Origin: Phytohabitans houttuyneae | GTDB lineage: Bacteria; Actinomycetota; Actinomycetes; Mycobacteriales; Micromonosporaceae | Length of the DNA: 64,000 nucleotides | Direction: 5' to 3' | NCBI RefSeq assembly: GCF_011764425.1 | Contig: NZ_BLPF01000001.1 | Location: 4,021,001 to 4,085,000, forward strand | Part shown: piece after piece, positions 1 through 64,000 of the stretch | Numbering within the stretch: position 1 is the first letter of the stretch | Layout of the letters: every line of letters begins with the position of its first letter | Notes under the pieces: model-generated | Seen by the model: only the letters and a program-made list of their open reading frames with translations | What the model was told of the DNA's origin: nothing | Database searches by the model: none | Made by a program: the position numbers and the translations under genes

Positions 1-1165
1 CCGCGTCCCGGGCCCGCACGAAGTACTCGACGGTCACGTTCGTCGGCTGGTTCTCGGTGTACGAGAGCACGTTGCCGGCGAGCGTCGCGATCGGGGTGTT
101 GTCGCGGTAGACCGCGTACCCGGTCACGCCGACGTTGTCGGTGGAGGCGGTCCAGGCGAGCCGGATCTGGCCCGTGGCCGGCTGGGTCAGCACCAGGTTG
201 CCCGGCGCCGAGGGCGGCTGGGTGTCCCCACTTGTCGTGCCGTACACCTCGAACTCGCTGAGCTGACCGGCTGGCCAGCCGGTGTTCGCGGTGATGTTGA
301 CCCGCACGTACCGTGCCGAGGTGGCGGTGAAGTCGATCGTGACGGTGTTGGCCGACGCCGGGTCGAACGCCCGCGCGGCCGACGCGGAGAGCGTGCTGAA
401 CGTGCTCCCGTTCGCGCTGCCCTGCACGGACAGCGTCTGCGTGCGCGCACCCCAGCCGGTCGGCAGCTTGAGCACGACCCGGCTCACGTTCGCCGCCGCG
501 CCGAGATCCACCTGGATCCACTGTGGAAACGCGTTGTTCGCACTCTCCCAGTAGCTGCCCTGGTTGCCGTCGTTGGCGAGGTTGGCACCGAGGCCGCCCT
601 GCGCACTGCTCGCCGAGAGCACCTTGCCGGTGGCGAGGTTGCCGCTACCACCGCTGGCGCCGTAGATCTCCAGCTCGGAGAGCTGCGCGGCCGGCCAGCC
701 GGTGTTGGCGGTGACGTTCACCCGGACGTACCGCGCGCTCGCGGCGGTGAAGTTGACGGTGACCGCGTTGCCGCTGGCCGGGTTGAAGACGCGGCCGGCG
801 GACGCGGAGAGAGTGCTGAAGTTTGTGCCGTTGGTGCTGCCCTGCACGCTCAGCGTCTGGGTGCGGGTCTCCCAGTTGCTCGGGAGCTTGAGCACGACCT
901 GGTCGATGCTCACACTGCTGCCGAGGTCGACCTGCACCCACTGGGGCAGTGAGTTGTTGGGGCTCTCCCAGTAGGAGGCCGCGTTGCCGTCGTTGACGTT
1001 GCCCGCGCCGTACGGCCCGGTGGACCCGCTGGCCGACGCGGTGCGCCCGGCGGCCAGGTTGGGTCCGCCGGCCGCCGACGCGGGTGCCGGTGCGAGCCCG
1101 GCGTAGACGAGACCGGCGGCGAGGAAGCCGCTGATCAGCCGCCAGCTGAGCTGTTTCCGTCTCAT
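1..1165 (-). CDS. Secreted discoidin (F5/8C) x2 + fibronectin III protein, 3' end missing
   Basis: Secreted carbohydrate- or surface-binding protein; the gene runs off the left edge, so only about 388 residues are visible. From the ATG at 1165 (RBS-like AAGGGG upstream), residues 1-31 form a signal peptide ending APASAA. Two discoidin/CBM32-like modules follow at about 35-165 and 175-305, each with YWES, QWVQVDLG, RTQTLSVQGS and YVRVN motifs, then a fibronectin type III domain begins near 312 (AWTASTDNVGVTGY). Any catalytic domain would be outside the window. The discoidin modules closely resemble those at the C-terminus of the GH87-like enzyme at 3466-7053. Role in polysaccharide binding is inferred from the modules; no enzyme activity can be assigned. 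Confidence 0.85.
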   Translation of the reverse strand, partial: MRRKQLSWRLISGFLAAGLVYAGLAPAPASAAGGPNLAAGRTASASGSTGPYGAGNVNDGNAASYWESPNNSLPQWVQVDLGSSVSIDQVVLKLPSNWETRTQTLSVQGSTNGTNFSTLSASAGRVFNPASGNAVTVNFTAASARYVRVNVTANTGWPAAQLSELEIYGASGGSGNLATGKVLSASSAQGGLGANLANDGNQGSYWESANNAFPQWIQVDLGAAANVSRVVLKLPTGWGARTQTLSVQGSANGSTFSTLSASAARAFDPASANTVTIDFTATSARYVRVNITANTGWPAGQLSEFEVYGTTSGDTQPPSAPGNLVLTQPATGQIRLAWTASTDNVGVTGYAVYRDNTPIATLAGNVLSYTENQPTNVTVEYFVRARDA

Positions 1166-1264
1166 GGTGTCCCCTTGTGCTGGTGAACGACAGAGGTGGA
1201 GCGCCGCTGGTCCGGGACAGCCGTGCGGCATGGCGGTGTTGTTTAGTGCGAGCTTCTGCTAGCT

Positions 1265-1276
1265 TCTTGCGCGCAA
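1265..1276. promoter_or_regulatory. LacI-type operator candidate, CTTGCGCGCAAG
   Basis: Perfect 12-bp palindrome CTTGCGCGCAAG about 100 bp upstream of the discoidin protein start, with a further TTCTTGCGGG box at 1284-1293. CTTGC/GCAAG boxes are the typical core of actinobacterial LacI-family (MalR-like) operators, and related boxes sit at the alpha-glucosidase/LacI locus (54762, 55949). The regulatory role is inference. Confidence 0.4.
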
Positions 1277-1319
1277 GCATCGAATTCTTGCGGGCTAGGC
1301 GTCTAAGGTTTCAGATATG

Positions 1320-2285
1320 TCACTGGTTCGTCAACAGCTCACGCACATCGATCGTCACGCCGGTCGATCCCTCGGAAAGCTCCCAGAGGCGGCGCTGCGC
1401 GGTGACGTCGTACGACTGCGGCGATGACTCGATCTTGGCCGGATGCCCGGTGAACTGGGTCCGGCCGGGCGGACCGAAGAAGTCGCCGCCGCGCGCGTCC
1501 GGGTCGACCGCGGCGCGCAGCGTGGCGAGGGCGCCGACCCTCGGGTCCTGCAGCAGCCACCAGGTGAGCGGCCGCAGCCAGCGGCTCATCACCGCCCGGG
1601 AGGCCGGGTCGAGCTCCCGACCGAACTCGGTCCGCGCGTTGCCCGGGTGGGCCGCCACCGCGATCGTGTGCGCGCCGGCCGCCGCGAACCGCCGCTGCAA
1701 CTCGTACGTGAACAGCAGGTTGGCGAGCTTCGACTGGAAGTAGGCGGCGCGGTCGCGGGCGCTGTAGACCCAGCCGCGGGTGAAGTGCGGGTCGTCGAAG
1801 TTGAACCCGCCGGACCCGAACCGGTGGCCAATGCTGCTCACGGTGACGACGCGCGAGCCTGGCACCGGCAGCAGGCGGTCGAGGACGAGCCCGGTGAAGG
1901 CGAACGGGCCGAGGTGGTTGGTAGCGAGTGTCCGCTCGAAACCGTCCACCGTGGTCTCTCGGCGCGGCCACAGGCCGCCGGCATTGTTGACCAGCAGGTC
2001 GAGCCGCGGGTGGGCGGCGCGCAGCTCGGCCGCGGCACGCCGCACGGACTCCTGCGAAGCCAGGTCGAGCAGGAGCGTCTCGACGGCCGCGCCCGGCGAC
2101 TCGGCCCTGATCCGCTCCGCGGCGGCCGCCGCCCGCTCGGGTGAGCGGCAGGCCAGCACCACCGTCGCGCCACGCGCGGCGAGCACCCGCGCGGTCGCGA
2201 AGCCCAACCCTGTGTTACCACCGGTGACCACCGCGACGCGGCCGCTTTGATCCGACACTTCTGCCTCGGTCCATCGCCGTGCCAT
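1320..2285 (-). CDS. SDR family NAD(P)-dependent oxidoreductase
   Basis: Short-chain dehydrogenase/reductase of 321 residues, of the subgroup resembling retinol dehydrogenase/protochlorophyllide reductase-like SDRs. The cofactor motif TGGNTGLG is at about 21-28, the NNAG motif at about 101-104, and the catalytic tetrad is visible as S in VVTVSSIGH and Y-x3-K in YFQSKLAN. It is a soluble cytoplasmic redox enzyme; substrate unknown. It is divergently transcribed from the TetR regulator at 2379, and two operator-like dyads lie in the 93-bp gap between the start codons, so it is probably the regulator's target. The start ATG at 2285 is preceded by an AGGAGGT-type RBS. Confidence 0.88.
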   Translation of the reverse strand: MARRWTEAEVSDQSGRVAVVTGGNTGLGFATARVLAARGATVVLACRSPERAAAAAERIRAESPGAAVETLLLDLASQESVRRAAAELRAAHPRLDLLVNNAGGLWPRRETTVDGFERTLATNHLGPFAFTGLVLDRLLPVPGSRVVTVSSIGHRFGSGGFNFDDPHFTRGWVYSARDRAAYFQSKLANLLFTYELQRRFAAAGAHTIAVAAHPGNARTEFGRELDPASRAVMSRWLRPLTWWLLQDPRVGALATLRAAVDPDARGGDFFGPPGRTQFTGHPAKIESSPQSYDVTAQRRLWELSEGSTGVTIDVRELLTNQ

Positions 2286-2308
2286 CGCGCACCTCCTGGG
2301 ATAGAATC

Positions 2309-2357
2309 CGGGACGAGCGTCCCGCTTCTCTCGGGACTATACGGGACGGGCATCCCG
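2309..2357. promoter_or_regulatory. Two TetR operator-like dyads between divergent SDR and TetR genes
   Basis: Two near-identical 16-bp palindromes, CGGGACGAGCGTCCCG at 2309-2324 and CGGGACGGGCATCCCG at 2342-2357, lie 33 bp apart between the start codons of the SDR (minus) and the TetR regulator (plus). Position and symmetry are what is expected for autoregulatory TetR binding sites covering a divergent promoter. A third half-like copy TCGGGAC is at 2331-2337. Confidence 0.65.
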
Positions 2358-2378
2358 CTTAGCAACGGAGGAGTGTGC

Positions 2379-2936
2379 GTGGCAAGAGAGCTCCGTGCCG
2401 ACGCCCGGCGCAACCGGGCCCGGGTGCTGGCCATCGCCGCCGAGGTCTTCGCCGCCGAAGGGCTGGGTGTGCCGATCCACGAGATCGCGCGCCGGGCGGG
2501 CGTGGGCACCGGCACGGTCAGCCGGCACTTCCCCACGAAGGAGGCGCTGTTCGCGGCGATCCTCCTGGAGCGCATGGAGCGGCTCACCGCCGAGGCCGAC
2601 GCGCTCGCCGCGAGCGAAAAGCCGGGCGAGGCGTTCTTCAGGTTCTTCGGCACGCTGGTGCACGAGGGCGCAAACAACCGCGGGCTCGCCGAGGCGCTGG
2701 CCGGCGCGGGCTACGACCTGGACGCGGCGGGCGTCGAGGCGGGCTACGACGTCTCGGGCCGGCTCCGCACGCTGCTCGCGATGGCACAGCAGGCCGGCGC
2801 GGTCCGGTCCGATGTGGAGTACGCCGACGTCAAGGCGCTGATGGTGGGCTGCCAGGCCCACCCGGGCGGCAGCACCGACAAGGCCGCCCTCGACCGCATC
2901 GTCACGGTCGTCTGCGCCGGCCTACGCGCCCCGTAA
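2379..2936 (+). CDS. TetR/AcrR family transcriptional regulator
   Basis: DNA-binding repressor of 185 residues. The GTG at 2379 is chosen because ACGGAGGAG precedes it at proper spacing; the longer reading frame from 2247 runs through the operators. The N-terminal HTH is typical: RVLAIAAEVFAAEGL, then IARRAGVGTGTVSRHFPTKEALF at about 32-54. The C-terminal ligand domain (about 70-185) resembles those of TetR regulators with the family C-terminal pattern TLVHEGANNRGLAEAL. Divergent from the SDR oxidoreductase with two dyads in between, so it most likely represses both. Ligand unknown. Confidence 0.88.
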   Translation: MARELRADARRNRARVLAIAAEVFAAEGLGVPIHEIARRAGVGTGTVSRHFPTKEALFAAILLERMERLTAEADALAASEKPGEAFFRFFGTLVHEGANNRGLAEALAGAGYDLDAAGVEAGYDVSGRLRTLLAMAQQAGAVRSDVEYADVKALMVGCQAHPGGSTDKAALDRIVTVVCAGLRAP

Positions 2937-2951
2937 CCGGCCCGAGCTGTC

Positions 2952-3371
2952 TCAGTCCGGCGGAGTGCGGGCGTAGCGCTTCTGCCACGGTGTCTCGACG
3001 GCATGCCGGTCGTAGTGGGCGCGGATCCAGGCGACGGCCTCCGCCGGTGGTACGCCGTCGAGCACGGCGATGCGGGCAAGAGCCGTGCCGGTGCGGCCGC
3101 GCCCGCCGCCGCAGGCCACCTCGACCCGCTCGCCGGCGGCCCGCTCCCATGCCTCGTGCAGCGCGGCGCGCGCGTCGTCACGGTCGCTGGGCAGCCAGAA
3201 GTCCGGCCACCGGATCCACCGGCTGGCCCAGTCCACTGTGGGCGGCGGCTTTCCCAGTAGGTAGAGGCCAAAGGTCGGCGCCGGTCCAGGCGGCAACGGC
3301 CGCCGCAGCCCCGCCCACGCACGAGCCGCCCGGACGGCAGCTGAACCACTCCCGGCGTCCCGACCTCCCAC
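2952..3371 (-). CDS. Protein-tyrosine/dual-specificity phosphatase-like protein
   Basis: Small cytoplasmic protein of 139 residues with a tyrosine-phosphatase P-loop: ACGGGRGRTGTA contains C87-x5-R93, the nucleophilic Cys and phosphate-binding Arg of the family, followed by the usual helix. Upstream the LPSDRDDARAAL stretch could supply the general-acid Asp. Dephosphorylates phosphotyrosine or another phosphoester; substrate not predictable. It lies downstream of the large glucanase gene on the same strand, but a 21-bp inverted repeat between them (3392-3457) suggests separate transcription. The first 30 residues are Ala/Gly-rich and the true start could be slightly downstream. Confidence 0.75.
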   Translation of the reverse strand: MGGRDAGSGSAAVRAARAWAGLRRPLPPGPAPTFGLYLLGKPPPTVDWASRWIRWPDFWLPSDRDDARAALHEAWERAAGERVEVACGGGRGRTGTALARIAVLDGVPPAEAVAWIRAHYDRHAVETPWQKRYARTPPD

Positions 3372-3391
3372 ATCCGCCCACTCTATCCGCG

Positions 3392-3457
3392 CCGTTGATC
3401 AGGGACTTGGTGTAGCGACGCGCCGGACGACACGCCCACCGAGTCCCTGATCAACGG
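3392..3457. terminator. 21-bp inverted repeat, probable bidirectional terminator
   Basis: Arms 3392-3412 and 3437-3457 read CCGTTGATCAGGGACT(T/C)GGTG in inverted orientation with one mismatch and a 24-bp loop. It sits 9 bp after the stop of the GH87-like gene and 20 bp before the phosphatase start, so it probably ends the glucanase transcript. There is no T-tract, as is usual in high-GC actinobacteria. Confidence 0.6.
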
Positions 3458-3465
3458 GAGAGGGG

Positions 3466-6400
3466 TCAGCTGTTCCAGACCTGGAAGGAGGAGATCTGGC
3501 CCGCCGGCCAGCCGGTGTTCGCGGTGATGTTGACCCGGAAGTAGCGCTGGGTCGTTGCCGGGAAGGTGATCGTGACCGTTGGCGCGAAGTTGTACGTCGC
3601 CGAGGCGGCCACCGTCGTCCAGGTGCTGCCGTTGGTGCTGCCCTGGATGGAGAGCGTCTGGTTGCGCGCTCCCCACGAGGCGGGAAGCTGGAGCACCACG
3701 CGGCTGGCGCTCTGCGCCGTACCGAGGTCCACCTGCACCCACTGCGGGAAGGCGTTGTTGGCGCTCTCCCAGTACGTGTTCTGGTCGGTGTCGGTCACGT
3801 TGCCGGCCGCGTAGTTCTGCTGCTGGCTGGAGGCGCTTGCCGGCCGGCCCGCGGCCAAGTTGACGCTCGTCGTGCCGCCGCCCGTGCCGGACAGCGCGAC
3901 CGTGGTCGGGCTGTTGGTCGCGCTGCTGTTGACCGTCAGCGTGCCGGTGCGGTTGCCGGTCGCGGTGGGCCGGAAGGTCACGTTGACAGTGCAGGACGCG
4001 CCTGCCGCGAGCGAGGTACCGCAGTTGTTGGTCTGCGTGAAGTCGCCCGTGACCGAGACGCCCGTGATCGTGGCCGCCGCGCCGCCGGTGTTGGAGACCG
4101 TCACCGCCTGCGCGGAGCTGGCCCCACCGACCGGTACCGAGCCGAAGCTCAGCGCGGACGTACCCGCCGACAGCGTGGCACCACCGGGCGTGCCGCTGCC
4201 TGGGTAGACCTCAAGCTCGGAGGCCTGGCCCGCGGACCACCCCGTGTTGGCGGTGATGTTGACCCGGACGTACCGCGCGCTGGTCCCCGACGGCAGCCCG
4301 ATGCTCACCGTGTTGCCGGTCGCCGGGTTGAACGTGTACCCGGACGACGGCACGACCGTCGTGAAGGTGGAGCCGTTGGCGCTGGTCTGCACCGACAGCG
4401 TCTGCGTACGGGTGGCCCAGGCCGCGTCCGGCGGGAGCTTCAGCGCGATCCGCCCGACGTTCGTCGCCGCGCCGAGGTCCACCTGCACCCACTGCGGGAA
4501 CGAGCCGTTGGTGCTCTCCCAGTACGTGGCGGCGTTGCCGTCCGTCACGTTGCCGGGTACCAGCGATCCGTTCGCCTGGCTGCTCGCGGACGCCGGCTTG
4601 CCCGCGGCGATGTTGGTGTTCGAGCCGATGCCGCTGCCGGAGAGGCCGACCGTCGTCGGGCTGTTGTTGGCGTTGCTGGTGACCGTGACCGAGCCGGTGC
4701 GGCTGCCCTCAGCCGTCGGGCGGAAGGTGACGTTGACCGTGCAGGAGGCGCCGACCGCGAGCGTGCCGCAGTTGTTTGTCTGTGCGAAGTCACCGGACGC
4801 CGAGACGCCCGAGACCGTCGCGCTGGCCGTACCGCTGTTGGTGACCGTCACGCTCTGCGCGGCCGTGGTCGAGCCGACCGTCGTCGCGCCGAACGAGAGC
4901 GAGCCGGGGTTGGCGGAAAGGACCGGGCCGGGTGCCACGCCGACACCGGAGAGGCTGGCCGTGGCCGGCGCGGCCGAGTTGGCGACGGTGAGCGTGCCGC
5001 TGCGGTTGCCGGCGGCGGTCGGCCGGAACGTCACGCTGACCGTGCAGGAGGCGCCGGCCGCGAGCGAGGTACCGCAGTTGTTTGTCTGCGCGAAGTCGCC
5101 GGTGACCGAGACGCCGCTCAGCGAGACGGCGGACGACCCGTTGTTGCTGACCGACACCGTGCGGGCGGCGCTGGTGGTACCGGTGCCCTGCGCACCGAAG
5201 TCCAGCGCGCTGGGCGCCACGGTCAGCCCGGCCGAGTCGGGCCAGATGACCGGCTGGGGCCACTGGCCGCACTGCGCGTACGTGGGTCCGTTGATCCACG
5301 GGCCGTTGCCGCCGGCGTCGACGATCTGGAAGCCGCCGCCCATGCAGTTGTAGATCGGCGCGTTGGCCTGGCCGATCCGGGTCGCCTGCACGTTGGCGAA
5401 CGACACCGAGCCACCGACCTGCGCCTGCAGCACGAACGTGCCGACACCGTCGATCGTCGCGTTGCGGATGCTGACGTTCGTGATGCTGGAGCCGGAGACG
5501 AAGTGGATCGCCTCGTAAGGCGCGTTGCGGATCACCAGGTCGTCGACCACCACGGCACCGGTCATCGCGCCGTCCCGCGCGTCGAACCAGAGCGCGCCGA
5601 CGCCGAACTGCCAGTTGGGGTCGAGGCTGCCGGACCGGATGATCGTGTTGCGCAGGACGTTTGTGGTGCCGGCCAGCGGTGTCGAGGCGAAGCGGTTGGC
5701 CACGTGCATGCCGCCGCCCTGCGAGATGCCCGAGTCGATCACGACGTTGTCGGTCATGCTGTTGTTGCGACCGCCGTAGATCACCATGCCGTTCGCCCAC
5801 TGGGTCTGCTCGACCGTGTTGTGGTGGAACGTGTTGCCGGCGTTCTCGACCTGGTCGGACCACATCGCCATCGCGTCGTCGCCGGTGTTGCGGAAGTGGC
5901 TGTTGGAGACGACGGAGTTTGTCACTCCCTTGTGGAAGTTCATGCCGTCGGCGGTCTGGTTGCGCACCCGCATGCGGTCGAAGGTCAGGTTGGTCATCGG
6001 ACCGTCCATCCACATGCCGACCTTGGTGTGCTCGATCCAGATGTTGTTGATGTTCGAGTTGGAGATCGCGCCGCCGATGCCGTTGACCTGGCAGGAGTCG
6101 CAGCGCTCGATGACCTCGCCGCGAATCTGGAAGTTCGACATGTTGACGGCCGTGCTTCCGCCCTGGTCGATCCACCGGCCGTAGAAGCCGATGCCCTCAC
6201 CACCCACAATGGAGTGCCACATGCCGGCACCCCGGATGTTGATGTTGTTGAGCACGAGGTGGCCGGTGACCAGGAAGCGGCCGGCCGGGATCCACACCGT
6301 TCCACCCGGTCCCGCGGCGGCGATCGCCGCGTTGAAGGCGTTCGTGGAGTTGGCCGCGCCGGTCGGGTCGGCGCCGTGGCTGGTGACCGAGACCGAGCCG

Positions 6401-7053
6401 GCCGGCTGCGACAGCGCGCCCGCCACCTGCTCGAACTCCATGAAGTCCACCGTGTACGACGACGCCGAGCTGTTCGAGTCCTTCTGGATGCGCACCTTCG
6501 CGCCCGCGCTCATCTGGGGCAGCAGCCGCTGGTACTCGTCGTAGAACCAGTGGTGGTTGCCCTGCGGTGTGTTGGAGAACTGGTAGCCGCCGTAGAGGTG
6601 GCTGTACTTGTTCGTCGTCGTGATGTCGGCCTGGCGCGTGCCGTTGAGGTAGAGCGAGAGGGGCGCGGTGTAGACCGAGCCGGTCGCGGTGTCCGGGATG
6701 CTGACGCGCACGACCATGGAGTTGGCCGACGACGGGACGGTGAACTCGACGTACTCACCGGTGGCGTCGAGCGTGACCGCGCGGCGGCCGGACGCCTCCG
6801 CTTCAAGCGTGTTGTACGTGTAGTTGGGGCCGATCACGGTGCCGTTCGTCGCCGAAGCCTCGGCCTCGACGTGCACGTACGGCAATGGGGCGCCGGCGCC
6901 GCCGGCGGCGGAGGCGGGAGTGGCGAGGATGGCGCTCGCCGCGGCGGCGACAAGCACGCCGGTGGCGGCGGCGCCGGCCAGAGTTCGGGGGCGGGGAAGC
7001 ATGCGCTGCTCACTTTCGACTGGGGGCGGTAGAAAGTGGGGGGACAGGGGCAA
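3466..7053 (-). CDS. Secreted GH87-like alpha-1,3-glucanase (mutanase/mycodextranase) with ASH and discoidin modules
   Basis: Extracellular polysaccharide-degrading enzyme, 1,195 residues. Order: signal peptide 1-49 (LPRPRTLAGAAA...ASA); CBM6/35-like beta-sandwich 50-215 (YVHVEAEAS, EYVEFTVP, DFMEFEQV); right-handed parallel beta-helix 220-605; two ASH/HYDIN-like (choice-of-anchor D) domains about 612-705 and 710-805; discoidin about 812-952; third ASH 960-1055; second discoidin 1062-1195. The helix carries VRNQTADGMNFHKGV and FRNTGDDAMAMWS; the adjacent acidic residues match the catalytic Asp region of family GH87, which hydrolyses alpha-1,3-glucan of fungal walls or bacterial mutan. Family call rests on these motifs, not on a search; another beta-helix polysaccharidase is the alternative. 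Start ATG 7053 (or 7005, MLPRPRT) is not decisive. Confidence 0.75.
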   Translation of the reverse strand: MPLSPHFLPPPVESEQRMLPRPRTLAGAAATGVLVAAAASAILATPASAAGGAGAPLPYVHVEAEASATNGTVIGPNYTYNTLEAEASGRRAVTLDATGEYVEFTVPSSANSMVVRVSIPDTATGSVYTAPLSLYLNGTRQADITTTNKYSHLYGGYQFSNTPQGNHHWFYDEYQRLLPQMSAGAKVRIQKDSNSSASSYTVDFMEFEQVAGALSQPAGSVSVTSHGADPTGAANSTNAFNAAIAAAGPGGTVWIPAGRFLVTGHLVLNNINIRGAGMWHSIVGGEGIGFYGRWIDQGGSTAVNMSNFQIRGEVIERCDSCQVNGIGGAISNSNINNIWIEHTKVGMWMDGPMTNLTFDRMRVRNQTADGMNFHKGVTNSVVSNSHFRNTGDDAMAMWSDQVENAGNTFHHNTVEQTQWANGMVIYGGRNNSMTDNVVIDSGISQGGGMHVANRFASTPLAGTTNVLRNTIIRSGSLDPNWQFGVGALWFDARDGAMTGAVVVDDLVIRNAPYEAIHFVSGSSITNVSIRNATIDGVGTFVLQAQVGGSVSFANVQATRIGQANAPIYNCMGGGFQIVDAGGNGPWINGPTYAQCGQWPQPVIWPDSAGLTVAPSALDFGAQGTGTTSAARTVSVSNNGSSAVSLSGVSVTGDFAQTNNCGTSLAAGASCTVSVTFRPTAAGNRSGTLTVANSAAPATASLSGVGVAPGPVLSANPGSLSFGATTVGSTTAAQSVTVTNSGTASATVSGVSASGDFAQTNNCGTLAVGASCTVNVTFRPTAEGSRTGSVTVTSNANNSPTTVGLSGSGIGSNTNIAAGKPASASSQANGSLVPGNVTDGNAATYWESTNGSFPQWVQVDLGAATNVGRIALKLPPDAAWATRTQTLSVQTSANGSTFTTVVPSSGYTFNPATGNTVSIGLPSGTSARYVRVNITANTGWSAGQASELEVYPGSGTPGGATLSAGTSALSFGSVPVGGASSAQAVTVSNTGGAAATITGVSVTGDFTQTNNCGTSLAAGASCTVNVTFRPTATGNRTGTLTVNSSATNSPTTVALSGTGGGTTSVNLAAGRPASASSQQQNYAAGNVTDTDQNTYWESANNAFPQWVQVDLGTAQSASRVVLQLPASWGARNQTLSIQGSTNGSTWTTVAASATYNFAPTVTITFPATTQRYFRVNITANTGWPAGQISSFQVWNS

Positions 7054-7151
7054 GCCGGGTTACCCGGGACCGTAACGCCCCTGACACACGAGCGCAATAT
7101 CTAGATTAATCTCTGCAATTTTCAGGCTGTCCGACGAAAGAGCGGAGCGGC

Positions 7152-8678
7152 CTACCGGCGGCGTGGCCAGAGCCAGAGCACGACAACGACCGCTACCAGC
7201 GCCAACACCCCTGCGATCTTCACCGAGCCGGCCACGCCAGCGGCGTACGCATCGTGGTACGCGGCCATGACCGCCTGCCGCTCGCCCTGCGGCAACTGGC
7301 CGAGCACCGCCGCAGCGGCGTCCGACCCGCTCAGCGCGTTCGAGAGCTTGTCGATGTCATCCTCGGTGAGCCCGGCGGCGAGCGCGTCCTTGCGGGCCTG
7401 GCCGGAGCCGATCCCCTTCGCCACGGCGGCGCACAGCGCGACGCCGATCGCGCCGCCGAGCATGCTGCTCATCTTGAACAGGCCGGACGCGGTGCCGGCG
7501 AGCTCGGGCGGCGGGCCGGCCACGGCCGTGTTGGAGACCGGGACGGAGAGCAGGCCAAGGCCGGCGCCGAGCACGAGCAGGCCGACCAGCAGCAGCCAGT
7601 ATGGCGAGTCGGTGCTCACCAGGCCGGCCAGCACCGTGCCGAGGCCGAGCAGCACCAGGCCCCACGCCACCGGGGTACGCGAGCCGAGCCGAGCCGCCAT
7701 CCGCGACCCGACCGGGTTGAACGCCAGGATCGTCAGCGTCGACGGGAAGAGCAGGAGGCCGGCCTCGAGCGCGCTGTATCCACGCACCGTCTCCAGGTAG
7801 AGCGCGAGCAGGAAGCTCATGCCGGCGAAGACGATGTTCATGACGAGGTTGGCGGTCAGCGCGCCGTCGAAGTCGCGGGCGCGGAAGAGGCGAAGGTCGA
7901 CAAGTGGCTCGCGGACGCGCCGCTCGACGAGTACGAACGCCACGCCGAGCACCACAGCGGCAACCAGCAGCCCGATGATCAGCGGGTCGGCGAAGCCCGT
8001 CGTCTGTCCTTCGGTGAACGCGTATAGCAGGCAGAACGCCGCCGCCGCGCTGGCCAGCAGGCCGATCACGTCGACGCCGCCGGACGCGTTTTCGTCCCGC
8101 GACTCGGGCGTGAACCGGAGGATCACCAGGAACGCCGCGGCGGACAGCGGCGCGGCGATCCAGAAGAGCGACCGCCAGCCCAGAGCGCTGGTGAGCGAGC
8201 CGCCGACGGCCGGTCCGGCGGCCTGCCCGACCCAGGCGACAGCCATCCAGGCGCCGAACGCCTTGGGCTGCTCCTCCTTGGGAAACATCGGCGGGATCAG
8301 GGCCAGTGTCGCCGGCAGGATCATCGCGGCGCCGACGCCCATCAGCGCGCGGCCGGCGACCAGGCCGGCGAGGCCGGAAAGAAAAGCGGTCAGCAGCGAA
8401 AAGCCGCCGAACATCGCGACGCCGACGAGCAGGACCCGGCGCCGGCCGTACAGGTCGCTGCAGCGCCCGGCGGCGAGCACGAGCGCACCGCAGGCGAGGC
8501 TGAACGCATTGATCGTCCACTGCAGATCAGTGACGCCGATGGCCAGCTCGGTGGAGATCGTCGGCAGCGAGACCCCGAGGTCCGCGAAGGCCAGCCAGAC
8601 CAGCCCGGCGGCCGCGCAGAGGCCGGTCAGCGCGATCCATCGATGACTGGCCACCTTGGCAGTGGCGGAAACGGCCAT
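7152..8678 (-). CDS. MFS transporter, DHA2 (14-TMS, EmrB/QacA-like) drug exporter
   Basis: Proton-driven membrane exporter of 508 residues. The start is ATG 8678 because GGGAGGGG precedes it by six bases; the longer frame to 8756 lacks an RBS. About 14 hydrophobic segments, with the MFS loop motif GRCSDLYGRRRVLL after TMS 2-3 and the antiporter motif region GPAVGGSL in TMS 5. Sequence such as LQWTINAFSLACGALVLAAG is characteristic of the DHA2 drug:H+ antiporter family. Substrate unknown. It diverges from the APC permease operon with a 99-bp shared promoter region and has no obvious dedicated regulator next to it. Confidence 0.9.
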   Translation of the reverse strand: MAVSATAKVASHRWIALTGLCAAAGLVWLAFADLGVSLPTISTELAIGVTDLQWTINAFSLACGALVLAAGRCSDLYGRRRVLLVGVAMFGGFSLLTAFLSGLAGLVAGRALMGVGAAMILPATLALIPPMFPKEEQPKAFGAWMAVAWVGQAAGPAVGGSLTSALGWRSLFWIAAPLSAAAFLVILRFTPESRDENASGGVDVIGLLASAAAAFCLLYAFTEGQTTGFADPLIIGLLVAAVVLGVAFVLVERRVREPLVDLRLFRARDFDGALTANLVMNIVFAGMSFLLALYLETVRGYSALEAGLLLFPSTLTILAFNPVGSRMAARLGSRTPVAWGLVLLGLGTVLAGLVSTDSPYWLLLVGLLVLGAGLGLLSVPVSNTAVAGPPPELAGTASGLFKMSSMLGGAIGVALCAAVAKGIGSGQARKDALAAGLTEDDIDKLSNALSGSDAAAAVLGQLPQGERQAVMAAYHDAYAAGVAGSVKIAGVLALVAVVVVLWLWPRRR

Positions 8679-8777
8679 TGACCCCTCCCGACTTCCAGAT
8701 TTTCCCAGCATGCCCCGATATAGGCAATTAGTCTCACGTTTCGGGGTGTGGAGCATCTAACCGACGGGAGGCGCCAC

Positions 8778-10283
8778 ATGACCGCCATGGATCTGCCCGG
8801 ATCGAGCCGAAGAATTCCGACAAGCTCGACCGCCAAGGCCTCCCCCGCCACCCCAGCGGTGGCGACCAAGGCGAAGGCGCCCGCCGTCGCTTACATCTCC
8901 TGGATCGCGCTGGCCCTGATGACCACAAGCTCGGTCGCCAGCCTCCGGGCCGCGCCCACGATGGCTGTGTACGGCCTCGCCGCGGTCTTCCTCTACCTGC
9001 TTCCGGCGGTCGTCTTCCTGCTGCCGACCTCGCTTGTCTCCGCCGAGCTCGCCTCGGGCTGGAACGGCGGCGTCTACCGCTGGGTCAGCGAGGGCATCTC
9101 CGCGCCGATGGGCTTCCTGGCCGTGTGGTGCCAGTTCGCCATGACGATCTTCTACTACCCGAGCCTTCTCGGGTTCGTCGCCAGCACGCTCGCGTACGTG
9201 ATCAACCCGGCGCTGGCGTCGAGCGGCCTCTGGACCGCCGCGGTCATCATGGTCTGCTTCTGGGCCGGCGTGTACATCTCCTCGCAGGGCACCAAGTCGA
9301 TCGCCGGCCTTTCCAGCATGGGCCTGATCATCGGCACCCTGATCCCCGGTGTACTGCTGGTCGTGCTCGGCGTGGTCTTCCTCGGCCAGGGCAACCCGTC
9401 GGCCGCGCCGATGGACGCCAGCCACATCCTCCCGGCCTGGGCCGGGCTCGCGAGCCTGGTGCTGATCGTCAACAACTTCCTGTCGTACTCCGGCATGGAG
9501 ATGAACGCCGTGCACGTCTCCTCGCTGCGCAAACCGGGACGCGAGTTCCCGCGGGCGATGTTCCTGGCGATGGGGCTGGTGCTGCTCATCTTCGTGCTGC
9601 CGGCGCTGGCCATCTCCTGGATCGTCCCGGCCCAGCAGATCAGCCTCACCTCCGGCGTGATGCAGGCGTTCGACGCGGTGTTCGGGCAGTTCGGCGTCAA
9701 CTGGCTGACCCCGATCCTCGGCGTCATGCTTGTCGTCGCCTCGCTCGGCGGCATGCTCACCTGGCTCGCCGGCCCGTCGAAGGGCCTGCTGCTGGTCTCG
9801 CGCCAGTACGGCTACCTGCCGCCGTTCCTGCAGCGGCTCAACAAGCACGGCGTGCAGCAGAACATCCTGGTCACCCAGGGTGTGATCACCACGGCCATCG
9901 CGCTGATGTACGCGTTCATCCCGGACGTGTCCAGCACGTACTGGATCCTCTCGGTGATCACGACCCAGGTGTACCTCGTCGTGTACCTGCTGATGTTCGT
10001 CGCCGCGGTCCGGCTGCGGCGCAACCAGCCGGACCACCCGCGGGGCTTCAAGGCACCCGCGCTGATGGCGCTCTGCATCGTGGGCTTCCTGGCCTCGATC
10101 GCCGCGCTGCTGATCGGCTTCGTGCCGTCGTCGCAGTTCGGCGGCGGCAGCGTCGCCCTCTACGTGTCCATCGTCGGCGGCGGCCTGGTGCTCATCGGCC
10201 TGCTCGTGCCGTTCCTGTTCTACAAGCTGCGCAAGCCGCACTGGAAGACCGCCGACCCGGCGGTCACGACGGCGATCGAGTAA
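8778..10283 (+). CDS. APC superfamily amino acid permease (GadC-like)
   Basis: Integral membrane amino acid transporter of 501 residues with about 12 hydrophobic segments. ATG 8778 is chosen for its GGGAGG RBS; the frame opens 30 bp upstream. The N-terminal part (SWIALALMTTSSVASLRAAP, then FLLPTSLVSAELASGWNGG VYRWVSEG) has the APC TMS1 and TMS2-3 patterns, closest in flavour to glutamate:GABA antiporter-type members. First gene of a compact operon with a small membrane protein, an M20 dipeptidase, an M24 peptidase and a ClC channel, so it probably imports amino acids or exchanges products of peptide breakdown. Substrate is not determinable from sequence alone. Confidence 0.88.
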   Translation: MTAMDLPGSSRRIPTSSTAKASPATPAVATKAKAPAVAYISWIALALMTTSSVASLRAAPTMAVYGLAAVFLYLLPAVVFLLPTSLVSAELASGWNGGVYRWVSEGISAPMGFLAVWCQFAMTIFYYPSLLGFVASTLAYVINPALASSGLWTAAVIMVCFWAGVYISSQGTKSIAGLSSMGLIIGTLIPGVLLVVLGVVFLGQGNPSAAPMDASHILPAWAGLASLVLIVNNFLSYSGMEMNAVHVSSLRKPGREFPRAMFLAMGLVLLIFVLPALAISWIVPAQQISLTSGVMQAFDAVFGQFGVNWLTPILGVMLVVASLGGMLTWLAGPSKGLLLVSRQYGYLPPFLQRLNKHGVQQNILVTQGVITTAIALMYAFIPDVSSTYWILSVITTQVYLVVYLLMFVAAVRLRRNQPDHPRGFKAPALMALCIVGFLASIAALLIGFVPSSQFGGGSVALYVSIVGGGLVLIGLLVPFLFYKLRKPHWKTADPAVTTAIE

Positions 10284-10296
10284 GTGGGGGCGTGCG

Positions 10297-10761
10297 ATGA
10301 CTACGACGGCACCGAGTGAGCCGACCACTTTTCACGACCCGCACAAGCACCGGCGGATCACGTACATCATCGTCGCCGCCGTCGCCGTGGTGCTGGTGAT
10401 CCTGGGCCTCGCGATGTACAACCGCGCCGAACGCAACCAGGCGGCCGAGGACAAGGCCGACCAGCTGATCGCGCTGTTCCAGGCGCAGGACCTGCCGGTG
10501 CCCGACCGCGACCAGATCATCCGGGTGTTCGGCGACGACGGCGGTGCCATGTGCGACGACCCCGGCAACGCGCTGAAGAAGGCGGTCCGCGACGGCCTCG
10601 GCTCGAACGGGGCGGCGGGTCCGGGCCAGCGCCCGGTCTTCATCGCCCAGCGCACGATCGAGGGCGAGAAGCTCGCTCTGAGCGTCTACTGCCCGGACCA
10701 GCTGCCCGCGTTCCAGACGTACGTGAACGGCCTGGATCTCAGCGATGTCGTCAAGGGGTGA
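10297..10761 (+). CDS. Small single-pass membrane protein, function unknown
   Basis: Protein of 154 residues not assigned to a family. One membrane helix near residues 22-43 (YIIVAAVAVVLVILGLAMYN) follows a short cytoplasmic N-terminus; the rest is a polar extracytoplasmic domain with two cysteines (GAMCDDPGNAL and SVYCPDQL) that could pair. Located 13 bp after the APC permease and 4 bp before the dipeptidase start, with the stop codon embedded in the next gene's RBS region, so it is clearly cotranscribed and may be an accessory subunit of the transporter. That role is inference from position. Confidence 0.8.
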   Translation: MTTTAPSEPTTFHDPHKHRRITYIIVAAVAVVLVILGLAMYNRAERNQAAEDKADQLIALFQAQDLPVPDRDQIIRVFGDDGGAMCDDPGNALKKAVRDGLGSNGAAGPGQRPVFIAQRTIEGEKLALSVYCPDQLPAFQTYVNGLDLSDVVKG

Positions 10762-10765
10762 CGCT

Positions 10766-12142
10766 ATGGACGGGACCAAAGCCAAGGACGGGAATGGCTT
10801 GCGGGGGCGGGTGCACGACCTGATGGACCGGGCCCGCACCGACCTGACCGAGCTCGTCTCGTACCGGTCGGTCGCGGACCCGCGGCAGTACCCGCCGGAG
10901 GAGTGCACGAAGGCGGCCAAGTGGGTGCTCGACGCGTTCGGCGAGGTCGGCTTCACGGGCATGCGCCTGGAGGAGACGCCGGACGGTTCGCGCGCGGTGT
11001 ACGGCGAGCGCAAAGGTCTGGCCGGCGCGCCCACGGTGCTGCTCTACGCCCACTACGACGTGCAGCCGCCGCTCGACGAGGCGGCCTGGCGCACCCCGCC
11101 CTTCCAGCTCACCGAGCACAATGGACGGTGGTACGGGCGGGGCACCGCCGACTGCAAAGGCAACATCCTCATGCACCTGACCGCCCTGCGCGCGCTCGGC
11201 GACGACGTACCGGTCAACCTCAAGCTGATCGTCGAGGGCTCCGAGGAGCAGGGCACCGGTGGGCTGGAGGAGTTCGTACCCGGCCACGCCGACCTGCTCG
11301 CCGCCGACGTGATCCTCGTCTGCGACACGGGCAACGCGGCGGTCGGCGCGCCAGCCGCGACGATCAGCCTGCGCGGCCTCGCCAACGTCATCGTGACCGT
11401 GGAGGCGCTGGGCTCGGAGATGCACTCGGGCATGTTTGGCGGCGCCGCGCCGGACGCGCTGGCCGCGCTCATCCACATGCTCTCGACGCTCCGCGACGAG
11501 AAGGGCAACACGACGGTCAAAGGGCTGGACAACACGCAGACGTGGAATGGCGAGGTGTACGACCCGCAGCAGTTCCGCACCGACGCGAACGTGCTCGACG
11601 GCGTCAGCCTCCTCGGCGACGGCACGGTCTCGGACATGCTCTGGGCCCGGCCGGCGGTGACCGTGCTCGGCATCGACTGTCCACCGGTCGTCGGGTCGGC
11701 CGCCGCGATCCAGCCGCACGCGCGGGCCCGGATCAACCTGCGCGTACCGCCGGGCATGGACCCGAAGGTCGCGCAGGACGCGCTGATCGCGCACCTGGAG
11801 GCGGTGGCGCCGTGGGGCGTCAAGGTAAAGACCGAGCGCGAGGCGTCCGGCGCGCCGTTCCGCGCGGCGACCGGCGGTCCCGCGTACGACGCGCTCGCCG
11901 CCGCGATGCGGGAGTCGTACGGAAGGAACCTCACCACGCTCGGGCAGGGTGGCTCGATCCCGCTGTGCAACGTCTTCGCGGACACGTACCCGAACGCGGA
12001 GATCATCCTGATGGGCGTGGAGGAGCCGCTGACGCTCATGCACGCACCCAACGAGAGCGTCGACCCGGACGAGATCGAGCGCATGGCCTTCGCCGAGGCG
12101 CTTTTCCTCAAGCGGTACGCGACCGCTGGGCGGGCGTCATGA
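10766..12142 (+). CDS. M20 family metallopeptidase (dipeptidase)
   Basis: Cytoplasmic di-zinc dipeptidase of 458 residues, of the CNDP/PepV-like M20 group. Start ATG 10766 has AAGGGGTG five bases upstream; an in-frame start at 10745 overlaps the previous gene. Metal and catalytic residues are visible: H96 and D98 in LLYAHYDVQP, bridging D129 in GRGTADCKGN, the EE pair in EGSEEQGT, and the C-terminal His in LMHAPNE. The lid/dimerisation domain lies between (EMHSGMFGGAAPDAL). It sits in the permease-peptidase operon and overlaps the M24 gene by ATGA, indicating translational coupling. Expected to release amino acids from imported or intracellular dipeptides. Confidence 0.92.
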   Translation: MDGTKAKDGNGLRGRVHDLMDRARTDLTELVSYRSVADPRQYPPEECTKAAKWVLDAFGEVGFTGMRLEETPDGSRAVYGERKGLAGAPTVLLYAHYDVQPPLDEAAWRTPPFQLTEHNGRWYGRGTADCKGNILMHLTALRALGDDVPVNLKLIVEGSEEQGTGGLEEFVPGHADLLAADVILVCDTGNAAVGAPAATISLRGLANVIVTVEALGSEMHSGMFGGAAPDALAALIHMLSTLRDEKGNTTVKGLDNTQTWNGEVYDPQQFRTDANVLDGVSLLGDGTVSDMLWARPAVTVLGIDCPPVVGSAAAIQPHARARINLRVPPGMDPKVAQDALIAHLEAVAPWGVKVKTEREASGAPFRAATGGPAYDALAAAMRESYGRNLTTLGQGGSIPLCNVFADTYPNAEIILMGVEEPLTLMHAPNESVDPDEIERMAFAEALFLKRYATAGRAS

Positions 12143-13254
12143 CCGGGTTCACGGCCGGGGACTACGCGGCACGCATGGAACGCGCCGCCCGGGCGGCCGC
12201 CGACGCCGGCCTGTCCGGGGTGCTTGTCGCGCCCGGGCCGGACCTGGCATGGCTCACCGGCTACCAGCCGACCGCGATCACCGAACGGCTCACGCTGCTG
12301 GTGCTGGCGCCCGGCCGCGATCCGGCGCTGGTCGTACCCACGTTGGAGAAGCCGGACGCCCAGGCCGCGCCGGGGGCATCCGCCCTCGCGCTCACCGACT
12401 GGACCGACGGCACCGACCCGTACGGCGTGGCCGCCCGGCTGCTGCTGGCGGAAGGGCACTACGGGATCAGCGACTCGGCGTGGGCGATGCACCTGCTCGG
12501 GCTCCAGCGGACGCTGCCGGCGAGCCGGTACACCGCGCTGACCGACAGCCTGCCGATGCTCCGCGCGGTCAAGGACGCGCACGAGCTCGAACGGCTCGCC
12601 GCGGCGGGTGCGGCGGCGGACGCCACGTACGAGGAGATCCTCGGGGTCAGCTTCGCCGGCCGGCGGGAGACCGATGTGGCCGCCGACCTCGCGGGCCTGC
12701 TCCGCAAGCACGGTCACGAGCAGGTCGACTTCACCGTGGTGGGCAGCGGGCCCAACGGCGCCAACCCGCACCACGAGGCCGGCGACCGGCTCATCCAGCA
12801 GGGCGACACGGTGGTGCTCGACTTCGGCGGGCTGATGGGTGGCTACGGGTCGGACACCACCCGCACCGTCCACGTCGGAGGGTCACCCACCGACGAGGTC
12901 AAGGCCGTGCACGATGTGGTACGCCGCGCGCAGCAGTCCGCCTTCGAGGCGGTGCGGCCGGGCGTCACCTGCCAGGACATCGACCGGGTGGCGCGGCGTG
13001 TGATCACCGAGGCGGGGTACGGCGAGTACTTCATCCACCGCACCGGCCACGGCATCGGGGTCACCACACACGAGCCGCCGTACATAGTGGAGGGTGAGGA
13101 GCGCCCGCTCGTGCCGGGCATGTGCTTCTCCATCGAGCCCGGCGTCTACCTGCCCGGCCGCTTCGGGGTACGGATCGAGGACATCGTCACGGTCACCGAG
13201 GACGGCGGGCGGCGGCTCAACGGCACCGACCACGCACTCGGCACCGTCGCGTAG
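12139..13254 (+). CDS. M24 family Xaa-Pro dipeptidase/aminopeptidase
   Basis: Pita-bread metallopeptidase of 371 residues that cleaves X-Pro bonds. N-terminal creatinase-like domain (1-135) then catalytic domain with all five metal ligands: D228 (VVLDFGG), D239 (GSDTTRT), H304 (RTGHGIG), E333 (SIEPGVY) and E347 (VRIEDIV). The start is the ATG that overlaps the dipeptidase stop (ATGA); the much longer frame reading back to 10903 is out of frame with real coding sequence. Together with the M20 enzyme it would complete breakdown of proline-containing peptides. Its TAG stop overlaps a GTG that starts the ClC gene. Confidence 0.93.
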   Translation: MTGFTAGDYAARMERAARAAADAGLSGVLVAPGPDLAWLTGYQPTAITERLTLLVLAPGRDPALVVPTLEKPDAQAAPGASALALTDWTDGTDPYGVAARLLLAEGHYGISDSAWAMHLLGLQRTLPASRYTALTDSLPMLRAVKDAHELERLAAAGAAADATYEEILGVSFAGRRETDVAADLAGLLRKHGHEQVDFTVVGSGPNGANPHHEAGDRLIQQGDTVVLDFGGLMGGYGSDTTRTVHVGGSPTDEVKAVHDVVRRAQQSAFEAVRPGVTCQDIDRVARRVITEAGYGEYFIHRTGHGIGVTTHEPPYIVEGEERPLVPGMCFSIEPGVYLPGRFGVRIEDIVTVTEDGGRRLNGTDHALGTVA

Positions 13255-14552
13255 TGCGGCCGGGCGTGCAGCGACCCAGCGGCGGCACGTACCTGCGGCT
13301 GGTCGGGCTCGGCGCGGCGGTCGGGGTGCCGGCGGCGCTGGTGGCGGCGGCGTTCCTGTCGCTTGTGCACCAGCTCCAGCACTGGCTGTGGCACGACCTG
13401 CCGGACGCGCTCGGCGGCGACGCTCCACAGTGGTACCTCGTGCTGCTTCTGCCGGTGTGCGGCGCGCTCATCGTGCTCGGCGCGCGCCTGCTGCTGCCCG
13501 GCGACGGCGGCCATCTGCCGCTTGACGGCCTGAGCACCAAGCCGACGCCACCCCGTCACGTACCCGGCGTCGCGCTCGCCGCACTCGGCACGCTGGGCTT
13601 CGGCGCGGTGCTGGGGCCGGAGGCTCCGGTCATCGCGCTCGGTTCGGCCGTCGGCGTGGCGGTGAGCCGCCTGTACCGCTCGGCCGGCGAGCAGGGCACG
13701 GCGATCCTCTCCAACGCCGGCTCGTTCTCGGCGATCTCCGCGCTCTTCGGCGGGCCGATCGTCGCCGGCATGCTCCTTGTCGAAGGCGGTGTGGGCATCG
13801 GTGCGGCGCTGCTGCCCGCGCTCCTGCCCGGCCTTGTCGCCGCCGCGATCGGCTACCTCATCTTCATCGGACTCGACCACTGGCCCGGGCTCGGCGCGCC
13901 CGGCCTCGCGGTGCCCGACCTGCCCAGGTACGAGGGCACCCACATCTACGACCTGCTGATCGCGATCGCCGTCGGCGCCACCGCCGCCGTGGTCGTGGCC
14001 GCCGTGCACCGACTCGGCGGCCGGGTCGCGCGGATCGGCGCCCGGCCACTCGTCCTGGCCGGTGGCGCCGCGGTCGGCGCGCTCGCGCTGGTCGGCGACG
14101 CGCTCGGCGCCGACCCGCAGGACGTGCTCTTCTCCGGCCAGAACTCGATCGCGACGGTGGTGGAGACCGACTCCACGCAACTGGTGCTCGTGCTGCTCGC
14201 CACCAAGTTCCTCGCGTACGGCATCAGCCTCGGCTGCGGCTTCCGGGGCGGCCCGATCTTCCCGGCCATCTTCCTCGGCGTTGCCCTCGCGGCGCTGGCG
14301 GTCGTCTGGTTCGACACGTCACCGACGCTCGCGATAGCGGTCGGCGCGTCCGCCGCCATGGCCGCGCAGACCCGGCTCCTCTTCTCGCCGCTCATCTTCG
14401 CGGCGCTGCTCGTCGGCACGGCGGGGACGGACGCGGTGCCGGCCGCGGCGCTCGCCTCAGCCACCGCGTGGCTGGCGATCAGTCGCCTGCAGCCGGCACC
14501 CGCGCCGGACCAGCCCGCGCCTACTCGTTCCGCGCCGTCTCCGGACCGGTGA
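13254..14552 (+). CDS. ClC family chloride channel/transporter
   Basis: Integral membrane anion channel or Cl-/H+ exchanger of about 432 residues. The GTG at 13254 overlaps the preceding TAG; GTG 13266 is an equally possible start. Signature elements of ClC proteins are present: GPEAPVIALGSAVG (the G-x-E-x-P anion-pore motif), GSFSAISALFGGPI, and LGCGFRGGPIFPAIFLG (the third pore motif). No C-terminal CBS domains, as in most short bacterial ClCs. Last gene of the peptide-salvage operon, where it might balance charge or pH; that coupling is inference. Its 3' end overlaps the convergent ABC permease gene by 32 bp. Confidence 0.9.
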   Translation: MRPGVQRPSGGTYLRLVGLGAAVGVPAALVAAAFLSLVHQLQHWLWHDLPDALGGDAPQWYLVLLLPVCGALIVLGARLLLPGDGGHLPLDGLSTKPTPPRHVPGVALAALGTLGFGAVLGPEAPVIALGSAVGVAVSRLYRSAGEQGTAILSNAGSFSAISALFGGPIVAGMLLVEGGVGIGAALLPALLPGLVAAAIGYLIFIGLDHWPGLGAPGLAVPDLPRYEGTHIYDLLIAIAVGATAAVVVAAVHRLGGRVARIGARPLVLAGGAAVGALALVGDALGADPQDVLFSGQNSIATVVETDSTQLVLVLLATKFLAYGISLGCGFRGGPIFPAIFLGVALAALAVVWFDTSPTLAIAVGASAAMAAQTRLLFSPLIFAALLVGTAGTDAVPAAALASATAWLAISRLQPAPAPDQPAPTRSAPSPDR

Positions 14553-16736
14553 TCCGCCGCAGCAGCGGGAGGGTCGACGCGATGATCGCGAACGAGGCGA
14601 GCAGGCCGGCCGCGACCGCCAGGTAGTACGCCAAGCCGGGCGCGTGCAGCGTGTAGTCCAGCTGCGAGGTGAGGAAGAGCTGGGCGGCCACGAAGCCCAT
14701 GCCGATCGCCAGCAGGGCCACGAAAACCAGCGGCACGGCGCTCTCCAGCGTCACCACCCGGCGCAGCATCCCGATGGGCACGCCGGTGAGCCGGAGCAGG
14801 CTGAACGGCCGCTTGCGCTCGGTGATGCCGCCGGCCACGCCGACCGCCAGGCTGCACCCCGCGATCGCGAGGCTCGCGACGATCACCACGTTGGCCAGCT
14901 GCTGCCACTGCACGAGCGTGCGCCGGAAGTCGCTCTCGTAGTCGGCGACCGTTGCGGGTGAGCGGTTGACCTCCGGGAAGGCGGCTTCCAGCACCGTGCG
15001 CGATCGTTCAACGGCCGTCGCCGACCCGTCCGTGGCCACCACGACCGAGAGCAACGGCAGCTTTTCGACGCTCGCCGCGTCGACGGGCGCCGGCGCCCAG
15101 ACCGGTGGCTCGTTGGAGGCGCGGCGCGGGCCGAGCAGGTCGTGCCACACGTACGCGACCTCGGCACCGGGCGCGCACCGGCCGAGCTCCGGCGAGCGGG
15201 CGAGGTCGGCGCACGGCACCAGGCCGGGCAGCCAGTCCGGTCGGCTCGGCTCGTGCTCCGGGTTTGCGTAGACCGGGTGGACGGCACCGACCCCGGGTAT
15301 CGACGCCAGCTCGGCGGGGATCCGCGCCTTGCTCCCACCGGCGCCGCCCTTCGTGTCGAAGGACTGGACGAGCGCGCTGCTCAGCACCGAACCAGTACGC
15401 GGCTCGCCCCGCTCCGCCACGATCGTGGTCATCACGCCCGTGGCGACGCTGGTGACGAACAGGGCCACGGCGAGCCCGCTGACCGCGCGGAAGCCGGCGT
15501 GCGGGTTGTCCGCCAGCCGCCGCCCGGCGATCAGCGCCGCACCGCGGCGGGCCCGCGCGGCCAGCAGCCGCGACCCGACCAGGGTCAGCCACGGACCGGC
15601 CACCACCAGCCCGACCATGATCATCACGAAGCCGGACATGTACGCGATGAGCTGCCCATTCGTCGAGCTCGGCTGCCGGCCGACGAAGTAGAGAAGCTCC
15701 GCGACCCCGGCCGCGAGCAGGACAAGGCGCCAGGCCCGCGGCGGGCTGGGCGTGACGCGCCGGGTAACGCCCAGCGGTGAGATCTGCACCCGGCGCAGCG
15801 CGAGCCGCGCCACCACCGCCGCGGCCAGCGGGACGCCGACCACGACCGGCACGATGTCGAGCAGGCCGAGCGAGAGGTCGCCGCCAAAGAAGCGCTCGCC
15901 GGTGAACGGGATCTGCGCGATCGCCGGCCGGAACGCGAAGAACAACGCGATGCCGGCGAGGGTGCCCGCCACCGCGGCGACGGTCGACTCCACCGCGGAG
16001 ATCACCGAGACCTGCCGGGGTGTCGCACCGACCAGGCGCATCGCGGCGAAGCGCTGCTCCCGCCGGGCAGCGGCAAGTCGGGTCGCCGTGCCGATCAGGA
16101 TCAGCACCGGCACGATCAGGGCTCCCGCCACGATCGACAGCACCAGGCTCATGCCGTCGGCACCGATGCCGATCACACAGCGGTCGCAGTCGCTCGGGTC
16201 GGTGGTCATGATGCTGGCCACGCGGTCGGCGCTCGACATCCCCGAGAGCTCGTCGGGCGTGCGGCCCACCACGATCAGCAGCGAGTCGGGCGAGGGCAGC
16301 GCGCTGTCGCCGATCTTGCCGACGCGGCTGCCCGGGTATCGATCGGCCAGCTCGGACGGCGGGTGTGACCGCAGCAGGTCGCCGAGTGCGGGCGACACGT
16401 AGTACTCCCCGGGGCGGGCAGCCGCGGAATGCCGGGCGGCACCGGCGAGTCGGGCCCGGTGGCCGCGATGTCGAGCCGGGCGATCCGCTGCGCCGCGAAG
16501 TAGTCGTCGCGCAGCACCCACCAGCTTGGGTTGGCCGCCTTCGGCCCGGCAGTCTCTCCGACCAGGCCGCTGTTGAGCCACGCGTACCGCTGGTTTTGCG
16601 CGCCGACCGCGTTGATGCCCGCGAGCGCGGTGAGCAGCAGGCCCACCCCGAGCGCCACCGCCGCCGAGATGATGGCCAGCCGGACGATCGCCTCCCGGCC
16701 TGTGGCCAGGGCGAGGCGCAGGCCGAACCGGATCAT
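14521..16736 (-). pseudogene. MacB/FtsX-type ABC transporter permease, one-base frameshift
   Basis: Large ABC permease, two FtsX domains. Two overlapping frames together encode one protein of 738 residues: the first from ATG 16736 (MIRFGLRLALATGRE) to about 16410, the second from there to 14521. Sense resumes at EYYVSPALGDLL if a single base is added to the CCCCGGGG run at 16407-16414; the total length then is an exact multiple of three. Ten or so TMS; FtsX domains around 235-370 (RLAAARREQRFAAMRLVGA) and 610-735. Stop/start ATGA overlap with the ATPase gene upstream. A sequencing error is more likely than decay because the rest of both frames is intact. Exports an unknown substrate, possibly a lipid, peptide or antibiotic. 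Confidence 0.82.
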
Positions 16737-17422
16737 GACAGCACCCGCTCCGGCGCGAGGGCGGCGACCTTGCCGTCGCGGACCATCACGTGGCGGTCCG
16801 CATACGCCGCGACGCGTGCCTCGTGGGTGACCAGCACGACCGTGGTGCCGTGCTCGCGCGCGGCGCCGACCATCTGGTCCATCACTTGCTCGCCGGTGAG
16901 CGAGTCGAGCGAGCCGGTCGGCTCGTCGGCAAACAACACCTTCGGGCTGGTCACCAGCCCACGGGCCAGAGCCACCCGCTGCGCCTGCCCACCGGAGAGC
17001 TCTCCGGAGCGCCGGCGCTCGAGCCCGTCGAGCCCCAGCCGGCCGAACCACGGGCGGGCCTGGCGAAGCGCCGCCTCCCGCCGCACGCCGCCGAGCAGCA
17101 GCGGGAGAGCGACGTTTTCCTCCGCGGTCAGCTCTGGCACGAGCTGACCGAACTGGAAGACGAAGCCGAAGCTGTCCCGGCGCAGCGCGCTGCGGCCCGC
17201 CTCGTCCAGCGTGTCCACCCGGCGGCCGTCGAAGTGGATCTCGCCCTCGTCGGGCACGAGGATGCCGGCCAGGCAGTGCAGCAGCGTCGACTTTCCGGAG
17301 CCGCTCGGGCCCATGATGGCCAGGATCTCGCCCGGCGCGACCGCCACGGTGGCTCCCCGCAGCGCCGGCGTCTGGCCGAACGACCGCATGACGTCGCGGG
17401 CCTCGATCATCACGTCGGACAT
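16733..17422 (-). CDS. ABC transporter ATP-binding protein (MacB/LolD-like)
   Basis: Nucleotide-binding subunit of 229 residues for the FtsX-type permease that follows. Walker A GPSGSGKST near 39-47, Q-loop FQFGQL, signature LSGGQAQRVALARG, Walker B VLFADEPTGSLD, and the H-loop VTHEA are all intact. ATG 17422 lies in GTGATG, so an alternative GTG start at 17425 overlaps the PadR stop; AGGTGG serves as RBS. Order PadR - ATPase - permease on one strand with overlapping stops and starts makes a three-gene operon. The MacB/LolD type of ATPase drives mechanotransmission-style export rather than classical import. Confidence 0.93.
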   Translation of the reverse strand: MSDVMIEARDVMRSFGQTPALRGATVAVAPGEILAIMGPSGSGKSTLLHCLAGILVPDEGEIHFDGRRVDTLDEAGRSALRRDSFGFVFQFGQLVPELTAEENVALPLLLGGVRREAALRQARPWFGRLGLDGLERRRSGELSGGQAQRVALARGLVTSPKVLFADEPTGSLDSLTGEQVMDQMVGAAREHGTTVVLVTHEARVAAYADRHVMVRDGKVAALAPERVLS

Positions 17423-17946
17423 CACTTCACCACCTCGGCGGCAAGGGCGTCGAGCCGGGCGACGGTCGTGTCGATCCAGCGGAGGTCGGCCTCCAGGTGA
17501 AAGAGGCCGTGATCGGCGAGCAGCCCGTCGACGAGGCTGCCGCTGCGCCGGATCTCGGTCAGCTGGCGCATCCGCTCGAGGTGGGCGCCGCGCTGAATGT
17601 CGAGGTATTCACTAGCGGGGCGCCCGAGCATCAGCGCGAGCACCACCTTGCTGAAGAGCACCGACTGGAGGTGGGGCTCCGCCTCCAGCGGCTGGACAAG
17701 CCACGCGTCGAACTCTGTCGCCCCCGCCTCGGTGATCACGTAGCGCTTGCGCTCGGGGCCGACGCCCGGCTGCACCTCGCTGATCACCACTTTGCCGTCC
17801 CGCGCGAGGCGCCCGAGAGTGGCATACACCTGGCCGAAGGGCAGCGGGCGCCCACGGCCGAAATAGGCGTCGTAGTCGCGCTTGAGGTCGTATCCGTGGC
17901 TGGGCTCGCGCTCCAGCAGGCCGAGGAGGGTCAAGGGAACGCTCAT
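17422..17946 (-). CDS. PadR family transcriptional regulator
   Basis: Winged-helix repressor of 174 residues. The PadR DNA-binding domain spans about 5-80 (LTLLGLLEREPSHGYDLKRDY, then GQVYATLGRLARDGKV and ERKRYVITEAG), followed by a C-terminal dimerisation region of the Vir_act_alpha_C type (about 95-174, LQSVLFSKVVLALMLGRPASE). First gene of the operon with the MacB-like ABC exporter, and preceded by a palindromic site at 17968-17986, so it probably represses its own operon until a drug or other ligand binds, as is known for PadR-linked exporters. Confidence 0.92.
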   Translation of the reverse strand: MSVPLTLLGLLEREPSHGYDLKRDYDAYFGRGRPLPFGQVYATLGRLARDGKVVISEVQPGVGPERKRYVITEAGATEFDAWLVQPLEAEPHLQSVLFSKVVLALMLGRPASEYLDIQRGAHLERMRQLTEIRRSGSLVDGLLADHGLFHLEADLRWIDTTVARLDALAAEVVK

Positions 17947-17967
17947 GCCAGGAAGCGTACCCTGAGC

Positions 17968-17986
17968 GTATACCTCGCGTATATAC
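17968..17986. promoter_or_regulatory. PadR operator candidate, GTATA-N9-TATAC
   Basis: Dyad GTATACCTCGCGTATATAC starts 22 bp upstream of the PadR start codon and overlaps the likely -10 region (TATACC/TATATA). PadR repressors typically bind AT-rich dyads of this type in the promoter of their own operon. Confidence 0.6.
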
Positions 17987-18013
17987 CCCGGCGTACATGC
18001 GGGGAACTGGGCT

Positions 18014-18964
18014 TCAGCCTATGAACTCCGCCGCGAACCGCTCGATCTGCTCCACGCTCGTCCCGTCCTCGAACCCGATGATCAGCTCCTGCACGCCCGC
18101 TGCCGCGAAGGCCGCGATCCGCTCGCGGACGGTTTCGACGGTGCCGACAAGGCCGTACGAGGCGACGTCGCCCGGGTAGGCGAACTCGATGCCCGGCGGC
18201 ACCAGCGCCCGCGCCTCGTCGTCGCTGTCGCGGATTATGCAGAGCGTCGTGGCGGTACGGCGGATGCTGTCGTAGTCGCGCCCGAGCTCGTCACAGTGCC
18301 GGCGCAGGATCGCGTACTTGCGAGCGAGGCCGTCCGGCGACTCCATCATGTTGCAGGCGTCGGCGTACTCGGCGACCAGCCGCAGCGTCACCTTCTCGCC
18401 CCCGCCCGCGATCATCAGCGGGATGTGCGGCGCCTGCACGCCCTTGGGCTGGTTGATCGCTCCCCGCACCCGGTAGTAACGCCCCTCGAAGGTGGCCTCC
18501 TTCTCGCTCCACAGCTGCTGGATCACCTGTACCGCCTCGCCGAGCTTGCGCAGCCGGTCGCCCGCGGTACCGAAGTCGTAGCCGTACCCGACGTAGTCCG
18601 GTTCGTACCAGCCGGCACCGATCCCGAAGCTGAACCGGCCGTGCGAGATCACGTCGACGGTCGACGCGAGCTTCGCCTGTAGCGCGGGATTCCGGTACCC
18701 GTTGCCGGTGACCAGCTGCCCGAGCCGGACCTGGGAGGTCTCCCGGGCCAGCGCGGTGATCACCGACCACGCCTCGAAGACGAAGTCCTGCGAAGGCGGG
18801 ATCGTCACGAGGTGGTCCGGCGCCCACAGCGTGTGATAGCCGAGCGGATCGGCTGCCTGAGCCACCCGGACCACCGACTCGAACGCCTCGACCGGGTCCG
18901 TCACCTGCGCGAACTCGTGTCCGAACCCGGTGGGGAGAAAGATGCTGAACGAGACCGACACCAT
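18014..18964 (-). CDS. LLM class F420-dependent oxidoreductase
   Basis: Luciferase-like TIM-barrel oxidoreductase of 316 residues that would use reduced F420 (or FMN). Motifs: SIFLPTGFGHEF at the N-terminus, LWAPDHL, RLGQLVTGNGYRNPALQAK, and RFSFGIGAGWYEPDY, the usual order of the bacterial luciferase superfamily; IMIAGGGE-type phosphate loop appears as LMIAGGGEKVTLRLV. Substrate unknown. Divergent from the Fgd gene, separated by 137 bp, so the two F420 enzymes share a regulatory region; Fgd could supply the F420H2 used here. Confidence 0.88.
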   Translation of the reverse strand: MVSVSFSIFLPTGFGHEFAQVTDPVEAFESVVRVAQAADPLGYHTLWAPDHLVTIPPSQDFVFEAWSVITALARETSQVRLGQLVTGNGYRNPALQAKLASTVDVISHGRFSFGIGAGWYEPDYVGYGYDFGTAGDRLRKLGEAVQVIQQLWSEKEATFEGRYYRVRGAINQPKGVQAPHIPLMIAGGGEKVTLRLVAEYADACNMMESPDGLARKYAILRRHCDELGRDYDSIRRTATTLCIIRDSDDEARALVPPGIEFAYPGDVASYGLVGTVETVRERIAAFAAAGVQELIIGFEDGTSVEQIERFAAEFIG

Positions 18965-19101
18965 GATCGTCCTTTCTGGGCGTGGCCGGCGGGAGCGCCG
19001 TACGGTTCAGGAGTGGTGACCCGGCCGCGGCCGCAAAGGAGTCGCTCCGATTCCTCCGGCGCGAAAGGGTGGTCAGAACCAGCGACGAGGAAGGGACGGC
19101 A

Positions 19102-20106
19102 ATGGGCCTCACGATCGGCTACAAGGCGTCGGCGGAGCAGTTCGGGCCACGGCAGCTCGTCGAGTACGCCGTGCGCGCCGAGGAGGTCGGCCTGGACAGC
19201 GTCCTTGTGTCGGACCACTTCCTGCCCTGGCGGCACGAGGGCGGGCACGCGCCGTTCGCGCTGTCGTGGATGGCGGCGGTCGGCGAGCGGACCCGCCGGG
19301 TGCGGATCGGCACGAGCGTGCTCACGCCGACGTTCCGGTACAACCCCGCGGTGATCGCCCAGGCGTTCGCGACGATGGCGCTGCTCTACGAAAACCGGAT
19401 CATGCTTGGCGTGGGCACCGGCGAGGCGCTGAACGAGATCGCGGTGTCCGGCCTGCAGTGGCCGGAGTTCAAGGAGCGCTTCGCGCGGCTGCGGGAGGCG
19501 GTGCGGCTGATCCGCGAGCTGTGGACCAAGGACGAGGTCAACTTCGACGGCGACTACTACAAGCTGGTCAACGCGGTGATCTACGACCGCCCCGAGCGGC
19601 CGGCGCCCATCTACGTCGCAGCTGGCGGCCCGCTTGTCGCGAAGTACGCCGGCCGCTCCGGCGACGGGTTCATCTGCACCTCCGGCAAGGGCATGGACCT
19701 GTACACCGAGAAGCTGATGCCCGCGGTGGCCGAGGGCGCGGCGGCGGCTGGCCGCGACGCGGCGCAGATCGACAAGATGATCGAGATCAAGCTGTCGTAC
19801 GACCGCGACCACGACGCCGCGCTCGAAAACACCCGCTTCTGGGCGCCGCTGTCGCTGACCGCCGAGCAGAAGCACACGGTCGACACCGCTCTGGAGATGG
19901 AGCGCCTCGCCGACGAGCTGCCGATCGAGCAGGTCGCCAAGCGGTGGATCGTCGCGTCCGACCCGGACGAGGCGCTCGCACAGATCAAGCCGTACGTGGA
20001 CGCCGGCCTCAACCACCTGGTCTTCCACGGACCCGGGCATGACCAGGAGCGCTTCCTGACCCAGTTCGGCGAGGATCTCCTGCCTCGGCTGCGCGCCCTA
20101 GGCTGA
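19102..20106 (+). CDS. fgd: F420-dependent glucose-6-phosphate dehydrogenase
   Basis: Oxidises glucose 6-phosphate to 6-phosphogluconolactone while reducing coenzyme F420, the main source of F420H2 in actinobacteria. Length 334 matches mycobacterial Fgd1 (336), and characteristic stretches are shared: [26 protein letters not shown] (with the catalytic His near 39), [33 protein letters not shown] (catalytic Glu near 108), [20 protein letters not shown] and [16 protein letters not shown]. Start ATG 19102 follows GAGGAAGGGA; the frame opens upstream without an RBS. Divergent from an LLM oxidoreductase and 4 bp ahead of an alpha/beta hydrolase, probably cotranscribed. Confidence 0.93.
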
Positions 20107-20110
20107 GCGC

Positions 20111-20941
20111 GTGGAGATCGATCTGACCCTCCCCGGCGGTGGCCGGCTGCACGCGTACGACACCGGGGGCGACGGCCGGCTCGCGATCCTCTGGCACCAC
20201 GGCACGCCCAACATCGGCGCGCCGCCCAAGCCACTCTTCGCCGCCGCCGACCGGCTCGGCATCCGCTGGATCTCGTACGACCGCCCCGGCTACGGCGGTT
20301 CGCCACGCATTCCGGGTCGCACCGTGGGTGACGCCGCGACCTGGGCCGCCGCGATCGCCGACGCGCTCGGCATCGAACGCTTCGCGGTGATGGGCCACTC
20401 GGGCGGTGGCACACACGCCCTGGCCACCGGCGCGCTGCTGCCCGACCGCGTTGTCGCCGTGGTGAGCGCGGCCGGCCTGGCCCCACCCGATGCCGAAGGG
20501 CTCGACTGGTGGGCGGGCATGGGCGACTCCGGCATCGCCGCACTCTCCGCGGCCAAGGAGGGCCTGGTCGCCAAGGAGGCTTTCGAGACCTCCGGCACCG
20601 AGTACGACCACCAGTTCACGCCCGCCGACTTCGCCGCCTTCGAAAGCGGGTGGTCATGGTTCAGCGAGGTGGTCGGCCCGGCCGAGGCGGGCGGCCCGGG
20701 TGGGCACGTGGACGACGACATCGCGTACGTCACGCCGTGGGGCTGCGACCCTGCCCAGATCACCGCGCCCGTGCTCCTCATCCACGGTGGGCTCGACAAG
20801 GTGGTGCCCAGCACTCACGCGGAGTGGCTGGCCAAGCGGTGCCCGCGTGCCGAGCTGCGGCTCGTACCCGACGGGGCGCACATATCGGTCATGACCTCGG
20901 GCGAGGCCGCGCTGGAGTGGATCCGGACAGCAGCTTCGTGA
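20111..20941 (+). CDS. Alpha/beta hydrolase
   Basis: Cytoplasmic esterase/lipase-like protein of 276 residues. Nucleophile elbow VMGHSGGGTHA puts Ser at about 97, oxyanion motif HHGTP at about 29-33, acid Asp in IHGGLDKVVP and His in VPDGAHISVM near 257, so the triad is complete. GTG start 20111 lies five bases after the Fgd stop with GCGCG spacing and no strong RBS, suggesting translational coupling. Its last 53 bp overlap the convergent TetR gene. Substrate unknown; linkage to F420 metabolism is positional only. Confidence 0.87.
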   Translation: MEIDLTLPGGGRLHAYDTGGDGRLAILWHHGTPNIGAPPKPLFAAADRLGIRWISYDRPGYGGSPRIPGRTVGDAATWAAAIADALGIERFAVMGHSGGGTHALATGALLPDRVVAVVSAAGLAPPDAEGLDWWAGMGDSGIAALSAAKEGLVAKEAFETSGTEYDHQFTPADFAAFESGWSWFSEVVGPAEAGGPGGHVDDDIAYVTPWGCDPAQITAPVLLIHGGLDKVVPSTHAEWLAKRCPRAELRLVPDGAHISVMTSGEAALEWIRTAAS

Positions 20942-21455
20942 GCGAGGCGGTGAGGGCCGGCAGGTCGAGCGGCTCGTCCCGGACCAGCGCGTGCACGAGT
21001 ACCCCGTCGAGAAAGACCGCCACCGCCCGCCCGGCCGCCGGATCGGCGTGGGCGGCGAGGATCCGGGCCAGGCCGTCGCCCCACGCCCTGGCCAGCGGCC
21101 GCAGCTCCGCCCGCCGCGCGGCGGCCACGTAGAGCTCGGTCTCCAGCAGCGCCCGCCCCCGGTCGGCCAGGTAGTCGGCCATCAGACGGGCGAGCGTCGC
21201 CGGCACGTCGGCGCCGGCGTCGAGGGCCGCAGCCCACCCGTCCAGCTCAGCGGTCGTCTCGTCGGCGAGGTGCCGCAGCGCCGCGGCGGACAGGTCGTCG
21301 AGGCTGGTGAAGTAGTAGGTGGTCGCGCCCAACGGCACCTCGGCCCGCGCGGCGACCAGCCGGTGGGTCAGCCCGGTCACCCCCACCTCCGCGATGAGCT
21401 GCCCCGCCGCCTCGACGATCTTCCGCCGCCGGCCCTCAGGGTCGCGCTTGCTCAA
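20889..21455 (-). CDS. TetR family regulator, probably of the SMR efflux gene
   Basis: Repressor of 188 residues. It begins at a TTG (21455) that overlaps the stop of the SMR gene as TTGA; the longer frame to 21893 is a shadow of that gene. HTH: RRRKIVEAAGQLIAEVGV, then AARAEVPLGATTYYFTSLDDL near 30-52. The C-terminal domain has the pattern of small-molecule TetR sensors (ETELYVAAARRAELRPL). Translationally coupled downstream of the multidrug SMR pump, whose promoter holds a 26-bp palindrome, so it most likely represses the pair. Its 3' end overlaps the convergent hydrolase gene. Confidence 0.88.
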   Translation of the reverse strand: MSKRDPEGRRRKIVEAAGQLIAEVGVTGLTHRLVAARAEVPLGATTYYFTSLDDLSAAALRHLADETTAELDGWAAALDAGADVPATLARLMADYLADRGRALLETELYVAAARRAELRPLARAWGDGLARILAAHADPAAGRAVAVFLDGVLVHALVRDEPLDLPALTASLTKLLSGSTPARPRPRS

Positions 21456-21775
21456 TGGACACCGCCGAGGTTCAACACGACGACGCCCGCGATCACCAGG
21501 GCCACCCCGACCACCTTGACGAGCGTGACCGGCTCGCTGAGGAAGAGCGCGCCGATGATGACGATCAGCGTGGTGCCGAGGCCGGACCAGATCGCGTACC
21601 CGACGCCGACCTGCAGCCCTTTCTGAATGGCGATGGCGAGCGCGAAGAACGAGACCGCGTAGGCCGTCAGGCTCGCGACGGTCGGCCAGAGCCTGCTGAA
21701 CCCGTCCGTGCTCTTCAGCAGGCTCGTCCCGAGCACCTCGGCCCCGATCGCCAGCCCGAGCAACAGGTACGCCAT
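21452..21775 (-). CDS. SMR family multidrug efflux protein (EmrE/SugE-like)
   Basis: Four-TMS drug/proton antiporter of 107 residues, the usual SMR size. The start at ATG 21775 has GGAGG five bases upstream; an ATG at 21787 gives four extra residues. Essential Glu of TMS1 is present in LAIGAEVLGTSLLK (about residue 13), followed by the SMR signatures YAVSFFALAIAIQKGLQVGVGYAIWSG (split here by description into TMS2-3) and LFLSEPVTLVKVVGVALVIAGVV in TMS4. Acts as a dimer in the membrane to export quaternary ammonium or guanidinium-like compounds. Cotranscribed with the TetR gene behind it. Confidence 0.93.
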   Translation of the reverse strand: MAYLLLGLAIGAEVLGTSLLKSTDGFSRLWPTVASLTAYAVSFFALAIAIQKGLQVGVGYAIWSGLGTTLIVIIGALFLSEPVTLVKVVGVALVIAGVVVLNLGGVH

Positions 21776-21790
21776 GATCGCCTCCATCTA

Positions 21791-21816
21791 GTACGCCCGT
21801 ACATGTACAAGCGTAC
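21791..21816. promoter_or_regulatory. 26-bp palindrome upstream of SMR gene (TetR operator)
   Basis: The sequence GTACGC-CC-GTACATGTAC-AA-GCGTAC is symmetric over 26 bp except for two positions and contains four GTAC units at regular spacing. It lies 16 bp upstream of the SMR start codon, the position of a repressor site. The 10-bp core GTACATGTAC also occurs in the palindrome at 36877-36892. Confidence 0.65.
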
Positions 21817-21902
21817 AGATATGTCGGTTGAAGGTCTCGGAGAAGTGAGCGCGCCTGGGCAGTCTGCGGCCGTAACCCAGTCGTCAGGGTCACTCGCCAA
21901 AG

Positions 21903-22055
21903 GCGGCACCCGGGTATGGATAGCCGGACTGGTCTGCTACCAGCCCGGCCACCGCAGCCGCCTGATCTACCGCACCCTCGCCTACCAAGACCGCAAAGGC
22001 TTCCGCGAACGCGAACTGGTCAACCTCCTCGACACCAGCTACCAACACGTAGTTG
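21903..22055 (+). pseudogene. IS630-family transposase remnant
   Basis: About 50 codons of an IS630/Tc1-type DDE transposase: the conceptual peptide VWIAGLVCYQPGHRSRLIYR and then RKGFRERELVNLLDTSYQHV resembles the stretch just before the second catalytic Asp of actinobacterial IS630 transposases (AGLVC-KPG-R-RLIYR, LLDAAHQQL). Both ends are missing, so it is dead. It sits between the SMR promoter and the repeat that hosts the IS30, marking an insertion hot spot. Family call is by motif recognition. Confidence 0.6.
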
Positions 22056-22144
22056 CCGCTGTGCCGCGGTTGCTGCTCACCCTCTGCGGTCGCCCAGCTC
22101 AACCCTGGAGCCGGCTCCGGCAGATCTTGGCAAGTTAGCGTCGA

Positions 22145-23229
22145 AATGGCGGTTTCAATCGGTGGTTGCGACACTCTTTGATGATCTTGGTGGGTGGTGT
22201 GGTGGCGGCGCGGTTGAGTTTTTGCTGAGCGTGAGCAGATTGCGTTGGGTCGGGCTGGTGGTGAGTCGATCGGGTCGATCGCGCGGCGGTTGGGGCGGCA
22301 TCGTTCGACGGTGTCGCGGGAGGTTCGTGCGGATGAGCAGTACGGTCAGCGGTATCGAGCCAGCGTGGCTGATTACCGGTGTTATCTGCGGTCGCGGCGG
22401 CCGAAGCGGGCCAGGCTGGTCGGGTCGGGTCGGTTGCGGGAGGTGGTGCTGGGGTGGTTGCGGCGGCGTTGGTCACCGCAGCAGATCGCGGCCCGGTTAC
22501 GGGTGGAGTTCCCGGACGAGCCGGAGATGTGGGTGTCGCACGAGACGATCTACCAGGCGATCTATCTGCAGGCGCGGGGGAACCTACGCGGGGAGTTGGC
22601 TCGGCAGGTGGCGTTACGGTCCGGGCGGGCCCGGCGTCGGGCTCGGCCGGTCGATGGTGGGCCGGTCCGCTCGCAGCGGCCCTGGCTGGGGTTGAATATC
22701 TCCGCCCGTCCGGCCGAGGCCGGTGATCGGGCGGTGCCCGGGCATTGGGAAGGTGATCTGCTCGAAGGCGGCCGCGGTGCCGGCGGTTCAGCGATCGCGA
22801 CGCTGGTGGAGCGGCATACCCGGTTCGTGATCCTGGTCGGGTTACCCGACGGCAAGGTCTCCGAGCATGTCATCGCCCAGTTGGCCACCGCGATGAGCTG
22901 GCTACCCGAGCGGCTGCGGGCCTCACTGACCTGGGACCAAGGCACGGAGATGGCCCGCCACCTGCAATTCACGACGGCTACCGGCTGCCCGGTCTACTTC
23001 TGCGACCCCCGATCACCGTGGCAACGCGGCAGCAACGAGAACACCAACGGCCTACTACGCCAATACTTCCCCAAAGGCCGTACCGACTTCACCACCATCA
23101 GCCAAACCGACCTGGACACCGTCGCCGACGAACTCAACAGCCGCCCCCGCCAAACCTTGGCCTGGGCCACCCCCAGTGAGAAGATGGCCCAGCTCCTAGG
23201 CGTTGCAACCACCGGTTGACCCCGCCAAT
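22145..23229 (+). mobile_element. IS30-family insertion sequence, about 1.08 kb
   Basis: Complete element with imperfect terminal inverted repeats of about 30 bp: the left end reads TGGCGGTTTCAATCGGTGG and the right end (reverse complement) TGGCGGGGTCAACCGGTGG, continuing with TTGCRAC on both. One transposase gene fills it and its stop codon lies within the right repeat. Size and IRs fit the IS30 family. Comparison with the empty repeat copy at 31085-31230 suggests a short target duplication (GC or GCG), but the exact outer boundary is ambiguous by up to 9 bp because the target itself reads ATGGCG. Confidence 0.82.
22245..23219 (+). CDS. IS30 family transposase, 5' end displaced by a T5-run indel
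   Basis: DDE transposase. The intact frame gives 324 residues: HTH (ESIGSIARRLGRHRSTVSRE) at the N-terminus, then the catalytic core with D in HWEGDLLEG, D in LTWDQGTEMARH, and E in RGSNENTNGLLRQYFPKG. Canonical IS30 proteins begin about 20 residues earlier; that part (from ATG 22181: MILVGGVVAARLSF, then AEREQIALG) is in a different frame because of five T at about 22219-22223. With four T the gene is 22181-23219, 345 residues. So either the copy is mutated or the T-run is a consensus error; a TTG at 22245 is the only start in the present frame. Confidence 0.85.
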   Translation: MGRAGGESIGSIARRLGRHRSTVSREVRADEQYGQRYRASVADYRCYLRSRRPKRARLVGSGRLREVVLGWLRRRWSPQQIAARLRVEFPDEPEMWVSHETIYQAIYLQARGNLRGELARQVALRSGRARRRARPVDGGPVRSQRPWLGLNISARPAEAGDRAVPGHWEGDLLEGGRGAGGSAIATLVERHTRFVILVGLPDGKVSEHVIAQLATAMSWLPERLRASLTWDQGTEMARHLQFTTATGCPVYFCDPRSPWQRGSNENTNGLLRQYFPKGRTDFTTISQTDLDTVADELNSRPRQTLAWATPSEKMAQLLGVATTG

Positions 23230-23362
23230 AGCGCGCCAACTCACCAAGATCTCGAAGCTCACGCCGCCGGCACCTGATCGGCAGTCACCGACGGCGAGAT
23301 CAGGCAGGTGGATCTTGCGCCTTCCTGGTCAAATGCCTGACCCCGTAAGCCGGCCACCGCGG

Positions 23363-23413
23363 AGGGTGAGGCCGCGGGAGCAACGGTCCGGACCACGGCG
23401 GACATCGCGGTAG
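23363..23413. repeat. Dispersed repeat B, copy 1 (inverted relative to 30909-30959)
   Basis: Fifty-one bases whose reverse complement matches 30909-30959 at 48 positions (begins CTACCGCGATGTCCGCCGTG). It lies just downstream of the YbaK stop and 60-130 bp beyond the right half of repeat A. The surrounding 23290-23425 stretch has no gene. Confidence 0.75.
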
Positions 23414-23425
23414 CCCCGAAAGTGG

Positions 23426-23887
23426 TTAGGAGGGGTCGGTGACGTCGGCGTACGTGGCGTCGAGGGCGGCGAGCGCCTCCTCGGCGTCCAAGGCCACCGC
23501 CACGCCGTGCTCACCGGCGCCGAGGGTGATCTCGCGGCCACGCACGCGTTCGTCGGCGATGACCGGCCAGGTGGTGGTCGAGCCGAACGGGGTGATGGTG
23601 CCGCGCTCGTAGCCGGTCGCCTCCTTGGCCGACGCGGCGTCCGGCATGGACAGTCGGCTCACGCCCAGCAGCGTGCGCAGCTTGGGCCAGGAGATGACGC
23701 GGTCGCCGGGCACGAGGACGAAGAGGAAGTCGCCGTCGCCGCGGCGCACCACTATGGTCTTGACCACATCGGGCACCTCGACGCCCCGGGCCGCGGCGGC
23801 TTCGCCCAGGCTGCGCACCGGGCCGTGCCGGATGATCCGATACGCGACACCGGATTTGTCTAGCGCTTGCAGCGCGGCACCTGCCAT
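23426..23887 (-). CDS. YbaK/EbsC family aminoacyl-tRNA deacylase
   Basis: Trans-editing protein of 153 residues that hydrolyses mischarged tRNA (typically Cys- or Ala-tRNAPro) in the cytoplasm. The fold pattern is clear: VPDVVKTIVVRRGDGDFLFVLVPGD split over 37-61, the catalytic-pocket region SAKEATGYERGTITPFG near 86-102 (with the conserved ATG and G-x-x-PF-G), and ITLGAGEHGVAVAL near 122-135. Length is normal for the family. Its start codon is only 18 bp from that of the divergent patatin gene, so no conventional RBS or promoter fits between the two. Confidence 0.9.
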   Translation of the reverse strand: MAGAALQALDKSGVAYRIIRHGPVRSLGEAAAARGVEVPDVVKTIVVRRGDGDFLFVLVPGDRVISWPKLRTLLGVSRLSMPDAASAKEATGYERGTITPFGSTTTWPVIADERVRGREITLGAGEHGVAVALDAEEALAALDATYADVTDPS

Positions 23888-23905
23888 GCGCAGCAGACTA
23901 TCCGC

Positions 23906-26500
23906 ATGGCTGTCCGAAGCTCAGGCGAAGCGCGCCAAGCCCTCCAGCAGCTCATCGGCACGGAGCGCGTGCCCTACGTGACGTTGCTGCACGACGGTGA
24001 CCTGCCCGGTGGCCTCAGCGTCCCCGATCCCGCCGCCGGCCGGCAGTGGCTGTGGTCGGTGCCGCCGCCCGGCACCGTCGGCGGATACGGCAACCCGGAG
24101 ACGTACACGCTTCCGGACGCGCCACCGCAGGTGTGGGAGCCACCACACACAGTGGACGGCGCCGACGAGGAGACCTGCCGGTCGTACATGCGACACAGCG
24201 TCGACCTCACGATGCGGGGCGGCACGACGTCGGGTGTGGTGTACCCGCTGGCGGTCTGCGAGGTGGCCAGCCGCTTCCGGGTGCGCAACGTCGGCGGCGC
24301 CTCGGCCGGTGCGATCGCGGCCGCGGTGACCGCTGCGGCAGAGGTGGGGCGGAGCAGCCGGCTCCCCGCGGAGCGGTACGCGCCACTGTCCGAAGAGGAG
24401 CGCGAGGCGGGCCACGTGCGCCCCGGCTTCGTCGGCATGTCCGACACGATTGCGTGGCTGGCCCAGGTGTCGCCGGACGACCTGGGCGGCGAGCGCGACG
24501 CGTACCGGCTGGCCCAGCTCTTCCGCCCCGGCCCGCGCGACCGGCGGCTCTACGCGCTCGTCACCGCGTTCATGCGCAAGCAGGTGTGGGCGGGCGCGCT
24601 GGCGCTGCTGTTCGCGTTCGGAAAGTGGTCCAAGCTGCTGGTGGCGGTGCTGGCCGCCGCCGGCCTCTACCTCGCGGTCTGGGTGGGCGCGCGCCTGCCC
24701 TCGTGGCCCGCTGTCGACCGGCCGGGCGGCGAGCACGGCTGGTGGCGGTACGGGTGGGCCGCCCTCGACCTGTACCTCTTCTTCGCCAGCGTCGGCGCGC
24801 TGCTGGTGCTAGTGCCGCCGCTCGTCAGCCGCTCGGCCAGATCCTCACCACCGCGCTGGCTGACGCTCCTCACCAGCGTCTCCAGCCGGCACCGCACCGA
24901 AAAGCGGCTGCTCTCGTACTCTCTGTGGCGACCGCTGACGGCCGCGGTCGTCCTGCTGGTCACCGCGGTCCTCACCTGGCTGCGCTGGTGGGACTGGGTC
25001 GCCGGCGCGCTGGCCGGTGCGGCGCTCAGCCTGGCGATGGGTGCCGTGGTGGCGACCAGCGGCTGGCGGTACATCGTGACGGTCGGCCGCCGCCACTTCG
25101 GCCTGCTCGCCGGCTCGGCGCCGCAGACGCCGCGGCGCCCCTCGGAGTTTCTCGCCGGTGCGGCTCGCCCGACCGTCTCCCGCGCGGTGATCCCGTGGCT
25201 GAACGGCTGCCTCAGCGAGGTCGCCGCGCTGGACGGGGGCGAGGTGCTGCGCTTCGGCCACCTGTGGCAGGGGCGGTCCTTCACGCCGCTGGCGCAGGCG
25301 ACACCCGAGATCCTCGCGCTCGCGAGAAACCCGGAGCGGCGGCTGGTCAACCTGGAGCTGATCACCACCGACCTGTCGCGGCAGCGGCCGTACCGCTTTC
25401 CGCTGAACACCACCGAGCCCGACGACCCGGATGCCGAGGCGCTGTACTTCCGGATGGAGGACCTCGCCGACGGCGACAACGCGGTCTTCCCGCCGGACGT
25501 GATCGAGGCGCTGCGCGACCCGTCACCGCAGACCGTGCCGCAGACCGACCCCAGCGCGGAGGCGGTGACGCTGCACCGGCTGCCCGAGCCGTGGAACCTG
25601 CCGGTCATCTTCGCGGTACGGCTGAGCCTCGCGCTCCCCGGCCTTTTCAAGGCCATCCGCCTGTACCGGCTGGTGCCCGCGACGGAGATCGGTGACGAGT
25701 TCGGTCGGGGCATCCTCGACCACGCGCGCAACCGTCTCATGTGGCCGGAGGATGGCCGGCGGCGGGCGCAGGAGCTGTGGTTTTCGGACGGCGGCATCAC
25801 GTCGAACTTCCCGGTGCACCTCTTCGACTCGCCGCTGCCGCGGTGGCCGACGTTCGGGCTCAACCTGGGCCCGCACCCGTACCAGTTTCCACACCAGGAC
25901 GTGTGGCTGCCGCAGGACTGGGAGCAGGCCGTGGTGCCGGCGACCGACCTCGGCGCGGCGGGCACGCGGTTCGTGGGGTCCATCTTGGACACCGCGCGAT
26001 CGTGGCGGGACTCGATGCAGACTTCCATGCCCGGCTACCGAGGGCGCGTGGCCTGGGTGCGCCAGCGCTCGGACGAGGGCGGCACCAACCTCTACATGCC
26101 CCGCGAGATCATCGCCTCGATGGCGCTGCGGGGTGCGCTCGCCGGTGCCCGCCTGAGCCGCCGCTTCGGGCACCAGACACAGTGGGACCGCCACCGGTGG
26201 CTGCGCCTGCGCTCGGCACTTGACAACCTGGACGAGCTGCGCGGCGCGGTACGGGACAGCCTGCCCTACTACTCCGACATCCTGAAGGGGCGCGAGGAGT
26301 TTCTGCGGCGGGCGGGCGTCGACTACCCGTACGACCCGCCGGGTGCGGTGGAGGCCGCGTGGTTCGAGCCGGAGGACGCGACGTTCTGGCCGGCCGCCGC
26401 CGAACTGCTGGACCACCTCGCCAAGGGCAACGCCGGCGAGGTCCTCACGCGGGGGACGCCACGCCCGCAGCCGCATCTCCGCCAGGTGCCGCCGGAGTAG
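23906..26500 (+). CDS. Patatin-like phospholipase with internal membrane-spanning insert
   Basis: Serine acyl hydrolase of 864 residues (ATG 23906; the frame opens at 23867). Patatin elements: oxyanion loop MRGGTTSGVVYPLAV near 102-117, nucleophile elbow GGASAGAIAAAV with Ser133, and the dyad Asp in FSDGGITSNFPVHLF near 629. Between nucleophile and Asp lies a large insert with four hydrophobic segments (about 229-250, 278-300, 340-358, 365-390), so the catalytic halves are split by a membrane domain; this is much longer than simple bacterial patatins. Predicted to act on phospholipids at the inner face of the membrane. The last 56 bp overlap the convergent alcohol dehydrogenase gene. Confidence 0.85.
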   Translation: MAVRSSGEARQALQQLIGTERVPYVTLLHDGDLPGGLSVPDPAAGRQWLWSVPPPGTVGGYGNPETYTLPDAPPQVWEPPHTVDGADEETCRSYMRHSVDLTMRGGTTSGVVYPLAVCEVASRFRVRNVGGASAGAIAAAVTAAAEVGRSSRLPAERYAPLSEEEREAGHVRPGFVGMSDTIAWLAQVSPDDLGGERDAYRLAQLFRPGPRDRRLYALVTAFMRKQVWAGALALLFAFGKWSKLLVAVLAAAGLYLAVWVGARLPSWPAVDRPGGEHGWWRYGWAALDLYLFFASVGALLVLVPPLVSRSARSSPPRWLTLLTSVSSRHRTEKRLLSYSLWRPLTAAVVLLVTAVLTWLRWWDWVAGALAGAALSLAMGAVVATSGWRYIVTVGRRHFGLLAGSAPQTPRRPSEFLAGAARPTVSRAVIPWLNGCLSEVAALDGGEVLRFGHLWQGRSFTPLAQATPEILALARNPERRLVNLELITTDLSRQRPYRFPLNTTEPDDPDAEALYFRMEDLADGDNAVFPPDVIEALRDPSPQTVPQTDPSAEAVTLHRLPEPWNLPVIFAVRLSLALPGLFKAIRLYRLVPATEIGDEFGRGILDHARNRLMWPEDGRRRAQELWFSDGGITSNFPVHLFDSPLPRWPTFGLNLGPHPYQFPHQDVWLPQDWEQAVVPATDLGAAGTRFVGSILDTARSWRDSMQTSMPGYRGRVAWVRQRSDEGGTNLYMPREIIASMALRGALAGARLSRRFGHQTQWDRHRWLRLRSALDNLDELRGAVRDSLPYYSDILKGREEFLRRAGVDYPYDPPGAVEAAWFEPEDATFWPAAAELLDHLAKGNAGEVLTRGTPRPQPHLRQVPPE

Positions 26501-27467
26501 CCGGCTGCACCACGACCTTGAGGCCGCGGCGGGCGACCGCGGTCTCGAAGGCGTCCGCCGCCTCGTCCAGCCCGTAGCGGGCACTGACCACAGTGGATAC
26601 GTCGACGAGGCCGCGGCGGACGAGGTCGATGGCGCGGGGATAGGTGTCCTTCATCCGCCGCACCATCGCGATCGTGAGCCCTTTGCGGCGTGCGACCGAG
26701 GCGGGAAACGTGGTGCTGTCGCCGTCCGGGATGCCCACGAGCACGACGCGCGCGCCAGGCCCGGCGGCCACCATCGCCGTCTCGACGGCCGGGTCGGTGC
26801 CGGCCACCTCGAACGCCACGTCGACGTCGAGTCCCGCCGGATCGTCCACAACCGACGCTCCGTACGCCTCGGCCGCCTGCCGGCGGTGTGGCAGCGGCTC
26901 GGTGGCGTACACCGCCCGCGCGCCCATGAGCTGGGCGAGCTGCACGAGCAGCAGGCCGATCGGCCCGCAGCCGAAGACGCCGACCGTCATGCCCAGCCGC
27001 AGGTGGGCGAGGTCGAGGGAGTGCAGGGCGACGCCGAGCGGCTCCAGCATCGCGCCGTCGGCGTCGGTCAGCGTGTCGGGGAGCGGATGGAGGCGCTCGG
27101 TGGGCCACGCCATGTACTCGCGCAGGCCGCCGTCGAGCACACCGTGGCCGGCGAAGCGTACCGTCGGGCAGAGGTTGGGGTGGCCGCGCAGGCACATGTC
27201 GCACCGCCCGCACGGGATCGCCGGGTCGATCGCCACCCGCTCGCCGTGCCGCGGTCCGCCTTCGATCATGCCGGCCATCTCGTGCCCGACCACCAGCGGG
27301 TTGCTGAGGCGGGCGTCGCCGATGCCGGCCTCGGTGTACCAGTGCAGGTCCGAGCCGCAGAGCCCGACCGCGGTCACCCGGACGAGGCTCTCGCCCGGCC
27401 CGGGGGTCGGGGTGGGCTCCTCGGATACCCGGATGTCCTGGACACCGTGGAGTCGCGCTACGCGCAT
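26445..27467 (-). CDS. Zinc-dependent alcohol dehydrogenase (sorbitol/threonine DH-like MDR)
   Basis: Medium-chain dehydrogenase of 340 residues. Catalytic zinc ligands: C38 in VGLCGSDLHWY and H-E in VVGHEMAG near 62-63; structural zinc site CGRCDMCLRGHPNLC near 89-103; Rossmann motif VGVFGCGPIGLL near 165-176. All are complete, so it is likely active, oxidising a polyol or secondary alcohol with NAD(P). ATG 27467 sits in GTGATG and overlaps the stop of the adenylate kinase gene upstream (a GTG start at 27470 is possible), so the two are coupled. Overlaps the convergent patatin gene at its 3' end. Confidence 0.9.
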   Translation of the reverse strand: MRVARLHGVQDIRVSEEPTPTPGPGESLVRVTAVGLCGSDLHWYTEAGIGDARLSNPLVVGHEMAGMIEGGPRHGERVAIDPAIPCGRCDMCLRGHPNLCPTVRFAGHGVLDGGLREYMAWPTERLHPLPDTLTDADGAMLEPLGVALHSLDLAHLRLGMTVGVFGCGPIGLLLVQLAQLMGARAVYATEPLPHRRQAAEAYGASVVDDPAGLDVDVAFEVAGTDPAVETAMVAAGPGARVVLVGIPDGDSTTFPASVARRKGLTIAMVRRMKDTYPRAIDLVRRGLVDVSTVVSARYGLDEAADAFETAVARRGLKVVVQPATPAAPGGDAAAGVASPA

Positions 27468-28099
27468 CACAGGCCCAGCATCTGCCGGATATCGCGCTGC
27501 ACGGTGTCCGGGTCAGGCCGGGCGTCGACAGTGACCACGTACTCCTTGCGGCGGAAGATGTCGAGCACCGGCTTGGTCTTGCTGTGGTACTCCCGCAGCC
27601 GCGCGTCCAGCGCCTCGGGCGTGTCGTCCGGGCGGGTGACGAGCTCGCCACCGCACACGTCGCACCTGCCCTCCACCTCGGGCCGGTCGGCGATGAGGTT
27701 GTAGTCCATGCCGCAGCGGGAGCAGAGCCGCCGGTTGAGCACGCGGCGGTGCACCTCCTCGTCGGGCAGGTCGAGGTGGATCACGCCGTCGATGTCGTAG
27801 CCCTCCAGGAAGAACTCCGCCTGCCTCCCGTTGCGCGGAAAACCGTCGATGACGAAGCCGTAGTTCCAGTCGTGCTGGTGGAGGCGTTCCCTGACTACCT
27901 TTTCCACCTGGTCGTCGCCGATCAGCTCACCGGCCGCCATCGTGCGCCGCACCTGGGCACCGAGCTTGGTGTGGTGCTGCACGTGCCACCGGAAGATGTC
28001 GCCGACGCTGATGTGCACGAGGTCGTACTCCCTGCAGAGCAGCTGGGCCTGGGTGCCCTTGCCACTGCCCTGCACGCCCATCACGACGTACTTGCGCAT
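27467..28099 (-). CDS. Adenylate kinase-type nucleoside monophosphate kinase, zinc-LID
   Basis: Phosphotransferase of 210 residues (ATG 28099). P-loop GVQGSGKGTQ at 8-17, NMP-binding region ISVGDIFRWHVQ, VIDGFPRNGRQAEF motif near 82-95, and a LID with two CxxC pairs (CSRCGMDY and CDVCGGEL, about 130-155) that would bind zinc. The LID continues with TRPDDTPEALDARL. ISVGDIFR and DGFPRN are diagnostic of adenylate kinases, but ribosomal-protein context (secY-adk-map) is missing, so this is probably a second, divergent kinase beside the housekeeping adk. Coupled to an alcohol dehydrogenase and divergent from a Kelch lipoprotein with 28 bp between start codons. Confidence 0.88.
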   Translation of the reverse strand: MRKYVVMGVQGSGKGTQAQLLCREYDLVHISVGDIFRWHVQHHTKLGAQVRRTMAAGELIGDDQVEKVVRERLHQHDWNYGFVIDGFPRNGRQAEFFLEGYDIDGVIHLDLPDEEVHRRVLNRRLCSRCGMDYNLIADRPEVEGRCDVCGGELVTRPDDTPEALDARLREYHSKTKPVLDIFRRKEYVVTVDARPDPDTVQRDIRQMLGL

Positions 28100-28127
28100 G
28101 AGGTGCACGATCGCACACCCTGGGGCG

Positions 28128-29125
28128 ATGCGACTGCGGTACCCCAGTCTGCTCCTCACCACGCTCCTCGCGGCCGCCGCGTGCACGGACTCGCCGGACG
28201 AGCCTCGTACCACCGAATCTGCCCCCGGATCCCCGGCGCCGAGCGTGACCGCGGCCCTGACCTGGCAGCGCCTCGCCGCCGCACCCTCGGCCCGCACCGA
28301 GGTCGCGGCCGCGACCACCGGGTCCCAGGTCTACGTGGTGGGTGGCTACCGCGCCGACGGCGGCACGGTCGCGACCGTCGAGGTCTTCGACACCGCTACC
28401 GGCAAGTGGACGGCGGGGCCGGACCTGCCGGTGGCCGTCAACCACGCGATGGCGGCGACCGTCGACAACGAGGTGTACGTCTTCGGCGGCTTCCTGGCCA
28501 ACGGCGACCCGGGCAAGGACGCGTTCAAGCTGGAGGGTGGGGCGTGGCGGCCGATCGCGCCGCTGCCCAGGAGCGGGCGGCGGGCACGGCCGTGGCGCAG
28601 AGCGGCAAGGTGTACGTGGCGGGTGGGCTCAACGCGGGCGGGCTGGCACGCCAGATGCTCGTGTACGAGCCGGCGACCAACCTGTGGACCAACGCGCCCG
28701 GCCCACCCACGCCCCGGGAGCACCTGGGCGGCGCCGGGTTCGGCGGCAAGGTCTACACGGTCGGCGGGCGCGCCGGCGGGCAGGGCAACTTCACCGCGTT
28801 CGAGTCGTTCGACCCCACCACCAACCAGTGGACGGTGCTGCCCGACCTGCCGACCCGCCGCGGTGGGCTGGCCGCGGCCGCGACCTGCTCAGGGCAGGTG
28901 GTGGCGGTCGGCGGCGAGGCGGAGGCGACGTTTGAGGAGGCCGAAGCCTTCGACGTCAAGGCCGGGACGTGGTCCTCGCTTCCGCCGATGCTCACGCCCC
29001 GCCACGGCCTTGGGGTGATCGCGATGGGCACGACGCTGTACACGTTCGCCGGCGGCCCGAAGCCCGGCCTGCACGTCGCCGATTCGGCCGAATCGATGGA
29101 TTTGGCGCCACTGGGATCCTGCTAG
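28128..29125 (+). pseudogene. Kelch-repeat lipoprotein, one-base frameshift
   Basis: Exported beta-propeller protein. From ATG 28128 a lipoprotein signal (LLLTTLLAAAAC, lipid Cys at about 18) leads into Kelch repeats (VYVVGGYRADGG, VYVFGGFLANG). At about 28566-28569 the frame is lost; Kelch repeats resume immediately in the next frame (KVYVAGGLNAGGLA, KVYTVGGRAGGQGNF, VAVGGEAEATFEEA, LYTFAGGPKPG) to the stop at 29125. One added C in the CCC run restores 332 residues and six blades. Probably a consensus error or recent mutation. Would sit on the outer face of the membrane; ligand unknown. Confidence 0.85.
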
Positions 29126-29191
29126 AACGTGACATAAATCACTTGATAGATCATCCTTGATTAACAGAGGGGGTCTACTCAAGGAGGCCTC

Positions 29192-30691
29192 ATGGCTGAG
29201 GTGACAGATGTTCGCACCTATCAACTCGGGGTCAGCCGCCCGCCGCTGGCCGTTACCGACCTGCCGGAGCCCGAGGAGGTCTTCGGCGTCCGACGTCTCG
29301 GACCGCGCGAACTGATCAAGTACGCCATCGGCCCCAGCCTCATCGCGCTGGGCATCTCCATCGGCAGCGGCGAGTGGCTGCTGGGCCCGCAGGCTGTCGG
29401 TCAGTACGGCTTCGTCGGCGTCGGCTGGGTGATCCTGGTGTCGGCGCTGCTACAGACCTTCTACAACGTCGAGTCCTCGCGCTACGTGGTGGCCACCGGC
29501 GAGGTGCCGGTCGTCGGCTGGGGGCGGGTGCCGCCGGGCTGGTTCCTGTGGGTACCGATCTCGGTCGCGGTCGTCATCTTCGCGTTCATCGCCGGCGGCT
29601 GGGCGGCCAGCGCAGGCCAGGGCGTGTACGCGCTGGTGCACGGCGAGGTGGCCCCCTCCGGCGCGGAGGAGCCACGCATCTGGGCGATCGCGCTGCTGGT
29701 CCTGGTCTTCCTGATCACGGCGTCGGCCCGCCGGATCAGCCGCGCGCTGGAGCTGGCCAACTGGGTGATGGTCGTGTCCATCCTGACTGGACTGCTGCTC
29801 ATCGACCTCTTCGTCGTGCCGTGGGAGCTGTGGTGGGACGGCATCAGCGGCTTCCTCACCCCGGCCGCGCCGCCCGAGGGCATCACGGCAACGCAGCTGG
29901 GCGCGCTCGCCGGCTTTACCGCGCTGGCGTCCGGCCTCAACTGGTACGTGATGGGCCACTACCGCGACAAGGGCTACGGCATGGGCTACCGCACCGGCTT
30001 CCTCTCCGGGCTGCGCGGCGGAGGCAGCAAGCTCGAACCGGTCGGCATGACCTTCCCCGACGACGAGGCCAACACCGCGCGCTGGAAGCGGTGGTACAAG
30101 CTGCTGCTCACCGACATGTGGGGCGTCTTCTTCGTCGGCGCGATGCTGGGCATGCTACTGCCGACGATCCTGATGGCCCACGCGGTCGAGACCTCAGGCG
30201 AGCGTCCCACCACGGCGAACGTGCCGACGTTCGTGGCCAGCGCGCTCGACAGCGAGTACGGCTCGACGCTCTTCTACATCGCGCTGATCCTCGGTGTGCT
30301 GATCCTCTTCAGCACGCAGCTCGGCATCTTCGAGGCGATGGTGCGGGTCACGACCGACGCCGCGCACGCCACCAGCCCCACCCTGCGCCGGCTGATCGAG
30401 GGCGACCCCCGGCGCTTCTACTACCCGTTCATGTTCCTGCTGATGGTCGTGATCGCGGTGATCCTGCACCTGGCACTGCCGGTCAACCTGGTGCAGTGGT
30501 CGGCGAACATGTCCAACCTGGGCGCGCTGATCTTCCCGTTCATGCTGATGTACCTCAACAGCAAGCTCCCCCGCCCGGCGCGCCCGCGCCCGTACCACTA
30601 CGTGATCCTGGGGCTCAACGTCCTGTTCTTCGGCTTCTTCTTCATCAACTTCATCGCCGACTTCGTCGGTGACCCGCTGATCACCTTCTGA
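29192..30691 (+). CDS. Nramp-family-like transporter lacking the DPGN metal motif
   Basis: Membrane protein of 499 residues with 11-12 hydrophobic segments and the overall layout of Nramp/SLC11 transporters (IKYAIGPSLIALGISIGSGEWLLGP in TMS1, VESSRYVVATGE after TMS3, STQLGIFEAMVRVTTD late). RBS AAGGAGG is seven bases upstream of ATG 29192. The TMS1 site that is DPGN in metal-transporting members reads GSGE, and the TMS6 MPH motif is replaced by a region around GLNWYVMGHYRDKGYG, so transport of Mn2+/Fe2+ in the usual way is unlikely. A 30-residue polar loop follows TMS6. Substrate unknown. Preceded by an AT-rich promoter-like region at 29126-29170. Confidence 0.8.
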   Translation: MAEVTDVRTYQLGVSRPPLAVTDLPEPEEVFGVRRLGPRELIKYAIGPSLIALGISIGSGEWLLGPQAVGQYGFVGVGWVILVSALLQTFYNVESSRYVVATGEVPVVGWGRVPPGWFLWVPISVAVVIFAFIAGGWAASAGQGVYALVHGEVAPSGAEEPRIWAIALLVLVFLITASARRISRALELANWVMVVSILTGLLLIDLFVVPWELWWDGISGFLTPAAPPEGITATQLGALAGFTALASGLNWYVMGHYRDKGYGMGYRTGFLSGLRGGGSKLEPVGMTFPDDEANTARWKRWYKLLLTDMWGVFFVGAMLGMLLPTILMAHAVETSGERPTTANVPTFVASALDSEYGSTLFYIALILGVLILFSTQLGIFEAMVRVTTDAAHATSPTLRRLIEGDPRRFYYPFMFLLMVVIAVILHLALPVNLVQWSANMSNLGALIFPFMLMYLNSKLPRPARPRPYHYVILGLNVLFFGFFFINFIADFVGDPLITF

Positions 30692-30699
30692 ACCCGCCA

Positions 30700-30862
30700 G
30701 GTCCTGTTTGAAAAGGATTGTCGAGGCGAGCCGGAGTCCAGGCGGTGTCAGGTGGTGGCGGGCGCAAGGTCGCATACCGGTGTTGTATGCGGCCTTGCGC
30801 CCGACGCCGCATGGCGGCGTCTGGGCCCGGCGCAGCCCGGCAAGGATTTCCCAAACAGGGCC
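30700..30862. repeat. MITE-like element with terminal inverted repeats and internal hairpin
   Basis: The ends are inverted copies: left GGTCCTGTTTGAAAA (30700-30714), right (reverse complement, from 30862) GGCCCTGTTTGGGAA, with partial similarity continuing for about ten more bases. Inside, arms 30760-30777 and 30785-30802 (GGGCGCAAGG(T/C)CGCATAC) form an 18-bp stem with one mismatch and a 7-base loop. No coding capacity. The structure fits a small non-autonomous transposon, or a compound terminator for the Nramp-like gene that ends 9 bp before it. No clear target duplication was seen. Confidence 0.55.
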
Positions 30863-30864
30863 TA

Positions 30865-30900
30865 GGCGGAGGCCAGCTCTCGGTGGGGGCTGGCCTCGCC
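30865..30900. terminator. GC-rich hairpin after the Nramp-like gene
   Basis: GGCGGAGGCCAGC pairs with GCTGGCCTCGCC across an 11-base loop (one bulge). It directly follows the MITE-like element, about 175 bp downstream of the transporter stop, and could terminate transcription in either direction. Confidence 0.4.
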
Positions 30901-30908
30901 GATCTGAG

Positions 30909-30959
30909 CTACCGCGATGTCCGCCGTGGTCCAGACCGTCGCTCCCGCAGCCTCACCCT
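30909..30959. repeat. Dispersed repeat B, copy 2
   Basis: Inverted near-copy (48/51 bases) of 23363-23413. It lies in a 690-bp gene-free stretch (30692-31379) that also holds the MITE-like element, the hairpin and repeat A copy 2; the remaining bases there show no credible gene. Confidence 0.75.
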
Positions 30960-31084
30960 GCGCGATCCAAGACCTCGACCCCCGGCCCCTTGCGGGCCGG
31001 CCGGAGAGCTGGCGCTGGTCAAACCGACGTCGCCCGATCTGGAGGCGGCTGGCGGATCGTGGACGTTAGCTGTGAGCTGCCACT

Positions 31085-31230
31085 GTGCCCGCGGTTGCCA
31101 CGTCACTCTCCGCGGTCGCCCAGCATACGAAGGAGCCTGCTCCGGCAGAGCTTGGCAAGTTGGCGTCGAAATGGCGCGCTAACTCACCAAGGTCTCGAGC
31201 TCACACCGCTTGGACCTGATCGACAGTCAC
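31085..31230. repeat. Dispersed repeat A, copy 2 (uninterrupted)
   Basis: Matches both flanks of the IS30 element at 22145-23229: begins GTGCCCGCGGTTG like 22061, has GCGGTCGCCCAGC, TTGGCAAGTTGGCGTCG, then AAATGGCGCGCTAACTCACC where the IS30 sits in copy 1, and ends ACCTGATCGACAGTCAC. The core CTTGGCAAGTTGGCG / CGCTAACTCACCAAG is an interrupted palindrome able to fold into a hairpin. Rightward to 31379 nothing was recognised. Confidence 0.7.
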
Positions 31231-31379
31231 AGACCGCGAGGACAGCGCCGACCCGCGGGCGGACTCGCGCACTCCCGCCTCAAAGATCTGCAAAGGCACA
31301 CCGCGGGCGTCGCGGTAGCTCGCGCGCCGACCCCGGCGGACCATCCCGGTAGGAGCGAGAGTGAGGCAACGGGCAACCG

Positions 31380-31931
31380 CTAGCCCGTCACGCCCTTCCT
31401 TTCCAAGGCGCTGCGCAGCGCGCGGAGTGCGTAGTAAACGCGGGACTTCGCCGTGCCGAGCGGGAGGTTGAGCGCCTCCGCCGCCTCGGCGACCGTGCGG
31501 CCCTTGAAGTACGTCTCCAGGAGCATCTCCTGGTGCGGCTGGCTGAGCGTGCGCAGCGCGTCGGTCACGGTCATCCGCCGCAGCACGTGGTCGCTCTCGT
31601 CGGGCTCGGAGACGTTTTCAAGGTCCACGCCGTACGCCTCGGCGGGGCGCGCGCTCTGGCTGCGGTGCTCGTCGATCGCGATGCGGCGGGCGACGGTCAC
31701 CAGCCACGGGCGCAGCGACACCTGCCCCTGCGCGCCGAGCCGGTGTGCGTTGCGCCAGCCGCGCAGGAGCGTCTCCTGCACGATGTCTTCCGCGCGCTGC
31801 CGGTCACCCGCGACGAGCTGGAGGACAAACCTCAGCAGCGGTCCCGCGTGCTGCTCGTACAGCTCGCGAACCAGAGCGTCTTCGTTGCCCTCGCCCCGGT
31901 GGTGGCGTCCCGCGGTCAGCCCCGACGTCAT
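31380..31931 (-). CDS. ECF RNA polymerase sigma factor (SigK/SigL-like)
   Basis: Extracytoplasmic-function sigma-70 of 183 residues. Region 2 spans about 22-95 ([49 protein letters not shown]) and region 4 about 125-178 ([46 protein letters not shown] split by motif). It resembles the actinobacterial SigL/SigK group, whose members are usually held by a zinc anti-sigma factor encoded just downstream; here the downstream region (31379 and below) is a gene-free repeat patch and no anti-sigma gene is visible. Start ATG 31931 is the first; upstream overlap with tex is only apparent. Confidence 0.92.
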
Positions 31932-32078
31932 GCGCGGCCGCCCGACGCGAACACGGTCACAGACACCCTCACCTCACGGTCTTCGGCATGACCGGGCCGG
32001 CGCGCCCGACCCCCTGCGTATAGGAGATGCGGTGCGCGCTTTGCGATAACAGAAACTATCTCGTGTCTACTGGCGAGT

Positions 32079-34447
32079 TCAGCGCGGGCCGCCGATCCCC
32101 TTGTCGAGGCCGGCGCGACGCAGCGCCTCGGCCATCGCACCCTGCGGCTCCCGAGCCGGCTGAGCTGGGCGTTTGCCGCCCTGCCTGGCCGGCCGGTCGC
32201 GACGCCCCTGGCCGCCGGGGCGCCATTGCCTCCGGCCTTCGCCCTGTCGGCGCCACCTTCGTCGTCGAGGCGCAGCGTCAGCGAGATCCGCTTGCGCGGC
32301 ACGTCGACGTCGAGCACCTTCACCCGGACGATGTCGCCCGGCTTTACCACGTCACGGGGGTCCTTGACGAACGTCTTCGACATCGCCGACACGTGCACCA
32401 ACCCGTCCTGGTGGACGCCCACGTCGACGAAGGCGCCGAACGCCGCCACGTTGGTGACCACGCCCTCCAGCACCATGCCGGGCTGGAGGTCGGCGAGCTT
32501 TTCGACCCCTTCGGCGAACGATGCGGTCTTGAACGCGGGCCGCGGGTCACGACCCGGCTTTTCCAGCTCCTTGAGGATGTCGGTGACGGTGGGCAGGCCG
32601 AACGTGTCGTCGACGAACTCCACCGGCTTCAGCGCCCTGAGCACCGGACCGTTGCCAATCAGCGACGGAAGGTCACTCTTGGTCGCGCCGAGGATCCGGC
32701 GGACGACGGGGTACGCCTCCGGGTGCACGCTTGACGCGTCCAGCGGGTCGTCGCCGCCCGGGATGCGCAGGAAGCCGGCGCACTGCTCAAACGCCTTGGG
32801 CCCGAGCCGCGGCACGTCCTTGAGCGCCTTGCGGCTGCGGAACGGCCCGTTGCTGTCGCGGTGCATCACGATGCTCGCGGCCAGCCCTTCGCCGATGCCG
32901 GAGACCCGGGTCAGCAGCGGCGCGGAGGCGGTGTTGACGTCGACGCCCACCGCGTTGACGCAGTCTTCGACCACCGCGTCGAGCGAGCGGGAGAGCTTCA
33001 CCTCCGAAAGGTCGTGCTGGTACTGCCCGACGCCGATCGACTTTGGATCGATCTTCACAAGCTCGGCGAGCGGGTCCTGGAGCCGGCGGGCGATCGAGAC
33101 CGCGCCACGTAGCGAGACGTTGAGCTCGGGCAGCTCCTGCGACGCGTAGGCCGAGGCGGAGTAGACCGACGCGCCCGCCTCGGAGACCACGATCTTCGTC
33201 AGCTTCAGCTCGGGGTGGCGAGAGATCAGGTCACCGGCGAGCTTGTCGGTCTCGCGCGAGGCCGTGCCGTTGCCGATCGCGATCAGCTCGACCTTGTGCA
33301 CGGCAGCCAGCTTGGCCAGCGTGGCGATCGACTCGTCCCACCGGTGCGCCGGCACGTGCGGATAGATCGTGTCGGTCGCGACCACCTTGCCGGTCGCGTC
33401 CACCACGGCGACCTTCACACCGGTGCGGAAGCCGGGGTCGAGGCCCATCGTCGGGCGGGTGCCGGCGGGCGCGGCCAGCAGCAGGTCACGCAGGTTGGCC
33501 GCGAAGACCCGGACCGCCTCCTCCTCCGCCGCCTGCCACAGCCGGCTGCGGATGTTGGCGTCGAGGTGGATGAGGATCCGGACCCGCCAAGCGGACCGCA
33601 CGGTGTCGAGCAGCCACCGGTCGGCTGGCCGTCCCTTGTCGGCGATGCCGAAGTGCCCGGCGATACGCGGCTCGTACGAGTTGGGCACCTCGAGGTCGTC
33701 GGGCTCCGGCGTGAGGTCGAGGACCTCTTCCTTTTCACCGCGGAACATCGCCAGGATCCGGTGCGACGGCAGCTTGGCGAACGGCTCGGCGAAATCGAAG
33801 TAGTCGGAGAACTTGGCGCCCTCGTCCTGCTTGCCGTCACGCACCTTGGAGACGAGCCGGCCACGCGACCACATCTGCTCGCGGAGCGCACCGATGAGGT
33901 CCGCGTCTTCGGCGAACTTTTCGATGAGGATGTGCCGCGCCCCTTCGAGCGCCGCGGCCGCGTCGGCCACACCCTTTTCGGGGTCGGCGTATCCGGCGGC
34001 CACGCTGAGCGGCTCCTGCGTCGGGTCACCGAGCAGCAGCTCGGCCAGCGGCTCCAGCCCGGCCTCGCGGGCGATCATCGCCTTGGTCCGCCGCTTCGGC
34101 TTGAAGGGCAGGTAGATGTCCTCGAGCCGCGCCTTGGAGTCGGCCGCCATGATCTGCGCCTCGAGCGCCTCGTCGAGCTTGCCCTGGCTGCGGATCGACT
34201 CAAGGATCGCGGTGCGCCGCTCCTCCATCTCGCGCAGGTAGCGAAGCCGCTCCTCCAGCGTGCGCAGCTGCGCGTCGTCGAGCGCGCCGGTGGCCTCCTT
34301 GCGGTATCGCGCGATGAACGGCACGGTCGCCCCGCCGTCCAGCAGGTCGACGGCGGCCGCCACCTGCCGCTCCCGCACGCCTAGCTCGTCGGCGATCCGG
34401 TGCGTCGTCGAGATCTGCTGGGTCGCCGGGGACAGATCAGAAGTCAC
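32079..34447 (-). CDS. tex: Tex-family RNA-binding transcription accessory protein, 3' frameshift
   Basis: Tex/YqgF-S1 protein. N-terminal Tex domain (1-190), YqgF/RNase H-like fold about 325-450 ([19 protein letters not shown]), helix-hairpin-helix region about 490-560 ([14 protein letters not shown]), and C-terminal S1 domain about 645-715 ([21 protein letters not shown]). The uninterrupted frame continues to 31928 with nonsense and would overlap the sigma factor. Adding one base to the CCCC run at 32219-32222 restores the typical Tex tail, which ends [18 protein letters not shown] with a stop at 32079, 789 residues in all. Nucleic-acid binding, role in transcription/RNA stability; essential in some bacteria. 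Start ATG 34447. Confidence 0.9.
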
Positions 34448-34724
34448 GCAGCGATCCTAGGGGCTCGGCGAGCGCCCGACGACCGACACCGTGTCCGGCG
34501 ATTCCGCGTTTCCGCGTCCGTTCCGCACCGGTTGACGGATAGCGGTCCAGCTCAGGACCCAGGTCGCGGAATCTCGCGGACACCCGGAACAATCACGCCC
34601 AGCGATGTCGACCCCACGAAACCGTGCGACCGAGCGTCCTGCTCCCAGTCACCGAGGGCCACAACTCGACCGGCCGCCGGCGCTAACCCGAACCGGTGCC
34701 GGCAGGCGTGGGATGACCGCACAT
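34448..34724. other. Intergenic, nothing recognised
   Basis: About 277 bp between tex and the small XRE gene. It presumably carries the tex promoter near 34450-34500 and the end of the ABC-2/XRE operon. No gene, repeat or hairpin was recognised. Confidence 0.5.
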
Positions 34725-34976
34725 CTACGCGGAGCGTTGGGCCTCCGAAGTGGAGTGGCCGATCCGCGGGAAGGGCTCGATCGAGAAGAGCACCTCGACC
34801 GGCACCTCGAAGTAGCGCGACAACCGCAGCGCGAGATGGAGACTCGGGCTGAACTCGCCCCGTTCGAGATAGCCGACGGTCTGGTAGTGGACGCCCAGCG
34901 CCTCGGCGAGCTGCCGCCGCGAGATGCCGCGCTCGGCGCGCAGCATGGCGATGCGGTTGTAGATGACCTCACTCAT
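34725..34976 (-). CDS. Small XRE-type HTH regulator
   Basis: Cro/C1-type DNA-binding protein of 83 residues: YNRIAMLRAERGISRRQLAE, ALGVHYQTVGYLERGEFSPSL is the helix-turn-helix (about 8-60), followed by LHLALRLSRYFEVPVEVLF, the usual end of this domain. Nothing else is attached. ATG 34976 has GAGGAGG upstream and is 13 bp from the ABC permease stop, so the gene closes the ATPase-permease-XRE operon and is the likely local regulator. Such single-domain XRE proteins commonly accompany ABC-2 exporters. Confidence 0.9.
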   Translation of the reverse strand: MSEVIYNRIAMLRAERGISRRQLAEALGVHYQTVGYLERGEFSPSLHLALRLSRYFEVPVEVLFSIEPFPRIGHSTSEAQRSA

Positions 34977-34989
34977 CCGCGTCGCCTCC

Positions 34990-35871
34990 TCACGTGATTC
35001 GCTGCAGGGCCTTCTCCCGGCGCTCCGCCACCCGGGAGCCGGACTCGCGGCGGGCCATGCGGCGCAACACTATCGGCGCGATGACCAGGCCGAGAATGGC
35101 CCACGCGCCCAACACGCCGACCGTCTCCAGGTGGCGCCACGACTCTCCGATCTCGACGCCGGCCATGCTGTCGGGGAGCAGCGCCGACCGCATGCCCAGC
35201 CCCAGCCAGTAGATGGGGAAGACCTGCGCGATCCACTGGAGCCACACCGGAAAGTTGGTGATCGGGTAGAAGATGCCCGAGGTGGCGATCAGGCCCATCA
35301 GCGGCAGCATGATCATGCCCATGTTGCGCGGGTTGCCGACAAGCGAGCCGAAGACGGCGCCGATCGGCATCGTGGCGACCATGCCGAGGAGCACGACCCA
35401 GACCAGCGTGAGCCAGCTCGACGCGCCGCGCACGGAGAGGCCGTCCAGCAGGAAGAGGCCGGGCACGAGCTGCATGGCGAGGCTGATCACACCCATGCCG
35501 GCGACCAGAGTGATCTTGCCGACGAGGTAGCCGACCATCCCGTTCGGGATGGCCTTGGCGCGCAGCAGCGTGCCGTCTTCGCGGTCGACAGTGAGTGCCA
35601 TGGCCATCGTGACCAGGCCGCCGAACGCGATGCTCATGCCCAGCGCGCTCGGCATCGTGCGCGAGCTGAGCGAAAAGCTCGTGCCCGGCACCGTCGCGTT
35701 GCGCATGAAGAACAGGACGACCAGCAGCAGGATCGCGGGAAAGAAGTAGTTCCACAGATCCTGGCCATTGGTGAACGTGTGCCGCAGCTCGATGCGTCCG
35801 CGGGCGAGGCCGGCGCGGGCCGCGCGCATCGCGGGCTGGCCGAGCGACAGGGCCGCCGGGATCGTGGTCAT
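34990..35871 (-). CDS. ABC-2 type transporter permease
   Basis: Membrane subunit of 293 residues with six to seven hydrophobic segments (YFFPAILLLVVLFFM, ALGMSIAFGGLVTMAMAL, WLTLVWVVLLGMVATMPIG, MIMLPLMGLIATSGIFYP, LGAWAILGLVIAPIVL). The SGIFYPITNFPVWLQWIAQVFPIYW stretch (given here only by its ends SGIFYP and VFPIYW) is the ABC-2 signature after TMS5. ATG 35871 overlaps the ATPase stop (ATGA). Forms an exporter with the ATPase encoded upstream; drug/antibiotic or lipid export is the usual role of this pair. Confidence 0.9.
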   Translation of the reverse strand: MTTIPAALSLGQPAMRAARAGLARGRIELRHTFTNGQDLWNYFFPAILLLVVLFFMRNATVPGTSFSLSSRTMPSALGMSIAFGGLVTMAMALTVDREDGTLLRAKAIPNGMVGYLVGKITLVAGMGVISLAMQLVPGLFLLDGLSVRGASSWLTLVWVVLLGMVATMPIGAVFGSLVGNPRNMGMIMLPLMGLIATSGIFYPITNFPVWLQWIAQVFPIYWLGLGMRSALLPDSMAGVEIGESWRHLETVGVLGAWAILGLVIAPIVLRRMARRESGSRVAERREKALQRIT

Positions 35872-36839
35872 CGCGTGACCTCCTCGAACGCGCGCAGGGC
35901 GGCGACGCTGCGCCCCGACTCGTACTCCCGGACGAAGGCCATGTAGGTGTCCTCCATGCTGGCGCGACGCACCTCGAGGTCGGCGATGGCCTCGCCGTAC
36001 TGCTCGAAGAGCTGGCGCACGAAAGCGGTGGCGTCGGCGGTGGAGTGGACGAACCGCTCGCCGTCGCGGCTCCACCGCACCTCGGCGTCGGCGGCGACAC
36101 GGCGCGATAGCTGGTCGGGCGAGCCGTCCGCGATGATCGAGCCGCCGGCCAGGATGAGGATGCGGTCGGCGAGCTTTTCCGCCTCGTCCAGGTCGTGCGT
36201 GGTCAGCAGGATCGTGGTGTCGTCGATGTCGGAGAGCCGGTGCACGAGGTCGTGAAACTCGCGGCGGGCCTCCGGGTCGAAGCCCGCCGTCGGCTCGTCG
36301 AGGAAGAGCAGCTCCGGCCGGCCGACGATGCCGATCGCCACGTCGAGGCGGCGGCGCTGGCCACCGGAGAGCTGCCCCACCCGCTTGCTCGCATGTGGAG
36401 TGAGCCCGACCGCGTCGATCAGGTCGTCGACGTCCCACGGGCGGTGGATCCTCGGCGTGGAATACGCCGCGTAGTAGACCCCCAGGTGGGCGAGGAGCTC
36501 GCGGACCCGCCACTTGCCGTGGTCACGCCACGACTGGAGGACAACGCCAAGCCGGGCTCGCCAGCGCTCGTCGCCGTGCCCGGGGTCGACGCCAAGGACC
36601 CGCACCTCACCGGCCGAACGGATCCGGAAGCCCTCCAGGATCTCGATCGTGGTGGTCTTGCCCGCCCCGTTGGGCCCCAGCAGGGCCAGCACCTCACCGC
36701 GGTGCGCGGTGAAGGAGACACCTTTGAGTACATCGTTCGTCCCGTACCGCATGCGGAGGTTACGGACCTCGATCGCGGCAAGGTCATCGAGCGGCTCCAC
36801 GGCCGCCGCAGGTGCGCGCAGCTGCCTTACGACGGTCAT
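35868..36839 (-). CDS. ABC-2 type transporter ATP-binding protein (DrrA-like)
   Basis: ATPase of 323 residues. Walker A GPNGAGKTT near 55-63, Q-loop VVLQSWRDHGKW, signature LSGGQRRRLDVAIG, Walker B LLFLDEPTAGFDPEAR, switch TTHDLDEAEKLADR. The extra C-terminal domain (about 245-323) is typical of DrrA/NodI-type export ATPases. First gene of the operon with ABC-2 permease and XRE regulator; a perfect 16-bp palindrome lies 38 bp upstream of its start. Export function is secure, substrate is not. Confidence 0.92.
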   Translation of the reverse strand: MTVVRQLRAPAAAVEPLDDLAAIEVRNLRMRYGTNDVLKGVSFTAHRGEVLALLGPNGAGKTTTIEILEGFRIRSAGEVRVLGVDPGHGDERWRARLGVVLQSWRDHGKWRVRELLAHLGVYYAAYSTPRIHRPWDVDDLIDAVGLTPHASKRVGQLSGGQRRRLDVAIGIVGRPELLFLDEPTAGFDPEARREFHDLVHRLSDIDDTTILLTTHDLDEAEKLADRILILAGGSIIADGSPDQLSRRVAADAEVRWSRDGERFVHSTADATAFVRQLFEQYGEAIADLEVRRASMEDTYMAFVREYESGRSVAALRAFEEVTR

Positions 36840-36876
36840 ACGTGTCCCCCGTCTCGTCTAAAGGCTCCTCCAAACT

Positions 36877-36892
36877 GTAGTACATGTACTAC
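36877..36892. promoter_or_regulatory. Perfect palindrome GTAGTACATGTACTAC upstream of ABC-2 operon
   Basis: A 16-bp perfect dyad, 38 bp upstream of the ABC ATPase start and overlapping the last codons of the small CxxC gene. It resembles GntR/YtrA- or TetR-type operators. Its 10-bp centre GTACATGTAC is identical to that of the SMR-gene palindrome at 21791-21816. Confidence 0.6.
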
Positions 36893-37116
36893 GGGCGGGT
36901 CCAGGCGATAAAACGCTGGTACAGGTCGTTTGTCGACGCACCAGAAAGTTCCCCGGCAGCGTGGCCCAGCTGCGTGGCCATGTAGACGGCGAGGTTCACG
37001 CGCTGCTCGCCGTACACCTGACAGAGCTGGTCCCGGGCCTTGTCACACGGCCAGTCGACGCCGCAGACCGAGCAGGTCCAGGACGGCCGGGTCGGCGTAT
37101 GTTCGCCGTCGGCCAT
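36889..37116 (-). CDS. Small conserved CxxC protein, function unknown
   Basis: Seventy-five residues. The N-terminus has WTCSVCGVDWPCDKARDQL, a C-x2-C-x5-C cluster that may bind a metal, then a helical region VNLAVYMATQLGHAAGEL and a terminal LYQRFIAWTRP. Similar short proteins are common in actinobacteria next to XRE-TPR regulators and are sometimes labelled flavin reductase without support. It lies 118 bp after the XRE-TPR gene on the same strand and may be cotranscribed with it. No function is assigned. Confidence 0.8.
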   Translation of the reverse strand: MADGEHTPTRPSWTCSVCGVDWPCDKARDQLCQVYGEQRVNLAVYMATQLGHAAGELSGASTNDLYQRFIAWTRP

Positions 37117-37234
37117 GCACTCACCCCCATCGTCAAATCGATGTGAGCGAACCTAGGGCGACCGCCAGCCGTCCTGGTGTGGCACCTTGGGCGACCGCGT
37201 CGCCGCCGACGTGCGGGTACGGGGACAACCTGTC

Positions 37235-38431
37235 CTACCCCGAGGCCGCGATACCGATCCGCTCGGCGAGGCCGACGAGGCCGGGCAGGCGCTGTTTGCG
37301 GCGGCGCGGCAGCAGCTCCGCGATGATCGTGTGGACGATCGTCTGGTGCGGCAGCATCTCCGCCGCCAGCGTCTCGACGGTACGCAGCGTGTCGACCGCG
37401 TCCTGCGACCGCCAGTCGGTCATCTGCGCCCACGCCACGTTCAGCAGGTAGCGCGCGTGCATCGCGGTGGGCGCGGCATCCGGGTGCTCGACCCGCTCGG
37501 CGAGCTTGATCGCTTGCCGCGGGCGGTCGGCGGCGATAGCCACGTCCACCGCCTTCATCGCCGCGACCGTCGGCCCGAAGGCCATCCCGACGTAGGTGCT
37601 GCGCTGGTCGCCGACCATCCGCGCGGCGGCCGCCCGGACCAGCCCGAGCATCTCCTGCGCCTCGGACTGGCGGCCGGAGCGGGCCACGGCCGTGGTGCCG
37701 TACCGCAAAAGCTCGCCCCAGACCGCCACCTGGTCGACGGAGGCCCGCGACAGCGCGGGCTCGACCTGCTCGGCCGCGGTCACCGCGACGTGCTCGGCCT
37801 CCGACCACAGGCCCTGCCGCGACAGGACCCACGATCGGGTGGCCTGCTGTCCGGCGAAGAGCAGCTCGTCACCGGACGCCTCGGCCGCCCGGACCGCCTC
37901 GGCGAGCGCCAGGTGGGCCAGGTCCTCGTGCGCGAGGTGAGCGAGCAGCGAGGCGGTGAGCTGGAGCTGCTCCGCCAGCGTGGCCGAGGCCATCGCCCGG
38001 TCGGCCGACCCGGCCACCTCCATCGCGGCGCGCGCCGACGCGATGAGCCCGGGCAGGTCACGCGCGAGCTCGGCATAGCGGCCGGCCCAGTACAGGCGCC
38101 ACGCCTCGCGCCCCTCCCGGCGCAGGTCGTCCAGCATGGGCGGCTCGACGTGGGGTGTGCGCACGCCCAGCACCGCCCGCCGGATCGCGCCGACCTCGCC
38201 GCTCACCCGACCGGCTGGCAGGCCGCGCGGCTTGCCCAGCAGGTCGGCCGGCATGACGTCGAGCGCGTTGGCGAGCGCGGTGAGGCTGGCGATGCGGGTG
38301 GCGTGGCGTTGGCCCTGCTCAAGCTTGCGCACGAGGTCGACCGAGACGCCGGCCCGCTCGGCCAGGTCGCGCTGTGACATGGCCCGCCGCCGACGCAAGG
38401 CGGACAGTTGAGCGCCGAGCGTCGATCTCAT
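37235..38431 (-). CDS. XRE family transcriptional regulator with TPR-like domain
   Basis: Regulator of 398 residues. HTH at about 5-65: LGAQLSALRRRRAMSQRDLA, AERAGVSVDLVRKLEQGQRH, ASLTALANALDV. The rest (about 90-398) is an array of helical TPR-like repeats (WRLYWAGRYAELARDLPGL, LAHLALAEAVRAAEASGD, AIKLAERVEHPDAAPTAMHA). This architecture is frequent in actinomycetes, where members regulate development or secondary metabolism, often with a small partner protein encoded next to them as here (36889-37116). Target genes unknown. Confidence 0.9.
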   Translation of the reverse strand: MRSTLGAQLSALRRRRAMSQRDLAERAGVSVDLVRKLEQGQRHATRIASLTALANALDVMPADLLGKPRGLPAGRVSGEVGAIRRAVLGVRTPHVEPPMLDDLRREGREAWRLYWAGRYAELARDLPGLIASARAAMEVAGSADRAMASATLAEQLQLTASLLAHLAHEDLAHLALAEAVRAAEASGDELLFAGQQATRSWVLSRQGLWSEAEHVAVTAAEQVEPALSRASVDQVAVWGELLRYGTTAVARSGRQSEAQEMLGLVRAAAARMVGDQRSTYVGMAFGPTVAAMKAVDVAIAADRPRQAIKLAERVEHPDAAPTAMHARYLLNVAWAQMTDWRSQDAVDTLRTVETLAAEMLPHQTIVHTIIAELLPRRRKQRLPGLVGLAERIGIAASG

Positions 38432-38551
38432 CGCAGCTCCCGAGGACCGTCTTACATCGACGGTATGCGCTGCGATTGGTGTCGTGAAGACCCCGAAGGG
38501 TGACGGAACGGCGGGGTTTGCTCACTCATCCCGCTTGACAGACGCTGCCGG

Positions 38552-40066
38552 TCAAAGGACGAACGCGTCGGTCCACAGCTGGCGGGAGCGGCCGGAGAGC
38601 GCGTCGAGCAGTGCCACCGCTTGGCTGTCGGTCAGCGCCGCCACGAAGTCGATCACGGCGCGGCCGCGGGCCTTCACCGACCGCTCCGGCCCGGACGCGC
38701 TCCCGTCCACCGCTTCCAGCTCGGCCTCGGCAAGCTCCACCAGGTCGTGCAGCCGCTGGGGCAGGCGGGCCTGCTCGTCGGGGTCGAGGAGCCAGGCGTG
38801 CAGCGCCTCGACGAGCGTGGTGAGCAGGCTGGCCTGGCCGCGCTGATGCAGCGCCAGGTCGGGCCGGGCGAGCACGAAGCCCTGGTGGACAAACTTGAGC
38901 ACCTGTACCTCGTGCCACTGCGCCTGCTCGAGCATCACGTGGCCGGAGCGCACCGGCGGGTCCGGCACCACCACGATCGCGCCGATGAGGCGGCGGGTCC
39001 AGCGCGCGGAAAAGCGTGCCACGTACTGCTCGGCCTCTATCGAGCCGTCGAACGGTGCGGCGAGCAGCCCGTCGACAAGCTCGTGCCGCACCTGCTCGAC
39101 CGCAGCCCCGAACGCCTCGTCGTGCGCGATCCACGCGTCCTTGCGGTGCAGGTGGCGGCGCAGCCGTTCCACCGCGCGGCCGGGGCGTCGAGGACCGGCC
39201 TCCAGCTCGACGTCGGAGAGTTTCTGCAGCTCAGCGGCCTCGTTCTGCCACGCGATCAGCTCGGTCGCCACCGAACCCTGCTGGAGTACACCCACCCGGT
39301 GGAAGTCCTCCACGTCGTGGATCGCGTACGCGATGTCGTCGGCGGTGTCCATGACGGACGCCTCGACGGTCTGCTGCCAGTCGGCGATCCGCCCGGCGAA
39401 CGGCTCGCGCGCCTGGACGAGGTCGGCCACCTCGGTGGTGTACGCACCGAACTTGGCCGACCCGCTGTCCGGATCCCCCGGCGGCGCGCTCGCCCCGCGC
39501 GGCGGCGGGTCGAGGTGGCGGGGGTGCGGAGTGGGGTACGAGTGGCGGGTCCACGGGTACTTGAGCAGCGCTGCCCGCACCGCCGCGGTGAGGTCGAGCC
39601 CGATGGTGGTGGCGCGGCGGATCTCGGTGCTGGTGACGATCCGGTACGACTGCGCGTTGCCCTCGAACCCGTCGGGCAGCCCGAGCCGCTGGCGGGCGAG
39701 CCGGTCGAGCACCTGCTCACCGAGGTGCCCGAACGGCGGGTGCCCGAGGTCGTGCGCGAGTGCGGCCGCCTCCACCACATCGGGGTCGCATCCACCCAGT
39801 TCGTCGATGAGCCCGCTGTACCGCTCGTCGGCCGTCAGCCGCTCCGCGATAGCGCGCGCCACCTGGGCGACCTTGAGGCTGTGAGTCAGCCGGTTGTGCA
39901 CCAGCAGCCCCGAGCCGCCGGGGCTGATCACCTGCGTGACGCCACCGAGCCGGCTGAAGAAGGGCGAGCTGACGATGCGGTCGCGATCGACCCGGAACGG
40001 ACTCGCGGCGAGATCGCCGGGCGCGATCGCGGTGCCGCCGAACAAGCGCCGGGCCCGCAAATCCAT
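38552..40066 (-). CDS. dgt: Deoxyguanosinetriphosphate triphosphohydrolase (dGTPase), HD superfamily
   Basis: HD-domain enzyme of 504 residues that converts dGTP (or other dNTPs) to the nucleoside and tripolyphosphate. Metal ligands: H62 in LTHSLKVAQVAR, H115-D116 in AALAHDLGHPPFGHLGE, and a later Asp in VMDTADDIAYAIHDVEDF (about 242). The opening FSRLGGVTQV and VHNRLTHS are standard for bacterial dGTPases. The length fits the larger type. No operon partner; the neighbouring prepilin peptidase gene ends 27 bp upstream of its start on the same strand. Confidence 0.93.
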   Translation of the reverse strand: MDLRARRLFGGTAIAPGDLAASPFRVDRDRIVSSPFFSRLGGVTQVISPGGSGLLVHNRLTHSLKVAQVARAIAERLTADERYSGLIDELGGCDPDVVEAAALAHDLGHPPFGHLGEQVLDRLARQRLGLPDGFEGNAQSYRIVTSTEIRRATTIGLDLTAAVRAALLKYPWTRHSYPTPHPRHLDPPPRGASAPPGDPDSGSAKFGAYTTEVADLVQAREPFAGRIADWQQTVEASVMDTADDIAYAIHDVEDFHRVGVLQQGSVATELIAWQNEAAELQKLSDVELEAGPRRPGRAVERLRRHLHRKDAWIAHDEAFGAAVEQVRHELVDGLLAAPFDGSIEAEQYVARFSARWTRRLIGAIVVVPDPPVRSGHVMLEQAQWHEVQVLKFVHQGFVLARPDLALHQRGQASLLTTLVEALHAWLLDPDEQARLPQRLHDLVELAEAELEAVDGSASGPERSVKARGRAVIDFVAALTDSQAVALLDALSGRSRQLWTDAFVL

Positions 40067-40093
40067 GATCCGACGTTAACGTACGGCGGAACG

Positions 40094-40813
40094 TCATGTG
40101 GCGAGCAGCGCCACCGCCACGAACGCGCCGAGCAGCAGGAACGGGCCGTGGGCGATGTGATCCTTGCGGCCTACCCGGCGCAGCGCGAGCAGCCCCGTGG
40201 CGTACAGCCCGGCGAGCAGGAAGCCGGCGACCGCGGCGGCCACCGCGACTCCCCAGCCGAACCATCCGGCCACCAGGCCGACGGAGAGCGCGGCTTTCGC
40301 GTCGCCGAGGCCCATCCCGTTGGGTGAGATGAGCACCAGTACGAGATAGAAGGCCGCGAGCGCCAGCGCGCACGCCACGGCGGAGGCGAGCCGGCCGTAC
40401 TCGCCGTCGACCACTGCGGACAGTCCAAACAGGATCAACGCGCCGCCGGCGGCCGGAAACGTAAGGCGGTCGGGCAGTCGGTGCACGGCAATGTCCACAT
40501 GCGTCAGTACCACGCCGAACAGCGCGACCCAGGCGACGGCGAGCATCGGGAGCGGCTCCGGCACCCGCCAGGCGACCACGGCCAGCGCTCCGGCCGCCGC
40601 CACCTCCACGAGGCCCGGTGGCGGTCCGATGCGCGCGCGGCATCGCGGGCAGCGACCGGTTGGCGGCAGGAAGGTGCCGGACAACCGGGCGTCGCAGTGC
40701 GAGCAGGCGTGCCGCCACGGCTCGCCGGCCGGCACGGTGTGTACGAAGACCTGCGCTCGCAGTAGCGGGCCGACCAGCAGGCCCGCGGCCGCGGCCAGGA
40801 CGATCCACGTCAC
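40094..40813 (-). CDS. A24 family prepilin peptidase (TadV/PilD-like)
   Basis: Membrane aspartyl protease of 239 residues that cleaves the leader of Flp/TadE-type prepilins at the cytoplasmic membrane face. GTG 40813 is chosen: it overlaps the stop of the small upstream ORF as GTGA. N-terminal zinc-like pairs CSHC and CPRC (about 40-62) precede six or more TMS. Catalytic aspartates are in THVDIAVHRLPDRLTF and in the GLGDAKAAL motif (G-x-GD). It lies immediately beside, but divergent from, the Tad pilus operon, whose pilins are the obvious substrates. Confidence 0.9.
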   Translation of the reverse strand: MTWIVLAAAAGLLVGPLLRAQVFVHTVPAGEPWRHACSHCDARLSGTFLPPTGRCPRCRARIGPPPGLVEVAAAGALAVVAWRVPEPLPMLAVAWVALFGVVLTHVDIAVHRLPDRLTFPAAGGALILFGLSAVVDGEYGRLASAVACALALAAFYLVLVLISPNGMGLGDAKAALSVGLVAGWFGWGVAVAAAVAGFLLAGLYATGLLALRRVGRKDHIAHGPFLLLGAFVAVALLAT

Positions 40814-40944
40814 GTGACACCACACAGGGTGAGCGGCCGATCGCGGAAGATCAGGTTGGCACACCGGACCCCAAACAGCGCCGGGTGTCCGAGATACGCG
40901 CGGACATAGGCGCCGATACCGGAATCCGACCAATCGATCTCCAT
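40810..40944 (-). CDS. Possible 44-residue protein coupled to prepilin peptidase
   Basis: Short ORF from ATG 40944, preceded by GGGAAGGG at good spacing, ending in a TGA that overlaps the GTG start of the prepilin peptidase (GTGA). The peptide starts MEIDWSDSGIGAYVRAYLG and has two Cys near the end. Third codon positions are mostly G/C. The overlap and RBS argue that it is translated, at least as a leader that couples translation of the peptidase. No family recognised. Confidence 0.45.
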   Translation of the reverse strand: MEIDWSDSGIGAYVRAYLGHPALFGVRCANLIFRDRPLTLCGVT

Positions 40945-41187
40945 CGCACCCTTCCCAGCATCCGGCCGCTGACGATCATCACTCCACGTGATCATTTGGA
41001 TTGCCTCTGTTGCATCGGCGGCAGTCAGCCTATGCTGCCCATCTGGGTGAGAGCACCAGCCGTCCGCCGACCGCGCGGCGACGGTCGTCACGCACAAATT
41101 GCCTGGGGGGCAAGACAGCAAGAGAAACAAATGGCACGCGAGCGGTTCGGAGGCGCCGGTTCGCGAGCCAGGGGAGAGGAACCACCG
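40945..41187. other. Divergent promoter region of the Tad locus
   Basis: About 240 bp between the prepilin-peptidase side and the tad operon. It is less GC-rich than its surroundings around 40980-41040. TTGCAT at 41010-41015 and TATGCT at 41031-41036 could be a weak -35/-10 pair for the tad operon (spacer 15), which is only suggestive. No repeat or operator dyad recognised. Confidence 0.3.
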
Positions 41188-41733
41188 TTGCCCGCAAAGC
41201 ACCTGGGCCGAGCCTCTGCGGTCCTTGTGGCGCTGCTTGTCGGCGCTTGTTCGTCATCCGGCGAGGCCCCGCCTCCTGTCGCCGCACCGAGCACGGCAGC
41301 CTCCGCCGGCCCGGACGCGGAAGCAGCTTCGAAGGCCGCGCTTGCCGCCTACAAGGGCTATCTCGCCGCCTCCAGCGAAGCGTCGGCCGATCCGGATCCC
41401 ACCCACCCCGCCCTGACGAAGTACCTGGCTGATCCGCTGCTCACCCGGGTCAGAGACACCGTTCGCGACCTCGAGACGCACGGCGCGGTGCGCACCGGAA
41501 ACATGGTTTCCGACCCACGGGTGAGCGCTCTCGACCTGGCCGCCGATCCGCCGACGGTGTCCATTCAGGACTGTATCGACTCCTCGGGATACAAGATGGT
41601 CTACGCAAAGAGCAAAAAGCCCGTGCCCGGCGCCGCTGGCGGCCGATACGTGGCCACCGCCACAGCGACCCTCTATCCCGACGGCCGCTGGCTGATCAGC
41701 GATGGCGTCGTCCACCAGGACCAGCCATGCTGA
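41188..41733 (+). CDS. Tad-locus lipoprotein
   Basis: Exported lipoprotein of 181 residues. The TTG at 41188 is preferred: GGGGAGAGGA lies seven bases upstream and the product then starts with an ordinary lipoprotein signal (LGRASAVLVALLVGAC, lipid Cys at about 21). ATG 41131 is in frame but has a poor RBS and adds a charged 19-residue stretch. The mature part has an Ala/Pro-rich linker, a helical segment AALAAYKGYLAASSEASADP and a domain with VSIQDCIDSSGYKMVYAKS, ending WLISDGVVHQDQPC; it resembles small NTF2/SnoaL-like secreted domains. First gene of the tad operon; the stop overlaps the next start. Possibly helps pilus assembly at the cell wall (inference). Confidence 0.75.
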   Translation: MPAKHLGRASAVLVALLVGACSSSGEAPPPVAAPSTAASAGPDAEAASKAALAAYKGYLAASSEASADPDPTHPALTKYLADPLLTRVRDTVRDLETHGAVRTGNMVSDPRVSALDLAADPPTVSIQDCIDSSGYKMVYAKSKKPVPGAAGGRYVATATATLYPDGRWLISDGVVHQDQPC

Positions 41734-42629
41734 CCCGCCGCGTGCTCGCGCTGGTGGCCGCTCTCGTGGTGTTCACCGTTCCGTCGGCCGCGGTGGCCGC
41801 GCCGCCGATCGGCGAGTGCCCGCCCGGCTCCGACAGCTGCCACATCATCGACGAGGACGAGGGGACCAACGGCGGCGGAAACAACAACGGGGGAAGCAAC
41901 GGCGGCGGAAACGACGGCGGCGGCGAGCGCAAGTGCACCCGCGGAAACGAGCCGATCCCCTGCTACGACCCCGTCTTCGGCTGGTTCAACCAGTCCGACG
42001 AGTGCTACTACCGGCTGACCGAGCCGCAGCTCCCGCCGCAGTCCGGCGGCAGCGCGGACGGCGCCTGGTACACGCCGACCTGCCTCGCCGGCGTGCAGAC
42101 GCCGCGGTGGTTCGACGCACCGCCGGCCGGCACGCTGCCGCCGCCCGACCCGGAGACGCTGGCCCGCCGCGCGCTCGCCGAGATCACCCTTCGCGCGCCC
42201 GACCTCCAGATCAGGCCTGACCCCAACGGCGCCGGACTTGTCGGACTCCCGGTGTGGCTCTGGGTCGACAAGGGTCCTGAGACTTGGGGGCCGATCTCCA
42301 ACGATGCGGAGGAGCGTGGGCTGCGCGTGGACATCACGGCCAGCGTCACCAACCTGACCTTTGACCTCGGCGACGGCAGCCCGCCAGTCAGCTGCGCGGG
42401 CGGCGGCACGCCGTACCCGAAGGGCGCCACCGGCCCCTCTCCTGACTGCGGGCATGTATTCACCAAGTCCAGCCGGCAGCAGCCGGGCCAGAAGTTCACG
42501 ATCACCGCGACCTCGTCGTGGACGGTGGAGTGGACAAGCAGCGGCGGCGAGAGCGGCACGATCGGGCCGGAGACCCGGCAGGCGACCGTCGCCGTGCGGA
42601 TCAACGAGCTCCAGGTGGTGACCGAATGA
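41727..42629 (+). CDS. Secreted Gly/Asn-rich protein of the Tad locus
   Basis: Secreted protein of 300 residues, no family recognised. Signal peptide 1-25 (LTRRVLALVAALVVFTVPSAAVAA), then an acidic segment and a low-complexity linker of Gly, Asn and Ser (about 47-68, pattern GGGNNNGGSNGGG), a Cys-containing region (KCTRGNEPIPCYDP, ECYYRL, PTCLAG), and a C-terminal beta-rich domain (about 150-300) with VDITASVTNLTFDLGDGSP, which looks PKD/Ig-like. Eight or so cysteines suggest disulfides. Overlaps the lipoprotein stop and the SAF-protein start, so it is cotranscribed with the Tad genes and may be a surface or assembly component. Confidence 0.8.
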   Translation: MLTRRVLALVAALVVFTVPSAAVAAPPIGECPPGSDSCHIIDEDEGTNGGGNNNGGSNGGGNDGGGERKCTRGNEPIPCYDPVFGWFNQSDECYYRLTEPQLPPQSGGSADGAWYTPTCLAGVQTPRWFDAPPAGTLPPPDPETLARRALAEITLRAPDLQIRPDPNGAGLVGLPVWLWVDKGPETWGPISNDAEERGLRVDITASVTNLTFDLGDGSPPVSCAGGGTPYPKGATGPSPDCGHVFTKSSRQQPGQKFTITATSSWTVEWTSSGGESGTIGPETRQATVAVRINELQVVTE

Positions 42630-43312
42630 GCCTGGCGGCCAACCACCGCGTGGCGGGGCCGGTCGACGCGCCGGTCGAGCCGCCCCGCGTCGTCCGGCAG
42701 CGGCGCATGCGGCCGGGCCTGCTCGGGCTCGCCGTGCTGCTGATCGCGCTCGGCGGCCTGGGCGCTGCGTTCGCGGTGACCTCGGTGCGTGCGACGGGGA
42801 CGTACCTCGCGGTGGCCCGACCTGTCTCGGTGGGCACCGCACTGACCGCCGACGACGTGCGGTCGGTGCAGGTGGCCGGCGGTGTCGGGCTGTCACCGGT
42901 GCCGGCCAGCAAGATCAACGACGTGCTCGGAAAGCGTGCCGCGGTGACGCTGGTGCCCGGCACGTTGATCACGATGGACCAGCTCACCGACAAGCCGCTG
43001 CTCGGCCCCGGCCAGCAGCAGGTGGCGATCGGTCTCAAGCCCAACCAGGTGCCCGCCAAGGAGCTCCGGCCCGGTGACAAGGTGCTGCTGGTCAGCACCC
43101 CGCCACAAAACACCTCGGCGACGGGTGAGGTGCGCACGTCGCAGACCACCCGGTACGAGGCGGTCGTCGTCGACGCCACCGAGCCGGACGAAAAGGGCCC
43201 CGACCGCACCACCGTGGTGGTCTACCTCGCGCTCGCCGGCCGGGACGCACCGGCCGTGGTCACGCTGGCCGCGCAAAACCGGCTGGCCGTCATCCTCACC
43301 GGGGCTGCCTGA
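42626..43312 (+). CDS. SAF domain protein, CpaB/RcpC-like Tad component
   Basis: Membrane-anchored protein of 228 residues. Cytoplasmic N-terminus rich in Arg/Pro, one TMS near 30-52 (GLLGLAVLLIALGGLGAAFAV), then a SAF domain at about 63-130 (YLAVARPVSVGTALTADDVR, KRAAVTLVPGTLITMDQL) followed by an RcpC-type region (VAIGLKPNQVPAKELRPGDKV). In Tad systems CpaB/RcpC is the periplasmic protein that stabilises the secretin or pilus conduit; in Gram-positive bacteria it is a SAF-only version that may bind peptidoglycan or pilus. Start overlaps the previous stop (ATGA). Confidence 0.88.
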   Translation: MSLAANHRVAGPVDAPVEPPRVVRQRRMRPGLLGLAVLLIALGGLGAAFAVTSVRATGTYLAVARPVSVGTALTADDVRSVQVAGGVGLSPVPASKINDVLGKRAAVTLVPGTLITMDQLTDKPLLGPGQQQVAIGLKPNQVPAKELRPGDKVLLVSTPPQNTSATGEVRTSQTTRYEAVVVDATEPDEKGPDRTTVVVYLALAGRDAPAVVTLAAQNRLAVILTGAA

Positions 43313-43314
43313 CC

Positions 43315-44118
43315 ATGGCGATCGTCGCGCTGGTCTCGCCGAAGGGGTCCCCCGGGGTGACAACGACGGCACTGGCCTGTGCGCTCACCTGGCACCGGCG
43401 GCTCGTGCTCGCCGAGTGCGACCCGGCGGGCGGCTCGATCATGGCTGGCTACCTGGGCGGCGCGGTCCCCGGTCCGCGCGGCATCGGCGAGCTGGCCGTG
43501 GCCGAGCTGCGCGACGGGCGGCTCGACCGCGACTTCTGGTCCCAGCTGATCGACCTCGACGCGCCCCGGCGGGAGCGGCTGCTGCTGCCGGGCATCACCG
43601 ACCCGGCCCAGGCCGGCAGCGTCAGTCCACTGTGGCAGCGCTTCGCCGACTTCTTCCTCGCGCTGGAAAAGGGCGAGCCTGCCTTCGACGTGATCGTCGA
43701 CTGTGGACGGCTGCACGCGCCGAGCCCGCCGTGGCCGATCCTCCGCGCCGCGGCCCTGGTGCTCGTGGTGACCGGCGCCCGGCTGCCCGACCTTTCCAGC
43801 GCGCGAGCCACGATCGCGGCCCTCCAGCGCGACTTCCGCGAGCACCGCGTGGCGGCCGGTTCGCTCCGGCTGCTGCTGGTCGGCGAGGGACACGCACAGG
43901 CCGAGATCAGCAAGGCGCTCGAGCTGCCGGTGATCGCCCGCCTGCCGCACGACCCGCGCACCGCCGAGGTGCTCACGGTCGGCGGCACGGTCCGGGCCAA
44001 CCGCCCGCTCATGCGCGCCGCCAACGCGCTCGAAGTGCCGATCAACTCGATCCTCGACCGCCGCCGCGCCCGGCTGGGCTGGCGGAGCCTGCCATCGGAG
44101 GTGCCGGATGCGGTTTGA
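43315..44118 (+). CDS. TadZ/CpaE-like ParA-type ATPase
   Basis: Cytoplasmic MinD/ParA-superfamily protein of 267 residues that localises the Tad machine. The deviant Walker A near 9-20 reads SPKGSPGVTTTALA: the signature Lys at KG is kept but the P-loop GK(T/S) lysine is Val. Other motifs: LAECDPAGGS (switch I region) and VIVDCGRL (Walker B). C-terminal part has ARLPHDPRTAEVLTVGG. The missing P-loop Lys fits TadZ proteins with weak or no ATPase. Starts two bases after the SAF gene stop and overlaps tadA by 11 bp. Confidence 0.85.
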   Translation: MAIVALVSPKGSPGVTTTALACALTWHRRLVLAECDPAGGSIMAGYLGGAVPGPRGIGELAVAELRDGRLDRDFWSQLIDLDAPRRERLLLPGITDPAQAGSVSPLWQRFADFFLALEKGEPAFDVIVDCGRLHAPSPPWPILRAAALVLVVTGARLPDLSSARATIAALQRDFREHRVAAGSLRLLLVGEGHAQAEISKALELPVIARLPHDPRTAEVLTVGGTVRANRPLMRAANALEVPINSILDRRRARLGWRSLPSEVPDAV

Positions 44119-45685
44119 GCCGGTCACCCACGACCCGCGCACGCGGCAGCCGGAGGCGACCTCGACCGAGCCGCCGATCCGCCCGCCACAGGTGCACGTC
44201 GGCCGCCACCAGGCCACCGCCAACGGCCACAACGGCGTTCCCGCCCTGCCGAGCGCCCCCTCCACGCCGGGACCGCCCCCGCCTCCCCCGCCGCGGCAGC
44301 AGGCGGACTTCTCGGTGGTACGCGAGCTGCGCCGCCAGCTCACCGAGCGGCTCACGCAGTGGCAGCGCGGTCGCGACTTCACGCCCGAGGAAGAGGACGT
44401 GGAGCGGGTACGGCTGGCGGTGGCCGTCGTGTCCGAGTACGCCGACGGTGTCCGTCGCGCGGGCACGCCGATGCAGGCCGTTGAGGAGCGGATGCTGCTC
44501 GACCAGGTCACCGCCGAGCTCGTGGGGCTGGGCCGGCTCCAGACGCTGCTGGTCGACAACACGATCGAAGAGGTACACATCCTCGGCTGCGACCACGTCC
44601 GGATCACCCGCCACGGCGGCGGCGTGGAGTGGGCGCCCCCGATCGCCGACAGCGACGAGGAGCTTGTCGAGATCCTGCAGGCTGCCGCCCGGCGGGCCGG
44701 CGCGACCGAGCGTTCCCTGTCGACCTCCAAGCCCACGCTCGACCTGCAGCTGCCCGACGGCAGCCGGCTCGCCGCGGTCTACCTGGTGAGCCACCGGCCG
44801 TACGCGGTGATCCGCAAGCACAACACGCTCGACATCACGCTCGATGACATCGCCGGTGTCCGGGCCGACCTCGACGAGATGATGGATGCGCTGATCCGCG
44901 ACTTCCTGCGCGCCTCGCTGCGCGCGGGCCTCAACATCATGGTCGCCGGGCTGGCCGGTGCCGGTAAGACCACGGTGATCCGGGCGCTGATGTCGGAGAT
45001 CCCGCCCGACGAGCCGTACGTGCTGCTGGAGGAGAGCCGCGAGCTGCTGCCGGCCCGGCGCGGCCAGCGGCACCGCGCGGTGATGAGCTTCGAGTCCCGC
45101 GAGGGCCATGGCGAGCGCGGAGCCGACGGGCGGCCGGCGGGCGAGGTGACGATCGCCGACCTGATCCCGGTCTCGCTGCGGATGGGCGCGCTGCGGATCA
45201 TCGTCGGCGAGGTGCGGTCACGGGAGATCGTGCCGATGCTCCAGGCGATGACCACGAGCCGCGGGTCGATGTGCACGATCCACGCGCGTACGCCTGGCGG
45301 GGTCAGCGAGCGCATCATCGAGCTCGCGCTCTCGCACGGCCGCGAGATGACCGTCGAGCAGGCGCGGCGGATGGCGGGCAACGCGCTCGACCTCGTCGTG
45401 TACGTGACGATCGAGGACGAGACCGCGATCGGCGGCCGCAAGCACCGCTTCATCTCCCACATCGAGGAGATCATCGGGGTTGGCGACGGCGCGCGGATCG
45501 CGACGACCACGATCTTCGGCCCGGGCGCCGACGGGCGGGCGGTCCCGCTGCACCTGCCCGAGCGGATCCGCGACCAGCTCATGCGAGTGGGGTACGACGC
45601 GCGTGTGCTCAGCCGCTACATCGAGGCCCGCACCGGTGCTTGGCGCCGCCCCCGCCACAGCCAGCTGAAAGGGCGGTCGGCATGA
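44108..45685 (+). CDS. tadA: TadA/CpaF secretion ATPase
   Basis: Hexameric type IV filament/type II secretion ATPase of 525 residues that powers Flp pilus assembly. Proline-rich N-terminal extension (about 20-65), N-terminal domain 75-260, RecA-like core from about 270: Walker A GLAGAGKTT near 282-290, Asp box VLLEESRELLPAR, Walker B LRIIVGEVRSREIVPML, and His box CTIHARTPGGVSERI. All catalytic motifs are intact. Partners are TadB and TadC in the membrane encoded next, with which it overlaps by ATGA. Confidence 0.95.
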   Translation: MRFEPVTHDPRTRQPEATSTEPPIRPPQVHVGRHQATANGHNGVPALPSAPSTPGPPPPPPPRQQADFSVVRELRRQLTERLTQWQRGRDFTPEEEDVERVRLAVAVVSEYADGVRRAGTPMQAVEERMLLDQVTAELVGLGRLQTLLVDNTIEEVHILGCDHVRITRHGGGVEWAPPIADSDEELVEILQAAARRAGATERSLSTSKPTLDLQLPDGSRLAAVYLVSHRPYAVIRKHNTLDITLDDIAGVRADLDEMMDALIRDFLRASLRAGLNIMVAGLAGAGKTTVIRALMSEIPPDEPYVLLEESRELLPARRGQRHRAVMSFESREGHGERGADGRPAGEVTIADLIPVSLRMGALRIIVGEVRSREIVPMLQAMTTSRGSMCTIHARTPGGVSERIIELALSHGREMTVEQARRMAGNALDLVVYVTIEDETAIGGRKHRFISHIEEIIGVGDGARIATTTIFGPGADGRAVPLHLPERIRDQLMRVGYDARVLSRYIEARTGAWRRPRHSQLKGRSA

Positions 45686-46587
45686 GTGGCCCGGCGGACA
45701 TCCAGCTGATCGCGCTGCTCTCCGGGGCGTTGTGCGTCGGCGGGCTGGTGCTCGCGGTGGCGTCCATTGTGGGCACACGGTCGCCCGTCAAGCCTCCGTC
45801 CCGCACCAGCCGCCGCCTCGGACGCCTGTGGAACGGCACCGGTCTCAGCGCCGCCGAGCGGCGCCGCCACCGGGTCGTGGTGGTGTCCGCGATCGTGGCC
45901 GGCGCGCTCGCCTGGATGGTGACCGGCCTGCCCATGGTGGGTCTGCTGGTCGGCGTCGCCGTGCCGGGCGCGCCCTGGCTCTTCGGCGTCGGGCGGGCGG
46001 AAAAGCGGGCGATCGCACGCATCGAGGCCGTCGGCGAGTGGACGCGCCGACTGCGCGACGTCTCCAGCACCGGCCAGGGGCTCCAGCAGGCGATCATCGC
46101 GACCGTCTCCACCGCACCGGAGGAGATCGGCGACGAGGTGTCACTGCTGGCCGCGCGCCTGCAGGCGGGCTGGCACGCGCGCGACGCGCTGCTCGCGTTC
46201 GCCGGCCACCTCGGCGACCCGATGTGCGACCAGGTGGTCGCGGCACTGATCCTGCACCTCAGCGACCGCGGCGAGCGGCTCGGCGACGTGCTGTCGTCGA
46301 TCGCGGCGGCCGCGGCGGCGGAGGTCGCCACCCGTCGTGAGGTCGAGGCCAAGCGCACGCAGCCCCGCTTCGCGGTCCGCTTCCTCACCGGCATGACGCT
46401 GCTCACCTTGGCGTACGGGCTGCTCAATCCCCAGTACATGGAGCCGTACGGGACACCGACCGGCCAGGTCGTGCTGGTGGTGCTCGGCGGCACCTTCGTC
46501 GCGCTGCTGGCCTGGACGCGGGCGATGAGCCTGCCGCCCGCGCCGGTGCGCTTCCTCACGGTTCCCGACGAGCGGCGGGAGGCGTGA
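45682..46587 (+). CDS. tadB: TadB-like membrane platform protein (type II secretion F domain)
   Basis: Inner-membrane platform of 301 residues. TMS near 8-30 and 70-105, cytoplasmic T2SSF domain about 125-240 (AIARIEAVGEWTRRLRDVS, LAARLQAGWHARDALLAF, DQVVAALILHLSDRGERLGDVL), then two TMS near 258-285 (VRFLTGMTLLTLAYGLL, VVLVVLGGTFVALLAW). With TadC it forms the rotor through which TadA pushes pilin. Overlaps both neighbours at start and stop, so expression is coupled. Confidence 0.92.
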   Translation: MSGPADIQLIALLSGALCVGGLVLAVASIVGTRSPVKPPSRTSRRLGRLWNGTGLSAAERRRHRVVVVSAIVAGALAWMVTGLPMVGLLVGVAVPGAPWLFGVGRAEKRAIARIEAVGEWTRRLRDVSSTGQGLQQAIIATVSTAPEEIGDEVSLLAARLQAGWHARDALLAFAGHLGDPMCDQVVAALILHLSDRGERLGDVLSSIAAAAAAEVATRREVEAKRTQPRFAVRFLTGMTLLTLAYGLLNPQYMEPYGTPTGQVVLVVLGGTFVALLAWTRAMSLPPAPVRFLTVPDERREA

Positions 46588-47450
46588 TGAGCAACCCGTA
46601 CCTGATCATCGCGATCCTCGGCGGCGGCGCACTCGGCCTCGGCATCTTCCTTGTCGTGCGCGAGGCGCTGCCGGCCACGCCGGCCCTCGGCCCGGCACTG
46701 CACCGCCTGCACCCGCCGGCCGCGCTCCGCACCACCCGGCCCAGTCGCCGCCTCGAGTGGCTCACCGGGCTGTCACGGTGGACCCGCCCGCCGATCAAGG
46801 AGCTGGCGCTGCTCGGCAAGACCCCGGAGCAGTACACCCTCTCGCTCATCCTGTCGGCGCTGATCGGCCTGGCCATCCCGGCGTTCCTGTCGCTCGCCGC
46901 CCGGACCGCCGGTCTCTCGCTCCCCTTTGTGTTTCCGACCGCGGCCGGGCTCGGCCTGGCCGCGCTCTTCGCGATGGTCGCCCACGCCGACGTGCTGTCG
47001 AAGGCGAAGGCGGCGCGGCGGGAGTTCACCCAGGCGGTCTGCACCTACCTCGACCTTGTCGCACTCCAGCTCTCCGCCGCGCACGGACCGGTGCAGTCGC
47101 TCGAACGCGCGGCCGAGGTCTGCGACGGCTGGGTCTTCGAGCGGCTGCGCGAGTCGCTGCGGATGGCGCAGATGCAGATGCAGTCGCCGTGGGACGAGCT
47201 GCGCACGCTGGCCGAAAAGATCGGCGTGCCGGAGCTGGGCGACGTGGGCGCGATCGTGCAGGCGTCCGGCACCGAGGGCGCGCAGGTGCACGAGACGCTG
47301 CGGGTGCGCGCCGACTCGCTGCGTGACCAGATCCGCACCGACAACCTGGCGCGTGCCGAGGCGATCACCAGCCGGCTCGACGTGCCCGGCGCGCTGCTCG
47401 TCTTCGTGCTGGTCGGCTTCGTCATGTACCCGTTCCTGGCCCGAATCTGA
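46587..47450 (+). CDS. tadC: TadC-like membrane platform protein (type II secretion F domain)
   Basis: Second platform protein, 287 residues. ATG 46587 is adjacent to a GTG at 46584 that would overlap the TadB stop; either is possible. TMS near 5-25, 80-105 and 110-130, then a T2SSF domain about 145-255 (FTQAVCTYLDLVALQLSAAHG, MQMQSPWDELRTLAEKIGV, GDVGAIVQASGTEGAQVHETL) and a last TMS (VPGALLVFVLVGFVMYPFL). Pairs with TadB. A 26-bp gap with RBS GGAGG follows before the pilin gene, so pilin translation has its own strong initiation. Confidence 0.92.
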   Translation: MSNPYLIIAILGGGALGLGIFLVVREALPATPALGPALHRLHPPAALRTTRPSRRLEWLTGLSRWTRPPIKELALLGKTPEQYTLSLILSALIGLAIPAFLSLAARTAGLSLPFVFPTAAGLGLAALFAMVAHADVLSKAKAARREFTQAVCTYLDLVALQLSAAHGPVQSLERAAEVCDGWVFERLRESLRMAQMQMQSPWDELRTLAEKIGVPELGDVGAIVQASGTEGAQVHETLRVRADSLRDQIRTDNLARAEAITSRLDVPGALLVFVLVGFVMYPFLARI

Positions 47451-47476
47451 GCCACCCGCACACACCGGAGGAACTG

Positions 47477-47659
47477 ATGATCAAGATGCTGTGGACGCGG
47501 ATCGCGCTGTTGCGCGGTCCGGGCGAGCGGGACCGTGGCGACAGCCCGGTGCCGACCGCCATCATCATCGCCGGGCTGGCGGCGGCAGCTGGCGCTGTGG
47601 TGCTGGCCGCGAGCGGCCTGGTCGACTCGTTCATGGGCTCCATCGGCTCGACGCCGTAG
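47477..47659 (+). CDS. Flp-type major pilin candidate (atypical)
   Basis: Small protein of 60 residues, the likely pilus subunit. Strong RBS CCGGAGGAAC. The N-terminus is basic/charged (to about residue 22, RGPGERDRGD), then a single hydrophobic helix about 26-48 (PTAIIIAGLAAAAGAVVLAASG), giving the layout of class-III (Flp) prepilins with cleavage probably at G|DSPVP. The usual Glu at +5 and Tyr at +6 are absent (Pro and Thr here). Short polar tail FMGSIGSTP. Processing by the neighbouring A24 peptidase is inferred. Confidence 0.75.
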   Translation: MIKMLWTRIALLRGPGERDRGDSPVPTAIIIAGLAAAAGAVVLAASGLVDSFMGSIGSTP

Positions 47660-47664
47660 CCGGC

Positions 47665-48114
47665 ATGCGTCGCCGCACGGTCGTCCACGTGCACCGGGCT
47701 GTCGACGCGGTCCGGCGGCGGCTGGCGGCCGCGGGCGCCCGGCGCGACCGCGGGGCGACACCGGTCGAGCTGGCGATCGCGTTTCCGGCGATCCTGATCC
47801 TCACGTTCGCCTCGATCCAGGTGGGCGCCTGGTTCCTGGCCCGCGCGGTGGCGCTCAACGCGGCCCAGGTGGCGGTCAGCTCCACCCGCACGCTCAACGG
47901 CGCGTCGCCGGAGGCGGGCGAGGAGCAGGCGGGCGACTTCATCGCCGACACGGGCGGTTGGCTGGTCGGCTGGGACGTCGCCGTGACCCGCGACGACCAG
48001 CAGGTGACGGCCACGGTGACCGGCACGGTGGTGTCGGTGATCCCGGGGATCGACTGGACGGTCAGCCAGACCGCCCGCGGCCCGGTGGAGCGCTTCGTCG
48101 AGGAGACCCCGTGA
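47665..48114 (+). CDS. tadE: TadE family minor pilin
   Basis: Pseudopilin of 149 residues. Basic N-terminus to about residue 30 followed by the TadE processing and membrane motif RDRGATPVELAIAFPAILIL, with Glu at +5 of the predicted G|ATPVE cleavage site. The rest is an extracytoplasmic domain (AQVAVSSTRTLNGASPEAGE, VSVIPGIDWTVSQTARGPV). Six bases after the pilin stop; its stop overlaps the GTG of the next TadE gene. Expected to be processed by the prepilin peptidase and to form the pilus tip or initiation complex. Confidence 0.9.
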   Translation: MRRRTVVHVHRAVDAVRRRLAAAGARRDRGATPVELAIAFPAILILTFASIQVGAWFLARAVALNAAQVAVSSTRTLNGASPEAGEEQAGDFIADTGGWLVGWDVAVTRDDQQVTATVTGTVVSVIPGIDWTVSQTARGPVERFVEETP

Positions 48115-48563
48115 CGCCGCAGTGCGGATCCCGCCGGGACCGGGACCGGGACCGGGGATCGGTCTCGGTGGAGATCGCCATCCTCGCGCCGGCGTTCCTC
48201 ATGCTGATCGTGCTCGCCGCGGTGGCCGGCCGCACCGCTATCGCGCAGAACGCCGTCGACCTCGCCGCGCACGAGGCGGCCCGCACCGCCTCGCTGGCCC
48301 GCACCGCCGCGGCCGCCGAGACCGACGGGGAGGCGGCGGCCAACGCCACCCTCGACGCGCAGGGCCTTGACTGCGGCGACAGCCTGCAGGTGGCGGTCGA
48401 CACCAGCGGGTTCGGTGCCGAGCTTGGCGAGCCGGCGACCGTTACCGCGACCGTCAGTTGCACAGTCTCGTTCGCCGACCTGGTCATGCCGGGCATACCA
48501 GGCGCCAAGACGGTGGTCGCGACGTACGTGTCCCCACTCGACCGCTACCGGAGCCGCGGATGA
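48111..48563 (+). CDS. TadE-like minor pilin (second copy)
   Basis: Protein of 150 residues starting at GTG 48111, which overlaps the previous stop (GTGA). Arg/Asp-rich leader, then RDRGSVSVEIAILAPAFLML with Glu at +5, the same processing motif as the preceding gene. The extracytoplasmic part includes AHEAARTASLARTAAAAETD and two Cys (LDCGDSL, VSCTVSF). Probably TadF or a second TadE in the Tad nomenclature. Stop overlaps next start (ATGA). Confidence 0.88.
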   Translation: MTPQCGSRRDRDRDRGSVSVEIAILAPAFLMLIVLAAVAGRTAIAQNAVDLAAHEAARTASLARTAAAAETDGEAAANATLDAQGLDCGDSLQVAVDTSGFGAELGEPATVTATVSCTVSFADLVMPGIPGAKTVVATYVSPLDRYRSRG

Positions 48564-48991
48564 ACGCGCGGCTGCGGGACGACGGTCGGGTCAGCATCTT
48601 CCTGGCGATCGCGCTCGCCGGCATGCTCATGGTCATCGGCTTGGCGTATGACGGCGCCGGCCAGCTCGGCGCCCTCCAGCGCGCACACAACCTCGCCGCC
48701 GAAGCGGCCCGCGCCGGGGGGCAGTCGATCGACCGCGCGCAGGCGATCGAGGGTGGACCGGCGCAGATCAACGAGGCCGAGGCGATAGCGGCGGTCGACG
48801 CGTACCGGGCGGCCGCCGGCGTCGGTGGACCGCCACCCACGTTCTCCATCGGCCCGGACGGCGAGCCGCTGATCCAGGTCGAGGTCTCCGTCACCTACGA
48901 CAACAAGTTTCTCGATGTCTTCGGTTTTTCCGACACCAGCACGGTGACCGGCACGGCCACGGCGGTGCTGCTCACCACGCCCGACGAGTAG
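48560..48991 (+). CDS. TadG-like pilus assembly protein
   Basis: Protein of 143 residues. N-terminal motif RDDGRVSIFLAIALAGMLMV resembles TadE/TadG leaders but has Phe, not Glu, at +5 of the possible G|RVSIF site, so it may not be processed as a pilin. One TMS near 11-28, then a soluble domain (AHNLAAEAARAGGQSIDRAQ, ALLTTPDE end). Much shorter than full TadG with a VWA domain, corresponding only to the N-terminal pilus-type part. Overlaps the previous gene by ATGA, last but one gene of the operon. Confidence 0.82.
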   Translation: MNARLRDDGRVSIFLAIALAGMLMVIGLAYDGAGQLGALQRAHNLAAEAARAGGQSIDRAQAIEGGPAQINEAEAIAAVDAYRAAAGVGGPPPTFSIGPDGEPLIQVEVSVTYDNKFLDVFGFSDTSTVTGTATAVLLTTPDE

Positions 48992-49013
48992 CGATTAGGA
49001 AGGAGGCGGCGCC

Positions 49014-50081
49014 ATGCGTATACGACAGGTCGTCAAGGGCTTGGGTGCGCTCGTCATCCTCATTGGACTGTTGGTGGGCGCGCCGGTCGCGCTGGCCGTG
49101 TTCGCCGGCAACCCGCTGCCCGACCACGTGCCCGCGCTCTCCGAGATCGGTGACGCGCTCACCACCCGTGACGACGGGCAGCTCTTCCTCCGCGCGCTCG
49201 CCGTGGTGGGGTGGCTGGGCTGGGCGACGTTCGCGCTGTCGGTGCTGGTGGAGATCCCGGCACGGGCGTTGCGCATCCCCGTGCCCCGGCTGCCCGGCAT
49301 GCGGCGCCAGCAGCGCATGGCGGCGGCCCTGATCGGCGGCGTCGCCCTGATCATCGGCGCCAGCCCAGCGATGGCGTCCGCCGCAGCAGCGACCGCGCCT
49401 CCCACGTCGTACGCCGCCGCGCCCTACACACCGGCCGCCGTCTCGGCTCCTGCCGCCGCGGCCTGGGAGCGCACCGCCGCTGCCGCCGCGGACGAGGATC
49501 CTGTGCCGGTCTACCGCGTCGAGCGCGGCGACTACCTGGGCCACATCGCCGACCGTTACCTCGGGGAGTTCGACCGCTACCCGGAGCTGGCCAAGCTCAA
49601 CAAGATCGGCGACCCCGACCTGATCCGCCCGGGGCAGATGCTGCACCTGCCGGACGGCGCGGCCGACGGTGGCGTACGCCGGCACGCGACCGGCCTCGTC
49701 TCCGTCCCGCCCCCGGCCTCGGAAAAGCCCGCCCCGCCACCGACCACTGCCGGCGGGACGGACAAGCCGGGCGGTGCCGAGCAGCCGGGCACGGGCGGCT
49801 CGGAGACCCGCAAGCCCTCGCCCACGCCGTCGAGGGCGGCGCCTGCGACCGAGGAGCCGGCCGTCCCATACGTCCCGCCGCCGCCGACCGTGCAGGAGGG
49901 CGACGACCGGGAGCCGGTGGGCGCCGCCGCTGGCCGGCCGGGCGAGAAGCAGGGACTCAACCTGCCGCTAGCGGTAACCGCCGTGCTGACGGCCGCCAGC
50001 CTGGTGGGTGCGCAGATCGGGGTGCTGCTCGGCCTGCGCGACAAGCGAAGGGAAGCCCGCCAGCGCACCCGCCGCCCCTGA
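49014..50081 (+). CDS. LysM-domain membrane protein of the Tad operon
   Basis: Membrane protein of 355 residues with RBS AGGAGGCGG. TMS near 8-30, 60-83 and 100-122, then an Ala-rich linker, a LysM peptidoglycan-binding domain about 160-215 (YRVERGDYLGHIADRYLGEF, LAKLNKIGDPDLIRPGQMLHLP), a long Pro/Glu/Thr linker (about 228-310) and a final TMS near 320-343. In many actinomycetes such a protein at the end of tad operons is fused to a BTAD/SARP regulator; here only the LysM-membrane part exists. It would anchor the pilus machine to peptidoglycan (inference). Followed by a strong terminator. Confidence 0.88.
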   Translation: MRIRQVVKGLGALVILIGLLVGAPVALAVFAGNPLPDHVPALSEIGDALTTRDDGQLFLRALAVVGWLGWATFALSVLVEIPARALRIPVPRLPGMRRQQRMAAALIGGVALIIGASPAMASAAAATAPPTSYAAAPYTPAAVSAPAAAAWERTAAAAADEDPVPVYRVERGDYLGHIADRYLGEFDRYPELAKLNKIGDPDLIRPGQMLHLPDGAADGGVRRHATGLVSVPPPASEKPAPPPTTAGGTDKPGGAEQPGTGGSETRKPSPTPSRAAPATEEPAVPYVPPPPTVQEGDDREPVGAAAGRPGEKQGLNLPLAVTAVLTAASLVGAQIGVLLGLRDKRREARQRTRRP

Positions 50082-50098
50082 CCCACCGGCCCCGCTGA

Positions 50099-50119
50099 CC
50101 CCGCGCCCTTGGCGCGGGG
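50099..50119 (+). terminator. Hairpin terminator of the tad operon
   Basis: CCCCGCGCC-CTT-GGCGCGGGG, a perfect 9-bp stem with a 3-base loop 17 bp after the LysM gene stop. No T-tract, normal for high-GC actinobacteria. It would also serve the convergent DUF1707 gene. Confidence 0.8.
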
Positions 50120-50185
50120 CGGCGTCGAGACCGCCCACAGCCCTCGATCGGCGAGGCGCGCGGGGCACGGACCGGTGGCCGGGGG

Positions 50186-50626
50186 TCAGCGGCGGATCGG
50201 GCGGCGAGACTGCGCCTCCAGCACCGCGCGTACCGGGATCACGTGTCCCAGCAGGCCCACGCCCCAGCCGAGGATCGGCCAGACGGGCCAGAAGTACCAC
50301 GAGCCGCTGCTCATGCCCACGACCGCCCAGATGCCGAGCATCAGGAGCGAGCCGGCCACATATGCCGCCACGTGTGCCCGCATGCCGAGCCGCGCGCCGG
50401 CGGCGTGCCGCTCGCGGCGGCGATCACGGGCGCGGCCGCGCACCCAGGTCGCGGGCAGGTCGGCGACCAGGGCCTCGAGCTCACCCCGGGTGCGCGCCGA
50501 GTAGGCGGCCGTCGACCGCTCGCCGAACTCCTCGGTCTCCAGATAGCCCGCCGCGAGGGCGTCGCTCAGCAGCGCCGCCACCGACTCACGCTCGGCCGTG
50601 CCCACACGTTCCAGTTCGCTAGCCAT
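50186..50626 (-). CDS. DUF1707 / 2TM domain protein
   Basis: Membrane protein of 146 residues. ATG 50626 is preferred because the DUF1707 domain begins right after it: RVGTAERESVAALLSDALAAGYL, then EEFGERSTAAYSARTRGELE and ALVADLP (about 5-60), the classical SHOCT-like actinobacterial domain. A basic linker (WVRGRARDRRRERHAAG) leads to two TMS (MRAHVAAYVAGSLLMLGIWAV, YFWPVWPILGWGVGLLGHV) of the 2TM type. Function unknown; proteins of this architecture are thought to be regulatory or stress-linked. Confidence 0.85.
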   Translation of the reverse strand: MASELERVGTAERESVAALLSDALAAGYLETEEFGERSTAAYSARTRGELEALVADLPATWVRGRARDRRRERHAAGARLGMRAHVAAYVAGSLLMLGIWAVVGMSSGSWYFWPVWPILGWGVGLLGHVIPVRAVLEAQSRRPIRR

Positions 50627-50701
50627 GCGAACAACTGTGCCAGCCAGTCTTGTCACTGTCAAGATGTGGGCGCGCGAAGTGTCCTCGGATGGACGTGGCT
50701 T

Positions 50702-51523
50702 CTACAACAGGACGCGGGAGAAGCTCGGCAGCGGCTGTCCCGACAGCCCGCCGGCATACCTCGTGCGCAGCCCGACCAGGCGAATCGCGCCTACCAGCAG
50801 CAGGCTGGCCACGATGCCGTCCAACCAGTAGTGGTTGGCAGTGATCACCACCACGCTCACGGTCAGCACCGGGTGGGCCAGCGCCAACCAACGCCACTTG
50901 CTCGTGGTCACCCGGATCAGCGCGATCGCGACCAGCAGCGCCCAGCCGACGTGCAGCGAGGGCATCGCGGCGAACTGGTTGGCCACGCCGTCGGTGCTGT
51001 TGTCCGGGTACGCCGACGGGCCGGTGAGGATCATCGTGTCGACCATGCCGAAGCTGTTGACAAGCCGCGGGGGCGCGAGCGGAAAGATGACGTGCACGAA
51101 GAGCGCGGCCGCCGTGAGGACCGCCATCTCGGTGCGCATGCGCAGGTAGTCCGGCCGGTGGCGGATCCACAGCCACACCATCGCCAAGAGCGTGCCGGGG
51201 AAGTGGACGCCGACGTAGTAGAGGTTGGCCAGGCGTGCCGTCGCACCCCAGGACAGCGCCCACTCCTGGATCATTGCCTCACTGGGCAGGCGAAGTGCCC
51301 GTTCGACCTCCCACACCCAGTCCGCATGACGGAAAGCCACACCCATTTGGCCGTCGGCAAGATGACGAATCCCCTGGTAAATAACCATCATCGAGGCAAT
51401 CAAGATCACCTCGATGACGAGTTCACGCAGGCGTGCCGCCCGGGACCGAGTCGGTCCCAGCCTCCCTGGTGGTGCTTTCTGCGGACTCGCGGCAGGCCGC
51501 GTGACCTCTTCCGTGATTGCCAT
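50702..51523 (-). CDS. PAP2 superfamily phosphatase (inositolphosphotransferase-like)
   Basis: Membrane phosphatase or phosphotransferase of 273 residues; ATG 51523 has GGTGGGGGA upstream. Six TMS; the PAP2 active site is present in late motifs FAAMPSLHVGWALLVAI (His of motif 2) and VITANHYWLDGIVAS (His-Asp of motif 3), of the PAP2_3/AUR1-like type used in phosphatidylinositol or lipid phosphate transfer. An Arg-rich N-terminus is cytoplasmic. Acts on lipid phosphates at the outer membrane face; substrate unknown. No operon partner. Confidence 0.85.
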   Translation of the reverse strand: MAITEEVTRPAASPQKAPPGRLGPTRSRAARLRELVIEVILIASMMVIYQGIRHLADGQMGVAFRHADWVWEVERALRLPSEAMIQEWALSWGATARLANLYYVGVHFPGTLLAMVWLWIRHRPDYLRMRTEMAVLTAAALFVHVIFPLAPPRLVNSFGMVDTMILTGPSAYPDNSTDGVANQFAAMPSLHVGWALLVAIALIRVTTSKWRWLALAHPVLTVSVVVITANHYWLDGIVASLLLVGAIRLVGLRTRYAGGLSGQPLPSFSRVLL

Positions 51524-51755
51524 CGCCGTCCCCCACCGAGATTTCATCCACGGTTTACGCAATTCAACGCTAAGTGAAATCTCTATACCAGAACAGCGAT
51601 TATCCGTGTGACCCCACGCACAACGACACACCTCAAACTCGTTCCGGACGATCGTAGACGGGTTGCGCACGTCCCGACGTCCCTTAAGGCTTCCCGAGCA
51701 CGTGGAGCCTCATGCGGGTGGCCCGCGAAATGCGAAGAGAGCCCCGAAACGACGG

Positions 51756-51785
51756 CAGGGCGCCCCGCCGAAGCGGGACGCCCTG
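51756..51785 (-). terminator. Hairpin terminator of the ScyD/E-like gene
   Basis: CAGGGCGCCCCGC-CGAA-GCGGGACGCCCTG: a 13-bp stem with a tetraloop and one C/A mismatch, 19 bp after the ScyD/E-like stop. The same GGGCGCCCC/GGGACGCCC architecture terminates the LacI gene (54824). The remaining intergenic bases 51524-51755 hold nothing recognised. Confidence 0.75.
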
Positions 51786-51803
51786 AGCGCGACGAGCGAC
51801 AGG

Positions 51804-52946
51804 TCAGGCGCGGATGCGCAGGACCTCGCCGACGCCAGCGGCGGTTGACTTGTTCGTCACGTAGATCGAGCCGTCCCCGCCGATCGCCAGGCCGCCCGGG
51901 AAGGTCAGCTTCCCTTTCGCGAGTTCTGTCCGCTTGGCACCTCGTTTGACGTCCACCCGGATCAACGCGCCATTCGGGTCACCGGCGAACAGGCCCTTCT
52001 TGGAGATCTGCAGCACAAGCAGGCGTCCCCAGCGGTCGAAGGCGATGTCGACGATGTTCGTGAAGCCGGTCGCGTACACCTTGGGCGCCTTGCCCGGCAC
52101 GATCCGCCACACCCGCGCCGCCCCCATCGCGAACGGGAAGCCGGTCAGCTCACCCACGTAGAGCGCGCCGTCGGGACCCCGGGCCACGGTCGTCGGTACC
52201 GACTGCGCGGTCATCGTGGACCCTGGCGGCGGGAACGGCGACGGGACGGTCAGGTCGGGGAAGACCGCCACCGTGGAGACCTTGCCGCGCCAGCTGACCT
52301 TGAGCAGGTCGTTGCCGCCGGCGTCGGTGGCGTACGCCCCGAACGGCGTGGCCAGGATGCCGTACGGGTTCGAGTCGACCTCGCCCTTGTCCGGGTTCTT
52401 CGCGGTCTCGTACGCGTTGAGGTCGGCGATCGGCTTGACCTTGGCCGCCCGCGCGCTCGGGTGCAAGCCGACCACGTGGCCCATCAACCGCGCGCCTGGG
52501 CCGAGGAAGTCGCGCGTCTCCAGGTTGAACGCGCCGCCGATCGTGGCCACGAGCCCGGGGCCGGCCGGTGAGATCTTGTGGAGCCCGATCGCGGAACTGC
52601 CGTCCTCCGCAGTGGCGAGCGAGGGCAGGCCGGTGATCACGCGGTGCGGCTTCGCACCCCGGTCGAGCCGCGGCGGGATCGCGGTCAGCGCGGCGGTGGC
52701 GCCGAGGCACTGCCGGTCCCCCTCGGGGCCTTCGATGCAGGGGCCGTCTCCGCCCCGGCCGGCTTCGGCGACGTACAGCCATCCGTGCCTACCCACCGCG
52801 ATGCCACGCGGGTTGTCCAACCCACGCGCGATGACGGTCACCGACGGCTTGCCCTCGGCACTGGTGGCGGCGGACGCGGCGGGCGCGCCGGCAAACGCCA
52901 GCACTGCGGCCACAGCACCGGCTGGGAGAACGTGACTAAGCCTCAT
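51804..52946 (-). CDS. Secreted ScyD/ScyE-family (beta-propeller) protein
   Basis: Secreted protein of 380 residues; ATG 52946 starts the signal peptide (LSHVLPAGAVAAVLAFAGAP, cut after ASA near 27). The mature part has repeated motifs NPRGIAVGRHGWLYVAEAG, PDGALYVGELTGFPF, FDRWGRLLVLQISKKG, GDGSIYVTNKSTAAG, typical of SMP-30/NHL-type six-blade propellers and of the ScyD/ScyE family known from scytonemin loci. In actinobacteria these are widespread secreted proteins without a proven role. Monocistronic, with its own terminator. Confidence 0.85.
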   Translation of the reverse strand: MRLSHVLPAGAVAAVLAFAGAPAASAATSAEGKPSVTVIARGLDNPRGIAVGRHGWLYVAEAGRGGDGPCIEGPEGDRQCLGATAALTAIPPRLDRGAKPHRVITGLPSLATAEDGSSAIGLHKISPAGPGLVATIGGAFNLETRDFLGPGARLMGHVVGLHPSARAAKVKPIADLNAYETAKNPDKGEVDSNPYGILATPFGAYATDAGGNDLLKVSWRGKVSTVAVFPDLTVPSPFPPPGSTMTAQSVPTTVARGPDGALYVGELTGFPFAMGAARVWRIVPGKAPKVYATGFTNIVDIAFDRWGRLLVLQISKKGLFAGDPNGALIRVDVKRGAKRTELAKGKLTFPGGLAIGGDGSIYVTNKSTAAGVGEVLRIRA

Positions 52947-53036
52947 GAACACCCCGTTCCTCGTGCAACCGAACAAGGGGAATCATGCTGGCCTCGACCA
53001 CGCTATGTGGTCAAAACGCTGAAAACGGATAAAGGG

Positions 53037-53085
53037 GTTTGTGAGCGGTCGCCACTGTCCCGGCGGCGGCAAACCACTCACAAAC
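53037..53085. repeat. Inverted repeat GTTTGTGAG ... CTCACAAAC
   Basis: Arms 53037-53045 and 53077-53085 are perfect 9-bp inverted copies separated by 31 bp, extendable by GCGG/CCAC with a mismatch. They lie between the GH13 stop (53099) and the ScyD/E start (52946). It may terminate the GH13 transcript or be a regulator site. Confidence 0.45.
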
Positions 53086-53098
53086 CGCTCAAGGGGGC

Positions 53099-54682
53099 CT
53101 AGCTGTCCAGGCGCAGCCAGGCCGCGGTGTCGACGGGCAGCGAGTCGCCGTCGAGGGGCCCGCTCGCGAGCAGCACCTCCTCGTGGGCGGGCAGCGGGAC
53201 CGCCGCCGTCGATAGGTTGAGGACGCAGGCAAAGCCGGGCTCGCGCGCGAAGGCGAGGACGCCGTCGGGCGCCGGCATCCAGCGCATACCACCATCGCCG
53301 AGGGCGGGCTCCGCGCGCCGGATCCGCAGCGCGGTCCGATAAAGCTCCAACATGGAGTACGGATCACCCGACTGCGCCTGTACCGTGCGATCCTTCCAAT
53401 CTGGCGGTTGGGGCAACCACGGTGACGCCGCGGCGCCCACGGGGCTGAACCCGAACGGCGGCTCATTTCCGGACCAGGGCAGCGGCACCCGGCAGCCGTC
53501 CCGCCCGGGGTCGGTGTGGCCGGAGCGGTGCCACATCGGGTCCTGGCGCAGCTCGTGCGGGATGTCCTCGACCTCCCAGAGGCCCAGTTCCTCGCCCTGG
53601 TAGACGTACGCCGAGCCGGGCAGCGCCAGCGTGAGCAGCGCGGCCGCCCGCGCCCGCACCCCACCGAGCTGCAGGTCCGCCTCCACGCCCTCGCGCTTGC
53701 TCGCGAAGCTGAACGAGCTGTCCAGCCGCCCGTACCGGGTCACATGCCTGGTCACGTCGTGGTTGGAGAGCACCCACGTGGCCGCCGCACCCACCGGGGC
53801 GTGCGCGCTCAGCGTCGCGTCCACACACTCGCGCATCGCCGCCGCGTCCCACGGGCAGCAGAGAAAGTCGAAGTTGAAGGCCGTGTGCAGCTCGTCGGGG
53901 CGCAGATATTTGGCGAAGCGCTCCCGATCGGGCAGCCACACCTCCCCGATCAGGACCCGGTCACCGGGGTAGCTGTCCGCGATCCGCCGCCACGACCGGT
54001 AGATCTCGTGCACGCCGTCCTGGTCGGTGTACGCCTCGATCCCGTCGAGGGCCGGGTTTTTCACCGGCAGCGCCGCCGAGTCGATGCGGATGCCGTCGAC
54101 CCCGCGGTCGAGCCAGAACCGCAGGATGTCCTCGAACTCCTCGCGCACCCGCGGGTTGGCCCAGTTGAAGTCGGGCTGCTCCGGCGCGAAGAGATGCAGG
54201 TACCACTCGCCGTCGCCGACCCGGGTCCACGCCGGGCCACCGAAGATCGAGCGCAGGTCGGTCGGCGGCTCCTCGCCGTCCGGCCCGCGGCCGGGACGAA
54301 ACCAGAAGAGCTCCCGCTCCGGCCCGCCCGCCAGCGCCGCCTCAAACCACGGATGCGCGGTGGAGCAGTGGTTGGGGACGATGTCGATGATGATCCGGAT
54401 GTCCCGCTCGTGCGCCTCAGCGACCAGCGCCTCGGCCTCGTCGAGCGTGCCGAAGACGGGGTCGATGTCGCGGAAGTCGGCGACGTCGTAGCCGGCGTCG
54501 GCCATCGGAGACGGGTACCACGGGCTCAGCCACACCGCGTCCACACCCAGCTGGACCAGGTGGTCGAGGCGGGCGCGGACCCCGGCCAGGTCACCGACCC
54601 CGTCACCGTTTCCGTCGGCGAAGCTGCGCGGATAGACCTGGTAGATGACGGCGCTGCGCCACCAGTTGTCTCCTGTGGACAT
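53099..54682 (-). CDS. GH13 alpha-glucosidase / oligo-1,6-glucosidase-like
   Basis: Cytoplasmic glycoside hydrolase of 527 residues (ATG 54682, RBS GAGGGAA). Clan GH-H catalytic triad: nucleophile D201 in GVDGIRIDSA, acid/base E247 in LIGEVWL and transition-state stabiliser D309 in LSNHDVTRH; also DIVPNHCS (region I) and YQVYPRSFADGNGDG, the standard opening of alpha-glucosidase subfamilies. A C-terminal beta-sandwich is at about 440-527. It splits maltose or short isomalto-oligosaccharides into glucose. Directly upstream on the same strand is a LacI regulator, and CTTG/CAAG boxes lie at 54762, so it is probably sugar-induced through that regulator. Confidence 0.92.
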   Translation of the reverse strand: MSTGDNWWRSAVIYQVYPRSFADGNGDGVGDLAGVRARLDHLVQLGVDAVWLSPWYPSPMADAGYDVADFRDIDPVFGTLDEAEALVAEAHERDIRIIIDIVPNHCSTAHPWFEAALAGGPERELFWFRPGRGPDGEEPPTDLRSIFGGPAWTRVGDGEWYLHLFAPEQPDFNWANPRVREEFEDILRFWLDRGVDGIRIDSAALPVKNPALDGIEAYTDQDGVHEIYRSWRRIADSYPGDRVLIGEVWLPDRERFAKYLRPDELHTAFNFDFLCCPWDAAAMRECVDATLSAHAPVGAAATWVLSNHDVTRHVTRYGRLDSSFSFASKREGVEADLQLGGVRARAAALLTLALPGSAYVYQGEELGLWEVEDIPHELRQDPMWHRSGHTDPGRDGCRVPLPWSGNEPPFGFSPVGAAASPWLPQPPDWKDRTVQAQSGDPYSMLELYRTALRIRRAEPALGDGGMRWMPAPDGVLAFAREPGFACVLNLSTAAVPLPAHEEVLLASGPLDGDSLPVDTAAWLRLDS

Positions 54683-54761
54683 TCGTTCCCTCGACTCTGT
54701 CGTGGTGGTCTTCCAGACCTGCGCCTGCCGGGTTTCGTGGCGATGACGATACAAAGCCAAA

Positions 54762-54775
54762 CTTGAGTACGCAAG
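54762..54775. promoter_or_regulatory. LacI operator candidate upstream of GH13
   Basis: CTTGAGTACGCAAG, a dyad with CTTG and CAAG half-sites 80 bp upstream of the alpha-glucosidase start. It shares GCAAGAA with the site upstream of the LacI gene (55949-55965). Confidence 0.5.
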
Positions 54776-54823
54776 AATCCGACTAGTATCTGAAAGAACC
54801 GTGACACAATGCAGAAACAATCA

Positions 54824-54852
54824 GGGCGCCCCACCGGACAGGTGGGACGCCC
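54824..54852 (-). terminator. Hairpin terminator of the LacI gene
   Basis: GGGCGCCCCACC-GGACA-GGTGGGACGCCC forms a 12-bp stem with a C/A mismatch, 25 bp after the LacI stop. Same design as the terminator at 51756-51785. The GH13 gene therefore probably has its own promoter at 54690-54800. Confidence 0.75.
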
Positions 54853-54877
54853 CGAGAAGGGTCGAGTTTTCCGCGGG

Positions 54878-55881
54878 TCAGGTCCTGGGTGCCGGCGCGG
54901 TCGAGCCGCGCACCACGAGCTCGGGCTCGAAGAACAGCTCCTCCGACGGCACGCCGACCCCCTCCATCTGCTGCACGAGCAGGTCGACCACCGACTGGCC
55001 CATCGCCTCGATCGGCTGGCGGACGGTGGTCAGCGGCGGGTCGGTGCACGTCATGATCGCGGAGTCGTCGAAGCCCACGATCGACATATCCTGCGGCACC
55101 CGCTTGCCCAGACGCCGCACCGCACGCACGGCGCCGAGGGCGAGCACGTCGCTGGCGCAGAGGATGCCGGTGACCCCCGCTCGGCCAGCCGGGTGGCCGC
55201 GGGCCGCGCGCCCTCCATCGAGAAGCTCGCCCGCTCGACGTCGCAGGTCACGTCCGGGCTGCCCTTGGCTGCGGCCATGAGCGCGTCGAGCTTGCGGCGG
55301 GAGGGCACGTGGTCCTCCGGGCCGAGCAGCGCGCCGACCTTCTGGTGGCCGAGCGACACAAGGTGCGCGAACGCCTGCTCCACCGCCACCGCGTCGTCGG
55401 TGGAGACGCTCGGGAAGCCCAGCCCTTCGACACCGGCGTTCACCAGCACCGCCGGCAGCCCTCGCTCGCGCAGCGTGCGGTAGTGGTCGTGGGGCGCGTC
55501 GGCCATCGCGTAGTTGCCACCCGCGAAGATCACGCCGGACACCTGGTGCTCCAGCAGCATCTCCAGGAAGTCCGTCTCGGAGACACCGCCGATCGTGCGG
55601 GCGCAGAGGATCGGCGAGAGGCTGCGCTGCACCAGCGCACCGGTCACCGCCTCGGCCAGTGCCGGGAAGATCGGGTTTTGCAGCTCGGGCAGGACGAGGC
55701 CGACAAGCCTGGCGCGCTCACCGCGCAGCTTGGACGGCCGCTCGTAGCCGAGCACATCGAGCGCGGTCAACACCGCGGCGCGGGTCGCCTCAGACACGCC
55801 CTCGCGGCCGTTGAGCACGCGGCTCACGGTGGCCTCGCTGACCCCCGCCTTCTTGGCGACCTCGGTTAGGCGTCGTGTCAC
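54878..55881 (-). pseudogene. LacI family transcriptional regulator, one-base frameshift
   Basis: Sugar-responsive repressor. From GTG 55881 the LacI HTH is intact (LTEVAKKAGVSEATVSRVLN, residues 3-22) and the periplasmic-binding-like ligand domain runs to LAERG near 55175. Then the frame is lost; the remaining part (MSIVGFDDSAIMT, TVRQPIEAMGQSVVDLL, ending at 54878) continues in the next frame. One more G in the G5 run at 55170-55175 restores 334 residues, the family's usual length. Probably a consensus error. Likely controls the alpha-glucosidase gene next to it and itself through CTTGC boxes. Confidence 0.85.
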
Positions 55882-55948
55882 TGTTTCTCCAGGTTCGCTT
55901 GCTCGCGGGGCGCTAAGGCGACTCGCTCACCAACGGCGAAATCGTACG

Positions 55949-55963
55949 GCAAGCTCCTGCAAG
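55949..55963. promoter_or_regulatory. LacI operator candidate upstream of the LacI gene
   Basis: GCAAGCTCCTGCAAG contains two GCAAG boxes in direct repeat (CTTGC-AGGAG-CTTGC on the other strand), 68 bp upstream of the LacI start. CTTGC direct repeats are typical of actinobacterial MalR-type regulators, which supports autoregulation. Confidence 0.5.
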
Positions 55964-55997
55964 AACTGACACCTCAAGCCAGCTCACAGGCGAGTTC

Positions 55998-57356
55998 TTA
56001 ACGCAGATCACGCAAGGAATCCTCAATCGCGCGGTGAAACGTCGGGTATGCGTAAATCATGTGGCGCAGCGTCTCCACCGGTACCTCCGCCTTGACCGCA
56101 AGCGTGAGCGGCGCGAGCACCTCGCCGCCGACGGGCCCGGCGGAGGTGGCGCCGACCAGCACGTCCCGCTCCGCGTCGGCAACAAGCTTGATGAAGCCGT
56201 TGTTGCCGGCCTTGTGGATCCAGCCCCGCGCCGAGCTGGGCACCTGGGAAAGACCTGTACGCACCGGTATGCCGCGCTCGGCCGCCTGCGCCTCGGTCAG
56301 CCCTACCGCACCGATCTCCGGGTCGGTGAACGTCACGCGCGGCACCGCCCGATAGTCGGCTGGCGGCCCCTCCTGGCCGAGGATGTCGCGGATCGCGATG
56401 CCTGCCTGGTACATGGCCATGTGCGTGAACGCGCCGTGCCCGGTGACGTCGCCGACCGCCCAGATTCCGGCGCCGGCGCGCATGCGGTCATCGACGTCGA
56501 TGTGGTCGGCCGCGGAGTCGATCCCCACCGACTCAAGGCCCAGCTCGCCGAGCTGTGCACGCCGCCCGATCGCCACCAGCAGCTGCTCCGCGACGACCGG
56601 TACGCCCTTGTCGAGGTGCACGGTGAACTCGCCGCCCTCGTACCCGATCCGCTCCGCCCGCGCGCCCGTGCGCAGCTCCACCCCGTCCCCGCCGAGCGCC
56701 GCGGCGGCCAGTTCGGACGACTCCGGCTCCTCCAGCGCGAGGATGCGGTCGAGCGCTTCGATCACCGTGACGCGTACGCCGAAGCGGGCGAACACCTGCG
56801 CCAGCTCCACGCCGATCGCACCGCCGCCGAGCACTGCGAGCGAGCCGGGCAGCTGCTCCACCTCGATGGCCTCGCGGTTCGTCCAGTACGGCGTGCCGGC
56901 GAGCCCCGGGATCGGCGGTACCACCGCGGAAGTGCCCGTGCCGAGCACGATCCCGCGCCTGGCCTCGTAGACCTCGCCGCTCACCTCGACCCGCCCCGGG
57001 CCGACCACCGTGCCGTACCCCCGGACGAACTGCCCACCCTTGCCGGTGAACCTGTCGACAGCCACCGTGTCGTCCCAGGTGTCGGTGGCCTCCTCGCGGA
57101 TCCGCTTGGCGACCGGCGCCCAGTCCGGCTCCACCCGCGCCTGCCCGGCCAGCAGCTCGACCCGCCGCGCCTCCGCGAGCGCGTTGCCCGCTCTGATCAT
57201 CATCTTGCTGGGCACGCACCCCCAGTACGGGCACTCGCCGCCCACCAGGTTGTGCTCGATGCCGACGACCGACAGGCCGGCCTCGGCCAGCTTGCCGGCC
57301 ACCTCTTCGCCGCCCACGCCCAGCCCGACGACCACGATGTCCACCTGCCGCACCAT
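55998..57356 (-). CDS. FAD-dependent pyridine nucleotide-disulfide oxidoreductase-like protein
   Basis: Flavoprotein of 452 residues, of the dihydrolipoyl dehydrogenase/mercuric reductase class. FAD motif VVVGLGVGGEEVAGKLAEAG near 8-27, redox pair C42-x4-C47 in GECPYWGCVPSK, NAD(P) motif LAVLGGGAIGVELA near 172-185, and IWAVGDVTGHGAF near 295. The C-terminal dimer region reads YAYPTFHRAIEDSL: the catalytic His-x-His-Pro of normal disulfide reductases has become Tyr-x-Tyr-Pro. So it probably uses a different electron acceptor, such as a quinone or metal, or is a flavin reductase. Monocistronic. Confidence 0.87.
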   Translation of the reverse strand: MVRQVDIVVVGLGVGGEEVAGKLAEAGLSVVGIEHNLVGGECPYWGCVPSKMMIRAGNALAEARRVELLAGQARVEPDWAPVAKRIREEATDTWDDTVAVDRFTGKGGQFVRGYGTVVGPGRVEVSGEVYEARRGIVLGTGTSAVVPPIPGLAGTPYWTNREAIEVEQLPGSLAVLGGGAIGVELAQVFARFGVRVTVIEALDRILALEEPESSELAAAALGGDGVELRTGARAERIGYEGGEFTVHLDKGVPVVAEQLLVAIGRRAQLGELGLESVGIDSAADHIDVDDRMRAGAGIWAVGDVTGHGAFTHMAMYQAGIAIRDILGQEGPPADYRAVPRVTFTDPEIGAVGLTEAQAAERGIPVRTGLSQVPSSARGWIHKAGNNGFIKLVADAERDVLVGATSAGPVGGEVLAPLTLAVKAEVPVETLRHMIYAYPTFHRAIEDSLRDLR

Positions 57357-57445
57357 GTCGCCAGCATGCCACCAACGGGTGATCAGGATCGCCGGGAAGC
57401 AGTAGGACGTACGGCATTTCCGCAGGTAGTCGCTACGCTCGATCG

Positions 57446-58939
57446 GTGGTGACCGAGCGAACAGTCAGCGGACGGACCGACCGGGTCGTGGTGGTCGGCG
57501 CCGGCCTCGGCGGTCTCGCGTGCGCCCTCTACCTGGCCGGCGCGGGCCGCCAGGTAACCGTGCTCGAACGCGAGGCGGTGCCGGGTGGGCGCGCCGGGCG
57601 GTTGAGTGTGGACGGGTACGAGTTCGACACCGGACCGACCGTGCTCACGATGCCGGACCTGATCGCCGAGGCGCTGGACGCGGTGGGCGAGCGGCTGCCC
57701 GACTGGCTGGAGCTCCGCAAGCTCGACCCGGCGTACCGGGCGCACTATCCCGACGGCTCCACATTGGACGTCATCACGGAGCCGGAGCGGATGGCCGCGG
57801 AGGTGGCCCGCGTGTGCGGACCGTCCGAAGCGGACGGTTACCTGCGCTTCGTCGAGTACGCGAAGCGGCTGTGGGAGCTGGAGCGCACCGACTTCGTCGA
57901 GCGCAACCTCGACTCCCCCACCGACCTGCTCAACGCCAACCTGCTGCGGCTGCTGGGCATGGGCGCGTTCGGACGGCTCCAGTCGAAGATCGACCAGTTC
58001 TTCGCCGACCCCCGCACGCGCCGCATCTTCTCGTTCCAGGCCATGTACGCCGGCCTCGCACCGCGCGACGCGCTCGCGGTCTACACGGTCATCGCCTACC
58101 TCGACTCGGTCGCCGGCGTGTACTTCCCGCGCGGCGGCATCCACGCCGTGCCGCGGGCGCTCGCCGGCGCCGCGGAGAAGCACGGCGTCCAGATCCGGTA
58201 CGGCACGACGGTCACCCGCGTGGAGACCTCCGCCGGCCGCGCGGTAGCGGTACGCACCGGCGACGGCGAGCGCATTCCCGCCGATGTCGTGGTGCTCAAC
58301 CCCGACGTGCCGATCGCCCGCCGTGACCTGCTGCCGCCGCGACGCCACCGCCCGCTGCGCTACTCGCCGTCGTGCGTGGTGCTCCACATCGGATCCACAC
58401 AGGAGTACCGGCAGATCGCGCACCACAACCTCCACTTCGGACGTACGTGGGAAGCGGCGTTCGACGACGTCATCCGCCGCGGCCGGCTGATGTCCGACCC
58501 GTCGCTGCTGGTGACCAACCCCAGCCGCACCGATCCCTCGCTGGCGCCGGAGGGCCGCCACGGCTACTACGTGCTCGCCCCGGTGCCCAACCTGATCAGC
58601 GGCCGCCACCTGGACTGGCGCGGTGGGCTCGGCGAGCGGTACGCGGCGGAGCTCATCGAGGTGCTGGAGGCCCGTGGCTACAAGGGCTTCGGCGCCGGCG
58701 TAGAGCTGTCCCATGTGGTCACTCCGGCCGAGTGGGCGGACCAGGGGATGGCTGCGGGGACACCCTTCGCCGCGGCGCACAGCTTCTGGCAGACCGGCCC
58801 GTTCCGGCCGCGCACCATGCATTCCACTTTGGACAATGTCGTCTTCGTCGGCTCGGGCACGCAACCCGGCGTGGGAGTGCCCATGGTGCTCATCTCCGGC
58901 AAGCTCGCCGCACAGCGGGTCACGGGGCGCGCCAAATGA
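57446..58939 (+). CDS. crtI: Phytoene desaturase-type carotenoid oxidoreductase (CrtI)
   Basis: FAD-dependent carotenoid desaturase of 497 residues. FAD motif VVVGAGLGGLACALYLAGAG near 14-33, then VPGGRAGRLSVDGYEFDTGP TVLTMP; the C-terminal CrtI signature is visible as GSGTQPGVGVPMVLISGKLA near 470-489. Length and motifs match CrtI-type enzymes, which convert phytoene to lycopene or act on related carotenes (CrtN/CrtO variants cannot be excluded). GTG starts at 57446 or 57449. Overlaps the idi gene (ATGA), linking isoprenoid supply to pigment synthesis. No crtE, crtB or crtY in the window. Confidence 0.9.
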   Translation: MVTERTVSGRTDRVVVVGAGLGGLACALYLAGAGRQVTVLEREAVPGGRAGRLSVDGYEFDTGPTVLTMPDLIAEALDAVGERLPDWLELRKLDPAYRAHYPDGSTLDVITEPERMAAEVARVCGPSEADGYLRFVEYAKRLWELERTDFVERNLDSPTDLLNANLLRLLGMGAFGRLQSKIDQFFADPRTRRIFSFQAMYAGLAPRDALAVYTVIAYLDSVAGVYFPRGGIHAVPRALAGAAEKHGVQIRYGTTVTRVETSAGRAVAVRTGDGERIPADVVVLNPDVPIARRDLLPPRRHRPLRYSPSCVVLHIGSTQEYRQIAHHNLHFGRTWEAAFDDVIRRGRLMSDPSLLVTNPSRTDPSLAPEGRHGYYVLAPVPNLISGRHLDWRGGLGERYAAELIEVLEARGYKGFGAGVELSHVVTPAEWADQGMAAGTPFAAAHSFWQTGPFRPRTMHSTLDNVVFVGSGTQPGVGVPMVLISGKLAAQRVTGRAK

Positions 58940-59487
58940 CGGCGGACCGCGAGGCACACCTCGTCGAGCTCGTGGACGGCGGCGGAGACGCGGTGGGCCA
59001 GGCCACCGTCGACGCCGCGCACCGCGCGCCCGGCATGCTGCACCGGGCGTTCTCCGTGCTGCTCGCTGACGGCGAAGGGCAGGTGCTGCTGCAGCGGCGA
59101 GCCGCCGTCAAGACCCGCTTTCCACTGCGGTGGGGCAACGCCTGCTGCGGGCATCCCACGCCCGGCCAGGCGGTGACGGACGCCGCCAATGCGCGGCTCG
59201 GCGAGGAACTGGGCATGGGCCCGGTCCCGCTGGCCGAGATCGGCGTGTACGTGTACCGCGCCGAGGATCCGGTCACCGGCCGTGTCGAGGTGGAGTACGA
59301 CCACGTGCTGCTCGGCCACATCGGCGCCGACCACCCGATGCGCCCCGACCCGGCCGAGGTCGCCGAGCTGCGGTGGGTCGCCATCAACGAGGTCCGGGCG
59401 GGTATCGGCGCGGAGCCTGACCAATACGCTCCGTGGTTGGCAGGCGTCATGGCAAAGCTCAACCTCGATTCTCACCGGGCACTCTAG
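58936..59487 (+). CDS. idi: Isopentenyl-diphosphate delta-isomerase type 1
   Basis: Nudix-fold isomerase of 183 residues that interconverts IPP and DMAPP, the starting units for carotenoids and other isoprenoids. Active-site Cys in WGNACCGHP (second C-G-H-P motif), Nudix-like box ANARLGEELGM, catalytic Glu in VEVEYDHVLL and a metal-binding His in HRAFSVLL. Overlaps crtI by four bases (ATGA), so it is coupled with it. Length is standard for IDI-1. Confidence 0.93.
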   Translation: MTADREAHLVELVDGGGDAVGQATVDAAHRAPGMLHRAFSVLLADGEGQVLLQRRAAVKTRFPLRWGNACCGHPTPGQAVTDAANARLGEELGMGPVPLAEIGVYVYRAEDPVTGRVEVEYDHVLLGHIGADHPMRPDPAEVAELRWVAINEVRAGIGAEPDQYAPWLAGVMAKLNLDSHRAL

Positions 59488-59530
59488 TAGGGTTTTGTCG
59501 CTCTGTTCCCGAACGTCGGGAGTACGCGAC

Positions 59531-60349
59531 GTGACCCACCGAGCAGCCATCGTCAGCGCGCTTGTCGTCCTTGCGCTGCTGGTCGGTGGCCGCTGGGCGC
59601 TCGGCCGGGAGCCAGTCGAGACGATCCTCGTGGAGACCGGCCCAGGCATGCCGGCAACGCCCTCCACCTCAGCCCCGCCCGACAAACCCCGTACGCCGTC
59701 GCCGTCCGCCTCGGCCCGTACCACCCCGCCGCCGAAGGCGCCCAAGCCGCCGAAGGGCGGACCGATCGTCACGCGGGAGCTCACCGGCAGCCGCAAGGTC
59801 GCCCTGACCTTCGACGACGGCCCGCACCCCACGTGGACGCCGAAGGTGCTCGACCTACTGCGCAGCAAGGGCGTGAAGGCGACCTTCTGCCTCGTGGGTA
59901 CCGAGGTGCACCAGTACCCGGCGCTGGTCGCACGCATCGTGCGCGAGGGCCATACGCTGTGCAACCACACCTGGCATCACGAGCTCGACCTGGGCACCAA
60001 GCCCGAGGCGGAGATCCGCGCCAACCTCGAGGCCACCAACCGCGAGATCCGGCGCGCCGTGCCCGGCGCGAAAATCAAGTTCTTCCGTCACCCCGGTGGG
60101 ATGTGGACGGCGGCCGCCATCAAGGTCTCCCGCGAGCTGGGCATGACCCCCCTGGGGTGGGACGTCGACCCGCTGGACTGGAAGAAGCCCAGCCCCGAGG
60201 CCATCCGCACCCGAGTGATCAACCAGGCCCGTCCCGGCTCGATCGTGCTGCTGCACGACGGCGGCGGCGACCGTGCCGCCACACTGTCGGCCTGCCCCGC
60301 CATCGTGGGCGAACTCAAGCGCAAGTACGGGATCGTGCTCCTCCGCTGA
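59531..60349 (+). CDS. Polysaccharide deacetylase (NodB domain, CE4), secreted or membrane-anchored
   Basis: Extracytoplasmic deacetylase of 272 residues. GTG 59531 starts a signal-anchor (IVSALVVLALLVGGRWAL), then a Pro/Ser/Thr-rich linker to about residue 75. NodB domain about 78-270 with the five CE4 motifs: TFDDGPHP (catalytic base and first metal Asp), HTWHHEL (metal His pair), RHPGGMW, WDVDPLDW, and IVLLHDGGG. It would deacetylate peptidoglycan or another N-acetylated cell-wall polysaccharide. Starts 43 bp after idi; probably separate. Confidence 0.9.
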   Translation: MTHRAAIVSALVVLALLVGGRWALGREPVETILVETGPGMPATPSTSAPPDKPRTPSPSASARTTPPPKAPKPPKGGPIVTRELTGSRKVALTFDDGPHPTWTPKVLDLLRSKGVKATFCLVGTEVHQYPALVARIVREGHTLCNHTWHHELDLGTKPEAEIRANLEATNREIRRAVPGAKIKFFRHPGGMWTAAAIKVSRELGMTPLGWDVDPLDWKKPSPEAIRTRVINQARPGSIVLLHDGGGDRAATLSACPAIVGELKRKYGIVLLR

Positions 60350-60533
60350 CCCACCTGGCCCCACTTGACCTGCGGCGACGCGCGCCGATCTTATGGTCGT
60401 CCGCACGGGAATGTGACGCGCCCAGTATCGGTTTGGAAGGACGGTTGCACGTCACGTATGCTTTCGGAGCCTCCGGCGGGGCCGGATGGGAGCAAAGCTG
60501 CCAGACTTGCGATGTGCAATGATGGCGGGGCCC

Positions 60534-60606
60534 GCCCTCATCGTCTAGTGGCCCAGGACGCCGCCCTTTCAAGGCGGTAGCACGGGTTCGAATCCCGTTG
60601 GGGGCA
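60534..60606 (+). tRNA. tRNA-Glu (anticodon TTC)
   Basis: Cloverleaf of 73 nt: acceptor GCCCTCA pairs with TGGGGGC (one T-G), anticodon stem CCGCC/GGCGG with loop CTTTCAA giving anticodon TTC, T-arm ACGGGTTCGAATCCCGT. Discriminator A; CCA is not encoded. First of three tRNAs within 270 bp. Confidence 0.93.
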
Positions 60607-60632
60607 CGGTTCCGGCCCAGCCGGAGTAGCAA

Positions 60633-60706
60633 GGTCCTGTGGAGCAGTTGGAGTGCTCGCCGCCCTGTCAAGGCGGAGGTCGCGGGTTCAAGTCCCGTCA
60701 GGACCG
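60633..60706 (+). tRNA. tRNA-Asp (anticodon GTC)
   Basis: Acceptor GGTCCTG pairs with CAGGACC; anticodon stem CCGCC/GGCGG around loop CTGTCAA, anticodon GTC; T-arm GCGGGTTCAAGTCCCGT. Discriminator G, no encoded CCA. Lies 26 bp after tRNA-Glu, probably cotranscribed. Confidence 0.93.
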
Positions 60707-60729
60707 CGGTTAACATCAGCAGAGACCCT

Positions 60730-60803
60730 GGCCAGGTAGCTCAGTTGGTACGAGCGTCCGACTGAAAATCGGAAGGTCGGCGGTTCGACCCCGCCCCTGG
60801 CCA
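60730..60803 (+). tRNA. tRNA-Phe (anticodon GAA)
   Basis: Acceptor GGCCAGG pairs with CCTGGCC; anticodon stem CCGA/TCGG around loop CTGAAAA, anticodon GAA; T-arm GGCGGTTCGACCCCGCC. Discriminator A. Twenty-three bp after tRNA-Asp; the Glu-Asp-Phe order is a common actinobacterial cluster. Confidence 0.93.
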
Positions 60804-60923
60804 CATAGCCTTTCGCCGGGCTACAGCAGCGTCCACCAGCGGAAACGCAGGTGGGCGTTTTGCTTTGCCCGGGCCGGATGGACATCGAGGCCAGCGGCGG
60901 CCACCGCCGGCCTCGTCCCGTGC

Positions 60924-61691
60924 TCAGAGCAGGTACCCGGCCAGTGCCGGAGCGAGGGTCTCGTGCGGCACCCCGTGCCACTCGCCGACCAGGCTGCGGC
61001 GCGTGCCCTGCGGTAGCGTCGCCACCACGTCCGCGGCCATGTCCGCCAGCGCGCCGGAGCTGCCGTGGCTGTCGATGACCAGCGTCGGCACGGGCACCGA
61101 GCGGACCAGCTGAAGCGACATCGAGTCGGAGAGGCGGCAGTCGTACACGAGCGTGTGCGCGACCGCCTCCAGCGCCGTCCAGACGTGGGGTGCCATGCCC
61201 TCGATGATCTCGTCGGGTACCCCGATGCCCCGGTGGAACGCCTCCACGGCGTCGTGCCGGCGTCCGGCCTCGACCAGCGCCGCGATCTGCGTGGTGAACC
61301 CGCTCTCGCCGGCGGGCGTCTCCACCGGCTCGATCGGCGGCTCGAACAGTGCCATCCGGGGTACTGCCAGCCCGCTCGCGGCCGCGTGCAGGGCGAGCAG
61401 GCCGCCGGACGAGAGGCCGTAGAGGAACGCCGAGCCGCCGGCGGCCTCGATCAGCGCGGCCAGGTCCTCCACCTCCCGCGCGACCGCGTACGGCGCCGTG
61501 TCAGTGCTGGCACCTCGCCCGCGCCGGTCGTACACGTACACCGTGAAGTCGGCGGACAGCAGCTCGACGGGGGCCGGCAGCGCCCGAAAGCCGCTGTAGT
61601 TGCCGGCCGCGTCCACCGCGATGAGGGCGGGTCCGCTGCCCACCCGCTCGTACGCGATCGAGGTGCCGTCCCGCGAAATGACCTTGTCCAT
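60924..61691 (-). CDS. Alpha/beta hydrolase
   Basis: Cytoplasmic hydrolase of 255 residues. N-terminal strand pattern VISRDGTSIAYERVGSGPAL, nucleophile elbow YGLSSGGLLAL with Ser94, acid Asp probably in VIDSHGSSG and His in GEWHGVPHETLAP near 241. The DRRGRGASTDTAPYAVAREV stretch is typical of the small fold with cap. Diverges from the YCII/ECF42 pair with 68 bp between starts, so it might be a target of that sigma factor. Substrate unknown. Confidence 0.88.
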   Translation of the reverse strand: MDKVISRDGTSIAYERVGSGPALIAVDAAGNYSGFRALPAPVELLSADFTVYVYDRRGRGASTDTAPYAVAREVEDLAALIEAAGGSAFLYGLSSGGLLALHAAASGLAVPRMALFEPPIEPVETPAGESGFTTQIAALVEAGRRHDAVEAFHRGIGVPDEIIEGMAPHVWTALEAVAHTLVYDCRLSDSMSLQLVRSVPVPTLVIDSHGSSGALADMAADVVATLPQGTRRSLVGEWHGVPHETLAPALAGYLL

Positions 61692-61759
61692 GTTGCGTCC
61701 CTCCGTCTGGTTAGCTGGTGCTTCGGGACGTAGTCGAGCGGTGAGGGCGAAAATCGACA

Positions 61760-62122
61760 GTGAAGTACGTCTGCCTTTTCTATGCCGACGAGGCGCGCTT
61801 CTCGGAGATGTCGCAGGCCGAGGTCGACACCCTGATCGACGAGGTCACGGCCACCGAGGACGACCTGCGGGCGAGCGGCCACCTGGTCGCCGGCGAGGCG
61901 CTGGAGCACGTGCACGCCGCGGTGACGGTACGTGTGCGCGACGGCCGGCTCTCCGCGACCGACGGCCCGTTCGCGGAGACGAATGAGCAGCTCGGCGGGT
62001 TCATGCTGATCGAGGCCCGCGACCTCAACGAGGCGATCCGGATCGCCGGCCGCATCCCGAGCGCCCGCATCGGGAGCATCGAGGTGCGGCCCGTGATCGA
62101 CCTGATGCGCGAACACTCGTGA
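61760..62122 (+). CDS. YCII-related DGPF domain protein
   Basis: Small protein of 120 residues from GTG 61760. KYVCLFYADEARFSEM at the start and TDGPFAETNEQLGGFMLIEA (with the DGPF motif) near 72-92 identify the family; RPVID closes it. DGPF proteins are found almost always next to ECF42 sigma genes, as here (4-bp overlap), and are thought to be their main targets or partners; the biochemical role is unknown. Confidence 0.92.
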   Translation: MKYVCLFYADEARFSEMSQAEVDTLIDEVTATEDDLRASGHLVAGEALEHVHAAVTVRVRDGRLSATDGPFAETNEQLGGFMLIEARDLNEAIRIAGRIPSARIGSIEVRPVIDLMREHS

Positions 62123-63339
62123 TCGATGTCGACGCCGTCTACCGCACCCACTCCCGCCGGGTACTGGCCACGCTGATCCGCCTGCTGGGCGACTTCGATC
62201 TGGCGGAGGAGGCGCTGCAGGACGCGTTCGTGGCGGCGGTCGAGCAGTGGCCGCGCGAGGGCGCACCGGCCAACCCCTACACATGGCTGGTCTCCGCCGG
62301 CCGCTTCAAGGCGATCGACCGCCTGCGCCGCCGGGCCCGCTTCGACAAGCTGCTCTTCGAGCTGGCGACGCGGCTCGAAGAGGCACCGGACGAGGAGCAC
62401 ACCGATCTCCCGGATGACCGTCTCCGCCTCATCTTCACCTGCTGCCACCCGGCTCTGCCCCCGGACGCCCAGGTGGCGATGACGCTGCGCGAGGTGTGCG
62501 GCCTGACGACCGAGGAGATCGCCCGAGCGTTTCTCACCGGGCCACCGACGGTCGCCCAACGCATCGTCCGGGCCAAGAACAAGATCAAGATCAACAAGAT
62601 TGGGTACGCGGTACCCGTCCCCGCAGAGCTACCCGGCCGCCTCGACCCCGTCCTCAGCACGGTGTACCTGATCTTCACCGAGGCCTACGCGCCCTCCGCG
62701 GGCCCGGTCGCGGTCCGCACCGAGCTCGCGGACGAGGCCATCCGCCTCGGGTGGCTGCTGGCCGAGCTGCTGCCCGATCCCGAGGTGCTGGGACTGCTGG
62801 CCCTGATGCTGCTGCAGGACTCGCGCCGGGACGCCCGTACCGCCCCGGACGGCGAGATCGTGCTCCTGCCCGACCAGGACCGCTCGCTGTGGCGCCGGGA
62901 CCAGATCGACGCGGCCGCCGGGCTGCTGCGGCGCGCGCGGTCGGCGGGCGAGGTGGGCACGTACACGCTGCAGGCCGAGATCGCCCTGGTCCACGCCGAG
63001 GCTCCGGCGGCACAGGACACCGACTGGCGGCGCGTCGTCGACCTGTACGACCTCCTGGTCCGCGCGGACCCATCCCCGGTCGCCCACCTCAACCGCGCCG
63101 TGGCGCTTGCCATGCGCGACGGCCCTGCCGCCGGCCTCGCGGCCCTGGACGCGGTGCTCGCCGACGGTCGACTCGACGACTACCACCTGGCCCACTCGGC
63201 CCGCGCCGACCTGCTTCGCCGCCTGGGCCGCACCGGCGAGGCGCGGGCGGCGTACGAACGGGCGCTGGAGCTGGCGCGCCAGGAGCCTCAGCGCCGCTTT
63301 CTGGCCCGCCGCCTGGCGGAGCTCCCAACGGGCGCCTGA
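62119..63339 (+). CDS. ECF42 RNA polymerase sigma factor with C-terminal TPR-like domain
   Basis: Sigma factor of 406 residues, about twice the length of a simple ECF. Region 2 about 10-80 (RVLATLIRLLGDFDLAEEAL, DAFVAAVEQW, NPYTWLVSAGRFKAIDRLRR) and region 4 about 105-165 (LPPDAQVAMTLREVCGLTTE, IARAFLTGPPTVAQRIVRAK), then a 230-residue helical domain (DLLVRADPSPVAHLNRAVAL, GEARAAYERALELAR) characteristic of group ECF42, in which it replaces the anti-sigma factor as control element. GTG start overlaps the DGPF gene stop. Known ECF42 factors control DGPF genes. Confidence 0.95.
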   Translation: MIDVDAVYRTHSRRVLATLIRLLGDFDLAEEALQDAFVAAVEQWPREGAPANPYTWLVSAGRFKAIDRLRRRARFDKLLFELATRLEEAPDEEHTDLPDDRLRLIFTCCHPALPPDAQVAMTLREVCGLTTEEIARAFLTGPPTVAQRIVRAKNKIKINKIGYAVPVPAELPGRLDPVLSTVYLIFTEAYAPSAGPVAVRTELADEAIRLGWLLAELLPDPEVLGLLALMLLQDSRRDARTAPDGEIVLLPDQDRSLWRRDQIDAAAGLLRRARSAGEVGTYTLQAEIALVHAEAPAAQDTDWRRVVDLYDLLVRADPSPVAHLNRAVALAMRDGPAAGLAALDAVLADGRLDDYHLAHSARADLLRRLGRTGEARAAYERALELARQEPQRRFLARRLAELPTGA

Positions 63340-63353
63340 GCCGTCGGGGATGA

Positions 63354-63770
63354 CTAGGCGGCGCGGCGACGCAGGGTGGCGACGGCCGACCCGGCCAGGG
63401 TGAGGAGGCACTCGGGCAGCTGACCGTCGGCCAGCGCGGCGCCGAAGAGGGCCTCACCGGTCGAGGCGTCAGCGTTTGCGTACGCACTCACGAACCGGGC
63501 GACCCAGCGGGCATCGTAGCGAGCTTCGTCGATGCCAGGGAAGTCGAGCGTCCAGCGGCCCTGCTGCACGTTGTCGCCGACCATGGTGGCCGCTATGCAC
63601 CAGGCCACGTCATACGCACCGGCCACGCCGGCCCGGTCGACCACCGCGTCGAACGCTCCGACGACGGCGTCACTGTCGCCGGCCAGCGCGCTGCGGAGCA
63701 CCTGGGCGGCATCATCGAACGCCTCGGGCGGAACATCCGTCACGAGCCGAAGGGTATGCCGCCGGGTCAA
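63354..63770 (-). CDS. Conserved hypothetical protein
   Basis: Soluble protein of 138 residues, Ala-rich and helical: DDAAQVLRSALAGDSDAVVG, VAGAYDVAWCIAATMVGDNV, ARWVARFVSAYANADAST, LLTLAGSAVATLRRR. No signal peptide or membrane segment and no motif recognised; a small actinobacterial family of this shape exists, but no function is assigned. It converges on the ECF42 gene, whose stop is 14 bp away. Confidence 0.75.
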   Translation of the reverse strand: MTRRHTLRLVTDVPPEAFDDAAQVLRSALAGDSDAVVGAFDAVVDRAGVAGAYDVAWCIAATMVGDNVQQGRWTLDFPGIDEARYDARWVARFVSAYANADASTGEALFGAALADGQLPECLLTLAGSAVATLRRRAA

Positions 63771-63810
63771 GCGCCGCAGGACGAAATGGCTTCAAACCAG
63801 CCGTGCGGTT

Positions 63811-64000
63811 TCAGCCCGCCGCCCGCAGGAGGCAGGTGAGGCGGGCGGTACATACGCGGTCGCCCTTGTCGTCCGTGATGACTATCTCGTACGTGGCGAT
63901 CGTCCCGCCGCGGTGTACCGGTGTCGCCACACCCGTCACGGTGCCGGCGCGCAGGCCCTTGTGGTGAGTTGCGTTGAGATCCACACCAACCGCGAGGGGG
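63811..64000 (-). CDS. Hotdog-fold thioesterase (PaaI-like), 5' end missing
   Basis: The C-terminal 62 residues of a protein that starts beyond the right edge. The pattern PLAVGVDLNATHHKGLRAGT, then GTVTGVATPVHRGGTIATYE, followed by VITDDKGDRVCTARLTCLL, matches the strand-rich second half of PaaI/YbdB-like acyl-CoA thioesterases (conserved N-x-x-H and G-x-V/T regions). Acts in acyl-CoA hydrolysis. Confidence 0.8.
   Translation of the reverse strand, partial: PLAVGVDLNATHHKGLRAGTVTGVATPVHRGGTIATYEIVITDDKGDRVCTARLTCLLRAAG

Follow-up and report, generated by a model that had tools for sequence, protein, structure and literature searches.

Frameshifts in four genes of a Phytohabitans houttuyneae assembly are most probably consensus errors

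Introduction

In the window, i.e., the whole 64,000-nucleotide stretch analysed from the genome of the soil bacterium Phytohabitans houttuyneae, four genes each lack one base for a frame of whole codons: a MacB-type permease gene, a Kelch-repeat gene, tex and a LacI-family regulator gene. This raises the question of whether the genes are broken in the organism or only in its assembly. The first-pass annotation had placed the missing bases in C or G runs and proposed a systematic consensus deletion error rather than pseudogenes. All four disruptions were confirmed in the sequence, with the codon numbers that it had given (Table 1). That a one-base change closes each frame is built into such a claim and is not independent evidence for it.

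Results

The four split genes

Not every detail of the original description was retained. The run coordinates were exact for the permease gene, while those of the Kelch, tex and LacI genes were displaced by up to four bases. The location in a C/G run held for the permease, Kelch and LacI genes, but at tex the alignment showed no simple run contraction.

Table 1. Features of the window with a one-base length difference at or beside the gene.
Gene	Position	Strand	Start-to-stop span (bases)	Codons if one base is added	Site
FtsX/MacB-type ABC permease, two frames	14521..16736	-	2216	739	break at CCCCGGGG 16407-16414
Kelch-repeat gene, lipoprotein-like start, two frames	28128..29125	+	998	333	break at CCC 28566-28568
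tex	32079..34447	-	2369	790	break near GGGG 32217-32220, in the variable linker past the S1 domain and before the conserved tail
LacI-family regulator, two frames	54878..55881	-	1004	335	break at CCCCC 55174-55178
ABC-2 permease	34990-36513				stop adjoins a spacer with +1 at 34987

A Pfam domain search was run separately on the pieces at either side of each break. The 3' piece of the permease gave an FtsX domain (2.3e-14) and its 107-aa 5' piece had no Pfam match; FtsX is the sole domain tested, so "MacB-like", the name carried over from the earlier annotation, is putative. Both pieces of the Kelch gene matched Kelch_1 (3.1e-17 and 2.2e-28), and its designation as a lipoprotein is a prediction from the appearance of the N-terminus only. 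The LacI gene showed a LacI domain in the 5' piece (1.1e-15) and Peripla_BP_3 in the 3' piece (1.7e-27). Tex_N, Tex central, YqgF, HHH and S1 domains were all found before the break in tex, in agreement with its membership of the Tex family.

An alignment-free hidden Markov model (HMM) of codon usage detected frame switches at 16411 (permease), 28564 (Kelch) and 55179 (LacI), and no other stop-free switch in the whole window. The tex site was missed since it is near the gene end, inside the zone removed by a 150-base filter.

Origin of the assembly and comparison set

The window's own genome (G000) comprises 11,342,817 bases in 5 contigs. In the accessible part of PMC7692728, a P. houttuyneae genome of 11.34 Mb in five scaffolds is reported from PacBio RSII reads assembled with Canu 1.4, together with those of P. 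flavus (9.61 Mb, one), P. suffuscus (10.15 Mb, one) and P. rumicis (10.71 Mb, three). The assembly is thus very probably that of P. houttuyneae NBRC 108639 from this project, a strain identity that we infer. Sizes and contig counts of the four type-strain genomes, all obtained with the same platform and assembler, fit G000 and G002-G004, and G002, G003 and G004 would correspond to P. suffuscus, P. flavus and P. rumicis, respectively. With 89%, G003 is listed as the least complete of the six genomes of the genus. The accessible methods of PMC7692728 name no polishing step, but since they defer to a previous publication for how the sequencing was done, one may have been applied. The words "frameshift" and "sequencing error" are absent from the main text in the part accessible, and a literature search combining Phytohabitans and frameshift found no paper.

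The comparison set was the syntenic DNA of five genomes of the same genus, G001-G005. Two of these, G001 (480 contigs) and G005 (100 contigs), served as controls, and their fragmentation suggests that they are short-read assemblies.

Relatives at the four sites

At the Kelch site, all five relatives are one base longer and four have one frame on both sides. In the fifth, G001, the 5' frame continues without a stop beyond the site as far as script coordinate 137124 and differs from the frame counted back from the stop, probably owing to a length change beside that stop. The LacI site could be aligned in four relatives, all except G001, and each of them has one base more there and an open frame. 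At the permease site, to which no stretch of G004 or G001 could be aligned, the frame is open in two of three aligned relatives (G003 and G005), and G002 has the identical break.

The tex site is the least clean of the four. Mapping across it gave one frame in three of five relatives, and in a genome search each of the five had an uninterrupted frame of 779-796 aa, against 842 aa in G000, where the reading runs on in the wrong frame. The break falls within an indel-rich linker, and whether the missing base belonged to a run is unclear from the alignment. A wider search for tex relatives returned no Phytohabitans record among the matches listed for the best 80 loci.

An open frame across a site is not the same as an intact gene, since relatives carry lesions of their own elsewhere in these genes: one-base deletions were found in Kelch of G002 and G003 and in LacI of G003, while G005 had none within any of the four genes. 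In the Kelch gene, the missing base falls at a different place in each of G000 (~28567), G002 (~28981) and G003 (~28710, all as window equivalents), so that three of the four project-matching assemblies have this gene broken.

The shared break in the permease gene and the pseudogene alternative

Orthologues with the same frameshift had been named beforehand as evidence against an error and, formally, the permease gene of G002 is such a case, the other aligned relatives being open there. It does not refute the error, because G002 groups with the open G003 and G005 apart from G000, because G002 itself corresponds to one of that project's assemblies, and because an A interrupts the C run in G003 and G005. 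The tree, built from 107,470 columns with G004 as the root, joined G002, G005 and G003 apart from G000 with 100% support, while the pairing of G002 with G005 had only 61%. Since G005 and G003 are open at the site yet grouped with G002, an inherited break would need reversals. The tree would require two events, and recurrent error is likelier than inheritance. The interrupting A also fits a run-length error in G000 and G002.

Substitutions were then considered by codon position. The third-position share in the permease gene was 0.58 in G000 and G005, 0.45 in G002 and 0.48 in G003, so that both broken copies resemble the open ones. Among substitutions private to G000 in the four genes, 48/61 before the breaks and 52/87 after them were at third positions. 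The latter figure comes mostly from the permease gene (42/76), as Kelch (6/6), LacI (3/3) and tex (1/2) contribute only 11 substitutions. Relaxed codon-position constraint after the breaks was therefore not found in these 87 substitutions. An ancestral permease pseudogene common to G000 and G002 was rejected on the tree and codon positions together.

That one or more of the four, most plausibly tex or the permease gene, are genuine recent pseudogenes is very unlikely. Inactivation that happened very recently would not yet show in the substitutions and so would escape the codon-position test, the permease break does recur in G002, and the tex break is past the last domain in a variable linker, where a real and tolerated frameshift affecting the tail alone is conceivable. 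Against this, the third-position bias is retained, inheritance of the permease break contradicts the tree, and the tex tail 3' of the break is conserved and in frame in all five relatives and is kept, in the other frame, in G000. The deletion rates and the broken single-copy essential genes described below also speak against it.

Rates of one-base deletions

The sample in which one-base deletions were counted comprised, for G000, 260 kb surrounding the window and 60 kb surrounding rpoB and, for the relatives, syntenic stretches of 236-300 kb and 20-60 kb, respectively. Bases covered by at least two other genomes amounted to 63-184 kb and 13-58 kb, the lowest values being those of G001. Only frame-shifting one-base deletions with a coding-type substitution phase on both sides were considered. 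Sites with fewer than two relatives, with too few mismatches or with a net size other than -1 were dropped, as were two rows (one of G000, one of G004) in which the gap was spread over 8 bases.

G000 had 8 deletions in 118.65 kb of coding-like sequence, G002 20 in 153.9 kb, G003 27 in 147.9 kb and G004 21 in 112.8 kb, whereas G005 had 0 in 145.65 kb and G001 1 in 45.6 kb (G000 vs. the two controls, p = 0.003). The single deletion of G001 is marginal, with a phase fit of 0.56 and an equal length in G000 and G002. The HMM gave a similar picture: stop-free frame switches numbered 14 in G000, 33 in G002, 25 in G003 and 19 in G004, in 281-310 kb of coding sequence, compared with 1 in 257 kb for G005 and 3 in 268 kb for G001. 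Per 100 kb of coding sequence these are 5.0, 11.0, 8.3 and 6.1 for the project-matching assemblies, 0.4 for G005 and 1.1 for G001, and the excess of G000 over the controls has p = 2.5e-4; the model was trained on G000 and G005 alone, which may favour low counts in G005. G005 is inside the clade of affected genomes and has no deletions, so the excess follows the platform and not the phylogeny, with the control platforms judged from assembly fragmentation.

Deletions outnumbered insertions, as expected of long-read error. In the four PacBio-matching genomes, coding frame-shifting events were 78 of -1 and 7 of +1 (76 deletions after the 8-base filter), and in the two controls 1 of -1 and 4 of +1. 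The location in homopolymers was also that of long-read error, the tex site being unclear in this respect: 73/76 deletions touched a C/G run of at least 3 bases (29% for random sites) and 47/76 one of at least 4 (6%), with the proviso that the aligner may place gaps beside runs. None of the 76 touched an A/T run of at least 3, and one of the eight G000 deletions (script coordinate 225830) was away from any C/G run. Each row is a genome at a site, so a shared break may count twice; 68/76 rows were private to one assembly and 8/76 were in genomes sharing the length with another.

Of the four window genes, the coding-phase test flagged LacI alone, as one of the eight G000 deletions. The comparison of alignment lengths found Kelch and LacI and missed the permease gene, whose break is common to G002, and tex, which has other indels nearby. 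Since the coding-phase test on the alignment picked out LacI only, the deletion rates are stronger evidence for this type of error than for any individual site.

The same counts bear on a further alternative, namely that the runs are programmed or phase-variable slippage sites and that the genes are expressed across the break. The breaks are at short G+C-rich runs and that of the permease recurs in two species, as slippage would have it. However, 68 of the 76 rows belong to one assembly alone, and no slippery sequence or repeat was found to be conserved among orthologues dependent on the shift, the aligned relatives reading through the same places except for the permease gene in G002. Runs of 3-5 bases are, to our knowledge, unusually short for phase variation. 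With the essential genes below also against it, slippage has a practically negligible probability. In a variant confined to the permease gene, the break would be real in both G000 and G002 and would have arisen twice, the run being a mutational or phase-variable hot spot that switches the transporter off; this is extremely unlikely.

Split essential genes

In a whole-genome search of G000, rpoC, rpsL and rplV were each found only as two frame-split pieces at one place, with no further match to any of them in the genome. These loci are outside the window, in the rpoB region of contig C1 (rpoC ~3450755, rpsL ~3446547, rplV ~3438694). A growing cell needs the RpoC, RpsL and RplV proteins. Therefore, breaks of this class in the G000 assembly must be largely false, the only copies of these genes being split as long-read error predicts. 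The three genes are each in one piece in G005 and G001, which argues against slippage.

The sister assemblies are affected likewise, with rpsL split in G003 and rpoC in G004. The rpoB gene has one frame in G000 and is split over three open frames of 139, 386 and 822 aa in G003 (C1:8270729-8273984). At one place in rpoC, both G000 and G004 are one base short, in different neighbouring runs: the C run is shorter in G000 and the G run in G004, and G002 has the longer form of both. By this alignment, the two shortfalls would fit independent errors.

Two side observations were made in these regions. Similar breaks occur on C1 of G000 at ~3421641, in an ABC-F-like ATPase gene, and at ~3415242, in a thiD-like kinase gene, both named from the look of the translation. 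In addition, the same single base is deleted from one CCC of the rpoB region in both G002 (script coordinate 27821) and G003 (26763), G000, G004 and G005 being one base longer there; a context-specific recurrent consensus error is possible there.

Other length differences in the window

Thirteen sites of the window had a non-triplet length difference for G000. Only 34987 and LacI passed the coding test; the other 11, among them Kelch and 3309, failed it, and five of the 11 (37120, 48987, 53091, 57443 and 59513) were absent from the comparison of alignment lengths. A coding lesion at 34987-34988, one base longer than in three relatives, was rejected: the site is in the short spacer between the ABC-2 permease stop and the beginning of a small HTH regulator gene, and is probably natural length variation of a gene junction. 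Two CCCC runs, at 3309-3311 and at 17988 (the latter outside the 13 sites), are one base shorter in G000 than in three relatives, which may reflect additional consensus errors or natural variation. Other differences were +1 at 2331, 7021, 54838 and 60610.

Discussion

The four frameshifts are almost certainly an ordinary sequencing artefact and not a real biological feature, and with high confidence they are consensus errors in genes that are most likely intact in the living organism. The true base count at each single site is an inference from sequence comparison. A consensus from PacBio RSII continuous long reads and Canu 1.4 would tend to lose one base in short C/G runs. The systematic error proposed at first is supported by the excess of deletions and frame switches in the four project-matching assemblies over the two fragmented congeners, by the association with C/G runs, by the broken sole copies of rpoC, rpsL and rplV, and by the third-position bias that was kept after the breaks. 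The same excess, far above both controls, stands against genuine pseudogenes.

The breaks matter only as a caution on this genome and its sister genomes, not as biology. Extrapolation from 2.8% of the genome gives ~420 false breaks in G000 by the HMM, with the control background subtracted, to ~670 by alignment without subtraction, i.e., very roughly 400-700. Sampled rates were higher in the three sister assemblies G002, G003 and G004. Until the four type strains are resequenced, their records are consequently not to be trusted for counting pseudogenes, absent core genes or split biosynthetic genes.

The error does not differ in kind from that described in the accessible part of the Kastor paper (PMC12007338), in which genes are divided between two frames by short homopolymer deletions. 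That part also cites a PacBio-only (RSII) human assembly as indel-rich and reports few frameshifted genes in its short-read assembly. The nanopore assembly described there erred most at A/T runs, whereas none of the 76 deletions found here touched such a run of at least 3 bases, a lack for which the G+C content of the window, 71%, may be the reason.
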